DNA of 37,515 bases from an uncultured Bacteroidales bacterium (GTDB taxonomy: Bacteria; Bacteroidota; Bacteroidia; Bacteroidales; Paludibacteraceae). Below the pieces are notes generated by a model. It saw only the letters and a list, made by a program, of their open reading frames with translations, did not search any database and was not told the origin of the DNA. Below, in pieces: positions 1 through 37,515 of this stretch. How positions within the stretch are numbered: the stretch's first letter is position 1; every line of letters starts with the position of its first letter. The stretch lies in NCBI GenBank assembly GCA_902792535.1, contig CADAZU010000022.1, forward strand, positions 1 through 37,515. Reading direction: 5' to 3'. The position numbers and the translations under genes were made by a program.

Positions 1-1217
1 TGCGCAGGGTTGGCGGGATTCGTATAAACAGCCGGAGCCTCCGTCGGGTTGTTGGCTTCATAGACGGCTTGCAGCACAATACCCTCCGCCAAATCACCGG
101 GCAGCACTTGCCATTTGAGGAACGTGAAACCCTCAATACGCGGAGCGTGCGGCACTTGCCATTTCTGCGCCTCCATGTAATGAAGCGATTCGTCTTGTTT
201 CAGATAACTTACTTGCACCGTCTGTTCCTCAAACTGCAGATCGGTTGCCACACCTATTATATTGATGAAATCGCACCAGACCGCCTTGGCTTGATAGAGG
301 TCGATGTAGTCCATCGGCACGTAAAGAATACAGGTCTGTTTGTTGACGTTATTTACCGTGCGCTCGGTAATCGTCTGCGGCGTATATGCATAGTTGTGAA
401 TAGCCTGCAAGGCAGAGCAGTTATAGAACGCGTCCTGATTGATGGTTGTCACAGAGGATGGAATAACCACTTCCTCCAATGCCGTACAGCCTTCTAACAC
501 GCTGGTTGCCACGGTCTTAATACCCTGCGGAAACTCAAAATGCTTCAGGTTCGTGCAATACATGAATGCGCTTTGTCCGACGCCGGTCACGGTAGCCGGA
601 ATAGCGATAGTTTCTATCTTCATGTACTTGCACAAGTATGCAGGAATCACTTGCACGCCGTCCGCAAAAGTGAAAGAGGTAACTTGCGAATTGGTGCTAT
701 AGAACGGCGCGCTGTCGTCTGAACCGATAGAGCAGTCTGCCGGTTTCCATACAATCGTGGTCGTCGGGTTGCCCTTGAAAGCGGCATTTCCGATAGAGGT
801 AACCGTACTCGGAATAGTAATCTCCGTCAGGTTGCAGTTATAGAACGCACGCAGACCGATACTCGTCAATCCTTCTTCCAAGTTCACGCTGCCTAATTTC
901 GTGCAGCCGTAGAAAGCGTCCGTTCCGATAGTGGTGACGGATGTCGGCAGGGTCACGGATTGCAGATTCGTCAATGCCTCAAACGCACTTGTCCCGATAC
1001 TTGTTACAGGATACGTGTAGTTGTTATAGGTCACGGACGCAGGGATAGTAACCGCCGTGTAGTCTTTATAGACGGATTTGTCCGAACTCTGGTCTTTGAC
1101 CACTTGTGCCGTAGTCGTACCCAACGAATAATACAGACCGTTCAACTTGACGGTTTCGGCATACATCTGAATAAAGCAAGCACATAGTGCAAGCAAAAAG
1201 AGATAGATCTTTTTCAT
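1..1217 (-). CDS. BspA-like leucine-rich-repeat secreted protein (C-terminus beyond window)
   Basis: Reading starts at the ATG at 1217-1215 and runs off the left edge, so 405 residues are visible and the C-terminus is missing. Residues 1-20 (MKKIYLFLLALCACFIQMYA) form a signal peptide. About five LRR_5/BspA-type repeats follow, with the usual pattern of an SIGxxAF helix-turn, a C-N/T-L step and an (I/L)P-(S/T)-(S/T)-V strand. The repeats end in a YVPMDYIDLY element and a strand-rich segment with the spacing of an InlB-like B-repeat (EGFTFLKWQV, then VLQAVYEA). Proteins of this family are exported surface proteins, often type IX secreted. The sorting domain would lie outside the window, so the export route is inferred. 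It is transcribed away from korA from its own promoter at 1255-1285. Function beyond adhesion or binding cannot be assigned. Confidence 0.85.
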   Translation of the reverse strand, partial: MKKIYLFLLALCACFIQMYAETVKLNGLYYSLGTTTAQVVKDQSSDKSVYKDYTAVTIPASVTYNNYTYPVTSIGTSAFEALTNLQSVTLPTSVTTIGTDAFYGCTKLGSVNLEEGLTSIGLRAFYNCNLTEITIPSTVTSIGNAAFKGNPTTTIVWKPADCSIGSDDSAPFYSTNSQVTSFTFADGVQVIPAYLCKYMKIETIAIPATVTGVGQSAFMYCTNLKHFEFPQGIKTVATSVLEGCTALEEVVIPSSVTTINQDAFYNCSALQAIHNYAYTPQTITERTVNNVNKQTCILYVPMDYIDLYQAKAVWCDFINIIGVATDLQFEEQTVQVSYLKQDESLHYMEAQKWQVPHAPRIEGFTFLKWQVLPGDLAEGIVLQAVYEANNPTEAPAVYTNPANPA

Positions 1218-1254
1218 ATGGCGAATAAATTGTTCTTGTTTTTTTTATGGGCTG

Positions 1255-1285
1255 CAAAGTTACTGCTTTTTTCTGAATTGTGCAA
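1255..1285 (-). promoter_or_regulatory. Promoter of the BspA-like gene (Bacteroidota type)
   Basis: On the minus strand TTG (1285-1283) is followed by 20 bases and TAACTTTG (1262-1255). The spacer ends in an A-run and GCAG, and CAGC follows the -7 element. The ATG is about 35 bases downstream. Confidence 0.8.
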
Positions 1286-1362
1286 ATTTATTTGCAGAAA
1301 TCGTATAGCAGGGTGTTTTTTTACATGTTTACACATGTTTATGCATGTAGAATCGGTGTATG

Positions 1363-1409
1363 AGTGGGTGATTAGTGGGTGATTAGTGGGTGATTAGTGG
1401 GTTGTTAGT
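1363..1409. repeat. 11-base tandem repeat, four copies
   Basis: The unit AGTGGGTGATT occurs three times exactly and a fourth time as AGTGGGTTGTT. It is intergenic between the BspA-like gene and korA, in neither promoter core. Confidence 0.9.
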
Positions 1410-1483
1410 ACGACATCACCGAGAGGAAAACGGCAAATCTTTTACTCAAAACATATATTTTTATGATAAAAACGCCGTCATTC

Positions 1484-1514
1484 TTGCACAATTCAGAAAA
1501 AAGCAGTATCTTTG
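1484..1514 (+). promoter_or_regulatory. Promoter of the korAB operon
   Basis: TTG (1484-1486), 20 bases, TATCTTTG (1507-1514), then CAGC. The expected transcript start near 1520 leaves a leader of about 25 bases before the GTG at 1545, which supports that start codon. Confidence 0.82.
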
Positions 1515-1544
1515 CAGCAAATTTAATACCAAACACAAAAGATA

Positions 1545-3470
1545 GTGAAAAACATTACAGTTCGATTTTGCGGAGATTCGGGCGACGGAATGCAGCTGAC
1601 GGGCAATATGTTTGCCCAGTTGGCGGCAGAGATGGGTAACGAGATCTCCACGTTGCCGGACTTTCCGGCTGAGATTCGTGCGCCGCAAGGCACCTTAGGC
1701 GGCGTGAGTGCTTTCCAAGTGGAGCTGGGGCAGGAGGTTTATACCTCGGGTGACAAAGCGGATGTAGTGGTAGCAATGAATGCTGCTGCGTTGAAAGTGT
1801 GTACATTAGGTTCGCATTTCAACCACCCGCAGGCGCATTTCGATGAGGAGTTTTCTTTGTTCCACAGGCACGCGATTCTAATTGTAGATACGGATTCGCT
1901 GACCGACAAAGACCTTGAGAAAGCACAGTATCACACGCCTAATCCCTTTGAGGAACTGGGTATTCCGGAGAGCGTGCAGATTGTGCCGGTAGCGTTGACG
2001 ACGCTTACCAAAGAGGCGTTAAAGGATTCCGGCATGGACAACAAATCCGTACTCAAATGCCGGAATATGTTTGCGCTGGGTCTGATCTACTGGCTGTTCG
2101 ACGAACCGATGGAGAAAGCCATTCACCTTCTCGAAGAGAAGTTCAAGAAGAAACCTGCGCTCGTTGCTCCGAACACCAAAGTCATGGTGGATGGATACAA
2201 CTACGGTCAAAACCTCGCTCTCAACGTGCAGCAAGTGCACCTTGACCAAGTACCAAGTGACCAAGTACTAAGTGACCAAGTGACCAAGTGCACCTACACC
2301 TCCATCGCGGGTAACAAGGCGACGGCCTGGGGACTGATTGCTGCGGCAGAGAAAGCCGGTAAACGGCTGTTCTTGGGTTCGTATCCGATCACGCCGGCGA
2401 CGGATATTCTGCATGAACTGGCAGCACGCAAGGACATGAATGTCATGGCTATTCAGGCGGAGGACGAGATAGCAGGTGTGTGCACGGCTATCGGAGCGGC
2501 TTTTGCCGGCGATCTGGCTTGTACGAGTACGAGCGGTCCCGGTCTGAGTCTCAAATCCGAAGCCATCGGTCTTGCCGTCATGGCGGAACTGCCTTTAGTA
2601 GTGATTGACGTACAGCGCGGCGGTCCTTCAACAGGTCTGCCTACTAAAACTGAACAGACGGACTTGCTGCAAGCCCTGTATGGCAGAAACGGCGAGTGTC
2701 CGGCTGTGGTGATTGCCGCCTCATCCTCTGCGAACTGCTTTGACTACGCGTACGAGGCATGTAAGATCGCGCTGGAGAACATGACACCGGTTATCTTATT
2801 GACCGACACCTATCTGGCAAACGGAACGGCGCTCTGGCGGATTCCCAAACTGGCGGAACTGCCGGAGATCCATCCGCAGACCGTTCCCGAAGAACTGAAA
2901 GGACATTATAATCCCGCGTTGCGCGACGCGCGCGGCGTGCGTTATTGGGCTTTCCCCGGAATGGAAGGATACGAGCACCGCAACATCGGTCTGGAGCGCG
3001 ATGCGGAGAAGGGCACGATCTCTACTAACCCCGAGAACCACGAGCAGATGGTACTCGCCCGCAAACACAAAATCGAGCAGATTGCCAACAGTATTCCTAA
3101 TCTTCAAATCATCCATACGGCTTCAGCCGATCGTTCGAGGCTTTGCCGAGATAAGAAATCTTCGAATCCTCAAATCCCCATGAGCGATACGCTCCTTGTC
3201 GGCTGGGGTAGTACCGAGGGGCATCTCCATGCGGCTGCCAACGAGTTGAACTGCGCGCTCGCGCATTTCAATTACATCTGTCCGCTGCCGAAGAATACGC
3301 ACGAAATACTGAGCCAATACAAGCGAATTGTTGTTTGCGAACTGAATACGGGTCAATTTGCAGCGTATCTTCGCGCGCAATTCCCGGACCTGCACATCGA
3401 ACAATACAACGAGATTCAGGGACAGCCGTTTGCGGTGGAGCGCATTGTTAACTTTGTAAAAAATAACTAG
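1545..3470 (+). CDS. korA: 2-oxoacid:ferredoxin oxidoreductase, fused gamma-alpha subunit
   Basis: This is the KorA subunit of a thiamine-dependent 2-oxoacid (2-oxoglutarate type) ferredoxin oxidoreductase, which oxidises a 2-oxoacid plus CoA to acyl-CoA, CO2 and reduced ferredoxin in the cytoplasm. The 641 residues carry an N-terminal gamma domain (GDSGDGMQLTGNMFAQL, residues 9-25; FPAEIRAPQGTLGG near 40-53). From about residue 250 comes the alpha domain, with GSYPITPATDILHEL, a conserved QAEDEIA and TSTSGPGLSL. The start is GTG at 1545, set by the promoter just upstream. korB follows after 40 bases. Residues 234-250 (VPSDQVLSDQV theme) are encoded by a degenerate tandem repeat exactly at the domain junction, where length variation should be tolerated. 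Substrate preference cannot be read from sequence; 2-oxoglutarate is the usual assignment for this fused form. Confidence 0.9.
   Translation: MKNITVRFCGDSGDGMQLTGNMFAQLAAEMGNEISTLPDFPAEIRAPQGTLGGVSAFQVELGQEVYTSGDKADVVVAMNAAALKVCTLGSHFNHPQAHFDEEFSLFHRHAILIVDTDSLTDKDLEKAQYHTPNPFEELGIPESVQIVPVALTTLTKEALKDSGMDNKSVLKCRNMFALGLIYWLFDEPMEKAIHLLEEKFKKKPALVAPNTKVMVDGYNYGQNLALNVQQVHLDQVPSDQVLSDQVTKCTYTSIAGNKATAWGLIAAAEKAGKRLFLGSYPITPATDILHELAARKDMNVMAIQAEDEIAGVCTAIGAAFAGDLACTSTSGPGLSLKSEAIGLAVMAELPLVVIDVQRGGPSTGLPTKTEQTDLLQALYGRNGECPAVVIAASSSANCFDYAYEACKIALENMTPVILLTDTYLANGTALWRIPKLAELPEIHPQTVPEELKGHYNPALRDARGVRYWAFPGMEGYEHRNIGLERDAEKGTISTNPENHEQMVLARKHKIEQIANSIPNLQIIHTASADRSRLCRDKKSSNPQIPMSDTLLVGWGSTEGHLHAAANELNCALAHFNYICPLPKNTHEILSQYKRIVVCELNTGQFAAYLRAQFPDLHIEQYNEIQGQPFAVERIVNFVKNN
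2244..2293 (+). repeat. In-frame degenerate repeat (AAGTACC/AAGTGACC family) in korA
   Basis: Alternating GTACCAA and GTGACCAA units, about six copies, encode V-P-S-D-Q-V-L-S-D-Q-V-T-K at the gamma-alpha linker. The combined unit is 15 bases, which preserves reading frame. Confidence 0.88.
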
Positions 3471-3506
3471 GCAAACTAGTATGACTATAAACTAGAAGAA
3501 CTAGAA
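3464..3506. repeat. ACTAG-rich repeat tract between korA and korB
   Basis: Four copies of A(A)ACTAG, irregularly spaced, span the korA stop codon (TAG 3468-3470) and fill the gap to korB. No promoter form is visible here. Confidence 0.6.
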
Positions 3507-3510
3507 TATT

Positions 3511-4554
3511 ATGGAAGCATCTCAATTCAAATCCGATCAATATGTACGTTTCTGTCCGGGTTGCGGCGACCACGCTATCTGCATGGCGCTTCAGAAAGCC
3601 ATGGCGCAAATAGGAATCCCGACTCACCAAGTGGCTGTGATCTCCGGCATCGGTTGTTCCAGCCGAATGCCGCACTATTTGAACACGTATGGTTTTAATA
3701 CCATCCACGGCCGCGGCGGAGCTATCGCTACGGGCGTGAAGACAAGCCATCCGGAGCTGACCGTTTGGCAGATGAGCGGCGACGGCGACTGCCTCGCTAT
3801 CGGAGGAAACCATTTCATTCACGAGATCCGCAGAAACGTCGATCTCAATGTGTGTCTGTTCAACAACCGAATCTACGGTCTGACCAAAGGTCAGTACTCG
3901 CCCACCAGCCCCAAAGGGTTTGTCTCCAAATCCTCTCCTTTCGGAACGGTAGAGCGTCCGTTCGTGCCGGCAGAACTGGTTCTCGGCGCAAGAGGAACCT
4001 TCTTTGCCCGCACGCTGGATGTAGATGTGCCAACGACGGTGGATTGCCTCGTTGCAGCGCAGCAGCACAAAGGAGCGTCGATCGTAGAATGTCTCGTTAA
4101 CTGTGTGATTTTCAATAACGGAACACATTCATGGATCGCCGATCGCGAACAGCGCGAGGAGCACAGTATCATTCTCCGCCACGGCGAGAAAATGATCTTC
4201 GGCAAGAACAAAGACAAAGGTTTGGCTGTAGAGATCGACCCGCAGACCTTTGTTCCGCGGCTGATAGTTGTTCCGGCGGACGATGAGCGCGTGCTTGTTC
4301 ATGACGCGCACCAGCAAGATCCGACACTCCATAGACTCCTTGCCCTCATGGGACAAGAGCGAAATCTGGAAGTACCAAGTGCACAAGTACCAAGTACCAA
4401 GGATGAATTGCCGATCGCACTCGGTGTCATTCGCGATGTGGAGGCAGAGACCTATAACGATGCGGTAAATAACCAGATAGCCGAGGTACGCGGAAAAGCT
4501 AAGGCGAAGACCTTCGACGAACTGACCGCCACGTTGGAGCAATGGACCATGTGA
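3511..4554 (+). CDS. korB: 2-oxoacid:ferredoxin oxidoreductase, beta subunit
   Basis: KorB binds thiamine diphosphate and one [4Fe-4S] cluster and pairs with the KorA product upstream. The 347 residues show FCPGCGDHAIC (C15, C18), GIGCSSR (C49) and C198 in VECLVNC, the four cluster cysteines of this family. The TPP motif runs from GDGD (90-93) to NN (118-119). IYGLTKGQYSPTSP follows, as is typical of KorB/PorB beta chains. The start is ATG at 3511. Residues 287-298 come from the same AAGTACC repeat family found in korA and lie in the variable C-terminal region. Transcription is with korA. No separate ferredoxin-like delta subunit is encoded nearby, as expected for the two-subunit KorAB form. 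Confidence 0.92.
   Translation: MEASQFKSDQYVRFCPGCGDHAICMALQKAMAQIGIPTHQVAVISGIGCSSRMPHYLNTYGFNTIHGRGGAIATGVKTSHPELTVWQMSGDGDCLAIGGNHFIHEIRRNVDLNVCLFNNRIYGLTKGQYSPTSPKGFVSKSSPFGTVERPFVPAELVLGARGTFFARTLDVDVPTTVDCLVAAQQHKGASIVECLVNCVIFNNGTHSWIADREQREEHSIILRHGEKMIFGKNKDKGLAVEIDPQTFVPRLIVVPADDERVLVHDAHQQDPTLHRLLALMGQERNLEVPSAQVPSTKDELPIALGVIRDVEAETYNDAVNNQIAEVRGKAKAKTFDELTATLEQWTM
4370..4402 (+). repeat. In-frame AAGTACC repeat in korB
   Basis: AAGTACC, AAGTGCAC, AAGTACC and AAGTACC in tandem encode V-P-S-A-Q-V-P-S-T-K near the korB C-terminus. Confidence 0.85.
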
Positions 4555-4636
4555 TAGACCTTTGATAAATCGGAGAAATCTATCAGTACGAAAGTACGAT
4601 ATTTTAAGAAATAATTTACTAAAATGCAGTTTTTGA

Positions 4637-4660
4637 GTGCGATTCTTGCGAGAGTCGCAC
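4637..4660. promoter_or_regulatory. Near-palindrome over the activase promoter, candidate operator
   Basis: Arms GTGCGA (4637-4642) and TCGCAC (4655-4660) are the ends of a 24-base dyad in which 20 positions are symmetric. The -33 TTG (4646-4648) lies at its centre. Its size and position suit a TetR-type dimer, and a TetR gene ends this cluster. That link is inferred. Confidence 0.55.
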
Positions 4661-4676
4661 TTTCTTTGTACTTTTG
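4646..4676 (+). promoter_or_regulatory. Promoter of the activase-HgdB-tetR genes
   Basis: TTG (4646-4648), 20 bases, TACTTTTG (4669-4676), then CACC. The transcript should start near 4682, only about 23 bases before the ATG at 4705. This rules out the upstream in-frame ATG at 4624, which lies before the promoter. Confidence 0.78.
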
Positions 4677-4704
4677 CACCGTATTTAATAGGGCTATTAA
4701 AGGC

Positions 4705-6534
4705 ATGTATCAGTTAGGAATTGACATAGGAAGTACCACCATAAAGATGGCTTTGCTGAAAGTTTTAAGTAACCAAGTACTAAGTGACCAAGGACAAAGT
4801 ACCAAGGAGGTGGTAGCGACGGCTTATGAGCGGCATAATGCGGCTCCGGCGGTGGTGGGGAAAGAGATGCTGAAGAGGATGCTTGAATCAGTAGAAATGG
4901 GTGAGGAGATAAGTATTGCTATCACCGGGTCTGTGGGAATGGGTTATGCAAGCCGTTTAGGTGTGCCGTTTGTGCAGGAAGTGGTTGCAGCAGCCGAGGT
5001 GGTGAAACAATTATATCCCGAGGTGCATACCTTGGTGGATATAGGCGGCGAGGATAGCAAGATGATTTTCTTCGAGCCGGGGCGTGTGCCGGATATGCGA
5101 ATGAACGGCAACTGCGCAGGCGGAACGGGTGCGTTTATAGACCAGACTGCCACATTGCTTGGCGTGGACGTGACGGAGATTAACGGCTTGGCAGCACAGG
5201 CGGAGCACGTCTATCCGATCGCTTCCCGATGCGGCGTGTTCAGCAAGACGGATATTCAGAACCTCATCTCGCGGTCGGTGAGCAAAGCAGATATAGCCGC
5301 TTCTATGCTGAATGCTGTTTCCATGCAAGTGGTGAGCGCCCTTGCGCGCGGAACGGAGATCTTACCGAAAGTACTGCTTTGCGGCGGACCGTTTGCTTAT
5401 ATCCCTGAACTGCGGAAGCACCTGCAAAAGGCGATAAATGTGAGTGAAGAAGATATAGTAGTGCCGGAGCATAGCCAGTTTGTGCCGGCTATCGGAACAG
5501 CCTTGTTAAGTACCAAGGGGCAAAGTACCAAGTACGACATATCGCACGCGCGTACCTTATTTGATAATACGGACGACAAGACAGCCGACTTGACGCACAC
5601 TTTGCCGCCTTTGTTCGGCAGCGAAGAGGAATATAAGGAGTGGCTAAAAGATAAAAACCTCACCCCAACCCTCTCCATAAGAGAGGGGGCTTCTCCCCTT
5701 TGTGGCAAAGGGAGAGAGGTGCGCTATTTCCTCGGGGTGGATAGCGGAAGTACGACCACAAAAATCGTGCTCTTGGACGAAGAGGGCAGGCTGGCGTACA
5801 AGGACTACAGCTACAACAACGGCAACTCATACAACGCTTTCTTATCCGCCATGCAGCGAATGAACGAGGTGATGGGTGGCGACATTGAGATCGCCGGCAG
5901 TTGCTCAACGGGTTATGGCGAACAGTTGCTCAAGACCGCTTTTAGCTTGGACTACGGTATCGTAGAGACGATGGCGCATTTTACAGCGGCTAAGTCGATG
6001 GTGACGGAGGTGTCTTTCATTCTGGATATTGGCGGACAGGATATGAAAGCGATTTTCGTGGAAAACGGTTCTATCCGGCGAATAGAGATCAACGAAGCGT
6101 GTTCTTCAGGTTGCGGCAGTTTTATCATGACGTTTGCCAAACAATTAGGTTATGAAGTGGGTGAGTTCGCGCACATGGCGACCTTGGCGCAACACCCATA
6201 CGACCTTGGTACCCGTTGCACGGTGTTTATGAACAGCAAGGTTAAACAGGCGATGCGCGAGGGAGCCAAGATAGATGACATAGCCGCCGGATTCAGTTAT
6301 TCCGTGATCAAGAACTGTCTGTATAAAGTGTTGAAACTGCAGTCTTTTGACCAGTTGGGCGAACATATCATGGTACAAGGCGGTACGTTCCGAAACCATT
6401 CGGTAGTGCGGGCTTTGGAGATCTTGACAGGCAAGGATGTGCAATTCAGCCCGATTCCTGAGTTGATGGGTGCGTACGGGTGCGCGTTGTATGCCATGAG
6501 GCAGTTCAGAACCATAGACGTATCAGGAGAATAA
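4705..6534 (+). CDS. Two-domain BadF/HgdC-type CoA-dehydratase activase
   Basis: The product is an ATP-hydrolysing activase of the BadF/BadG/BcrA/BcrD (HgdC) family. Such proteins inject a high-energy electron from ferredoxin or flavodoxin into 2-hydroxyacyl-CoA dehydratases or benzoyl-CoA reductases. It has 609 residues and two ASKHA domains. The first starts GIDIGSTTIK and has cluster cysteines C137 (GNCAGGTGAF) and C176 (SRCGVFSKTD). The second starts GVDSGSTTTK near residue 343, with C466/C470 (EACSSGCGSF) and C505 (TRCTVF). The start at 4705 follows from the promoter position. Repeat-derived inserts occupy residues 21-35 and 268-278, and a palindromic element residues 319-338 between the domains. 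The next gene encodes the DUF2229/HgdB-like part. In many anaerobes these parts form one polypeptide of about 1,400 residues. Substrate is unknown. Confidence 0.88.
   Translation: MYQLGIDIGSTTIKMALLKVLSNQVLSDQGQSTKEVVATAYERHNAAPAVVGKEMLKRMLESVEMGEEISIAITGSVGMGYASRLGVPFVQEVVAAAEVVKQLYPEVHTLVDIGGEDSKMIFFEPGRVPDMRMNGNCAGGTGAFIDQTATLLGVDVTEINGLAAQAEHVYPIASRCGVFSKTDIQNLISRSVSKADIAASMLNAVSMQVVSALARGTEILPKVLLCGGPFAYIPELRKHLQKAINVSEEDIVVPEHSQFVPAIGTALLSTKGQSTKYDISHARTLFDNTDDKTADLTHTLPPLFGSEEEYKEWLKDKNLTPTLSIREGASPLCGKGREVRYFLGVDSGSTTTKIVLLDEEGRLAYKDYSYNNGNSYNAFLSAMQRMNEVMGGDIEIAGSCSTGYGEQLLKTAFSLDYGIVETMAHFTAAKSMVTEVSFILDIGGQDMKAIFVENGSIRRIEINEACSSGCGSFIMTFAKQLGYEVGEFAHMATLAQHPYDLGTRCTVFMNSKVKQAMREGAKIDDIAAGFSYSVIKNCLYKVLKLQSFDQLGEHIMVQGGTFRNHSVVRALEILTGKDVQFSPIPELMGAYGCALYAMRQFRTIDVSGE
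4766..4808 (+). repeat. In-frame AAGT-ACC/GACC repeat, first activase domain
   Basis: Tandem AAGTAACC, AAGTACT, AAGTGACC, AAGGACA and AAGTACC units encode L-S-N-Q-V-L-S-D-Q-G-Q-S-T-K just after the first strand of the N-terminal ATPase domain, a surprising place for an insert. Confidence 0.85.
5507..5536 (+). repeat. In-frame AAGTACC repeat, end of first activase domain
   Basis: Units of AAGTACC(AA)G encode L-S-T-K-G-Q-S-T-K at residues 268-278, at the edge of the first domain. Confidence 0.8.
5661..5716. repeat. Palindromic REP-like element inside the activase gene
   Basis: Two perfect 7-base-pair hairpins sit side by side in frame: CCCTCTC/GAGAGGG (5669-5687, loop of 5) and CCCTTTG/CAAAGGG (5696-5712, loop of 3). 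They follow CACCCCAA. The segment encodes the linker between the two ATPase domains. Confidence 0.75.
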
Positions 6535-6575
6535 CCTACTAATAACCTACTAGTAACCTAATAATATCCTAATAG
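6533..6575. repeat. 11-base tandem repeat at the activase gene junction
   Basis: About four copies of AATAACCTACT (later copies degenerate to AGTAACCTAAT and AATATCCTAAT) run from the first activase stop codon to the ATG of the next gene. The tract contains stops in frame. Confidence 0.85.
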
Positions 6576-9101
6576 ATGCAGCTAAAAGAACTGATAGAAG
6601 AAAAGACGTTTGAGCAACGGGATGAGGTCTGTCCGGGGTGTCAGAATAAGTGCCAGGTTCGGTGCTATACGTTTGGGAACGGTCGCACGTATTTCTCGGG
6701 CAATAACTGTGAGCGGGTTTATTCCAACCATGCGGAGGACGCGCGGCAAGGCGTGAACATGTTTGAGGAGAAATACAAGATGTTGTTTGCGTCCGGCAAG
6801 GAGGGTGCAAAGGTCCATACCGCTCCGCTAAATGGGCAGGCAACTCCTGTCTCCGCCGGACATCAGATTACTATCGGTATTCCGCGTGGGTTGGGGATGT
6901 ATGAGAATTGGCCGTTCTGGCGGACGTTTTTCGCTTGTTGCGGGATACGGACGGTATTGAGCGGCGTGAGTACGAACAGGTTGTACGAGAAAGGCGTTCG
7001 GACGATTGTAGCAGATAATATCTGTTTTCCTGCCAAACTGATGCACGGACATGTGATGGATCTGATCAACAAAGGCGTGGATCGTATTTTCTATCCGTGG
7101 GTGGTTTATGAGCGCGCGGAGGACGAGAAAGCCAAGAATAGTTTCAACTGTCCGATCGTCAGCGGCTACTCGGATGTGCTGAAAAGTTCCATCCGTCCTG
7201 AGGAGAAATACAATGTGCCGCTCGATGCTCCCACTATTTCGTTCAAAGATGAGGAACTGCTGCGGAGTTCGCTCATAGAATACGTCGGGAAAGTACTAAG
7301 TGACCAAGTACCAAGAACGAAGGAAATTGTGAACGCGGCTGTGACGCAAGCGATTGAGGCGCAAAAGGAATATCTGGAGGCCTTGGAGCGGCGGGATTTA
7401 GAGGTGCTTGAACAAGCTAAGAAAGACGGAAGGATGGTCATTTTGCTTGCTGCGCGGCCGTATCATATCGATCCGTTAATTCAGCATAAGATAGCCGATG
7501 CGATCGCTACAATGGGTATTGACGTGGTGACGGAGAATATCGCTACCCACGAAGGGCAAGGTGTGTATGACGAGATCAACGCTTTGTGTCAATGGTCATA
7601 TCCGAATAGGATATTCAAGGCAGCGCATTTTGTGGGCAACAGCGATTACAAAGGTTTGCATATGGTGCAACTGACTTCGTTCGGTTGCGGACCCGATGCG
7701 TTTATCTTGGACGAAGTGCGAGGGATTTTAGGACGCTACGGCAAGAACCTGACCGTGCTGAAAATCGACGATGTGAATAACATCGGTTCTTTGCGGCTGC
7801 GGGTGCGGTCGCTGGTGGAAAGCGTGAAGGGAAGTGACCAAGGTACCAAGTACCAAGTACAAAAATCCAGCAAGCCTTGGACGACGAAGCCGTTTGAGGC
7901 GGAAGACAAAGAGCGAGTGATATTAGCGCCTTATTTCGCAGAGGGATATAATGAGTTTCTGCCGACGATTTTTGGCTTGGCGGGATATAAGTTAGTGCCG
8001 CTTCCGATGGGGACGCAAGCCGATGCAGAGGAAGGGCTGCGGAGTGCGAATAATGATATTTGCTACCCGGCGACGATAGTGGTTGGCAGTTTGTTGCGGG
8101 CTCTCAAATCAGGTGCGTATGACCTGAATAATACGGCTGTTTCGATCACGCAGACCGGAGGTCAATGCCGCGCCAGCAATTATTATTCGCTGATCAAGAA
8201 TGCGCTTGTGGCAGCAGGCATGAGCCAAGTGCCGGTAATCTCGGTTGCCATCGGTCCGGACCAGAAGAACGCGCAGCCGGGATTTACGATCAAATGGAGC
8301 GCATTGATCCGCCCTACATTAGAGGCATTGTATTTCGCGGACGCTTTGGCAAAATTATATTATCCGGCTGCGCCGCGGGAGAAAGAGCAGGGTAGTGCGC
8401 GCAAACTATACGACCATTATTTGGAGGCTGTGCAACCGCTGCTCGCCAAACGCAATTACCGCGGAATGCGGCGAATGATGGCGGAAGCGGTGGAGGCTTT
8501 TGATGCGATTTGTGACCATTCGAAGAAAGTGCCGCAAGTTGGAGTAGTCGGAGAGATATACGTCAAATACAATTCGTTTAGCAATAAGGAGGTTATGAAT
8601 TGGCTTATTGCGCACGGGGTAGAGGTGGTGCCTCCGGCTATTACGGGATTTTTCTCCACCTCTATTCCAAACGCGTATATCTTTCAAAACCAGCATATCC
8701 GAAAGGACGGTTTGAAGCCCTGGCAGGCACGAATACTGAACCGCGTGTTGCGACATTACGCACACGTGTACGACCGGATCTGTGCGCCGTATCCGTACTA
8801 TCGTCCGTTCTCGGATATCATGGATGTATGGCAGTCGAGCCGAAAAGTGATCAACTCGGCAGCGGATTTCGGAGAAGGGTGGTTCTTGCCGGGCGAGATA
8901 TGTGAGTTAGCCGAAAGCGGCGTGAAGAAAGTGGTGTCGCTGCAGCCTTTCGGGTGCATTGCCAACCATATTATCAGCAAAGGAATCGAACGGCGGTACA
9001 AAGATCTATACCCGGATTTGTCTTTGCTGTTCCTGGATTTCGACGCCGGAACAAGCGAGGCAAACGTTGTGAACAGGTTGCATTTTTTAATTGATAACTA
9101 A
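6576..9101 (+). CDS. DUF2229 / HgdB-like CoA-enzyme activase partner
   Basis: This 841-residue protein looks like the C-terminal half of the large activase-related proteins found in clostridia and Bacteroidales. A cysteine-rich N-terminus (C19, C22, C26, C30 and C45, in VCPGCQNKCQVRC and NNCERV) could bind an Fe-S cluster. A DUF2229 region follows (IGIPRGLGMYENWPF, then VADNICFPAKLMHGH). The rest is related to the HgdB/FldB dehydratase subunits (RPYHIDPLIQHK; TQTGGQCRASNYYSLIKN; VGEIYVKYNSFSN; LQPFGCIANHI). The start is ATG at 6576, 41 bases after the first activase gene and probably in the same transcript. Repeat-encoded inserts lie at residues 239-248 and 419-430, which look like inter-domain linkers. 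Whether it dehydrates a hydroxyacyl-CoA or only supports another enzyme is not clear from sequence. Confidence 0.85.
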   Translation: MQLKELIEEKTFEQRDEVCPGCQNKCQVRCYTFGNGRTYFSGNNCERVYSNHAEDARQGVNMFEEKYKMLFASGKEGAKVHTAPLNGQATPVSAGHQITIGIPRGLGMYENWPFWRTFFACCGIRTVLSGVSTNRLYEKGVRTIVADNICFPAKLMHGHVMDLINKGVDRIFYPWVVYERAEDEKAKNSFNCPIVSGYSDVLKSSIRPEEKYNVPLDAPTISFKDEELLRSSLIEYVGKVLSDQVPRTKEIVNAAVTQAIEAQKEYLEALERRDLEVLEQAKKDGRMVILLAARPYHIDPLIQHKIADAIATMGIDVVTENIATHEGQGVYDEINALCQWSYPNRIFKAAHFVGNSDYKGLHMVQLTSFGCGPDAFILDEVRGILGRYGKNLTVLKIDDVNNIGSLRLRVRSLVESVKGSDQGTKYQVQKSSKPWTTKPFEAEDKERVILAPYFAEGYNEFLPTIFGLAGYKLVPLPMGTQADAEEGLRSANNDICYPATIVVGSLLRALKSGAYDLNNTAVSITQTGGQCRASNYYSLIKNALVAAGMSQVPVISVAIGPDQKNAQPGFTIKWSALIRPTLEALYFADALAKLYYPAAPREKEQGSARKLYDHYLEAVQPLLAKRNYRGMRRMMAEAVEAFDAICDHSKKVPQVGVVGEIYVKYNSFSNKEVMNWLIAHGVEVVPPAITGFFSTSIPNAYIFQNQHIRKDGLKPWQARILNRVLRHYAHVYDRICAPYPYYRPFSDIMDVWQSSRKVINSAADFGEGWFLPGEICELAESGVKKVVSLQPFGCIANHIISKGIERRYKDLYPDLSLLFLDFDAGTSEANVVNRLHFLIDN
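7290..7318 (+). repeat. In-frame AAGTACT/AAGTGACC repeat, DUF2229 protein
   Basis: Three units encode V-L-S-D-Q-V-P-R-T-K after the DUF2229 region, in the same frame as in korA. Confidence 0.82.
7831..7862 (+). repeat. Second in-frame repeat, DUF2229 protein
   Basis: AAGTGACC, AAGGTACC, AAGTACC and AAGTAC units encode G-S-D-Q-G-T-K-Y-Q-V-Q-K in the linker before the HgdB-like part. Confidence 0.82.
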
Positions 9102-9114
9102 AGATAAAGAGTTT

Positions 9115-9732
9115 ATGGTAAATGACTCCATGGAGTTGCGTATCCGCGAGGTGGCGCAAGAGTTATTTTTCAAGCAGGGTTATGCTGCGACTTCCACGAC
9201 GCAGATAGCTCACGAAGTGGGTTGCACACAGGCGCTTGTGCATTATTACTACCGGACGAAGGAGAACCTCTTCCGTCAGATTTTTCTGGAGCAGATAGAA
9301 GCGGCATTGAATGTCATCAGCCGCTCGCTGGTGAGTGAGGAGAATTTTGAGAATTTCCTAAGGTCGGCTATCTCGCTGTATTTCGACGCGCTGATGCAAA
9401 ATCCGCGGTTGCCGTATTTCGTGCTGGAAGAGTTAGCCAACAATCCCGAGCGGCGTAAGTATCTACGGGAGAATTTCGTGAAGAAACCAAGCTACGCGAT
9501 GCTGTATATGCATCTGGAGGCACGCGTGAAAGCGGAGCAACAGGCGGGTCGGTTAGCAAAAATTGATGCGTTCGATATCATGATGTCCGTGGCGTCGCTC
9601 ACGGTGTTCACTTTTATTTCGTTGCCTATGTACCAAGACTTGCTCGCCCGGACGGACGAGCAAGTGCATGACTTCATCCAACATCGAAAGGAGGAAGTGA
9701 CTCGCTTTGTACTACAAGGTTTGCGACCTTAA
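9115..9732 (+). CDS. TetR/AcrR-family transcriptional regulator
   Basis: The product has 205 residues from the ATG at 9115; a second ATG at 9130 is also possible. The N-terminal helix-turn-helix is typical of TetR: REVAQELFFKQGYAATST, then TQIAHEVGCTQALVHYYYRT, then KENLFRQIF. The rest is helical and lacks a recognisable ligand signature. It lies 13 bases after the DUF2229/HgdB gene and should be co-transcribed with it, a common arrangement for autoregulated metabolic operons. The 24-base near-palindrome over the promoter at 4646-4676 is the best operator candidate in the window. Its stop codon overlaps that of the convergent DUF975 gene (CTTAA at 9728-9732). Confidence 0.88.
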   Translation: MVNDSMELRIREVAQELFFKQGYAATSTTQIAHEVGCTQALVHYYYRTKENLFRQIFLEQIEAALNVISRSLVSEENFENFLRSAISLYFDALMQNPRLPYFVLEELANNPERRKYLRENFVKKPSYAMLYMHLEARVKAEQQAGRLAKIDAFDIMMSVASLTVFTFISLPMYQDLLARTDEQVHDFIQHRKEEVTRFVLQGLRP

Positions 9733-10397
9733 GCTACTTGCGCAGCCTGTTTGGCTTCGTATTCGGCTTTGACATCCTCGTAGAAGTGTGCGTACGTCGT
9801 GGTCATGTACGGCTCCAACCATAGTAAGCCAATACCGCAAGTGAAGATTGCCAAAAAAATCCAGCCGATGAAGGTCAGTTCGAGCACGAACAGCTGCCAT
9901 TTATGACCACGCATCATCAGACGGCTAGTGCGGAGCACTTCGCGCGCACTCATTTCGGGGTAGTCGTGGATGACAAAGGGTATCATGCCATACGCCAGAC
10001 CAAGAATAATCGTGCCGATCATTAAGGTCGGAATGAGTACGACGACTAAAACCAAGGTCATTAATAGACCTGCAACGAAGTACTTGCTCCAGTTCGCAGC
10101 GAAATCTTTGAAGCAAAAAGAGATATAACTGCCCTCTAATTCCTCGCGTCGCGCATAGCGCAGAAGCAGATTGTAGAACGCGAACTGCAATGGAACGGCG
10201 ATAAGGAGCGACAGTACTAGCATGGTACACGATCCGAAAATGGAATACATCTCTTCTCCAAAACTACCGGACAACATAGTCGGTGAGGAGCACAACGAAA
10301 CGATAGCAAACACGATCAAGGTGACAAGAGCCATTTCGTTCCAACGACCTTTCAAGGTCTCTCGCGCCTGAGCGCGATACTCAGAATACATTTTCAT
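9729..10397 (-). CDS. DUF975 family membrane protein
   Basis: A 222-residue integral membrane protein. It has a short basic start (MKMYSEYRAQARETLKGRW), as in the DUF975 family, and about four to six hydrophobic segments: LVTLIVFAIVSLC, LVLSLLIAVPLQFAF, LLMTLVLVVVLIPTLMIG and FIGWIFLAIFTCGIGLLWL. Family members are of unknown function in the inner membrane. It is the last gene of the operon that begins with kdtA, 34 bases after rsgA. Its stop overlaps that of tetR on the other strand, so neither gene has room for an ordinary terminator between them. Confidence 0.75.
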   Translation of the reverse strand: MKMYSEYRAQARETLKGRWNEMALVTLIVFAIVSLCSSPTMLSGSFGEEMYSIFGSCTMLVLSLLIAVPLQFAFYNLLLRYARREELEGSYISFCFKDFAANWSKYFVAGLLMTLVLVVVLIPTLMIGTIILGLAYGMIPFVIHDYPEMSAREVLRTSRLMMRGHKWQLFVLELTFIGWIFLAIFTCGIGLLWLEPYMTTTYAHFYEDVKAEYEAKQAAQVA

Positions 10398-10431
10398 AAA
10401 AGTGAAATTTAAATTGTTTGTTATTAGGGTT

Positions 10432-11379
10432 TTATCTGTATTTGGCTTCGTCGCAGTCGCCTAAAAGCGAGAGGTACGACTCATAGCGGCTCATAGCAAT
10501 CTCTCCGTGCTCTACGGCTTCGATCACCGCGCAACCGGGTTCGTTGGTGTGCGTGCAGTTGTTGAAACGGCAGTCCGCGCTTACCCGGAATATCTCGCGG
10601 AAATAATGGGATACCTCTTCTTTGGACATATCAACCGACCCGAACCCTTTGATCCCCGGGGTGTCAATCACCGCGCCGTCCGGCAGGAAATACATTTCGC
10701 TGAAGGTGGTGGTGTGCATACCTTTGTCGTGCGCGTTGGATATCTTACCTGTGCGGGTGAGTTCTTTGCCGAAAAGGGCATTCAGAAGGGTACTTTTACC
10801 GACGCCCGAATTGCCGGAGAGCAGGGTAGTTTTGCCTGCCAAAAGAGGTAAAATATCTGATGGATGAAGGCTGATCGCCGATAGCTCTATCGTTTCGTAA
10901 CCGATTGATTCATATAGCGAACGCAGTTCTGCGAGTTGAGCTAATTCGTCCTCGTTCAGCAAATCCACCTTATTAAAGATAAGGATCGCGCGCACGCGAT
11001 ACGCTTCGCAGGTAGCGAGGAAACGGTCAATAAAAGTCGTGGAAGTAGCCGGATGGTTGACGGTTACGATGAGCGCCACTTGGTCGATATTGGCTGCCAG
11101 AATATGGCTCTCTTTGCTGAGATTCGTGGAGCGGCGGATGATATAATTGCGCCGCGGCTCTACCTCTGTAATCCAAAAGACGCTGTGTCCTTGGTCACTT
11201 TGTACTTTGTCACTTAGTACTTCAACCCAGTCTCCCACGGCGACAGGGTTGGTCGTACGAATACCGCGAATGCGGAAATTGCCTTTGATATGACATTCCA
11301 CACTCAAACCATCGTCCATCCGGACGATGTAACTGCTACCCGTTGACTTAATGACTAATCCGCGCACTTTGTAGTCCAA
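10432..11379 (-). CDS. rsgA: Ribosome small-subunit-dependent GTPase A
   Basis: RsgA helps the 30S subunit mature and is a circularly permuted GTPase. The 315 residues begin with an OB-fold ([20 protein letters not shown]), followed by G4 (IFNKVDLL), then G1 ([17 protein letters not shown]), then G3 (DTPGIKGFG). A C-terminal zinc knuckle follows with spacing C-x4-C-x-H-x5-C ([14 protein letters not shown]). The start is ATG at 11379, five bases after frr. Residues 53-64 ([11 protein letters not shown]) are encoded by the same repeat family seen in the kor-activase genes and fall in an OB-fold loop. Confidence 0.95.
11188..11222 (-). repeat. In-frame AAGTAC(T/A)AAGTGAC repeat in rsgA
   Basis: Read on the coding strand, four units encode [11 protein letters not shown]. 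Orientation and frame relative to the gene match the copies in korA and the activase genes. Confidence 0.85.
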
Positions 11380-11384
11380 CGCGA

Positions 11385-11948
11385 CTATACCGTCATGATT
11401 TCTTTTTCCTTGGCTGCGTAGAGTGCATCAACTTTTGCGATGTATTTATCGTGGGTCTTCTGCATCTCTTCCTCGGCGTCTTTCTCGATGTCCTCGCTCA
11501 GTCCGTTCTTGACGAGTTTCTTGAACTCCTCGATAGCATCGCGGCGGGCATTTCGGATCGACATCTTGGCGTTCTCTGCTTCGGCTTTGCATTGCTTGCA
11601 GAGCTCGCGGCGGCGTTCCTCGGTCAGCGGCGGAAGAATCAGACGGATCGTTTCTCCGTTGTTGGATGGCGCAAGTCCGATGTTGGAATTGATGATAGCG
11701 CGCTCGATCTCGCTGATGAGTTTCTTCTCCCACGGCGTGATGGCGATCGTGCGTGCGTCCGGCGTTGTGACCGTTGCGCAAGAACTCAGCGGCGACATCG
11801 TGCCGTAGTACTCGATTTTGATCGGGTCCAAGATACGCGGGTTGGCTTTACCTGCACGGATGTGCTGAAGGGTGTCGTCCAAGTGAGCGACAGCAGACTG
11901 CATTTGCTCTTCGGCTGCAGATTCTAATAATTCGAGTTCGTCTTCCAT
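11385..11948 (-). CDS. frr: Ribosome recycling factor
   Basis: RRF works with EF-G to split ribosomes after termination. The 187 residues match the family length. They carry the characteristic [14 protein letters not shown], the YYG(T)[10 protein letters not shown] segment, [15 protein letters not shown] and the basic helix [19 protein letters not shown]. The start is ATG at 11948. Gaps of four and five bases to pyrH and rsgA show co-transcription; the pyrH-frr order is common across bacteria. Confidence 0.97.
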
Positions 11949-11952
11949 ATTG

Positions 11953-12657
11953 TTAGATTTTTACGAGAGTTCCAATGGGCTCTCCGTTGATTACTTTTTC
12001 GAGGTTGCCGGCTTGATCCATGTTAAAGACATAGATCGGCAGCCCGTTCTCTTTTGCCATGGCGGTAGCGGTCAAGTCCATCACTTTCAGTCCGCGGCGG
12101 ATCACTTCGTCGTACGTGATCTCGTTGAACTTGGTAGCGGTGGGATCTTTCTCCGGGTCGGCGGTATAGATTCCGTCCACGCGGGTTCCTTTGAGCATCA
12201 CATCGGCTTTGATCTCCAGCGCGCGGAGGGACGAACCGGTGTCGGTGGTGAAATAAGGTGCACCTGTTCCGCCGGCAAGAATGACCACATTGCCTTTCTC
12301 CAGCAGCCGGATTGCTTTGGCAGGGCTGTAGAAATCGCCTATAGGCTCCATGCGGATGGAGGTCAGTACGCGTACGGGTTGACCGATTGCTTCGAGTGCC
12401 GAAGCTAATGCTAAAGCATTGATGACGGTCGCTAACATACCCATCTGGTCGCCTTTGACGCGGTCGAAACCTTTCTGCGCACCGCTTAAACCGCGGAAGA
12501 TATTTCCTCCGCCGATGACGATACCCACTTGCACGCCTTTCGCCGCAATCGCTTTCACTTGCTCGGCGTATTCCGCCAGATGCACGGTGTCAATTCCTTG
12601 TTTGCTTGCACCCGCCAGGCTCTCGCCGGAGAGTTTTAATAAAATGCGTTTAAACAT
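11953..12657 (-). CDS. pyrH: UMP kinase
   Basis: PyrH phosphorylates UMP to UDP with ATP. The 234 residues from the ATG at 12657 begin FKRILLKLSGESLAGAS, as in other bacterial UMP kinases. They continue with the GIVIGGGNIFRG glycine loop, DQMGMLATVINALAL and the nucleotide-binding GGTGAPYFTTDTGSSLRA. The frame stays open well upstream of this ATG, but that part overlaps the carbonic anhydrase gene and is not used. It sits four bases after that gene and four before frr. Confidence 0.96.
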   Translation of the reverse strand: MFKRILLKLSGESLAGASKQGIDTVHLAEYAEQVKAIAAKGVQVGIVIGGGNIFRGLSGAQKGFDRVKGDQMGMLATVINALALASALEAIGQPVRVLTSIRMEPIGDFYSPAKAIRLLEKGNVVILAGGTGAPYFTTDTGSSLRALEIKADVMLKGTRVDGIYTADPEKDPTATKFNEITYDEVIRRGLKVMDLTATAMAKENGLPIYVFNMDQAGNLEKVINGEPIGTLVKI

Positions 12658-12661
12658 AGTT

Positions 12662-13189
12662 TTATTCTTTGTACCAACTTGCGTACATGGCGTAGTTGTT
12701 GGCAATGGTTTTGTTGATCTCTTCGGTCTGCGCGGGGTCGGCTTTCTTGATAAACTTCGCCGGCACGCCGCCCCATATCTCATGAGGACCGATCTGCGTT
12801 CCTTTGAGCACCAGCGCTCCTGCTGCCACGATGGCTCCTTCTCCCACATGCGCGCCGTCGAGTAGGGTAGAACCCATTCCGATGAGTGCGTAGTCATCTA
12901 CATCGGCGCCGTGGATGGTGACGTTGTGTCCGACGGACACGTAGTCACCGAGGGTGATGGTCGATTTCTTATATAAGGTGTGGAGCACAGCTCCGTCCTG
13001 GATGTTGCAATGCTTGCCGATGGTGATCGTGTTCACGTCTCCGCGCAGCACGGAGTTGAACCACAGGCTCGTTCCTTCGCCCACCGTCACATCGCCAACA
13101 ACGGTGGCATTCTCTGCCATGAACACGTCGTCAGCAATGCGCGGGGTGAGGATCTCGCCGTTTCGATTGATGATCTTAACTAAAGCCAT
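12662..13189 (-). CDS. Gamma-class carbonic anhydrase-like protein
   Basis: A 175-residue left-handed beta-helix protein of the YrdA/PaaY/Cam type. Hexapeptide repeats run from about residue 27 to 140. The residues that bind metal or substrate in this family are present: R in LRGDVN, NIQDGAVLH, GHNVTIHG. The C-terminal helix contains NNYAMYASWYKE. Family members hydrate CO2 or act on acyl-CoA; which applies here is not decidable. It lies one base from tpiA and four from pyrH in the long operon. Confidence 0.88.
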   Translation of the reverse strand: MALVKIINRNGEILTPRIADDVFMAENATVVGDVTVGEGTSLWFNSVLRGDVNTITIGKHCNIQDGAVLHTLYKKSTITLGDYVSVGHNVTIHGADVDDYALIGMGSTLLDGAHVGEGAIVAAGALVLKGTQIGPHEIWGGVPAKFIKKADPAQTEEINKTIANNYAMYASWYKE

Positions 13190-13190
13190 A

Positions 13191-13943
13191 TTATCGTGCA
13201 GCGATGATAGCGAGGAATTTCTCTGCTACGAGAGCAGCTCCGCCGATCAGACCGCCGTCGATATCCGGGCAAGCGAACAGCTCTGCTGCGTTCTTCTCGT
13301 TGCAGCTTCCGCCGTAGAGGATCGTGGTGTCTTCAGCTGCCTCTTTGCCGTATTTCTCAGCTACGAGGCTACGGATGTATGCGTGAATCTCCTCTGCTTG
13401 TGCTGGAGTAGCGGTCAGACCTGTTCCGATCGCCCATACCGGCTCGTAAGCGAGGGTGATGTTCTTCCACTCCTCTGCGGAAAGACCGAATACGGAACCT
13501 TCGAGTTGTGCTTTTACTACCTCGTTCTGCTTGCCTGCCTCGCGCTCCTCTTTTACCTCGCCGATGCAGAAGATCACTTTCAGACCGTTTGCCAAAGCCA
13601 GACGCACTTTCTCTGCCAGCATCTCATAGCTCTCTGCGTAGTACTGACGACGCTCGGAGTGACCGAGGATGACGTACTCTGCTCCGGTGGATTTGACCAT
13701 CTCTGCGGAAACTTCTCCGGTGTATGCGCCCTTCTCGTGGTCTGCGCAGTTCTCTGCGGCAACCTTGATCGGCGAACCTTTGAGCAGCTCTGCTACGGTA
13801 GCCAGATGGATAAACGGCGTACCGATCACCACGGCGCATGAGGGGTTCTTTACTGCTTCTTTCAACTCGGTAGCCAAAGCTACACCTTCCTGCAGGTTCT
13901 TGTTCATTTTCCAGTTACCTGCAACCATTTTAATTCTTGCCAT
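13191..13943 (-). CDS. tpiA: Triosephosphate isomerase
   Basis: TpiA interconverts dihydroxyacetone phosphate and glyceraldehyde-3-phosphate. The 250 residues contain the substrate lysine in [10 protein letters not shown], the catalytic histidine in [10 protein letters not shown], the catalytic glutamate in [15 protein letters not shown], and the phosphate loop [11 protein letters not shown] and GGLIGGAAL. The gene lies three bases after the DoxX-like gene, an association seen in other Bacteroidales. Confidence 0.97.
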
Positions 13944-13946
13944 ATT

Positions 13947-15047
13947 CTATAATTGTTTTAAGTTATGCTTTTCTGTAATTATTCCGTTTTGCACGACGAT
14001 CATACCCGGATTGGCGCGCACGATCGTTTTCAACGTCACGGGGTCGGTATAGCAGAAAACGCGCTCTGCGGTCTCTTCGTCCCAACCCATTTGCTGCGCA
14101 AAATCATATATGTCTTCTTCGCCGGATCCGGTTAAGCAATACACCGACGAGATACCGACGAGATACCGTGCTATCTTTTGCGCTTGCTCCAGGTTGGTCT
14201 TTTTGAGGTCGTACATAATAATCAGCGTCACGGGTTCTTCGCTCTCCAGAATGTCAAATGTGATGTCCTCAAAGTCCATGGTCATAATCTCGAAGTCATG
14301 AATCGGCGCTTCGAAGCCTTTCTTGACCAGCACGGATTTCTGATCCACAAAAGTCCATGTGGTGTCGCCTTTGGGGTAGTTTTCCAATGTGAACTCCTGC
14401 TGCACGCCGTCTTTCTCGTAGATCAGCGTCGTCTCATACACATCCGGTTCGGCGTCGTCCGGAATCTCCATCAGTTCAGGGATGTTATTTCCTATTTTGT
14501 ACGGACGGAAGTCCATCGGCGGCAGATGGGTGTAACTGTATCCCATAATACCAGCAACTGCTCCAGCTCCGAGGATAGCGATACATAACTCTCCCCACCA
14601 GCTGAAGGTCTGCGGGATCGCTTTGCGGCAGAAGAGCAGAATGATTACCAGACTCAGAAAAACGATGTTTTTCCAGAATGTCTGCCAGTTGGTCAACACG
14701 AGTGCGTCGCCGAAACAGCCGCAGTCGGAGACAGGATTCGTCAGCGCGATCCACAGCGTCAGCGGCGTCATGACCAGATAGAAAGCCAGCGAGAGCCAAC
14801 TCGTCCAGTTCGTGCGCACGTTGAACAGCATACACACGCCCAGCAGCCATTCCACCAAGATCAGACACACGGCGGCTACTCCTGCCAGCGGCAGCAAATC
14901 CGTAAAGAACCCGCCGAACGCCTTGAGGTAATCCTCAATCTTATAAACCGTTCCCAGCGGGTCAACCGCTTTCACAAAACCCGAGAAAAGGAACGTGAGC
15001 GCGAGCAATGTGCGGCTGATGGAGCCGATGATATGTTTAGCCTTCAT
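13947..15047 (-). CDS. DoxX/MauE-like membrane protein with C-terminal extension
   Basis: The product has 366 residues. The N-terminal half is a four-helix membrane domain (LLALTFLFSGFVKAVDPLG; DCGCFGD with a CGC redox-like motif; IVFLSLVIILLF), as in DoxX/MauE proteins. One more membrane segment follows, then a soluble domain of about 190 residues that resembles a thioredoxin-like fold seen in Bacteroidetes DoxX proteins; that fold assignment is tentative. A role in periplasmic redox or thiol chemistry is inferred. Its start overlaps the end of the DUF1599 gene by 11 bases. Residues 293-303 (YLVGISSVY) are encoded by a repeat also present in gltX. Confidence 0.75.
   Translation of the reverse strand: MKAKHIIGSISRTLLALTFLFSGFVKAVDPLGTVYKIEDYLKAFGGFFTDLLPLAGVAAVCLILVEWLLGVCMLFNVRTNWTSWLSLAFYLVMTPLTLWIALTNPVSDCGCFGDALVLTNWQTFWKNIVFLSLVIILLFCRKAIPQTFSWWGELCIAILGAGAVAGIMGYSYTHLPPMDFRPYKIGNNIPELMEIPDDAEPDVYETTLIYEKDGVQQEFTLENYPKGDTTWTFVDQKSVLVKKGFEAPIHDFEIMTMDFEDITFDILESEEPVTLIIMYDLKKTNLEQAQKIARYLVGISSVYCLTGSGEEDIYDFAQQMGWDEETAERVFCYTDPVTLKTIVRANPGMIVVQNGIITEKHNLKQL
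14141..14170 (-). repeat. CGGTATCTCGT tandem repeat in the DoxX-like gene
   Basis: Two and a half copies of an 11-base unit. 23 bases (14148-14170) are identical to 32374-32396 in gltX but are read in a different frame there. Confidence 0.85.
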
Positions 15048-15573
15048 AGTGTATCAAATCAAAAATTGCGTAGTTGATAATATCGAAATAATTGCCTTCC
15101 ACGCCTTCGGAAGCAATCGTTTTGCCTTTGTGGTCCAAGATCGTTTTGATGCGGATGATTTTTGCGAAAATCATATCCACGATGCCTTCTTTGGACATCT
15201 CGCGCCATGCTTCGCCGTAGTCGTGGTTCTTGCGCATCATCAGTTCTTTGGCTTCGCCAAGCACTTTGTCGTAGTGCTTCATGGCTTCTTCGTTGCTCAT
15301 GTCCACGCCGTCTGCATACCCTTCCCGCTCTTGAATGATGGCGGTAATACCATAATTAACGATCGCGCGCAAGTTACCCTCTATATCGTCGCCTACCAGA
15401 CTCACGCCCGTCTCTTGACGTTGCCGGATGTTGCAGGCTTTGATGTAGAGTTGGTCGGTAATGCCGTGCAGACGGAAGATCCGCCACGATGCGCCGTAGT
15501 CCTGCATCTTGTCCACGAAGATCGTCCGGCATTTGGCGGTCACTTCATCGAATTGTTTGTTTGTATCTGCCAT
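15037..15573 (-). CDS. DUF1599 (nucleotide-modification-associated) protein
   Basis: A 178-residue soluble protein made of two copies of one domain. KMQDYGASWRIF (from residue 22) matches KNHDYGEAWREM (from about 115), and DIEGNLRAIVNYGI matches GVEGNYFDIINYAI. This is the DUF1599 family, whose members occur in phages and bacteria and have been linked to nucleotide modification; its biochemical role is not established. Next to the DoxX-like gene and tpiA it forms a block often seen in Bacteroidales. The start is ATG at 15573, 19 bases after hisS. Confidence 0.82.
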   Translation of the reverse strand: MADTNKQFDEVTAKCRTIFVDKMQDYGASWRIFRLHGITDQLYIKACNIRQRQETGVSLVGDDIEGNLRAIVNYGITAIIQEREGYADGVDMSNEEAMKHYDKVLGEAKELMMRKNHDYGEAWREMSKEGIVDMIFAKIIRIKTILDHKGKTIASEGVEGNYFDIINYAIFDLIHYEG

Positions 15574-15592
15574 TTTCTACAGTTTACGATTT

Positions 15593-16912
15593 TTAAGATT
15601 TGAGTGCTTTAAGCAGTTCTTCCAGAGAGACTAATCTCTGTTCTCCGGAGACCATGTCTTTGAGCATCACTTTGTTTTGCGCCATTTCGTCTCCGCCGAC
15701 GATTGCCACAAACGGTATATGCTTGCTGTCGGCGTACCCCATCTGCTTTTTCATCTTGGTCGCTTCAGGATAGACTTCAGTGGTGATTCCTGCCTCGCGG
15801 AGTGCTTTTACCCAGCCCAGCGCATAGCGCAATTCGTCGGCACCAAAGGTTGCGAATAGGATCTGTGTTTCGGATTGCAACTCCTTCGGGAATAGATCCA
15901 ACTCCGTTAATACATCGTAGATACGGTCTGCGCCGAACGAGATTCCGACGCCCGAAACACCCGGAAGACCGAAAATACCGGTTAAATTATCGTATCGACC
16001 GCCACCGGTGATAGAACCGATCTGTGCGTCCAGAGCTTTAACTTCGAAGATCGCACCGGTGTAGTAATTCAGTCCGCGAGCCAGACATAGATCCAGTTCG
16101 ATATTCAGTTTGACACCCGTTGTTTCAATCAGTCCGAACACTTCTTCCATCTCCTCTACGCCCTTCAGTCCGATCTCGCTGTTTTTAAGGAACTCGCGAA
16201 GTTGAGCCATTTTGTCTTGATTCTTGATTCCTGACTCCTGGTTCAATACCGGCTGGAGTGCCGCTACCGCTTCCTCGCTCAGTCCGCGCTCGCGCAATTC
16301 GTCGTTCACGGCGTCCACGCCGATCTTGTCCAACTTGTCGATCGCTACGGTGATGTCGATCATCTTATCCGGCGCACCGATCACTTCGGCGATGCCGGCA
16401 AGGATCTTACGGTTGTTGATATGCAGACAGACGTTGATGCCCAGCCGGCGATAAACCTCTTCTACGATTTGGATCAATTCCAGCTCGCCGATGAGACTGT
16501 CGCTTCCGATCACATCCACGTCGCACTGGTAGAACTCGCGGTAGCGTCCTTTCTGTGGACGGTCGGCGCGCCAAACAGGCTGGATCTGAAAACGCTTGAA
16601 GGGGAAAGAGATCTCCTCGCGGTGTTGTACCACATAGCGCGCAAAAGGAACGGTCAGGTCGTACCTGAGACCTTTCTCCGGCGCTAAATTGGCTTTCTCG
16701 CCGCTGTTCTGAATGCGGAAGAGCAACTTGTCGCCTTCCTCGCCGTACTTACCCATCAGCGTTCCGATATTCTCCATTGCCGGAGTCTCAATCTGCTGAA
16801 AACCGTACAAACTAAACACACCTTTGATCGTGTCAAAGATATAATTGCGGCGCGCCATCTCGACTTGTCCGAAGTCACGCGTGCCCTTGGGTATACTTGG
16901 TTTCTGTGCCAT
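15593..16912 (-). CDS. hisS: Histidyl-tRNA synthetase
   Basis: HisS charges tRNA-His. The 439 residues show the class II motif 1 region ([12 protein letters not shown]), [12 protein letters not shown], motif 2 ([20 protein letters not shown]), the histidine-specific [14 protein letters not shown], motif 3 (GGRYDNL then [11 protein letters not shown]) and a C-terminal anticodon-binding domain. Residues 223-233 ([11 protein letters not shown]) come from a short TTGATTC-type tandem repeat inside the insertion domain. The gene lies 38 bases after kdtA in the same operon. Confidence 0.96.
16215..16246 (-). repeat. In-frame TTGATTC-type repeat in hisS
   Basis: Plus-strand text reads TCTTGAT, TCTTGAT, TCCTGAC, TCCTGGT: four degenerate heptamers within the hisS coding region. 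Confidence 0.82.
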
Positions 16913-16913
16913 A

Positions 16914-16960
16914 AATCACAAATAATAAATTACAAATTTCAAATCTCAAATTACAAATCC
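16914..16960. repeat. AAATTAC-type heptamer tract between hisS and kdtA
   Basis: CAAATAATAAATTACAAAT, then TTCAAATCTC, then AAATTACAAAT: degenerate units of about 7-10 bases fill the gap between the two genes and touch the kdtA stop. Confidence 0.75.
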
Positions 16961-18210
16961 CTGAAAATCTGCCCATAGATTTTCGCGGTCGCCCCTTTCT
17001 CGGACTCAACGTACTCTGCTGCACGTGCCCCGAGTTCCAGATGGCTTTCCAGCGCTGCGTTAAGCGCTTTTTCTAATTCTGCTGCGTTTTTAATACTTCG
17101 CCCGGCGCCTGCATCTATCAGCCCTTGTGCTTCGCGGAAATGATGGTAATTAGGTCCGAAAACGACGGGCATTCCATAAACTGCTGCCTCGATCGTGTTG
17201 TGGATGCCTTCGCCGAAACCGCCTCCGATATATGCGACATGCCCGAAGCGGTAAGTCGAAGACAGCAATCCCATGACGTCCATAACGAGCACGCGTGCAT
17301 GCAGCAGAATCGTGCGGCGGCTCATTGCGGGCAACTGTCTGTTGCTCACCGCGGAATAACGGACGTACTGACCCTGGAACAGGTTGAAAATATATTGCAG
17401 ATGCTTCTCGTTCAGCTCGTGCGGCACCAGAATCAGCTTGATATCCTGTTCTTCCGCCATTCGGTTGATACATTCCGCCAAGATTCGGTCGTCTTCCTCC
17501 CATGTGCTGCCGGCTACGACCACTCGTCCGGCTCCTTCTACAAACTGTGCAATAGGCGTCAGTTTCTCGCCGTTGACCTGTTCGCCTTTCGCTTTGACAG
17601 CTGCTACGCGGTCGAATCGCGTATCGCCGGCTACGGTCACATTCTGCACGCCGTGCGACGCCAGCAACTGACGCGAAGCCTCGTCCTGCACAAATAAATG
17701 GGTGAAACGCTTCAGCACGTTCAGCTGGCTTTTTCCCCACCAGCGGAAGAAATATTGATTCGGACGGAAGATGGAGCAGATGCTATAGGTCGGTATATTC
17801 TGTTTCTTCAACTCGCGGATATAAGCCGGCCAGAACTCGTATTTCACGAAAATAGCCATCTTCGGCTGCAGCGCTTTGATAAACCGTTTCGCATTGCCCC
17901 GGGTGGCGAAGGGGAGATAATACACCCCGTCCGCTAACTCGTAGTTCTGGCGAGCCTCAAACCCCGAAGGAGAGAAGAATGTGACTACTATTTTTGTCCT
18001 TTCGTTTTCCTCCTTTATCCTTTCAATGATCGGTCTTGCCTGTTCGAACTCACCGACAGAAGCGGCATGAATCCATATTGCGCCCTGAACTTTTGTCCAC
18101 TCCTCCTCGCGGACTTTCGTCAAGGTTGCTTTCTGCCCTTCTACAAGTTTCCGGGCTTTCTTATGTCCGAATAGAGCAGCTATCCTTATTAATAAAAAAT
18201 AGATATACAC
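16951..18210 (-). CDS. kdtA: 3-deoxy-D-manno-octulosonic acid (Kdo) transferase
   Basis: KdtA/WaaA adds Kdo to lipid IVA at the inner membrane during LPS synthesis. I place the start at GTG 18210, giving 419 residues that begin (M)YIYFLLIRIAALFGHKKARK. The promoter at 18241-18271 leaves no room for a farther upstream start, and this N-terminal anchor matches the family. The acceptor-side glutamate is in HAASVGEFEQARPII. The donor-site region GGGFGEGIHNTIEAAVYG is in the C-terminal half, followed by PVVFGPNYHHF. It is the first gene of a ten-gene operon that runs to DUF975. Confidence 0.92.
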   Translation of the reverse strand: MYIYFLLIRIAALFGHKKARKLVEGQKATLTKVREEEWTKVQGAIWIHAASVGEFEQARPIIERIKEENERTKIVVTFFSPSGFEARQNYELADGVYYLPFATRGNAKRFIKALQPKMAIFVKYEFWPAYIRELKKQNIPTYSICSIFRPNQYFFRWWGKSQLNVLKRFTHLFVQDEASRQLLASHGVQNVTVAGDTRFDRVAAVKAKGEQVNGEKLTPIAQFVEGAGRVVVAGSTWEEDDRILAECINRMAEEQDIKLILVPHELNEKHLQYIFNLFQGQYVRYSAVSNRQLPAMSRRTILLHARVLVMDVMGLLSSTYRFGHVAYIGGGFGEGIHNTIEAAVYGMPVVFGPNYHHFREAQGLIDAGAGRSIKNAAELEKALNAALESHLELGARAAEYVESEKGATAKIYGQIFRDL

Positions 18211-18240
18211 GATTAAATTTACAATGTCATATTTATGCTG

Positions 18241-18271
18241 CAAAAGTACTGCTTTTTTTTCATATATGCAA
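18241..18271 (-). promoter_or_regulatory. Promoter of the kdtA operon
   Basis: Minus strand: TTG (18271-18269), 20 bases with an A-run and GCAG, TACTTTTG (18248-18241), then CAGC. It leaves about 25 bases of leader before the GTG at 18210. Confidence 0.82.
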
Positions 18272-18298
18272 GTAATTCCTAAAAAAATATTGTTTTTT

Positions 18299-18329
18299 TT
18301 GCGTATGTGCATTTTTTGTTGTACCTTTG
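18299..18329 (+). promoter_or_regulatory. Promoter of tsaD
   Basis: TTG (18299-18301), 20 bases, TACCTTTG (18322-18329), then CACT. The TTG within the -7 element could be misread as a start codon. The first 12 bases from TTG match those of the uvrA promoter. Confidence 0.8.
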
Positions 18330-18336
18330 CACTCGC

Positions 18337-18370
18337 AAATTACCAATGACCAATTACCAATGACCAATAA
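18337..18370. repeat. Heptamer repeat forming the tsaD start region
   Basis: AATTACC, AATGACC, AATTACC, AATGACC, AAT: a clean period-7 repeat. The second AATGACC supplies the tsaD start codon. The first supplies an upstream ATG (18346) that opens a five-codon frame ending in TGA overlapping the real ATG. Confidence 0.9.
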
Positions 18371-19442
18371 AACTGTCATATTAGCTATCGAATCGAGTTG
18401 CGACGACACCTCTGCTGCCGTCATTGTGGACGGTATTCTGCGCAGCAATGTGATTGCGAGCCAGAAGGTGCATGAGGAGTTCGGCGGCGTTGTGCCGGAG
18501 TTGGCGAGCCGTGCGCACCAGCAGAATATCCTGCCCGTGGTGGACACTGCGCTGAAGCGCGCAGGAGTGACCAAGGACGAACTCTCCGCGATTGCTTTTA
18601 CCCGCGGACCGGGACTGCTCGGTTCGCTCCTCGTCGGCACTTCTTTTGCCAAAGGACTGGCGCTCGCGCTGCAAATACCACTCATTGACATCAACCACCT
18701 GCAGGGACATATCATGGCGCATTTCGTTGAACCGAGCGAGGAACTCAAAGCTTCGACACCAAGTCTCCGGACCGCGGAGATCAAGCATCCTTCGTTCCCC
18801 TTCCTCTGCCTTCTTGTCTCCGGCGGCAACAGCCAGATCGTGCTCGTCAAGGCGTACAACGACATGCAGATTCTCGGACAGACAATCGACGACGCAGCGG
18901 GAGAAGCGTTCGATAAATGTGCCAAAGTGCTCGGACTCCCGTATCCCGGAGGACCGTGGATCGACAAACTGGCGAAGCTGGGAGACCCCGCCAAGTATCC
19001 TTTTGCCAAACCCAATATCCCGCACTACGACTACTCATTCTCAGGGCTCAAGACCTCTTTCCTCTATACCCTCCGCGACATGCTTAAAGCGCACGGAGTG
19101 GAGACGATTGACGAGTTGGCGGAACAAGTGCCGAACCTGCGCGAAGACATGTGCGCATCGCTACAGGCTACCGTCGTGGATATACTGATGCGGAAACTGA
19201 AAAAAGCGGCTACGGACCTCAAGATCAACCAAGTGGCGGTAGCCGGAGGAGTGAGTGCCAATAGTGCCATCCGCCAGGCCTTTATCGACTATGGCAAACG
19301 CTATCATTGGTCGGTCTTCATTCCCCCGTTCTCTTTCACGACCGATAATGCCGCGATGATATGCCAGGCGGGGTATTTCAAGTATTTGGACCATGATTTC
19401 TGTGCGATAGATGAAGTCCCGTTCGCTAAAACAACTATTTGA
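18360..19442 (+). CDS. tsaD: tRNA N6-adenosine threonylcarbamoyltransferase
   Basis: TsaD transfers the threonylcarbamoyl group to A37 of tRNAs reading ANN codons. The 360 residues from the ATG at 18360 begin with the ASKHA strand TVILAIESSCDDTSAAV. They carry the metal-binding histidines H113 and H117 (INHLQGH), then LLVSGGNSQIVL, DDAAGEAFDKCAKVLGLPYPGG and VAGGVSANSAIR, and end with PFSFTTDNAAMI. The start is fixed by the promoter about 30 bases upstream and lies inside a heptamer repeat. The 3' end overlaps the exosortase gene by 32 bases. Confidence 0.96.
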   Translation: MTNKTVILAIESSCDDTSAAVIVDGILRSNVIASQKVHEEFGGVVPELASRAHQQNILPVVDTALKRAGVTKDELSAIAFTRGPGLLGSLLVGTSFAKGLALALQIPLIDINHLQGHIMAHFVEPSEELKASTPSLRTAEIKHPSFPFLCLLVSGGNSQIVLVKAYNDMQILGQTIDDAAGEAFDKCAKVLGLPYPGGPWIDKLAKLGDPAKYPFAKPNIPHYDYSFSGLKTSFLYTLRDMLKAHGVETIDELAEQVPNLREDMCASLQATVVDILMRKLKKAATDLKINQVAVAGGVSANSAIRQAFIDYGKRYHWSVFIPPFSFTTDNAAMICQAGYFKYLDHDFCAIDEVPFAKTTI

Positions 19443-20004
19443 GCCTTATACCGATGTTATCATTTTTATGGTAACGCTCTTGGCTGCGAATTATTTCTGG
19501 AAATTCACCGTTTCGGGAGACGAGAACGGCGATCTGGTGACATGGTTCGGTTTGGATATCACGGCTCCCTTTGAGTTCATGGCTTGTCATATCGCTTCGG
19601 TGGTCTATTGGCTGGTTTCGCTTTTCCGCGACACGGCGGTAATGACAGATCCGCATACCATCCATTTCGCTTCCGGATCCGGCACAACCATCATCTGGGG
19701 TTGCACGGCTTTGAAGCAGTCTTTTATCTGGTTTTGGCTCATCGCTACGGTTCGTCCGTGGAACTTTCAACTTTCAACTATCAACTTTCAACTTTCAAAA
19801 CTCTGGTATATCCCTCTCGGATGGGTGGCGTGCTATCTCTTTAATATCCTGCGCATCTTCCTGATCACGCTTTTCATAGAGCACCATCCGGAGTGGTTCC
19901 ATTTGCTCCACGATTACATCTTCAAATATCTCTTCTACGCGATGCTCTTCGGGCTGTGGGTTATCTTTGTTGAAAAGATAAGAGTTTCGCCTTCATCCAA
20001 CTGA
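19411..20004 (+). CDS. Exosortase/archaeosortase family protein
   Basis: A 197-residue polytopic membrane protein. The three residues expected of exosortases and archaeosortases are visible: a cysteine in WGCTALKQ (C98), an arginine in FNILRI (R148) and a histidine in LLHDYIFKY (H167), each at a membrane segment. These enzymes cleave a C-terminal sorting signal and release or anchor surface proteins. No substrate with such a signal is encoded nearby. The exact subfamily (XrtF-like or other) cannot be settled here. Residues 118-130 come from a CTTTCAA heptamer repeat in a loop between helices. The ATG lies inside tsaD (overlap 32 bases), suggesting translational coupling. Its last 44 bases overlap the convergent antiporter gene. 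Confidence 0.78.
   Translation: MKSRSLKQLFEPYTDVIIFMVTLLAANYFWKFTVSGDENGDLVTWFGLDITAPFEFMACHIASVVYWLVSLFRDTAVMTDPHTIHFASGSGTTIIWGCTALKQSFIWFWLIATVRPWNFQLSTINFQLSKLWYIPLGWVACYLFNILRIFLITLFIEHHPEWFHLLHDYIFKYLFYAMLFGLWVIFVEKIRVSPSSN
19762..19800 (+). repeat. In-frame CTTTCAA heptamer repeat in the exosortase gene
   Basis: CTTTCAA, CTTTCAA, CTATCAA, CTTTCAA, CTTTCAA: period exactly 7, encoding N-F-Q-L-S-T-I-N-F-Q-L-S-K. Confidence 0.92.
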
Positions 20005-21835
20005 TGATTTTCCATGTGATGCTGGCTTGCGGTTTGTCGCCGGTCAGAATATCCGGAATCTCGTTGCCGGTCTCTTGTTCCGGATAAACGAGCATGTAAC
20101 TGTGTTCCGCAAAGAATTTGTCCAACATCGTCGGCACTTGGTCAAAGAGCGGGTTGTAGGATGGGGTGGACGGCCGTGCATTGATCATTACAATCATGTC
20201 GTCCGGCGCCATCTGTTTGGCGATCATCAGCACGTCTTCCCAGTTCTCCATCTCGCGGTAAGACGCACGCAGGTACTTGCCTTTGCGGCGGCAGAATGCC
20301 TGCAGCGCTTTTTGGGTCTCTTCGTTGGTGTAGAATACCACTTTGGCGCCAATCTGGCTGCTGAGTCTGCGCACCAGACCGAAACAAGAGATGAAATCGT
20401 GCTCCTTCTCCGCGTAGAGCGGAACAGCTACCAGGATGCGGTTGATCGTGTTCAGCGGCTGTGCAGGGTGATAGACAATCGTCGCTTTCGACTGGCTGTT
20501 GATCAGTTGGACCGCTTCTGACCAGTCGCTCTCGCTCGCGTATTTCGGTTTGGTTAGTTCGCCGAGTTCGGTGAGTTCCTGCAACTCGTACGGACGGTTC
20601 TCATTGACCGTCATCATCAGCCATGATTCGTCCGTCTTGTTCGCCTCCAGACGCGCTTGTTCTTGCAGCGCTAACCGTTTTGCGGCATATTCCGTCACGA
20701 ACGAAGCCGTCGTGCATAATACCAGAATCATCAGCACGGAGGCATTCAGTATTTCGTTGGTGAAAATATGCGACTGGTAACCGATGGTCACGATCGCCAA
20801 TGTGCCTGCTGCCGTTGCGTGCGTCAGACCGAACATCAACCGCCGCTCTTCGGCTTCCATTTGGAATTGCTTCTGCGCGATCCAGGCGGCAATCCATTTG
20901 CCTGCCAATTTCGTGCCGATCATTACGACTGCAATCGCGATAGTAGTCCAGCCCGACCATAGGTAATGCACGTCGATCATCATTCCGACACCCAGCAGGA
21001 ACAACGGCACGAACAGGTTGTTTCCCACGAAATTGATGCGTTGCATCACCGGTCCGCGGTTGGGTACCAGCCGGTTGAGACTCACGCCGCACATGAACGC
21101 ACCCAGGATCCCTTCTATCCCGGACCAGTCTGCCATCCACGCACTCATTGCCATCAGCGTCATCACCACCAGAAAACCGCTCGTCGAGTCGGACCAGCGC
21201 TTGAAAAACCATTTGGCGAGCAGGGGAAAGAAACCGATGACCACAACGAAAGTAGCGGCTATCTTACCGATCATCACCCATCCTGATTGCGGATGGCTGA
21301 CGGCTGCACTCTGAAGGCTCACCACGGACGGCTGATTGCGGATAACAGCCAGAACGACCAGCGCTAAAGTGATCGTCAGCATCGAACCGCCGATGGCGAT
21401 ATTGGTTGCTGCGTTTTTCTGTACGCCGTAGCGGCTCACAATCGGGTATGTCATCAGCGTGTGACTGCCGTACATCGCGCCTAACAGGGCACTCGTCACC
21501 CAGTTGAAACCGAGCGCCAGACTGGTTCCGATGCCTAAAACGAAAGGCAATATAAACGAATAGAAACCAAAGAGCACTGCCCGTTCGCGCTGCTGGTGAA
21601 AATCATTGACATCCACTTCGATTCCGGCTTGCAGCATGATATAGAGCATACCGATCTTCCCCAGCATCTGGATGGTGTCGCTTCCGCCCAACCATCCGAA
21701 GCCGTTCGGACCGACCACTATACCCACGATGATAAAACCGACGATACTGGGAATACGTATCTTCCGGCATATCATTGGTACCAGCAAAATAGCTGCCAAC
21801 ACCAACGCAATAATAGCCAATGGTTCGGTTATCAT
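19961..21835 (-). CDS. CPA2-family cation:proton antiporter with USP-like C-terminal domain
   Basis: A 624-residue protein. Residues 1-390 form a KefB/NhaS-type membrane domain of about twelve helices (PSIVGFIIVGIVVGPNGFGW; QAGIEVDVNDF; EGILGAFMCGVSLNRLVPN; FVPLFLLGVGMMIDV). The soluble remainder contains a universal-stress-protein-like domain from about residue 460 (NRILVAVPLYAEKEHDF). It should exchange Na+ or K+ for protons at the inner membrane; the ion is not readable. Residues 164-185 (RNQPSVVSLQSAAVSHPQSG) are encoded by a GGCTGATGG-type repeat in a loop between helices. The start ATG overlaps the uvrA stop (ATGA), so the two are co-transcribed. Confidence 0.88.
   Translation of the reverse strand: MITEPLAIIALVLAAILLVPMICRKIRIPSIVGFIIVGIVVGPNGFGWLGGSDTIQMLGKIGMLYIMLQAGIEVDVNDFHQQRERAVLFGFYSFILPFVLGIGTSLALGFNWVTSALLGAMYGSHTLMTYPIVSRYGVQKNAATNIAIGGSMLTITLALVVLAVIRNQPSVVSLQSAAVSHPQSGWVMIGKIAATFVVVIGFFPLLAKWFFKRWSDSTSGFLVVMTLMAMSAWMADWSGIEGILGAFMCGVSLNRLVPNRGPVMQRINFVGNNLFVPLFLLGVGMMIDVHYLWSGWTTIAIAVVMIGTKLAGKWIAAWIAQKQFQMEAEERRLMFGLTHATAAGTLAIVTIGYQSHIFTNEILNASVLMILVLCTTASFVTEYAAKRLALQEQARLEANKTDESWLMMTVNENRPYELQELTELGELTKPKYASESDWSEAVQLINSQSKATIVYHPAQPLNTINRILVAVPLYAEKEHDFISCFGLVRRLSSQIGAKVVFYTNEETQKALQAFCRRKGKYLRASYREMENWEDVLMIAKQMAPDDMIVMINARPSTPSYNPLFDQVPTMLDKFFAEHSYMLVYPEQETGNEIPDILTGDKPQASITWKIISWMKAKLLSFQQR
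21280..21346 (-). repeat. In-frame CAGCCATCCGCAATCAG-type repeat in the antiporter gene
   Basis: Plus-strand text has TCCTGATTGCGGATGGCTGA and later GGCTGATTGCGGAT with further GGCTG copies between. It is the same family as the GGCTGATGG tracts in uvrA. Confidence 0.75.
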
Positions 21836-24453
21836 ATAAACCGTCCTGTCACGGACTTTTTGTCCTTTCTGATCTCTTCTACGCTGCCGGTAGCAACTAC
21901 CGTTCCGCCGCCGCGACCGCCTTCCGGACCCATGTCGATAATATGGTCGCAGGCTTTGATCACATCGGTGTTGTGCTCGATGATCACTACCGTGTTGCCT
22001 TTGTCCACCAGCCGCCGGAGTACGCCCAGCAGCACGCGGATGTCCTCGAAATGCAGACCTGTCGTTGGTTCGTCTAATATATATAAGGTCTTGCCGGTGC
22101 TCGGTCTGGATAGCTCGGTCGCCAGTTTGATGCGCTGGCTCTCGCCGCCGGAGAGGGAAGTGGACGACTGACCCAATTTTATATATCCTAATCCGACGTC
22201 CTGAATGGTCTTGATCTTGCGAAGTATCTTGGGTTGCGGCTCAAAGAACTCCACGGCTTGATTAACGGTCATGTCCAGCACGTCGGCGATACTTTTGCCT
22301 TTCCATCGCACCTCCAGCGTCTCGCGGTTGTACCGCTGTCCGCCGCACACCTCGCACGGCACATACACATCCGGCATGAAATGCATCTGAATGGTCTTGT
22401 ATCCGTTGCCCGCACACTCCTCGCAACGACCGCCTTTGGCGTTGAAACTGAACCGTCCGGATTTCCATCCGCGGATCTTCGCTTCCGGCAGCTGCGCAAA
22501 TAGTTCGCGGATGTCGTTGAAGACATTGGTATAGGTCGCCGGATTAGACCGCGGCGTGCGACCGATGGGAGACTGATCGACGTTGATCACTTTGTCGATA
22601 TGTTCGACGCCTTCTATCTTCTCGTACGGCAGCGGCGGTTGTTTGGAGCGGTAGAATTTCTGGCTCAGGATGGGGTAGAGTGTCTGGTTGATGAGACTGC
22701 TCTTGCCGCTTCCGCTCACGCCCGTCACGCATACCATCTTGCCCAGCGGAATCTCGATCGTCACGTTCTTGAGGTTATTGCCCGTGCAACCCGACAAACG
22801 GATCACCCGTCCCTCTGACATCTGATGGCTGACAGCTGACGGCTGACTTCTGACTTCCCGTTCTCCTTTCAGGTATTGGGCGGTGAGCGTCTCTGTCTTC
22901 AGCAGCTCCTCCGGCGTGCCCGAGAACAGCACTTTGCCGCCTAAGCGACCGGCTTTCGGACCTATGTCAACGATCCAGTCGGCTTGGCGCATCATCTCCT
23001 CGTCGTGTTCTACCACGATCACGGAGTTGCCTAAATCGCGCAGCTCTTTCAGGCTGTTGATCAGCCGCTCGTTGTCGCGTTGGTGCAAACCGATGGACGG
23101 CTCGTCCAATATATATAGTACGTTCACCAGACGGCTTCCGATCTGTGTTGCCAAACGGATTCGCTGGCTCTCGCCGCCGGACAGACTCTCGCTGCTGCGT
23201 CCCAGACTCAGGTAACTCAGACCCACCGACTGCATGAACCGCAACCGCGTACAAATCTCTTTCAGTATCGGTTCCGCGATCGCTTTCTGTTTCTCCGACA
23301 GCTGAGAGCTGATGGCTGACAGCTCTTTCAGCAACTCATCTATATCCATGCTCGCGAGCTCGTCTATGTTGTATTTGCCGATGCGGTAACTCAGCGATTC
23401 TTTGCTCAGCCGCTTGCCGCCGCATTCCGGACAAACAACCCATTCTTCTTGCTCTTCGTCCTCGTCACCCGTAGCTGATAACCCGTCACCCGTAACCGCT
23501 TGCAATTCCTCCCACCAGTTCTCCTGCCGGATGGCTTCGTCAATGTCCTCCTTTGTACTTTGTACATTGTCCCTTTGTACCTTTCCCAGTCCTTTGCAGC
23601 ACGGACACCAGCCGGACGGGCTGTTGAAAGAGAAGGTATGCGGAGCGGGTTCCTGATAACTCAATCCCGTCTCAGGGCACATCAGACTCCGGCTGAAGAA
23701 TCTGATTCCTGATGGCTGATCGCTGATGGCTATCCCCATCACGCCGTTGCCTTGCGTCATTGCCCGATCCACGCTCTGCCGTATCCGCCGCAGATCATTC
23801 TCGTCCCCGTTCTCCTTCACCTTCAATCGGTCAACCACCACTTCAATCGAGTGCATTTTGTATCGGTCGAGCTTCATTCCGGCTACGATCTCCTGCACTT
23901 CGCCGTCCACGCGCACATGCACATACCCCTTCTTGCGCAGGCTCTCAAACAGCTCTTTGTAATGACCTTTCCGACCGCTCACCATCGGCGCTAAAAGCAG
24001 GATCTTCTTGCCCGCGTACTCACGCTCGATCAGCTCGATGATTTCCTCGTCGGTGTAATGTACCATTTTCTTGCCGGATAGATACGAATAGGCTTCTCCG
24101 GCTCGCGCAAACAGCAGTCGCAGAAAATCATACACCTCTGTCACCGTTCCGACGGTCGAACGGGGATTCTTGCTCGTGGTCTTTTGATCGATGGAAATAA
24201 CGGGACTCAGACCGGTTATCTTGTCCACGTCGGGACGCTGCATCTGACCTATGAAACCGCGGGCATAGGACGAAAAAGTCTCCATGTACCGCCGCTGACC
24301 TTCGGCAAAGATGGTGTCGAAAGCCAACGACGACTTACCCGAACCGCTCAGTCCGGTGATCACTGTCAGTTTCTTGCGGGGGATGGACACGCTGATATTC
24401 TTCAGGTTATGCACCCTCGCCCCGATCACTTCTATCTTCCCTTCGTCCTTCAT
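21832..24453 (-). CDS. uvrA: Excinuclease ABC subunit A
   Basis: UvrA recognises DNA damage in nucleotide excision repair. The 873 residues contain Walker A (TGLSGSGKSSLAFDTIF), the UvrB-binding region after it, zinc cysteines (WCPCCKGLG with VVCPECGGKRL; later CEECAGNGYK with CEVCGGQRY), signature LSGGESQRIRLA and Walker B LYILDEPSIGLHQRD. The second ATPase half has GVSGSGKSSLIN, LSGGESQRIKLA and LYILDEPTTGLHFED. Typical UvrA has about 930-950 residues; the shortfall is largely between the first zinc pairs. Five repeat-derived stretches lie at residues 241-251, 291-302, 319-330, 377-386 and 533-547, all in variable regions. The start at 24453 is the last of five ATGs spaced 22 bases apart in its leader. 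Confidence 0.93.
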   Translation of the reverse strand: MKDEGKIEVIGARVHNLKNISVSIPRKKLTVITGLSGSGKSSLAFDTIFAEGQRRYMETFSSYARGFIGQMQRPDVDKITGLSPVISIDQKTTSKNPRSTVGTVTEVYDFLRLLFARAGEAYSYLSGKKMVHYTDEEIIELIEREYAGKKILLLAPMVSGRKGHYKELFESLRKKGYVHVRVDGEVQEIVAGMKLDRYKMHSIEVVVDRLKVKENGDENDLRRIRQSVDRAMTQGNGVMGIAISDQPSGIRFFSRSLMCPETGLSYQEPAPHTFSFNSPSGWCPCCKGLGKVQRDNVQSTKEDIDEAIRQENWWEELQAVTGDGLSATGDEDEEQEEWVVCPECGGKRLSKESLSYRIGKYNIDELASMDIDELLKELSAISSQLSEKQKAIAEPILKEICTRLRFMQSVGLSYLSLGRSSESLSGGESQRIRLATQIGSRLVNVLYILDEPSIGLHQRDNERLINSLKELRDLGNSVIVVEHDEEMMRQADWIVDIGPKAGRLGGKVLFSGTPEELLKTETLTAQYLKGEREVRSQPSAVSHQMSEGRVIRLSGCTGNNLKNVTIEIPLGKMVCVTGVSGSGKSSLINQTLYPILSQKFYRSKQPPLPYEKIEGVEHIDKVINVDQSPIGRTPRSNPATYTNVFNDIRELFAQLPEAKIRGWKSGRFSFNAKGGRCEECAGNGYKTIQMHFMPDVYVPCEVCGGQRYNRETLEVRWKGKSIADVLDMTVNQAVEFFEPQPKILRKIKTIQDVGLGYIKLGQSSTSLSGGESQRIKLATELSRPSTGKTLYILDEPTTGLHFEDIRVLLGVLRRLVDKGNTVVIIEHNTDVIKACDHIIDMGPEGGRGGGTVVATGSVEEIRKDKKSVTGRFI
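22813..22857 (-). repeat. In-frame GGCTGACAGCTGA repeat, uvrA residues 533-547
   Basis: Coding strand: AAGTCAG, AAGTCAG, CCGTCAG, CTGTCAG, CCATCAG, ATGTCAG, six degenerate heptamers encoding V-R-S-Q-P-S-A-V-S-H-Q-M-S-E, placed before the second ATPase half. Confidence 0.9.
23295..23325 (-). repeat. In-frame GCTGATGGCTGACAG repeat, uvrA residues 377-386
   Basis: Coding strand: CTGTCAG, CCATCAG, CTCTCAG, CTGTCGG: four heptamers encoding L-S-A-I-S-S-Q-L-S. Confidence 0.85.
23463..23498 (-). repeat. In-frame ACGGGTGACG repeat, uvrA residues 319-330
   Basis: Plus strand reads CGTCACCCGTAGCTGATAAC then CCGTCACCCGTAACC. It encodes V-T-G-D-G-L-S-A-T-G-D between the zinc cysteine pairs. Confidence 0.8.
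23548..23583 (-). repeat. In-frame AAGTAC-family repeat, uvrA residues 291-302
   Basis: Coding strand: AAAGGGACAATGTACAAAGT then ACAAAGGAGG. It encodes V-Q-R-D-N-V-Q-S-T-K, in the same orientation and frame as the korA family. Confidence 0.75.
23699..23732 (-). repeat. In-frame GGCTGATCGCTGATGGC repeat, uvrA residues 241-251
   Basis: Coding strand: GCCATCAGCGATCAGCCATC then AGGAATCAG. It encodes A-I-S-D-Q-P-S-G-I-R. Confidence 0.8.
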
Positions 24454-24553
24454 AGGCTAACTGGTCATCCTTCATAGGCTAACCGGTCATCCTTCATAGG
24501 CTAACCGGTCGTCCTTCATAGGCTAACCGGTCATCCTTCATAGGCTAACCGGC
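24445..24553. repeat. 22-base tandem repeat in the uvrA leader, about five copies
   Basis: The unit on the coding strand is CCGGTTAGCCTATGAAGGA plus TGA. ATGs fall at 24541, 24519, 24497, 24475 and 24453. Because 22 is not a multiple of three, each upstream ATG opens a short frame out of phase with uvrA. The units abut without spacers, so this is not a CRISPR. Confidence 0.93.
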
Positions 24554-24555
24554 TA

Positions 24556-24586
24556 CAAAATTACTGCTTTTTTTGCACATACGCAA
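24556..24586 (-). promoter_or_regulatory. Promoter of uvrA-antiporter
   Basis: Minus strand: TTG (24586-24584), 20 bases ending in an A-run and GCAG, TAATTTTG (24563-24556), then TAGC. The transcript should begin just before the 22-base repeats. Confidence 0.8.
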
Positions 24587-24842
24587 GAATTTGCTGTTTT
24601 TTCTCAAAATATTTTACTTTTCGCCCTCCAAAACGTCTTATCTCGCTCCGCTCGAACGATTCTTTCCGCCGGTTTGTACTTTGTCCATTGCGTCCAAATT
24701 TTATTTGGACACGGCTCTGCCGTCCTCTCTCTGCATTTCTCGCGCATTCTTGCGCAAACCCTATGTTGTTCCTTTCGTCTTTTTCTTCTTGGTAGTTTCA
24801 GGGCGATGCCATCGCCCGCCCTTTCGTTTTTTTTCAAAAAAT
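24587..24842. other. Intergenic region with a cluster of four hairpins
   Basis: No gene is seen. Hairpins: GTCCAAA/TTTGGAC (24692-24710), ACGGC/GCCGT (24711-24723), GCGCA/TGCGC (24742-24755) and GGGCGAT/ATCGCCC (24801-24817). The region lies between two outward promoters, so it should not be transcribed by either. Confidence 0.65.
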
Positions 24843-24873
24843 TTGCATATTCCAATTATTTTTTGTACCTTTG
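24843..24873 (+). promoter_or_regulatory. Promoter upstream of the 19-codon ORF and 216-residue gene
   Basis: TTG (24843-24845), 20 bases, TACCTTTG (24866-24873), then CACC. The match to the Bacteroidota consensus is full. Confidence 0.8.
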
Positions 24874-24881
24874 CACCCGAA

Positions 24882-24941
24882 ATGAAGTCCGAATCGACCC
24901 TAAATAAGGCCCGCATAAGGGTACCTTCGTGGGTGTTCTAG
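24882..24941 (+). CDS. Possible 19-residue leader peptide
   Basis: ATG at 24882 to TAG at 24939-24941 encodes MKSESTLNKARIRVPSWVF. The ATG is only about nine bases after the -7 element, so it lies at or very near the transcript 5' end and could be translated from a leaderless or nearly leaderless message. The product is basic and ends in an aromatic-rich tail. No family is recognised. It precedes the 216-residue gene by 56 bases. It may be chance. Confidence 0.4.
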   Translation: MKSESTLNKARIRVPSWVF

Positions 24942-24997
24942 ACTTTTATTAATTTATACTACGACACAAAAGACTGAAACACAGTACATTACGCGCC

Positions 24998-25648
24998 ATG
25001 GCAATGCACTTGAAAACCATAGTAATTAACCGTTTGAAATGGGATGGATTCGATTTTGTCTCACTTCCGGCGTCTGCCACGCCTCACAAACGGGGTGTGC
25101 ACTATTTCCATGCCTGCGTGGGAGTGAAAGCCTTGTGGGGTGCCATGGACACACGTAAAGAAGGCCAGCACTACAAAAAGCGCATCGTCGTTCGCCCTTC
25201 CCGCTTCCGTGACGGACTCTTCGAACTCTACACATACCATTTCCCGAAACACTGGTCTGCCGCCTGTGTCGCCAACCGCGAGTTGATCAAAGAAGCCCAA
25301 CGTCTGGCGCACGCCATCGAGCATGACCATTCCTTGGAAGCTCTCACTTGGCGCGTACGCTTCTTCAACCATTATTTTACGGTCGTCAAAGGCGGCGCAA
25401 AGCCTGAAGAAGGCATGAAACGCTATTCGCGTTTTTATCAATATACCTATGTGGCTATTTACCGCCAGCTGCAGGCGGAGCGCAAGAAAGCGCAGGAAGA
25501 GGTCAATTTGGACGATTTGAGTTTTGAGGAAATCAATGTCTCGACCATTCCATTGAAGGGGAACAGGGCATTCTCGCGCACTTTTTGGCAGGAATGGGAC
25601 GCAACCAGGGCGCAAAGACCCATAAAACCACCTGTTTTCCAAACATAA
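24998..25648 (+). CDS. Uncharacterised 216-residue protein
   Basis: I do not recognise this family. From the ATG at 24998 (an alternative is 25004) it encodes a soluble basic protein, rich in aromatic residues and arginine/histidine, with no signal peptide or membrane segment. Notable stretches are GVHYFHACVGVKALWGAMD, KKRIVVRPSRFRDGLFELYT, WRVRFFNHYFTVVKGG and RFYQYTYVAIYRQLQAERK. A charged C-terminal part follows (EEVNLDDLSFEEINVS). Coding character is good: consistent codon use and GC matching neighbours. It is a monocistronic unit with its own strong promoter and a leader of more than 120 bases, between uvrA and the rplM operon. Abundant arginine and aromatic residues would suit nucleic-acid binding, but this is a guess. 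Confidence 0.75.
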   Translation: MAMHLKTIVINRLKWDGFDFVSLPASATPHKRGVHYFHACVGVKALWGAMDTRKEGQHYKKRIVVRPSRFRDGLFELYTYHFPKHWSAACVANRELIKEAQRLAHAIEHDHSLEALTWRVRFFNHYFTVVKGGAKPEEGMKRYSRFYQYTYVAIYRQLQAERKKAQEEVNLDDLSFEEINVSTIPLKGNRAFSRTFWQEWDATRAQRPIKPPVFQT

Positions 25649-25874
25649 TTGTATTTTCTTGCATGTCTAATGGCGTGTACATCGTGCTAAATGCACTTTT
25701 TTTGAATTTTCTTGCTGAAAAATTTGGTCATGTCAAAAAAAAGTAGTAATTTTGCAGCCGTTTTGCGCGTGTTATTGCGCGAACGCATATAAACATATTT
25801 ATTAATCGCCGAATCGGGCAGTGCGGAAACGCTTAATAGATGTCTGTCGGTTCGGTCTAAAACAAACAAAATTA
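25649..25874 (+). promoter_or_regulatory. rplM promoter and structured leader
   Basis: The promoter is TTG (25724-25726), 20 bases, TAATTTTG (25747-25754). The leader of about 115 bases can fold as stacked helices: CCGAA (25809-25813) with TTCGG (25851-25855), GGCAG (25817-25821) with CTGTC (25844-25848, one G-U), and an inner GCG-GAAA-CGC (25823-25832). A ribosomal-protein autoregulatory site is a fair guess. Confidence 0.6.
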
Positions 25875-26330
25875 ATGGAATACAATTCGTACAAAACAGT
25901 GTCGGTGAACAAGGCTACCGCTAAGAAAGAGTGGGTGGTTATCGACGCTGAGGGCCAGATTCTGGGCCGTATGGCTTCCAAGGTAGCAAAACTGCTCCGC
26001 GGTAAGTACAAACCGAGCTACACTCCGAACGTGGACTGTGGCGACAACGTAATTATTATCAATGCCGGCAAAGTACAGCTGACCGGAAACAAATGGAACG
26101 ACCGCGTATATGTACGCTACACCGGTTTTCCGGGTGGCCAGCGTGAGTTCACTCCGGCTGACCTGCTCGCCAAAGGCGCAGACAAACTCGTTCGCCGCGT
26201 AGTAAAAGGCATGCTGCCGAAGAACCGTCTCGGCGCTCGTCAGATCACGAACCTCTATATCTTCGAAGGTCCGGAGCACAACATGCAGGCACAACAACCC
26301 AAAGTAATTGATATCAACACCCTCAAATAA
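25875..26330 (+). CDS. rplM: 50S ribosomal protein L13
   Basis: The 151 residues from the ATG at 25875 begin MEYNSYKTVSVNKATAKKEW. They contain VDCGDNVIIINAGKVQLTGN, the KVYxRYTG-like VYVRYTGFPGG and VKGMLPKNRLGARQ, all typical of L13. The frame is open upstream to 25821, but the conserved N-terminus starts here. It is the first gene of the rplM-rpsI-rpsB-tsf cluster characteristic of Bacteroidota and lies nine bases before rpsI. Confidence 0.97.
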   Translation: MEYNSYKTVSVNKATAKKEWVVIDAEGQILGRMASKVAKLLRGKYKPSYTPNVDCGDNVIIINAGKVQLTGNKWNDRVYVRYTGFPGGQREFTPADLLAKGADKLVRRVVKGMLPKNRLGARQITNLYIFEGPEHNMQAQQPKVIDINTLK

Positions 26331-26339
26331 TAGAAGCAA

Positions 26340-26726
26340 ATGGAAACAGTTAATGCATTAGGACGTCGTAAAGAGGCAGTAGCCCGCGTTTACGTAAACG
26401 AAGGAAGCGGCAAGATCGTGATCAACGGCCGCGACATCGAGACTTATTTCCCGTCTTCTATTCTGCGCTATATCGTGCTCCAGCCGCTGAACAAACTCGG
26501 CGTGGCTGAGAAATACGATATCAAGGTGACCCTTGACGGCGGTGGTTTCAAAGGTCAGGCAGAGGCTCTCCGTCTGGCTATCGCCCGCGCTCTGGTGAAG
26601 ATCAATCCGGAAGACAAGGTCGCTCTGAAGGCAGAAGGCTTCATGACTCGTGACGCTCGTGAGGTTGAGCGTAAGAAACCGGGTCAGCCGAAGGCTCGTA
26701 AGCACTTCCAGTTCAGTAAGCGTTAA
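26340..26726 (+). CDS. rpsI: 30S ribosomal protein S9
   Basis: The 128 residues contain NALGRRKEAVARVYV, the PLNKLG turn, TLDGGGFKGQAEALRLAIAR and the conserved basic tail ending FSKR, which reaches the P-site tRNA. It follows rplM directly, as in most bacteria. A hairpin eight bases after the stop may partly end transcription before rpsB. Confidence 0.98.
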   Translation: METVNALGRRKEAVARVYVNEGSGKIVINGRDIETYFPSSILRYIVLQPLNKLGVAEKYDIKVTLDGGGFKGQAEALRLAIARALVKINPEDKVALKAEGFMTRDAREVERKKPGQPKARKHFQFSKR

Positions 26727-26733
26727 TACTCCA

Positions 26734-26768
26734 AATCGTGTGGACTCCTACGGGATTACCACACGATT
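26734..26768 (+). terminator. Hairpin after rpsI, possible terminator or attenuator
   Basis: AATCGTGTGG (26734-26743) pairs perfectly with CCACACGATT (26759-26768), loop 15, followed by GTTTTGGG. The U-run is short, so partial termination is more likely than a full stop. Confidence 0.6.
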
Positions 26769-26798
26769 GTTTTGGGTTGTCCAACGCCTGCGTGCGTG

Positions 26799-26825
26799 CG
26801 CGTAATAATATATAAGGTTTACGCG
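26799..26825 (+). promoter_or_regulatory. Hairpin in the rpsB leader
   Basis: CGCGTAA (26799-26805) pairs with TTACGCG (26819-26825), loop 13. No clear Bacteroidota promoter is seen between rpsI and rpsB, so rpsB is probably read through from rplM. The stem may mark an S2 control site. Confidence 0.4.
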
Positions 26826-26860
26826 TGAAAGACCGACCCGAAAGAACGGAGAAATAATAT

Positions 26861-26893
26861 TTTATTATTCATTAATCATTAATCATTAAAAAT
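26861..26893. repeat. ATTAATC heptamer tract before rpsB
   Basis: ATTATTC, ATTAATC, ATTAATC, ATTAAAA lead directly into the GTG start of rpsB. Period 7. Confidence 0.85.
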
Positions 26894-26894
26894 T

Positions 26895-27722
26895 GTGAGA
26901 ACAAATTTTGATCAACTTCTCGAGGCTGGCGCACATTTCGGCCACCTCAAACGCAAATGGAATCCGGCTATGGCTCCGTACATCTACATGGAGCGCAACG
27001 GTATTCACATCATCGACCTCAACAAAACTGCCCTGAAGATTGACGAGGCAGCAGAGGCACTCAAGAACCTCGCTCGCAGCGGCCGCAAAGTACTCTTTGT
27101 CGGTACCAAGAAACAGGCTCAAGAGGTAGTTGCTGCACACGCTCAGGAAATCGGTATGCCGTACATCACCGAGCGTTGGGCTGGCGGTATGCTGACCAAC
27201 TTCCCGACCATCCGCAAGGCGGTTAAGAAAATGGGTCAGATCGACAAGATGATGACCGACGGTACGCTGGAGAACGTTTCCAAACGTGAGAAACTGCAAA
27301 TCACCCGTCAACGCGAGAAACTGGAGAAGAACCTCGGTTCTATCGCAGACATGACCCGCCTTCCGAGCGCTGTGTTTGTAGTCGATGTAATGAAAGAGCA
27401 CATCGCTGTAGCAGAGGCTAACCGCCTCGGAATCCCTGTATTCGGTATCGTAGATACGAACTCGAACCCGAACAACATCGATTTCGTTATTCCTGCTAAT
27501 GACGATGCTACCAAAGCTATCGACGTCATCCTCGGTGCTGTATGCGACGCTATCAAAGAGGGTCTCGAGGAGCGCAAGGTAGAGAAAGCAGACGAAGAGG
27601 CTGCAGCAGAGCAGGCTAACGCAGAGGCTCCGGCACCCAAAGAGCGCCGTCAACGCATCCGCAAAGCAACTCCGAAAGCAGAGAAACCCGCCGAGGAGAA
27701 ACCCGCAGAGGACGCAGAGTAA
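26895..27722 (+). CDS. rpsB: 30S ribosomal protein S2
   Basis: The 275 residues start at GTG 26895; the codon before is out of frame with a stop, so there is no longer form. RTNFDQLLEAGAHFGHLKRK, NPAMAPYIYMERNGIHIIDL and WAGGMLTNFPTIRKAVKKM are diagnostic of S2. The C-terminal 45 residues are a low-complexity Ala/Glu/Lys/Pro tail, common in this phylum. It lies 34 bases before tsf, a gap made almost entirely of a heptamer repeat. Confidence 0.97.
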   Translation: MRTNFDQLLEAGAHFGHLKRKWNPAMAPYIYMERNGIHIIDLNKTALKIDEAAEALKNLARSGRKVLFVGTKKQAQEVVAAHAQEIGMPYITERWAGGMLTNFPTIRKAVKKMGQIDKMMTDGTLENVSKREKLQITRQREKLEKNLGSIADMTRLPSAVFVVDVMKEHIAVAEANRLGIPVFGIVDTNSNPNNIDFVIPANDDATKAIDVILGAVCDAIKEGLEERKVEKADEEAAAEQANAEAPAPKERRQRIRKATPKAEKPAEEKPAEDAE

Positions 27723-27754
27723 TTGATAATTGATAATTGATAATTGATAATTAA
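27721..27754. repeat. AATTGAT heptamer repeat between rpsB and tsf
   Basis: Four exact copies of AATTGAT followed by AATTAATT fill the whole space between the two genes and overlap the rpsB stop. Confidence 0.95.
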
Positions 27755-27756
27755 TT

Positions 27757-28749
27757 ATGGCAGTTACATTAGCAGATATCAAGAAATTACGTGACATCAC
27801 CGGTGCAGGTATGATGGACGTAAAGAAAGCATTGGAAGAAGCAAACGGCGACTTCGAGGTAGCGAAGGACTTGCTCCGCAAGCGTGGACAGGCAATCGCA
27901 GCCAAGCGTAGCGACCGTGAGGCTTCCGAAGGTTGCGTACTCGCGAAAGTGAAAGGCAATTTCGGCGCTATCGTTGGCGTAAAATGCGAGACCGACTTCG
28001 TTGCAAAGAACGAGGACTTCGTTGGCATGGTTAAACTGATCCTCGACGCTGCGCTGGACAACAAGATCCGGACGAAAGAGGAACTGGCTGCTCTCAAGGT
28101 CGGCAATTTCACCGTAGCAGAGATCATAACCGAGCGCTCCGGCGTTACCGGAGAGAAGATGGAACTCGCTGACTACGCTTGCCTTGAGGCTCCGGTAGTA
28201 GATGCATACAACCACCTCGGCAACAAACTCAGCTCGCTCGTTGCAGCTGCTGAGGGCGCAGATCACGAGACCGTTCACGGTATCTCCATGCAGGTTGCCG
28301 CTATGAGCCCGATCGCTCTGGACGCAGACCACGTAGCTGAAGAGATAAAGCAGCATGAGCTTTCCGTAGCTATCGAGAAGACCAAACAGGACGAGATCAA
28401 CAAAGCCGTTGAGAACGCACTCCGCAAAGCCGGTATCAATCCTGCTCACGTGGACACGGACGAGCACATTGATTCGAACCAGACCAAGGGCTGGATCACC
28501 GCTGAGCAGGCACAGCAGGCTCGCGAGATCAAGAAGACCGTGGCTGAGGAAGCAGAGGCTAACCTCGCTAACCAGGCTAAGAAGATCGAGATGATCGCAC
28601 AAGGTCGTCTGGGTAAGTTCTTGAAAGAGAACACCCTCGTTGAGCAAGCGTATATCATGAGCGAGAGCAAAGAGCTCGTGAAGGATGTACTCAAAGCAAA
28701 AGGCGTGACAATCCTTGATTTCCGCCGCGTCACATTATCCGCAGAATAA
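27757..28749 (+). CDS. tsf: Elongation factor Ts
   Basis: EF-Ts exchanges GDP for GTP on EF-Tu. The 330 residues have the N-terminal UBA-like domain ([20 protein letters not shown]), the core motif [13 protein letters not shown] and a long coiled region; LVEQAYIM is near the C-terminus. The length is at the upper end for the family but usual for Bacteroidota. The start is ATG at 27757 immediately after the heptamer tract. The next gene starts 11 bases after the stop. Confidence 0.97.
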
Positions 28750-28760
28750 TGGAGTAATTC

Positions 28761-30575
28761 ATGAAAAAATTCTTGAAGATATGTGGATGGGGAGCGCTAG
28801 CAATAGTGCTCCTCTTTGCATTGATACTTGCCCTTTCGCCCGTGGCAAAGCATATCGTGAACACGCGCGGCGAGGACATCGTAGGACGGCAACTCCATGC
28901 CGACCAAGTGGTGATCAATCCCTTCTGGGGCGGCGTCACAATCGAAGGCTTCCAATGCAAGGAAGCGAACGGAGAGACCGATTTTCTCACCTTCGACCGG
29001 CTCTATGTGCAGATCGCTTGGCCGCAACTGATCGCCAAACGCGTGAAGATACGTGCCATCCACCTGAACGGGTTCGACGGACAGGTACTCAAGACCCGCG
29101 ACAAACTCAATTTCTCGGACATTATCGAGCGTTTCTCCAAGAAGGACTCGATTGAGCAACCCCAAGACACCACTCCCGGCGGGTGGAAAATCTTTCTGGA
29201 CGACATCCGGATCAACAACAGCAACGTCCGTTACCGCGACGTGATTTCCAATAAGCAATGGAAGATCGAGGATCTCTCGCTGCGCGTGCCCGGTCTCTAT
29301 TTCGATAACACCCAGACCAACGCCGGCTTGGAGTTCGGTCTGCCGACAGGAGGCAGGGTGGGGATCGTAGCCGGATACAAGATGCAGGCAAACCGCTATG
29401 CGGTGAATATCAAGCTTTATGACGTGCACACCGACGTGGTTCTGCCGCTCGTGCAGGATTACCTCAATGTAAGCGGTCTGGGAGCCAAGTTGAACGGCTC
29501 CGTCCATGTGGACGGCAGTCTGGATAATATCACGAATATCCAGATGAGAGGCGGGCTCTCGATGGCGGGATTGAGTATCCGCGACACGCACGACGACGAG
29601 ATCGCCGCGATGGACGAACTGCGCGTGGTGATCGACCGCGGAGACCTGAACACCAACACTTTTATTCTCGATTCGCTCTTCATCACCGGCGTCACCGGCA
29701 ATTACGAGGTGCACGAGAACTGGAACACTCTCTCGCGGCTGATGAAATCCAAAGAGGACGAGAGTCAGGAACCGGACAGCGTGGCGGTACAAAAGCCCTC
29801 CAATAACCAACCGGCTTCCAAACCGCTGGTATGGATGGCAAAGAAAGTGAAGATCACCGGACATGACCTCGCTTACCACGACTACTCGATGAAAAACGAC
29901 TGGGAGTATGCGATCAAGTCGCTGCAGGTAGAGGGCAGCAATATAGCTACCAACGGACGCAATGCGATCAAGATGAAAGCCGTCCTCACCTCCGACGCAC
30001 AACTGGATGTGGATTTCACCGGAGGACTGGATCTGGCGAACCAAGACACGCGTATGAGTCTGAAACTCAAGGGAGTCAAACTGGAAGATTTCGATGCGCT
30101 ATGCCGTAACTATACGGGCTATCCGCTCAACGGCGGAGACCTGAGTCTGGACAGCAAGATTGATGTGCTGGGAGGCAGGATGAACGGCTCCAACAAGATC
30201 GTTATTGATCATCCCAACGTGGGCAAGAAAGAGCGTTTCACCAAGGCACCGTATAAGAATATACCTGTGCGCATGGGCTTTAAGATGCTGACTTCGGCGC
30301 AAGACATGATCATTCTGGACGTGCCGGTAAGCGGCGATGCCAAGAATCCCAAATTCAGTTTCCGCAAGGTGATCGGACGGGCGTTACTGAAAGTCTTTTT
30401 CGGTCCGCTGATGGGTGTCAATGACCGCAAGTCCGTCAGCGAAGAGGAATTGAAAGAGATGCAGGAGTTGCTGGGCGAAGGTGACTCACTCCGCAATGAC
30501 ACGGTGGGAGAGAGTGCGGCAGACGTCGCAATGACCGCAGGCGACAGCGTCGGTCTCACCGAAATAAGCGAGTAA
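28761..30575 (+). CDS. AsmA/DUF748-like envelope protein
   Basis: A 604-residue protein with one N-terminal membrane anchor (WGALAIVLLFALILALSPVA) and a large beta-rich periplasmic part (repeated strands such as VKIRAIHLNGFDGQVLK; GLGAKLNGSVHVDGSLDNI; LKLKGVKLEDFDALCRNYTG). This matches the AsmA/DUF748 group, whose relatives form bridge-like lipid-transfer grooves between inner and outer membranes. A role in envelope lipid transport is inferred. It is 11 bases after tsf and probably read from the ribosomal operon, an odd partner. The C-terminal 30 residues, acidic and poorly conserved in appearance, are encoded antisense to the recQ zinc region (overlap 30486-30575). Confidence 0.8.
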   Translation: MKKFLKICGWGALAIVLLFALILALSPVAKHIVNTRGEDIVGRQLHADQVVINPFWGGVTIEGFQCKEANGETDFLTFDRLYVQIAWPQLIAKRVKIRAIHLNGFDGQVLKTRDKLNFSDIIERFSKKDSIEQPQDTTPGGWKIFLDDIRINNSNVRYRDVISNKQWKIEDLSLRVPGLYFDNTQTNAGLEFGLPTGGRVGIVAGYKMQANRYAVNIKLYDVHTDVVLPLVQDYLNVSGLGAKLNGSVHVDGSLDNITNIQMRGGLSMAGLSIRDTHDDEIAAMDELRVVIDRGDLNTNTFILDSLFITGVTGNYEVHENWNTLSRLMKSKEDESQEPDSVAVQKPSNNQPASKPLVWMAKKVKITGHDLAYHDYSMKNDWEYAIKSLQVEGSNIATNGRNAIKMKAVLTSDAQLDVDFTGGLDLANQDTRMSLKLKGVKLEDFDALCRNYTGYPLNGGDLSLDSKIDVLGGRMNGSNKIVIDHPNVGKKERFTKAPYKNIPVRMGFKMLTSAQDMIILDVPVSGDAKNPKFSFRKVIGRALLKVFFGPLMGVNDRKSVSEEELKEMQELLGEGDSLRNDTVGESAADVAMTAGDSVGLTEISE

Positions 30576-32201
30576 GACCTGCTCACGGCAGAATTGATCC
30601 TGCTCGGCGTACTCCAGCATGGCATTCAGCTTGGAGACATAGCGTGCTTGGCGTTCTTCGAAGATAGCGGGCGAGAGGTAGATTTCTGCTTCTCGCTCGT
30701 TTGTCATAACGAGGCTGGATCCCACCGTGCGAGGGATATACGTGATAATTCCCCGCTGCGCCAGAGAAACCAATATCTGGTGGGTTGCTTTATTGTCCGC
30801 TTCGCGCACATACTGCAGGTCGGTATAGATACCCGAATATTGGCGCATGAGCTGGTCTAATAGCTGCGCTTGCTCCGTAGAAAGGTTGTAGGCTCCCAAC
30901 TCGTGCCTCGGCACGCGGATCTGCACGCGCGGCTGGGTCTCGTACTCCTCCTCGAAATGGATATACCCCGCTTGGGTCAGGATATGCAGGGCGGAGTAGG
31001 TCTGGATCACCGGCAGTTTCATGACGTGGCATAGCTGGTCCATGTGTACCGCAAAGCGATGTCCCAAACCACTACCGGCTCCTATTTGCAGAAAATCCAT
31101 GGTCTTGTGATAGACCTGCTCCACAAACTCCTTCGGCGGATAGGTGTCCACAATCCGTTTCTTCGTTTTCGCTTTGTCCTCCTGTTCGTTGAAGAGCAGT
31201 ACGGCATAGGCGGTCTTACCGTCTCGTCCGGCGCGTCCGGCTTCCTGGTAATAACTCTCTATCGTGTTCGGCAGGTCCACATGGATGACCACCCGCACAT
31301 CGGATTTGTCGATTCCCATTCCGAACGCGTTGGTAGCCACGATGATACGCGTCTGTCCGTTCTTCCATGCCTCCTGCCGCTCGTTGCGTTCTTGTGTTGT
31401 TAATCCGGCATGATAGTACTGCGAATTGAGTGCCGTGGATTGAGAGTTGAGCCATTCGGAGAGTTCTTGCGCCCGTTTGCGATTGCGGACATAGACGATT
31501 GCGCTGCCCGGCACGCGGGAAAGGATATGCGCCACTTGTGCCGCTTTGTTGTCCGTCCGGCGAACGATATATTGCAAGTTCTCGCGGTGGAAAGACTTGC
31601 GGAGAACGTGCTTCTCTTGAAAGCCCAGCTTGTCCTGTATATCGTCGATCGTTTCCGGCGTCGCCGTAGCCGTGAGTGCCAAAACCGGCACATCCGGCAG
31701 CAGTTCACGAATCGCTGCAATCTTCAGATACGACGGACGAAAATCATAACCCCACTGCGAGATACAATGCGCTTCGTCCACGGCTATCAGCCCGATCGGT
31801 AATTGCGCCAGACGCTTGCGGAACTCCTCGCTCTCCAGCCGCTCCGGCGAGCAATAGAGGAAATGGTATGGCCCGTAGAGACAGTTATCCAGCGCGACGC
31901 GCTGTTTGTCCCAACTCATGCCGGTATAGACCGCCGCCGCATGAATACCTTTTTTCTGCAAGTTCTCCACTTGGTCTTTCATCAGCGCAATGAGCGGCGT
32001 GATGACGAGGCACAGCCGCTTCTCCGGATTCTCGTTCGCCATGACGAGGGTAGGTACCTGAAAACAGAGGCTCTTTCCCCCGCCGGTCGGCATGAGTGCC
32101 AGTGTGTCGCGTCCCGCCAGCACGGACTCAACGATCTCCGCCTGCAACGGGCGGAAATCGTCAAATCCGAAATAGGTATGTAGCGCTTCGCGTGGTGTCA
32201 T
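30486..32201 (-). CDS. recQ: RecQ-family ATP-dependent DNA helicase
   Basis: RecQ unwinds DNA 3' to 5' in recombination repair. The 571 residues from the ATG at 32201 show [14 protein letters not shown] (motif 0), [14 protein letters not shown] (Walker A), [18 protein letters not shown] (DEAH box), ALTATATP and [16 protein letters not shown] with [11 protein letters not shown] (motifs V-VI). A winged-helix-like region follows. The zinc cysteines ([13 protein letters not shown], then ACGHCDVC) come last, only ten residues before the end. In E. coli RecQ the zinc module precedes the winged helix and an HRDC domain follows; here HRDC is absent. An open upstream extension overlaps gltX and lacks RecQ features. 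The start overlaps the gltX stop by four bases. Confidence 0.93.
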
Positions 32202-33799
32202 AGGCGTGTAAGCGCTGTGCGGACACGGCGGAGGGTTTCTTCCTTGCCGAGCACATCGGTGATATTCCAGATATGCGGACCGCGGGCGGCGCCGACGAGA
32301 CAGATACGGAAGGCATTCATGACGATACCCACGCCGTATTCCTTCTCCGCAATCCATGGCATGACGACACCGTCGAGATACCGACGAGATACCGTGTTTC
32401 CCTCTGCGTCAATTTCATCGTGACCCTCATACCAATTCTCCTCACTCACACCCTCTAAAATAGTGAGCAGCTCCTGCATGTGCTTCGGCGAGTCCTCTTT
32501 CCAGCGCTTTTTAAGCGATTTCTCGTCGTACTCGGTCGGAGCGACAAAGAAGAAATTGACCTGCTCCCAGAGTTCCGGCACGAAGTTCACACGGTCTTTG
32601 GTTAAGCCGATCACTTTGGCTACCATCGATTTATCAATGTTTCGATATGTCGATTCATCGAGGTGCTCTTTCAAAACCGGCATAAACATCTCTGCGAGCT
32701 CCTCGTTGGAGCGGAGTTGGAGGTATTGGTGGTTGAACCATTTGCCTTTCTCATAGTCGAACTTGGCTCCTGACTTGGACACGCGGTCGAGGGAGAAATC
32801 CTTGATCAGTTCATCCATGGTGTACATCTCCTGGTCGCCGGAACCATGCCAGCCAAGGAGCGCGAGGAAGTTAATCACCGCTTCCGGCAAGTATCCGCTC
32901 TCGCGGTAACCGGATGAAACGGTGCCATCTTTCTGGTTGTGGAACTCCAGCGGGAAGACGGGGAAACCGAGACGGTCACCGTCGCGCTTGGAGAGTTTGC
33001 CGTTGCCATCGGGCTTGAGCAGCAGCGGCAGGTGAGCAAACTGCGGCATGGTGTCCTCCCATCCGAACGCGCGGTAAAGGAGCACGTGGAGCGGGGCGGA
33101 AGGCAACCATTCCTCGCCGCGGATGACATGGCTTATCTCCATCAGATGGTCGTCCACGATGTTCGCCAGATGGTAGGTGGGCAGGTCGTCCGCCGACTTA
33201 TACAGCACTTTGTCGTCCAGGATATTGCTGTTGATCACCACTTCGCCGCGGATCAAGTCATGCACATGCACGTCCTCGTCCGGCTCGACCTTGAAGCGGA
33301 CAACATATTTCTCGCCTTTGTCCAGCAACGCTTGCACCTCGTCTGCGCTCATGGTCAGCGAGTTGCGCATTTGCATGCGTGTGCGTGCATCGTACTGGAA
33401 ATTAGGAATCTCCGCGCGCTTGGCATCCAGTTCCTCCGGCGTGTCAAACGCAATGTATGCATGCCCGGAATCCAGCAGTTGCTTCACGTACTGGTGGTAG
33501 ATCTCGCGTCGCTCGGACTGGCGGTACGGTCCGTGTTCTCCGACCGCCTCAATCTCTTTCGTGCCTTTCTTCAGCCGCATACCTTCATCAATACCGATAC
33601 CCAGCCAATCGAGGGCTTCCAGAATATACTCCTCTGCGCCCGGCACAAAACGGGTACTATCCGTATCCTCAATACGCAGCAGCATGTCGCCGCCGTGCTG
33701 GCGGGCAAACAGATAATTGTACAAAGCGGTTCGAACACCGCCGATGTGTAATGCGCCCGTAGGAGACGGCGCAAAACGAACTCTTACTCTTCTTTCCAT
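32198..33799 (-). CDS. gltX: Glutamyl-tRNA synthetase
   Basis: GltX charges tRNA-Glu. The 533 residues show the HIGH-type signature ([20 protein letters not shown]), [26 protein letters not shown] and the KMSKS-type loop GKLSKRDGD. The C-terminal anticodon-binding region follows. Residues 468-476 (VSRRYLDG) are encoded by a CGGTATCTCGT repeat shared with the DoxX-like gene; the surrounding region ([14 protein letters not shown]) looks like a variable insert. It lies 28 bases after serB and overlaps the recQ start. Confidence 0.96.
32371..32396 (-). repeat. CGGTATCTCGT repeat in gltX
   Basis: Two copies of the 11-base unit. 32374-32396 is identical over 23 bases to 14148-14170, but encodes T-V-S-R-R-Y-L-D here and R-Y-L-V-G-I-S there. 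Confidence 0.85.
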
Positions 33800-33827
33800 A
33801 TATTATTAATCTTTAAATTTTCAATTC

Positions 33828-35054
33828 TCATGCAGCGTGTTCTTTCAGGAACGAATCTTTGAAGCCGAGGAAATACAGGATTCCGTCCAAGCCTACGGTA
33901 GAGATAGCCTGGCTGGCACTCTCTTTCACTTTCGGTTTGGCGTGGAAAGCAATACCGAGACCGGCTTTGCCCAACATCTGCAGATCGTTGGCTCCGTCAC
34001 CAACGGCGATCACTTGCGCGCGGTCGATATGCTCTACTTGCGCGATCAGCTCCAGCAACTCCGCTTTGCGGCGTGCATCCACCACATCGCCTATATAGCG
34101 TCCGGTAAACTTGCCGTCCTGCTCCTCCAGTTCGTTGGCATAGACGTAATCCACTCCGAAACGCTCCTGCAGGTACTTGCCCACAAAGGTAAATCCGCCG
34201 GAGAGGATAGCAATCTTGAATCCGCAGCGTTTGAGGATGCTGAAGAGACGGTCGGCTCCTTCGGTGATCGGCAGATGGTCAATGATATCCTGTTTGGCGG
34301 AGACGTCCAGCCCTTTGAGCAAGGCGCAGCGGCGTGTGAAACTCTCCTTGAAATCAATCTCGCCCCGCATAGCCGAGAGGGTGATGGCTTTCACTTGTTC
34401 GCCCACGCCTGCGCGTTCCGCCAATTCGTCAATGACCTCCGTCTGGATAAACGTGGAGTCCATATCGACGCAGATCAACCGTCTGTTGCGGCGGAACATA
34501 TCGTCCCTCTGGAAGGAGATGTCGATCCCTTCTTCTTTGGATACCTCCATCAGTTCGCGCTGCAGCGACTCGCGGTCGGGTAGGTTGCCGCGGAGGGAGA
34601 ACTCGATACAGGAATGTCGTTTCTCCACCGGCACGTCAATGCCCGGACGCTCGCTCAGACGCAAGATATTATCAATATTCAGTTGCCGGTCTGCCAGCAG
34701 CGCTGTCACCCGCGCTATATGCCGCGCATTGATCTCGCGCGCCAGCATGGTCACTACATAGCGGTCCTGCTCCTGCCGTCCCACCCAAGCCGAATACTCC
34801 TCTTCGCTCAGCGGCGTGAAGCGGACGATCATCTCCAGTTTGGAGCAGCAGAAAAGAACCTCTTTGATCATGTCGCCGGAGGTGGAAGGATCGTCCACGC
34901 GGATGAGGATACTGAGGTTGAGTTGGTGGTGAAGGTTCGACTGTCCGATATCCTGCACAAAAGCGCCGTACTTACCCAGCACTTCCGTGACCGCAGATGT
35001 TACACCCGGTTTGTCAAAACCGATGATGTTAATGAGTATAAATTCCCGTTCCAT
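33828..35054 (-). CDS. serB: Phosphoserine phosphatase with N-terminal ACT domains
   Basis: SerB hydrolyses phosphoserine in the last step of serine synthesis. The 408 residues from the ATG at 35054 start with an ACT region (EFILINIIGFDKPGVTSAV; a second ACT-like unit from about residue 90, VVTMLAREINARHIARV). A HAD phosphatase core follows: nucleophile in CVDMDSTFIQTEVIDELAE, FKESFTRRCALLKGL, motif II in AILSGGFTFVGKYL and motif III in VIAVGDGANDLQMLGKAG. ACT domains suggest feedback by serine. The gene is four bases after the aminotransferase gene. Confidence 0.95.
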   Translation of the reverse strand: MEREFILINIIGFDKPGVTSAVTEVLGKYGAFVQDIGQSNLHHQLNLSILIRVDDPSTSGDMIKEVLFCCSKLEMIVRFTPLSEEEYSAWVGRQEQDRYVVTMLAREINARHIARVTALLADRQLNIDNILRLSERPGIDVPVEKRHSCIEFSLRGNLPDRESLQRELMEVSKEEGIDISFQRDDMFRRNRRLICVDMDSTFIQTEVIDELAERAGVGEQVKAITLSAMRGEIDFKESFTRRCALLKGLDVSAKQDIIDHLPITEGADRLFSILKRCGFKIAILSGGFTFVGKYLQERFGVDYVYANELEEQDGKFTGRYIGDVVDARRKAELLELIAQVEHIDRAQVIAVGDGANDLQMLGKAGLGIAFHAKPKVKESASQAISTVGLDGILYFLGFKDSFLKEHAA

Positions 35055-35058
35055 TGAA

Positions 35059-36300
35059 TTATAGAATAGCTTTTTTAATGTTGTCAATGATGTATTGCGC
35101 ATCTTCGTCGGTTACCATCGGACCGCTCGGCAGGCAAAGCCCCCGCTTGAACATGGCTTCCGAGACGCCGTTGATGTAAGCCGGTGCGTTTCTGAAAACC
35201 GGTTGTTTGTGCATGGGTTTCCAAAGCGGCCGGCTCTCAATGCCGGCTTGATCCAGACATATCCGCATCGCCTCTACATTGCGGTTCGGTTCGCAATCCG
35301 TATGAACGCTGCCTCCGGCATGTACCACTCCCGCTGCTCCTCCTACGGCTCCTTGAACCGCCTCTGCATAAGCTGCTTCTTCATTCTTGACGCGCAGGTT
35401 CTCGTCCAGCAGAATGGTACAGAGCCAGTAGTTGGCGTCGTACTCTGCGGAAGGCGCGTCGTGGAAAGTGATGCCTTCGATCGAAGCAAACGCTTCGCGA
35501 TATATCTGTGCGATGTGTTTATGATGCGCCAGATGGTCGTTCAGAACGGTCATCTGACCTCGTCCGATGCCTGCGCAGATATTCGACAGACGGTAGTTGA
35601 AACCGATTGCCTCATGCTGGTAATACGGGTACGCCTCGCGCGCCTGCGTCGCGTACCACATTATTTTATCTTTTGCCGCTTGGTCTTTGCAGATCAGTGC
35701 TCCGCCGCCGGAGGTAGTGATCATTTTGTTTCCGTTGAAAGAGAGCACGCCGTATTCTCCGAACGTGCCGAGGACACGCCCTTTCCATCGGCTGCCCATG
35801 CCTTCTGCTGCATCCTCAATCACCGGAATGCCGTATTTGTCCGCAATCGCCATAATTTCCTCAATCCGGTACGGCATGCCGTATAGCGCCACAGGAATGA
35901 TTGCTTTCGGGTACTTGCCGGTTTTCGCTTTGCGGTCTATGACAGCTTGCTCCAGCAGGGCAGGATCCATATTCCAAGAACCGGGCTCCGAGTCTATAAA
36001 CACCGGCGTTGCGCCTACATAGGTGACAGGGTTTGCAGACGCGCAGAAGGTGAAACTCTGGCAGATCACTTCGTCTCCGGCTCCCACGCCGCAAGCGATC
36101 AATGCCAGATGGATTGCCGCCGTGCCGGAAGACAGCGCAACCACTTCTTTGTTCTCTCCTACAAAATGCTTCAGGTCTTCTTCAAAACCATTAACGTTCG
36201 GTCCCAAGGGTACGACCCAGTTGGTGTCAAAAGCCTCTTGAATAAATTGCTGTTCTTGCCCGCTCATGTGAGCCAGACAAAGGTATATACGTTTCGCCAT
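35059..36300 (-). CDS. DegT/DnrJ/EryC1 sugar aminotransferase (WcfR/PglE-like)
   Basis: A 413-residue PLP enzyme that should aminate a nucleotide-linked 4-keto-sugar for surface polysaccharide. Features are ALSSGTAAIHLAL, VICQSFTFCASANPV, IPVIEDAAEGMGSRWKGR, the PLP lysine in SFNGNKMITTSGGGAL and the substrate-side IESRPLWKPMHKQPVF. The next gene downstream is serB; the gene upstream encodes the initiating sugar transferase. This aminotransferase-transferase pair resembles wcfR-wcfS of the B. fragilis PSA locus, where the sugar is a 4-amino-trideoxyhexose; the same product here is inferred. Residues around 310-340 hold a Gly/Ala/Val-rich insert (EAVQGAVGGAAGVVHAGG) that is unusual at this position. 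Confidence 0.88.
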   Translation of the reverse strand: MAKRIYLCLAHMSGQEQQFIQEAFDTNWVVPLGPNVNGFEEDLKHFVGENKEVVALSSGTAAIHLALIACGVGAGDEVICQSFTFCASANPVTYVGATPVFIDSEPGSWNMDPALLEQAVIDRKAKTGKYPKAIIPVALYGMPYRIEEIMAIADKYGIPVIEDAAEGMGSRWKGRVLGTFGEYGVLSFNGNKMITTSGGGALICKDQAAKDKIMWYATQAREAYPYYQHEAIGFNYRLSNICAGIGRGQMTVLNDHLAHHKHIAQIYREAFASIEGITFHDAPSAEYDANYWLCTILLDENLRVKNEEAAYAEAVQGAVGGAAGVVHAGGSVHTDCEPNRNVEAMRICLDQAGIESRPLWKPMHKQPVFRNAPAYINGVSEAMFKRGLCLPSGPMVTDEDAQYIIDNIKKAIL

Positions 36301-36304
36301 AGTG

Positions 36305-36916
36305 TTAAATTATTTCGTTGTTGTATGTCATTTTTTTGCCGAGGACAGTACATAAAATCATCTTTATATCGTCGGCGAAGGAGTAGTGCTCCGCATAATA
36401 GCGGTTAATTCGCACCTTATCGGGGTAAATCATTTCATCGTTGTACCGAATCGGATCTTCCACCGTTGCCAGCAATTCTTCTTCGTTCCGGTACTTGAGT
36501 GTAGCGGGGCCGGTAATGCCCGGTCGAAGAGTCAGAATAATTCGATCCTCGCCCTGTAACTTATCTGCATACCCCGGTACATCCGGTCTGGGACCTACAA
36601 AAGACATGTTACCGATCAGCACATCCCATAGTTCGGGCAGTTCGTCGAGTTTGTATCTGCGCAGTTTGGCTCCCAGCGGCGTAATGCGGCTCTCTCCGGC
36701 TACGCTGACGCTGCTGCCGTTATGCCCGACGCTCATCGAGCGGAACTTATGGCATGCAAAGAGTTTGCCGCCTTTGCCGACTCGTTGCTGTACAAAGAAC
36801 ACCGGTCCGGGCATTTGGCACTTGATCATAAAAGCCACAATCAGCAACACAGGCCATAGAAAGAGTAGGCCGAGGAAGGCAACTGTTCTATCAAATATGT
36901 ATTTCAGTATGGACAT
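36305..36916 (-). CDS. Initiating undecaprenyl-phosphate sugar-1-phosphate transferase
   Basis: A 203-residue bacterial sugar transferase (PglC/WcfS type) from the ATG at 36916. A single N-terminal membrane hairpin (LGLLFLWPVLLIVAFMIK) is followed by PGPVFFVQQRVGKGGK, FACHKFRSM, the catalytic pair in YKLDELPELWDVL and MSFVGPRPDVPGY. It moves a sugar phosphate from a UDP-sugar to the lipid carrier, the first step in capsule or O-chain assembly. It overlaps the end of the glycosyltransferase gene by 26 bases and is four bases before the aminotransferase gene, so the three act together. Confidence 0.9.
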   Translation of the reverse strand: MSILKYIFDRTVAFLGLLFLWPVLLIVAFMIKCQMPGPVFFVQQRVGKGGKLFACHKFRSMSVGHNGSSVSVAGESRITPLGAKLRRYKLDELPELWDVLIGNMSFVGPRPDVPGYADKLQGEDRIILTLRPGITGPATLKYRNEEELLATVEDPIRYNDEMIYPDKVRINRYYAEHYSFADDIKMILCTVLGKKMTYNNEII

Positions 36917-37515
36917 ATCGTAATTTTTTGTATGCTCCGAAAATAGCATTAAGGCATGTGTAAAAACCAGCCGCAATCGGATTGCATTGCATTTCTTGAC
37001 GCCACAGGCGGTAATGCCAAGATAGCAATACAGCAATCGAAGCATCGCTCACAGAGCCGTTATGTTTATTGTATGCGAACAAGTCTTCGTCCAACAGATA
37101 GCAATCCGCCTTTCGGATCACATGCAGCCACATAGCGTAGTCGTTGTTTTTTCGCAGGTCGGTGATCTGGATGAGACCTATTTTCTCCCGGTTGTACATC
37201 ACAGTCGGACAAGCAGGCCAGCAGAAGGCGTACATACCCATTTTCGTAATATGTCTTGGTCCTGAGATATGGAGTGGTTTGTCTGTCCGATGGAAGGTAG
37301 TATAAGTAAAGGCATAGCCGTTTTGCTCCATGAAGGCAACCTGTTTCTCTATTTTCTCCGGCATCCAACTATCGTCAGCGTCCAGAAAAGCAATGTATTT
37401 TCCTTTCGCCTCGCGTAGTGCTTTGTTTCGCGAGAGAGCGGCTCCGGAATTCTGTTCGTTACGGAAATAATGGATCCGCTCGTCTTGGTAAGACGCAATG
37501 ATAGCTGCCGTGTCG
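36891..37515 (-). CDS. Family 2 glycosyltransferase (N-terminus beyond window)
   Basis: The reading frame enters from the right edge, so the start is missing; 207 codons are visible. NSGAALSRNKALREAKGKY and IAFLDADDSW are the donor-site region and DxD motif of GT-A family 2 transferases. FTYTTFHRTD, KNNDYAMWLHVIRKADCYLL and YNKHNGSVS match the C-terminal half of the PglI/WcaA-like group. It should add a sugar to a surface glycan in the cytoplasm. Its end overlaps the sugar transferase start. Confidence 0.88.
   Translation of the reverse strand, partial: DTAAIIASYQDERIHYFRNEQNSGAALSRNKALREAKGKYIAFLDADDSWMPEKIEKQVAFMEQNGYAFTYTTFHRTDKPLHISGPRHITKMGMYAFCWPACPTVMYNREKIGLIQITDLRKNNDYAMWLHVIRKADCYLLDEDLFAYNKHNGSVSDASIAVLLSWHYRLWRQEMQCNPIAAGFYTCLNAIFGAYKKLRYVHTEIHI

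Follow-up and report, generated by a model that had tools for sequence, protein, structure and literature searches.

Short tandem arrays lie between and inside the core genes of an uncultured Bacteroidales bacterium, and their placement raises the question of whether they grow where they stand or arrive ready-made. We analysed a stretch of 37,515 nucleotides (hereafter the window) together with a further 400 kb of the host genome (G000), giving a sample of 437 kb out of 2.37 Mb. Tandem Repeats Finder returned 43 rows at a score of at least 30 in the window, with a row at most 9 bases from the ends previously given for each of eight intergenic tracts, and at least one row in each of eleven genes named as hosts by a sequence-only reading of the same DNA. 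We also counted strict runs, defined as 21-base windows with at least 18 matches at a single lag; the window contains five at lag 7, three each at lags 11, 14 and 22, and two at lag 15, as against none in ten dinucleotide shuffles of it. In the coding part of the 437-kb sample, as delimited by simple, purpose-made gene callers that were likewise used for the sense counts and for the open reading frames of a 33-nt mosaic below, runs at lags 7, 14, 15 and 21 number 15, 9, 8 and 7 respectively, compared to 0-0.4 in codon-shuffled genes, and 15 of the 25 strict heptamer runs of this sample lie inside genes. The tracts are real and far above chance expectation; their spread between and inside core genes, as put forward in the sequence-only reading, is borne out, as are the genome-wide occurrence and the excess over shuffled coding sequence that it set as checks.

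Nine of the eleven proposed host genes still stand, namely korA, korB, both activase genes, rsgA, a gene of the BT_3928 family (DoxX/MauE-like), an exosortase-family gene, uvrA and gltX. We excluded hisS and the antiporter gene because the residues in question are common to their kin: the residue pattern of the antiporter row (20556-20578) is conserved in all 14 kin shown of 39, and the hisS row (16215-16234) shows one form of a stretch that has two and that distant kin share (4 of the 14 shown, out of 16). The rows in tsf and in the tail of rpsB appear ordinary.

The word pair AAGTACC/AAGTGACC alone makes up the main tracts of korA, korB, both activase genes and rsgA, with a related tract in uvrA. 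Its korA array (2243..2290, + strand, residues 233-249) has a period of 15 and is in frame in the interdomain linker, between the Pfam domains POR (13-218) and POR_N (273-485); as in the other period-15 arrays, units of 7 and 8 alternate and the reading frame is kept. At this linker the sister species (G083) has an unlike sequence with words of the TCAG/GCTGAA type. Further arrays of AAGTACC on the + strand lie in korB (4370..4401, residues 287-297; missing from G083), in the first activase gene (4766..4808, residues 48-62, again with AAGTGACC; and 5508..5536, which had not been spelled out before and where STK.QST(K/R)Y-like residues are also seen in three kin), and in the second activase gene (7291..7315, residues 239-247; and 7832..7860, residues 419-429, a linker variable in both length and residues among the 14 kin shown). 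In rsgA the AAGTACC/AAGTGACC array is on the - strand (11186..11222, residues 53-65), and G083 has a dissimilar, shorter sequence at this site, within a block of 93% identity. The exosortase-family gene carries an AACTTTC array (19762..19798, + strand, residues 118-130), at the site of which G083 has a AAATCTTC-type array and other kin have still other sequences. On the - strand, uvrA contains GTCAGCC-type arrays at 22814..22854 (the linker of residues 534-547) and 23297..23324 (residues 377-386), a GTACAAA array at 23551..23580 (residues 292-301) and an AGCCATC array at 23709..23731 (residues 241-249; missing from G083); a strict period-7 array, of several different units, occupies the 534-547 linker in 10 of 46 parsed homologues. 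Two - strand arrays of the 11-mer CGGTATCTCGT, one in the BT_3928-family gene (14143..14168) and one in gltX (32369..32394, residues 469-477), have 23 nt in common and are the same in G083, the gltX array being absent from both of the other kin aligned (L040 and L053).

The intergenic arrays include an 11-mer, ACCCACTAATC as read on the - strand, that was delimited by Tandem Repeats Finder (1355..1409) and has divergent genes on either side; an AACTAG-type array (3473..3503, + strand) in the korA-korB spacer, where G083 has a GCTGAAA-type array; and an array of the 11-mer AATAACCTACT (6530..6571, + strand) that fills the spacer from the first to the second activase gene. A CAAATTA-type array (16913..16959, - strand) fills the gap from hisS to the Kdo-transferase gene and is 24 bp shorter in G083; an AATTACC/AATGACC array (18338..18368, + strand) between divergent genes reaches the start of tsaD and is retained in G083 with a few substitutions. 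A 22-mer array of about 4.9 copies, with no strand assigned, adjoins uvrA (24446..24552), and two of its units fold better than shuffles (z -3.0). An ATTAATC array (26864..26889, + strand) directly upstream of rpsB differs by one base in G083, and a TAATTGA array (27720..27752, + strand) fills the rpsB-tsf spacer. The proposed location of the tracts in linkers (tested for korA and uvrA) and gene junctions is upheld.

The comparison of G000 with G083, which are about 89% identical, shows arrays that are present in one and absent from the other, or unlike arrays in the same linker, in agreement with the earlier claim that the tracts differ in close relatives. We compiled 27 array-type indels of 15-120 nt between the sister alleles; these were compared without an outgroup, such that each may be a gain or a loss. 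In 19 of the 27 the other allele contains no seed unit: the longest stretch that the extra block has in common with the other allele measures at most 6 nt in 19 indels, 7-8 nt in five and at least 9 nt in three, the mean for random segments being 4.1-6.0 nt. A deletion between repeat units would be expected to leave one unit behind. The flanks are at least 80% identical in 13 of the 19 seedless indels. Some of the other alleles hold a different array, and there the change is a swap rather than a plain insertion. Across ten close pairs, 22 of 65 indels (10-120 nt) are of the array type, versus 67 of 3,250 random segments, in a count where gaps over 120 were split into pieces of at most 120 and the L090/L094 pair has extra non-array rows. 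A comparison of 35 sister sites used a looser array test (12/14), and some of its sites may be chance arrays. Single-unit differences do exist, e.g. G083 is longer by one 7-bp TAATTGA unit between rpsB and tsf. Nine of 11 indels hand-picked from the 27 have a target duplication of 0 nt and the other two of 1 and 4 nt, and none of these 11 displays a clear duplication as of a MITE or classical transposon remnant. The DNA sampled (437 kb out of 2.37 Mb, and 362 kb out of about 1.9 Mb) contains no full-length donor for any of 18 sister-specific arrays picked by hand; within the sample of their own genome, their longest exact copy at another place is 10-32 nt, that of random segments (n=15) being 11-17 nt in 14 and 26 nt in one. 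For most of the 18 the own-genome copy is no longer than the other-species copy, with no clear preference for the own genome. The sister-species comparison suggests that the blocks arrive ready-made rather than being built up locally.

The arrays of different loci draw on a coherent set of recurring genome-wide words, AAGTACC/AAGTGACC, TCAGCNN, CTCAATT, AAATCTTC and ACCYAYNAATC, in a mix that differs by species. Words are shared by 454 of the 9,730 pairs formed by 140 arrays, whereas 30 column permutations gave 93 on average and 119 at most. The statement that sequence families differ from tract to tract is half right and has to be amended by this shared vocabulary. The 1355..1409 array is matched exactly, its degenerate ends included, over 49 and 47 nt at C1:138807 and C10:73750 of the same genome; the three loci share 49, 47 and 46 nt pairwise, and other pairs of loci share exact stretches of 40, 37, 34 and 33 nt. 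A 33-nt AAGTACC mosaic occurs in two open reading frames whose flanks appear unrelated. Such identical arrays at separate loci, together with the 19 seedless indels, leave the idea that a tendency to grow short repeats is the main process without support. Matches to the CTCAATT pattern number 119, 90, 61, 55, 44 and 29 in six genomes and at most 11 in the remaining 55 of 61, which is a genome-specific amplification. The AAGTACC search, which allowed two mismatches, has a background of up to 49 (G053) and 40 (G048) matches in other families and of up to 97 (G060) in reversed controls; its matches overlap inside arrays, and hence the counts are not array numbers. Arrays of the same vocabulary are weakly nearer to each other than random (18 pairs within 5 kb versus 12.4; 126 of 2,000 permutations as high). 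A constant core with variable columns in the units, a possible hint of templated synthesis, gave a null result (16 of 314 loosely defined arrays with p < 0.05), in a test that is weak in either direction because the loose definition admits chance arrays.

The arrays are genome- and genus-wide in a gut/rumen, Paludibacteraceae-like genus of the Bacteroidales. In 52 loci of the genus, strict runs number 102 at lag 7, 34 at lag 11, 26 at lag 8, 22 at lag 9, 14 at lag 6, 8 at lag 10 and 0 at lags 4 and 5. Arrays are almost absent from the stretches sampled of 20 genomes in other families of the order, which supports the view that they are unusual for Bacteroidales; six of the 40 sampled stretches (L151, L156, L159, L168, L170 and L173; 11.3 kb) are masked, with a GC of 0.00, and contribute nothing to the run counts. 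In the UvrA tree the array-free rows cluster (17 changes versus a shuffled mean of 24), with no single origin of arrays. We then contrasted the gene content of 14 array-rich and 16 array-poor genomes, the latter class being noisy because it is based on 5-23 kb per genome, and the former including L037 by its CTCAATT count, with one lag-7 run in its own locus. RVT_1 is found in 3 of the 14 and 5 of the 16 (none in G000, which is 83% complete), and Y1_Tnp over the cut-off in 3 of the 14 and 4 of the 16 (one match in G000, below the cut-off). MutS_V is over the cut-off in all 30 genomes, a strong mutS-type match (E < 1e-70) occurring in 29 and missing only in the L037 assembly (71% complete as G083), and RecJ is matched in 29 and over the cut-off in 28. 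None of these four separates the two classes. These counts speak against repeats made by a reverse transcriptase and REP with RAYT, the respective gene being detected in only 3 of the 14 array-rich genomes in either case, as well as against repeats due to mismatch-repair deficiency, as mutS is present.

One further component, also not spelled out before, is a 43-bp core (3113..3155, + strand) that breaks a AAATCTTC-type 8-mer array of korA (3098..3177, + strand). It is exact in L132 (contig C11) and in G083 (L227), is exact over 41 nt in L046 and is 86% identical in L076; the sampled loci hold five copies, embedded in repeats of different sequence, and the G083 alleles at both G000 core sites are arrays without the core. 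The core has no excess fold, and a 29-base pattern of it has no exact match in viral_contigs. The window also encodes a member (24998-25648) of a multicopy family of 216-aa orphan proteins, with three copies in the 437 kb of G000, two in the G083 sample and one in G018, all of which are array-rich, and others in L057 and L052; no match in Pfam, PHROG or PDB and no relative in viral_contigs was recovered for it.

We consider it nearly an even call that the tracts are a dispersed population of short arrays, whose blocks would enter through template switching or patching at short homologies, then be trimmed by slippage and filtered by selection. While DNA is being replicated or repaired, the growing strand, or a single strand that has come loose, would pair via a few bases, and some 20-100 nt would be copied or patched in from an array elsewhere. 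The process would be template switching or illegitimate recombination of the short-patch kind; the short-patch double form (Harms et al. 2016) reportedly would place copies of short unrelated segments at a locus, and figures here as a proposed mechanism only. With copying from arrays elsewhere, frequent arrays would become the commonest donors. Single units might later be added or removed by unit slippage, and selection would retain stop-free, in-frame copies in linkers, or copies that fill spacers between genes. Judging from the whole-block, seedless differences and from arrays that are identical at different loci, dispersal seems to precede growth. Against block copying, it does not account for the preference for periods 7, 8 and 11, and its enzyme and donor sites are putative.

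Local replication slippage, whereby a partial repeat present by chance is extended on site into an array, appears rather unlikely as the source. It would fit the dominance of lag 7 with lags 4 and 5 nearly empty, and arrays that differ by single units, such as TAATTGA in the rpsB-tsf spacer; moreover, mismatch repair would be blind to larger loops, and the MutS_V of all 30 genomes would leave longer loops only. As related by MacGregor 2015 (PMC4679880), the corresponding idea of Mrazek on long simple sequence repeats is that the polymerase favours 7 nt. The missing seed in 19 of 27 indels, the recurrence across many loci of shared, not local, words, and the exact 33-49 nt mosaics at separate loci speak against slippage. 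Clean block differences, an exact core in several genomes and genome-specific amplification might recall a non-autonomous mobile element, with arrays and core moved in trans by a dedicated enzyme (HUH-type, a reverse transcriptase, or some unknown protein, the 24998-25648 orphan for example, whose family is multicopy in the array-rich G000 and G083); the lack of target duplication would fit HUH-type or strand-switch mechanisms. We nevertheless hold this to be decidedly unlikely, as neither the ends and lengths of the arrays nor their units are constant, RVT_1 and Y1_Tnp do not track the array-rich genomes, and the orphan is without a Pfam or PHROG match.

There is a slim chance that the arrays are imports rather than new insertions, linkers being replaced through homologous exchange by versions evolved elsewhere. 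The identity of the window to G083 shifts blockwise (85.6, 93.2, 83.0 and 91.8%), and by these alternating blocks exchange between species evidently also takes place; hisS residues 227-233 switch between two forms across kin, and many sister-specific arrays match the other species as well as their own. However, many array differences lie within flanks that are 90-99% identical, and exchange leaves unexplained why separate loci in one genome carry identical arrays. That the arrays are binding sites or translation leaders retained by function is highly improbable: many occupy the spacer as far as the start codon, and the 11-mers may be near one helical turn, but the arrays between tandem genes (27 C-strand, 24 G-strand and 6 even) favour neither strand, sisters differ in sequence at the same site, one UvrA linker holds arrays of several units across kin, and the window contains no Rfam match. 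The selection proposed along with block copying is supported inside genes, where TCAGCC arrays are read in sense in 48 cases and in antisense in none, and AAGTACC arrays in 33 and six respectively, and by the lack of a strand preference in tandem spacers. CTCAATT arrays in called genes are split four to four; unless those gene calls are wrong, this is not what selection for stop-free reading would predict. By eye, some of the 'antisense' AAGTACC arrays of G083 sit right before start codons.

Returning to block copying, we would entertain, with distinctly less than even confidence, a bolder version: that the clade spreads arrays of locked unit (7, 8 or 11 nt) without a known transposase or reverse transcriptase, each genome amplifying its own vocabulary and using it to rewrite, again and again, its gene junctions and essential-protein linkers, while the gene-less 43-bp core lands inside arrays. 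If true, this would be self-spreading short DNA that needs pairing only, or else some unknown enzyme, for instance the multicopy orphan protein. The 27 sister allele pairs weigh mostly against slippage as the main source and in favour of block copying, and the origin of heptamer arrays becomes testable. The arrays would steadily supply essential proteins (2-oxoacid oxidoreductase, RsgA, UvrA and GltX) with new linker peptides, and operons with spacer DNA between their genes; annotators and protein modellers should be cautioned that such linkers are probably DNA-born and not functional motifs.

The repeats as such are of a known kind, comparable to other bacterial heptamers as previously supposed; the novelty is the apparent block gain inside core genes. 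The STRR of filamentous cyanobacteria are likewise tandem heptamers, one unit being CCCCAGT (the only STRR unit compared), but their hosts belong to a different phylum and 8- and 11-mers are present here too. Rickettsia palindromic elements are also short, in-frame inserts in housekeeping genes, but they are palindromic and longer, and four of the five arrays folded here have no excess fold. Tandem pairs of CCCCAGT, TAACTGA and GGGNATC are absent from the window, the G000 and G083 samples and the genus loci. According to Rehm et al. 2015 (PMC4692102), the GGGNATC repeats of Xanthomonas and Nostoc are similarly heptamers spread over the genome, of G-quadruplex type and under-represented in coding regions. 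Long simple sequence repeats of 5-11 nt, with heptamers commonest, are summarised as genome-wide, phylogenetically patchy and explained by slippage (Mrazek et al. 2007, as related in PMC4679880); the arrays resemble them in unit length, in being longer than chance and in the abundance of heptamers, but differ in their block differences, in words shared across loci and in the share of strict heptamer runs within genes. The latter paper (MacGregor 2015) describes TAACTGA repeats in Beggiatoaceae, cyanobacteria and five Bacteroidetes, many right before start codons, some over stop codons and reverse-oriented copies within ORFs, with indels between two close Cyanothece strains mostly in 7-nt steps; slippage is the mechanism it names for heptamers, mobility and horizontal transfer being raised there without a mechanism. 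Common to both are 7-nt direct repeats near starts and inside ORFs, several families and core-gene linkers being peculiar to the present arrays. Borg tandem repeats are fast evolving, lie in ORFs and intergenic regions, form disordered protein stretches and arise independently, often with partial repeats in the flanks (Schoelmerich et al. 2023, PMC9879509); the likeness extends to the first three features, whereas here words are common to many loci and most other alleles are without partial units. Finally, the constant-size tandem repeats of Bacillus have units of 52 or 20-21 nt (Subirana and Messeguer 2021, PMC8161180), and the present arrays are like them in a constant unit length and in having several sequence families per species.

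The short tandem arrays claimed for the window by a sequence-only reading are real: TRF returned 43 rows with a score of at least 30, and five strict lag-7 runs (21-base windows with at least 18 matches at a spacing of 7 nt) were found, versus 0 in shuffles. They also occur genome-wide, as had been proposed, with 21 such runs and again 0 in shuffles across 400 kb of the parent genome G000 (an 83% complete assembly whose 84 contigs total 2.37 Mb, the window being contig C22). In 437 kb of this genome the coding part holds 15, 9, 8 and 7 runs at lags 7, 14, 15 and 21, respectively, versus 0-0.4 in codon shuffles, so that shuffled coding sequence does not reproduce them; the non-coding part holds 10, 7, 13 and 11 runs at lags 7, 8, 11 and 22. 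Strict heptamer runs are mostly intragenic (15 of 25), and lag 15 is chiefly coding (8 runs versus 1 non-coding), which in the AAGTACC tracts is an alternation of 7 and 8 nt, AAGTACC AAGTGACC, that adds five codons. Since about 90% of the 437 kb is coding, as called by one gene caller that also underlies the array counts, arrays are denser between genes than within them.

Comparison with the sister genome G083 (mean identity to a G000 sample of 88.7% across 93 kb of BLAST pieces, some of them paralogous) revealed four sites at which G083 has unlike sequence: the korA linker, the korA-korB spacer, rsgA and the exosortase gene. At the spacer and in the exosortase gene, that sequence is another repeat. 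The korB tract and the uvrA 241-249 tract are missing in G083, and the doxX-type, gltX, tsaD-side, rpsB-side and rpsB-tsf tracts are conserved, the last being one unit longer. The expectation that tracts would be missing or different in close relatives was borne out further in five blocks (~57 kb) of contig C11, where, by a looser array test (12 of 14) and with length variants scored as different, 9 of 35 sites were alike and 26 different. Ten closely related pairs (87-97% identical) supplied 65 indels of 10-120 nt, and 22 of these were array-type, versus 67 of 3,250 random segments. A search for seeds in the other allele covered 27 array-type indels, each 15 nt or longer, from these pairs and G000-G083, and found none in 19 (longest match at most 6, random-like; six of these have flanks less than 80% identical, leaving 13 firm), a seed of 7-8 in five and of at least 9 in three; in a few cases another array occupies the other allele. 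Because at least one unit should remain after a deletion between units, this comparison of allele pairs suggests that most of these indels are gains or swaps of whole blocks. The seed unit lacking in 19 alleles also argues against the growth of short repeats, the tendency proposed earlier, as the main process. Possible target duplications in eleven hand-picked events measured 0, 1 or 4 bases.

In-frame tracts had been listed in eleven conserved genes. Most of these, where kin could be aligned, are different or absent in many kin, the kor and rsgA tracts, for which the general comparison had no kin, being compared with G083; the antiporter and hisS drop out. The antiporter, tsf and rpsB-tail rows proved to be ordinary residues when compared with kin, and in hisS the row represents one of two old forms that occur across kin. 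The korA tract falls between two Pfam domains, and UvrA residues 534-547 furnish the clearest case. Among 46 of 81 UvrA regions parsable with the motif used, this linker carries a strict period-7 array in 10, one of them (L086) outside the genus-like group, and in 13, including the window, by the looser cut (12 of 14); units include AATAGCC, AATCACC, GTCAGCC, AAAATCG and AAAGTTG, among others, and two further linkers have period-8 arrays. Non-array repeats occupy the linker in other homologues. A GACCGTGAC.GACGTCAC.GACAG-like non-heptamer family, encoding VTDVTDR or VTEVTER, fills it in L040, L042, L044, L047, L057, L075 and others, and a short CCTCCCT...AGGGAGG-type element lies there in L038 and L058 and also at C11 array sites in G083 alleles.

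The sequence-only reading held the families to differ from tract to tract. This was only half borne out: the 437 kb of G000 contain 140 arrays, and of their 9,730 pairs 454 have at least three heptamers in common, versus a mean of 93 and a maximum of 119 with column-permuted units, and, judged from such words, each genome appears to have one vocabulary. AAGTACC-type matches (at most two mismatches) number 113 in G000 versus 14 for a reversed control, and exceed 50 in five of 61 genomes (G000, G008, G018, G022 and G034; background up to 49 in the rest). CTCAATT-type matches number 119 in G083, 90 in G065, 61 in G018, 55 in G079, 44 in G000 and 29 in G019, with at most 11 in the other 55 of 61. 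The word AAGTACCAAGTRMC is common to both sisters (41 exact copies in G000, 35 in G083) and present in 12 of 20 genomes.

Longer copies recur at separate loci. An 11-mer array, degenerate ends included, is common to three loci over 46-49 nt (window 1355-1409 among them), with some flanking bases also shared; further locus pairs of G000 have identical stretches of 40, 37, 34 and 33 nt, the 33-nt AAGTACC pair lying in open frames with apparently unrelated flanks. An identical 34-nt GATGTACGA-type array occurs at C1:130839 and C1:134044, 3.2 kb apart, one copy within an open frame that is dxs-like by eye. Arrays account for 41 of the 205 exact matches (22-59 nt long) that link separate places; the others include fragments of longer paralogues and promoter-like words. 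Many of these non-array matches consist of AAAAAAAAGCAGTACCTTTGCA and its variants, which recur at many loci on C1, C10, C11 and C22 of G000 and resemble the Bacteroidota promoter. The korA array also encloses a 43-bp core (window 3113-3155), which among loci above 3 kb has exact copies inside an ATCAAAT array on C11 of G000 and at another place in G083, where the right side is less clearly array; 41 nt are exact inside a CAACTAT array of L046, and an 86% copy lies inside a AAATCTTC-type array of L076. Since the G083 alleles of both G000 sites are arrays without the core, the arrays seem to have come before it.

Within called genes, sense/antisense counts are 48/0 for TCAGCC, 33/6 for AAGTACC, 6/1 for AATCTTC and 4/4 for CTCAATT. 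Antisense TCAGCC and CTCAATT contain stops, so some in-gene placements of CTCAATT probably reflect wrongly called gene edges. As array strands stand at 27 versus 24 in tandem gene spacers while those in genes are mostly sense, insertion looks strand-neutral and the in-gene pattern selected.

Pooling 52 loci (973 kb) of the genus-like group gave 102 runs at lag 7, 34 at lag 11, 26 at lag 8, 22 at lag 9, 14 at lag 6, 8 at lag 10 and 0 at lags 4 and 5. Twenty genus-member stretches (249 kb, five masked) held 23 lag-7 runs and one lag-4 run, and stretches from 20 genomes representing 20 further families in the order (284 kb in all) two lag-7 runs. The phenomenon is a clade trait, yet it reaches beyond the genus, since 28 loci (523 kb) outside the group, Prevotellaceae and Bacteroidaceae included, show 40 runs. 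Across the phylum the CTCAATT pattern occurs in 15 of 198 genomes, with at most 10 matches outside G000. In the UvrA tree rows without arrays group together, and a single origin of arrays was not seen; the closest named kin there are UBA3653 (L036) and RGIG4295 (L037, roe deer duodenum), classified as Bacteroidales and Paludibacteraceae.

As to mechanism, we tentatively propose, at somewhat short of even chances, that short single strands would pair briefly elsewhere and be copied or patched in, that unit slippage would then alter the array, and that selection would act on the result. Short-patch double illegitimate recombination is a candidate for the patching. What was observed is that alleles differ by whole blocks and that loci have copies and words in common; the copying step itself, with its putative enzyme and donors, is what we propose. 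It is favoured because all 30 genomes have MutS_V (29 with the strong mutS-type match), 29 of the 30 have RecJ, and RVT_1 and Y1_Tnp show no association with array-rich genomes, neither exceeding the cut-off in G000. It is weakened because the parts of the genomes read yielded no full-length donor, arrays close to each other show only a weak excess of similarity, many arrays match the sister species no worse than their own genome, and exchange between species is visible. The last two points would also suit import of array versions by interspecies exchange, which we consider improbable as the explanation. Identity between window 1300-36910 and G083 varies blockwise (85.6, 93.2, 83.0 and 91.8%) and both activase genes are absent from the corresponding place in G083, a pattern pointing to mosaic exchange between species.

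Heptamer arrays are described from cyanobacteria, Beggiatoaceae and a few Bacteroidetes in PMC4679880, and from Xanthomonas in PMC4692102. The literature searched, with most subscription papers outside its coverage, contained no account of arrays in this clade, and none of core genes gaining array blocks.

A multicopy orphan protein (216 aa; no Pfam, NCBIfam, PHROG or PDB match) has three copies in 437 kb of G000. Its genes lie at window 24998-25648 (+ strand), L132 15442-15975 (contig C11), L134 10997-11495, L234 3661-4197, L236 3935-4537, L158 6560-7096, L057 17698-18240 and L052 16117-16497, and four of the eight have a similar upstream region; it is possibly a mobile gene and a candidate array driver. 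Five near-perfect 22-bp repeats adjoin uvrA at window 24446-24552, and two units of these fold with a z of -3.0.
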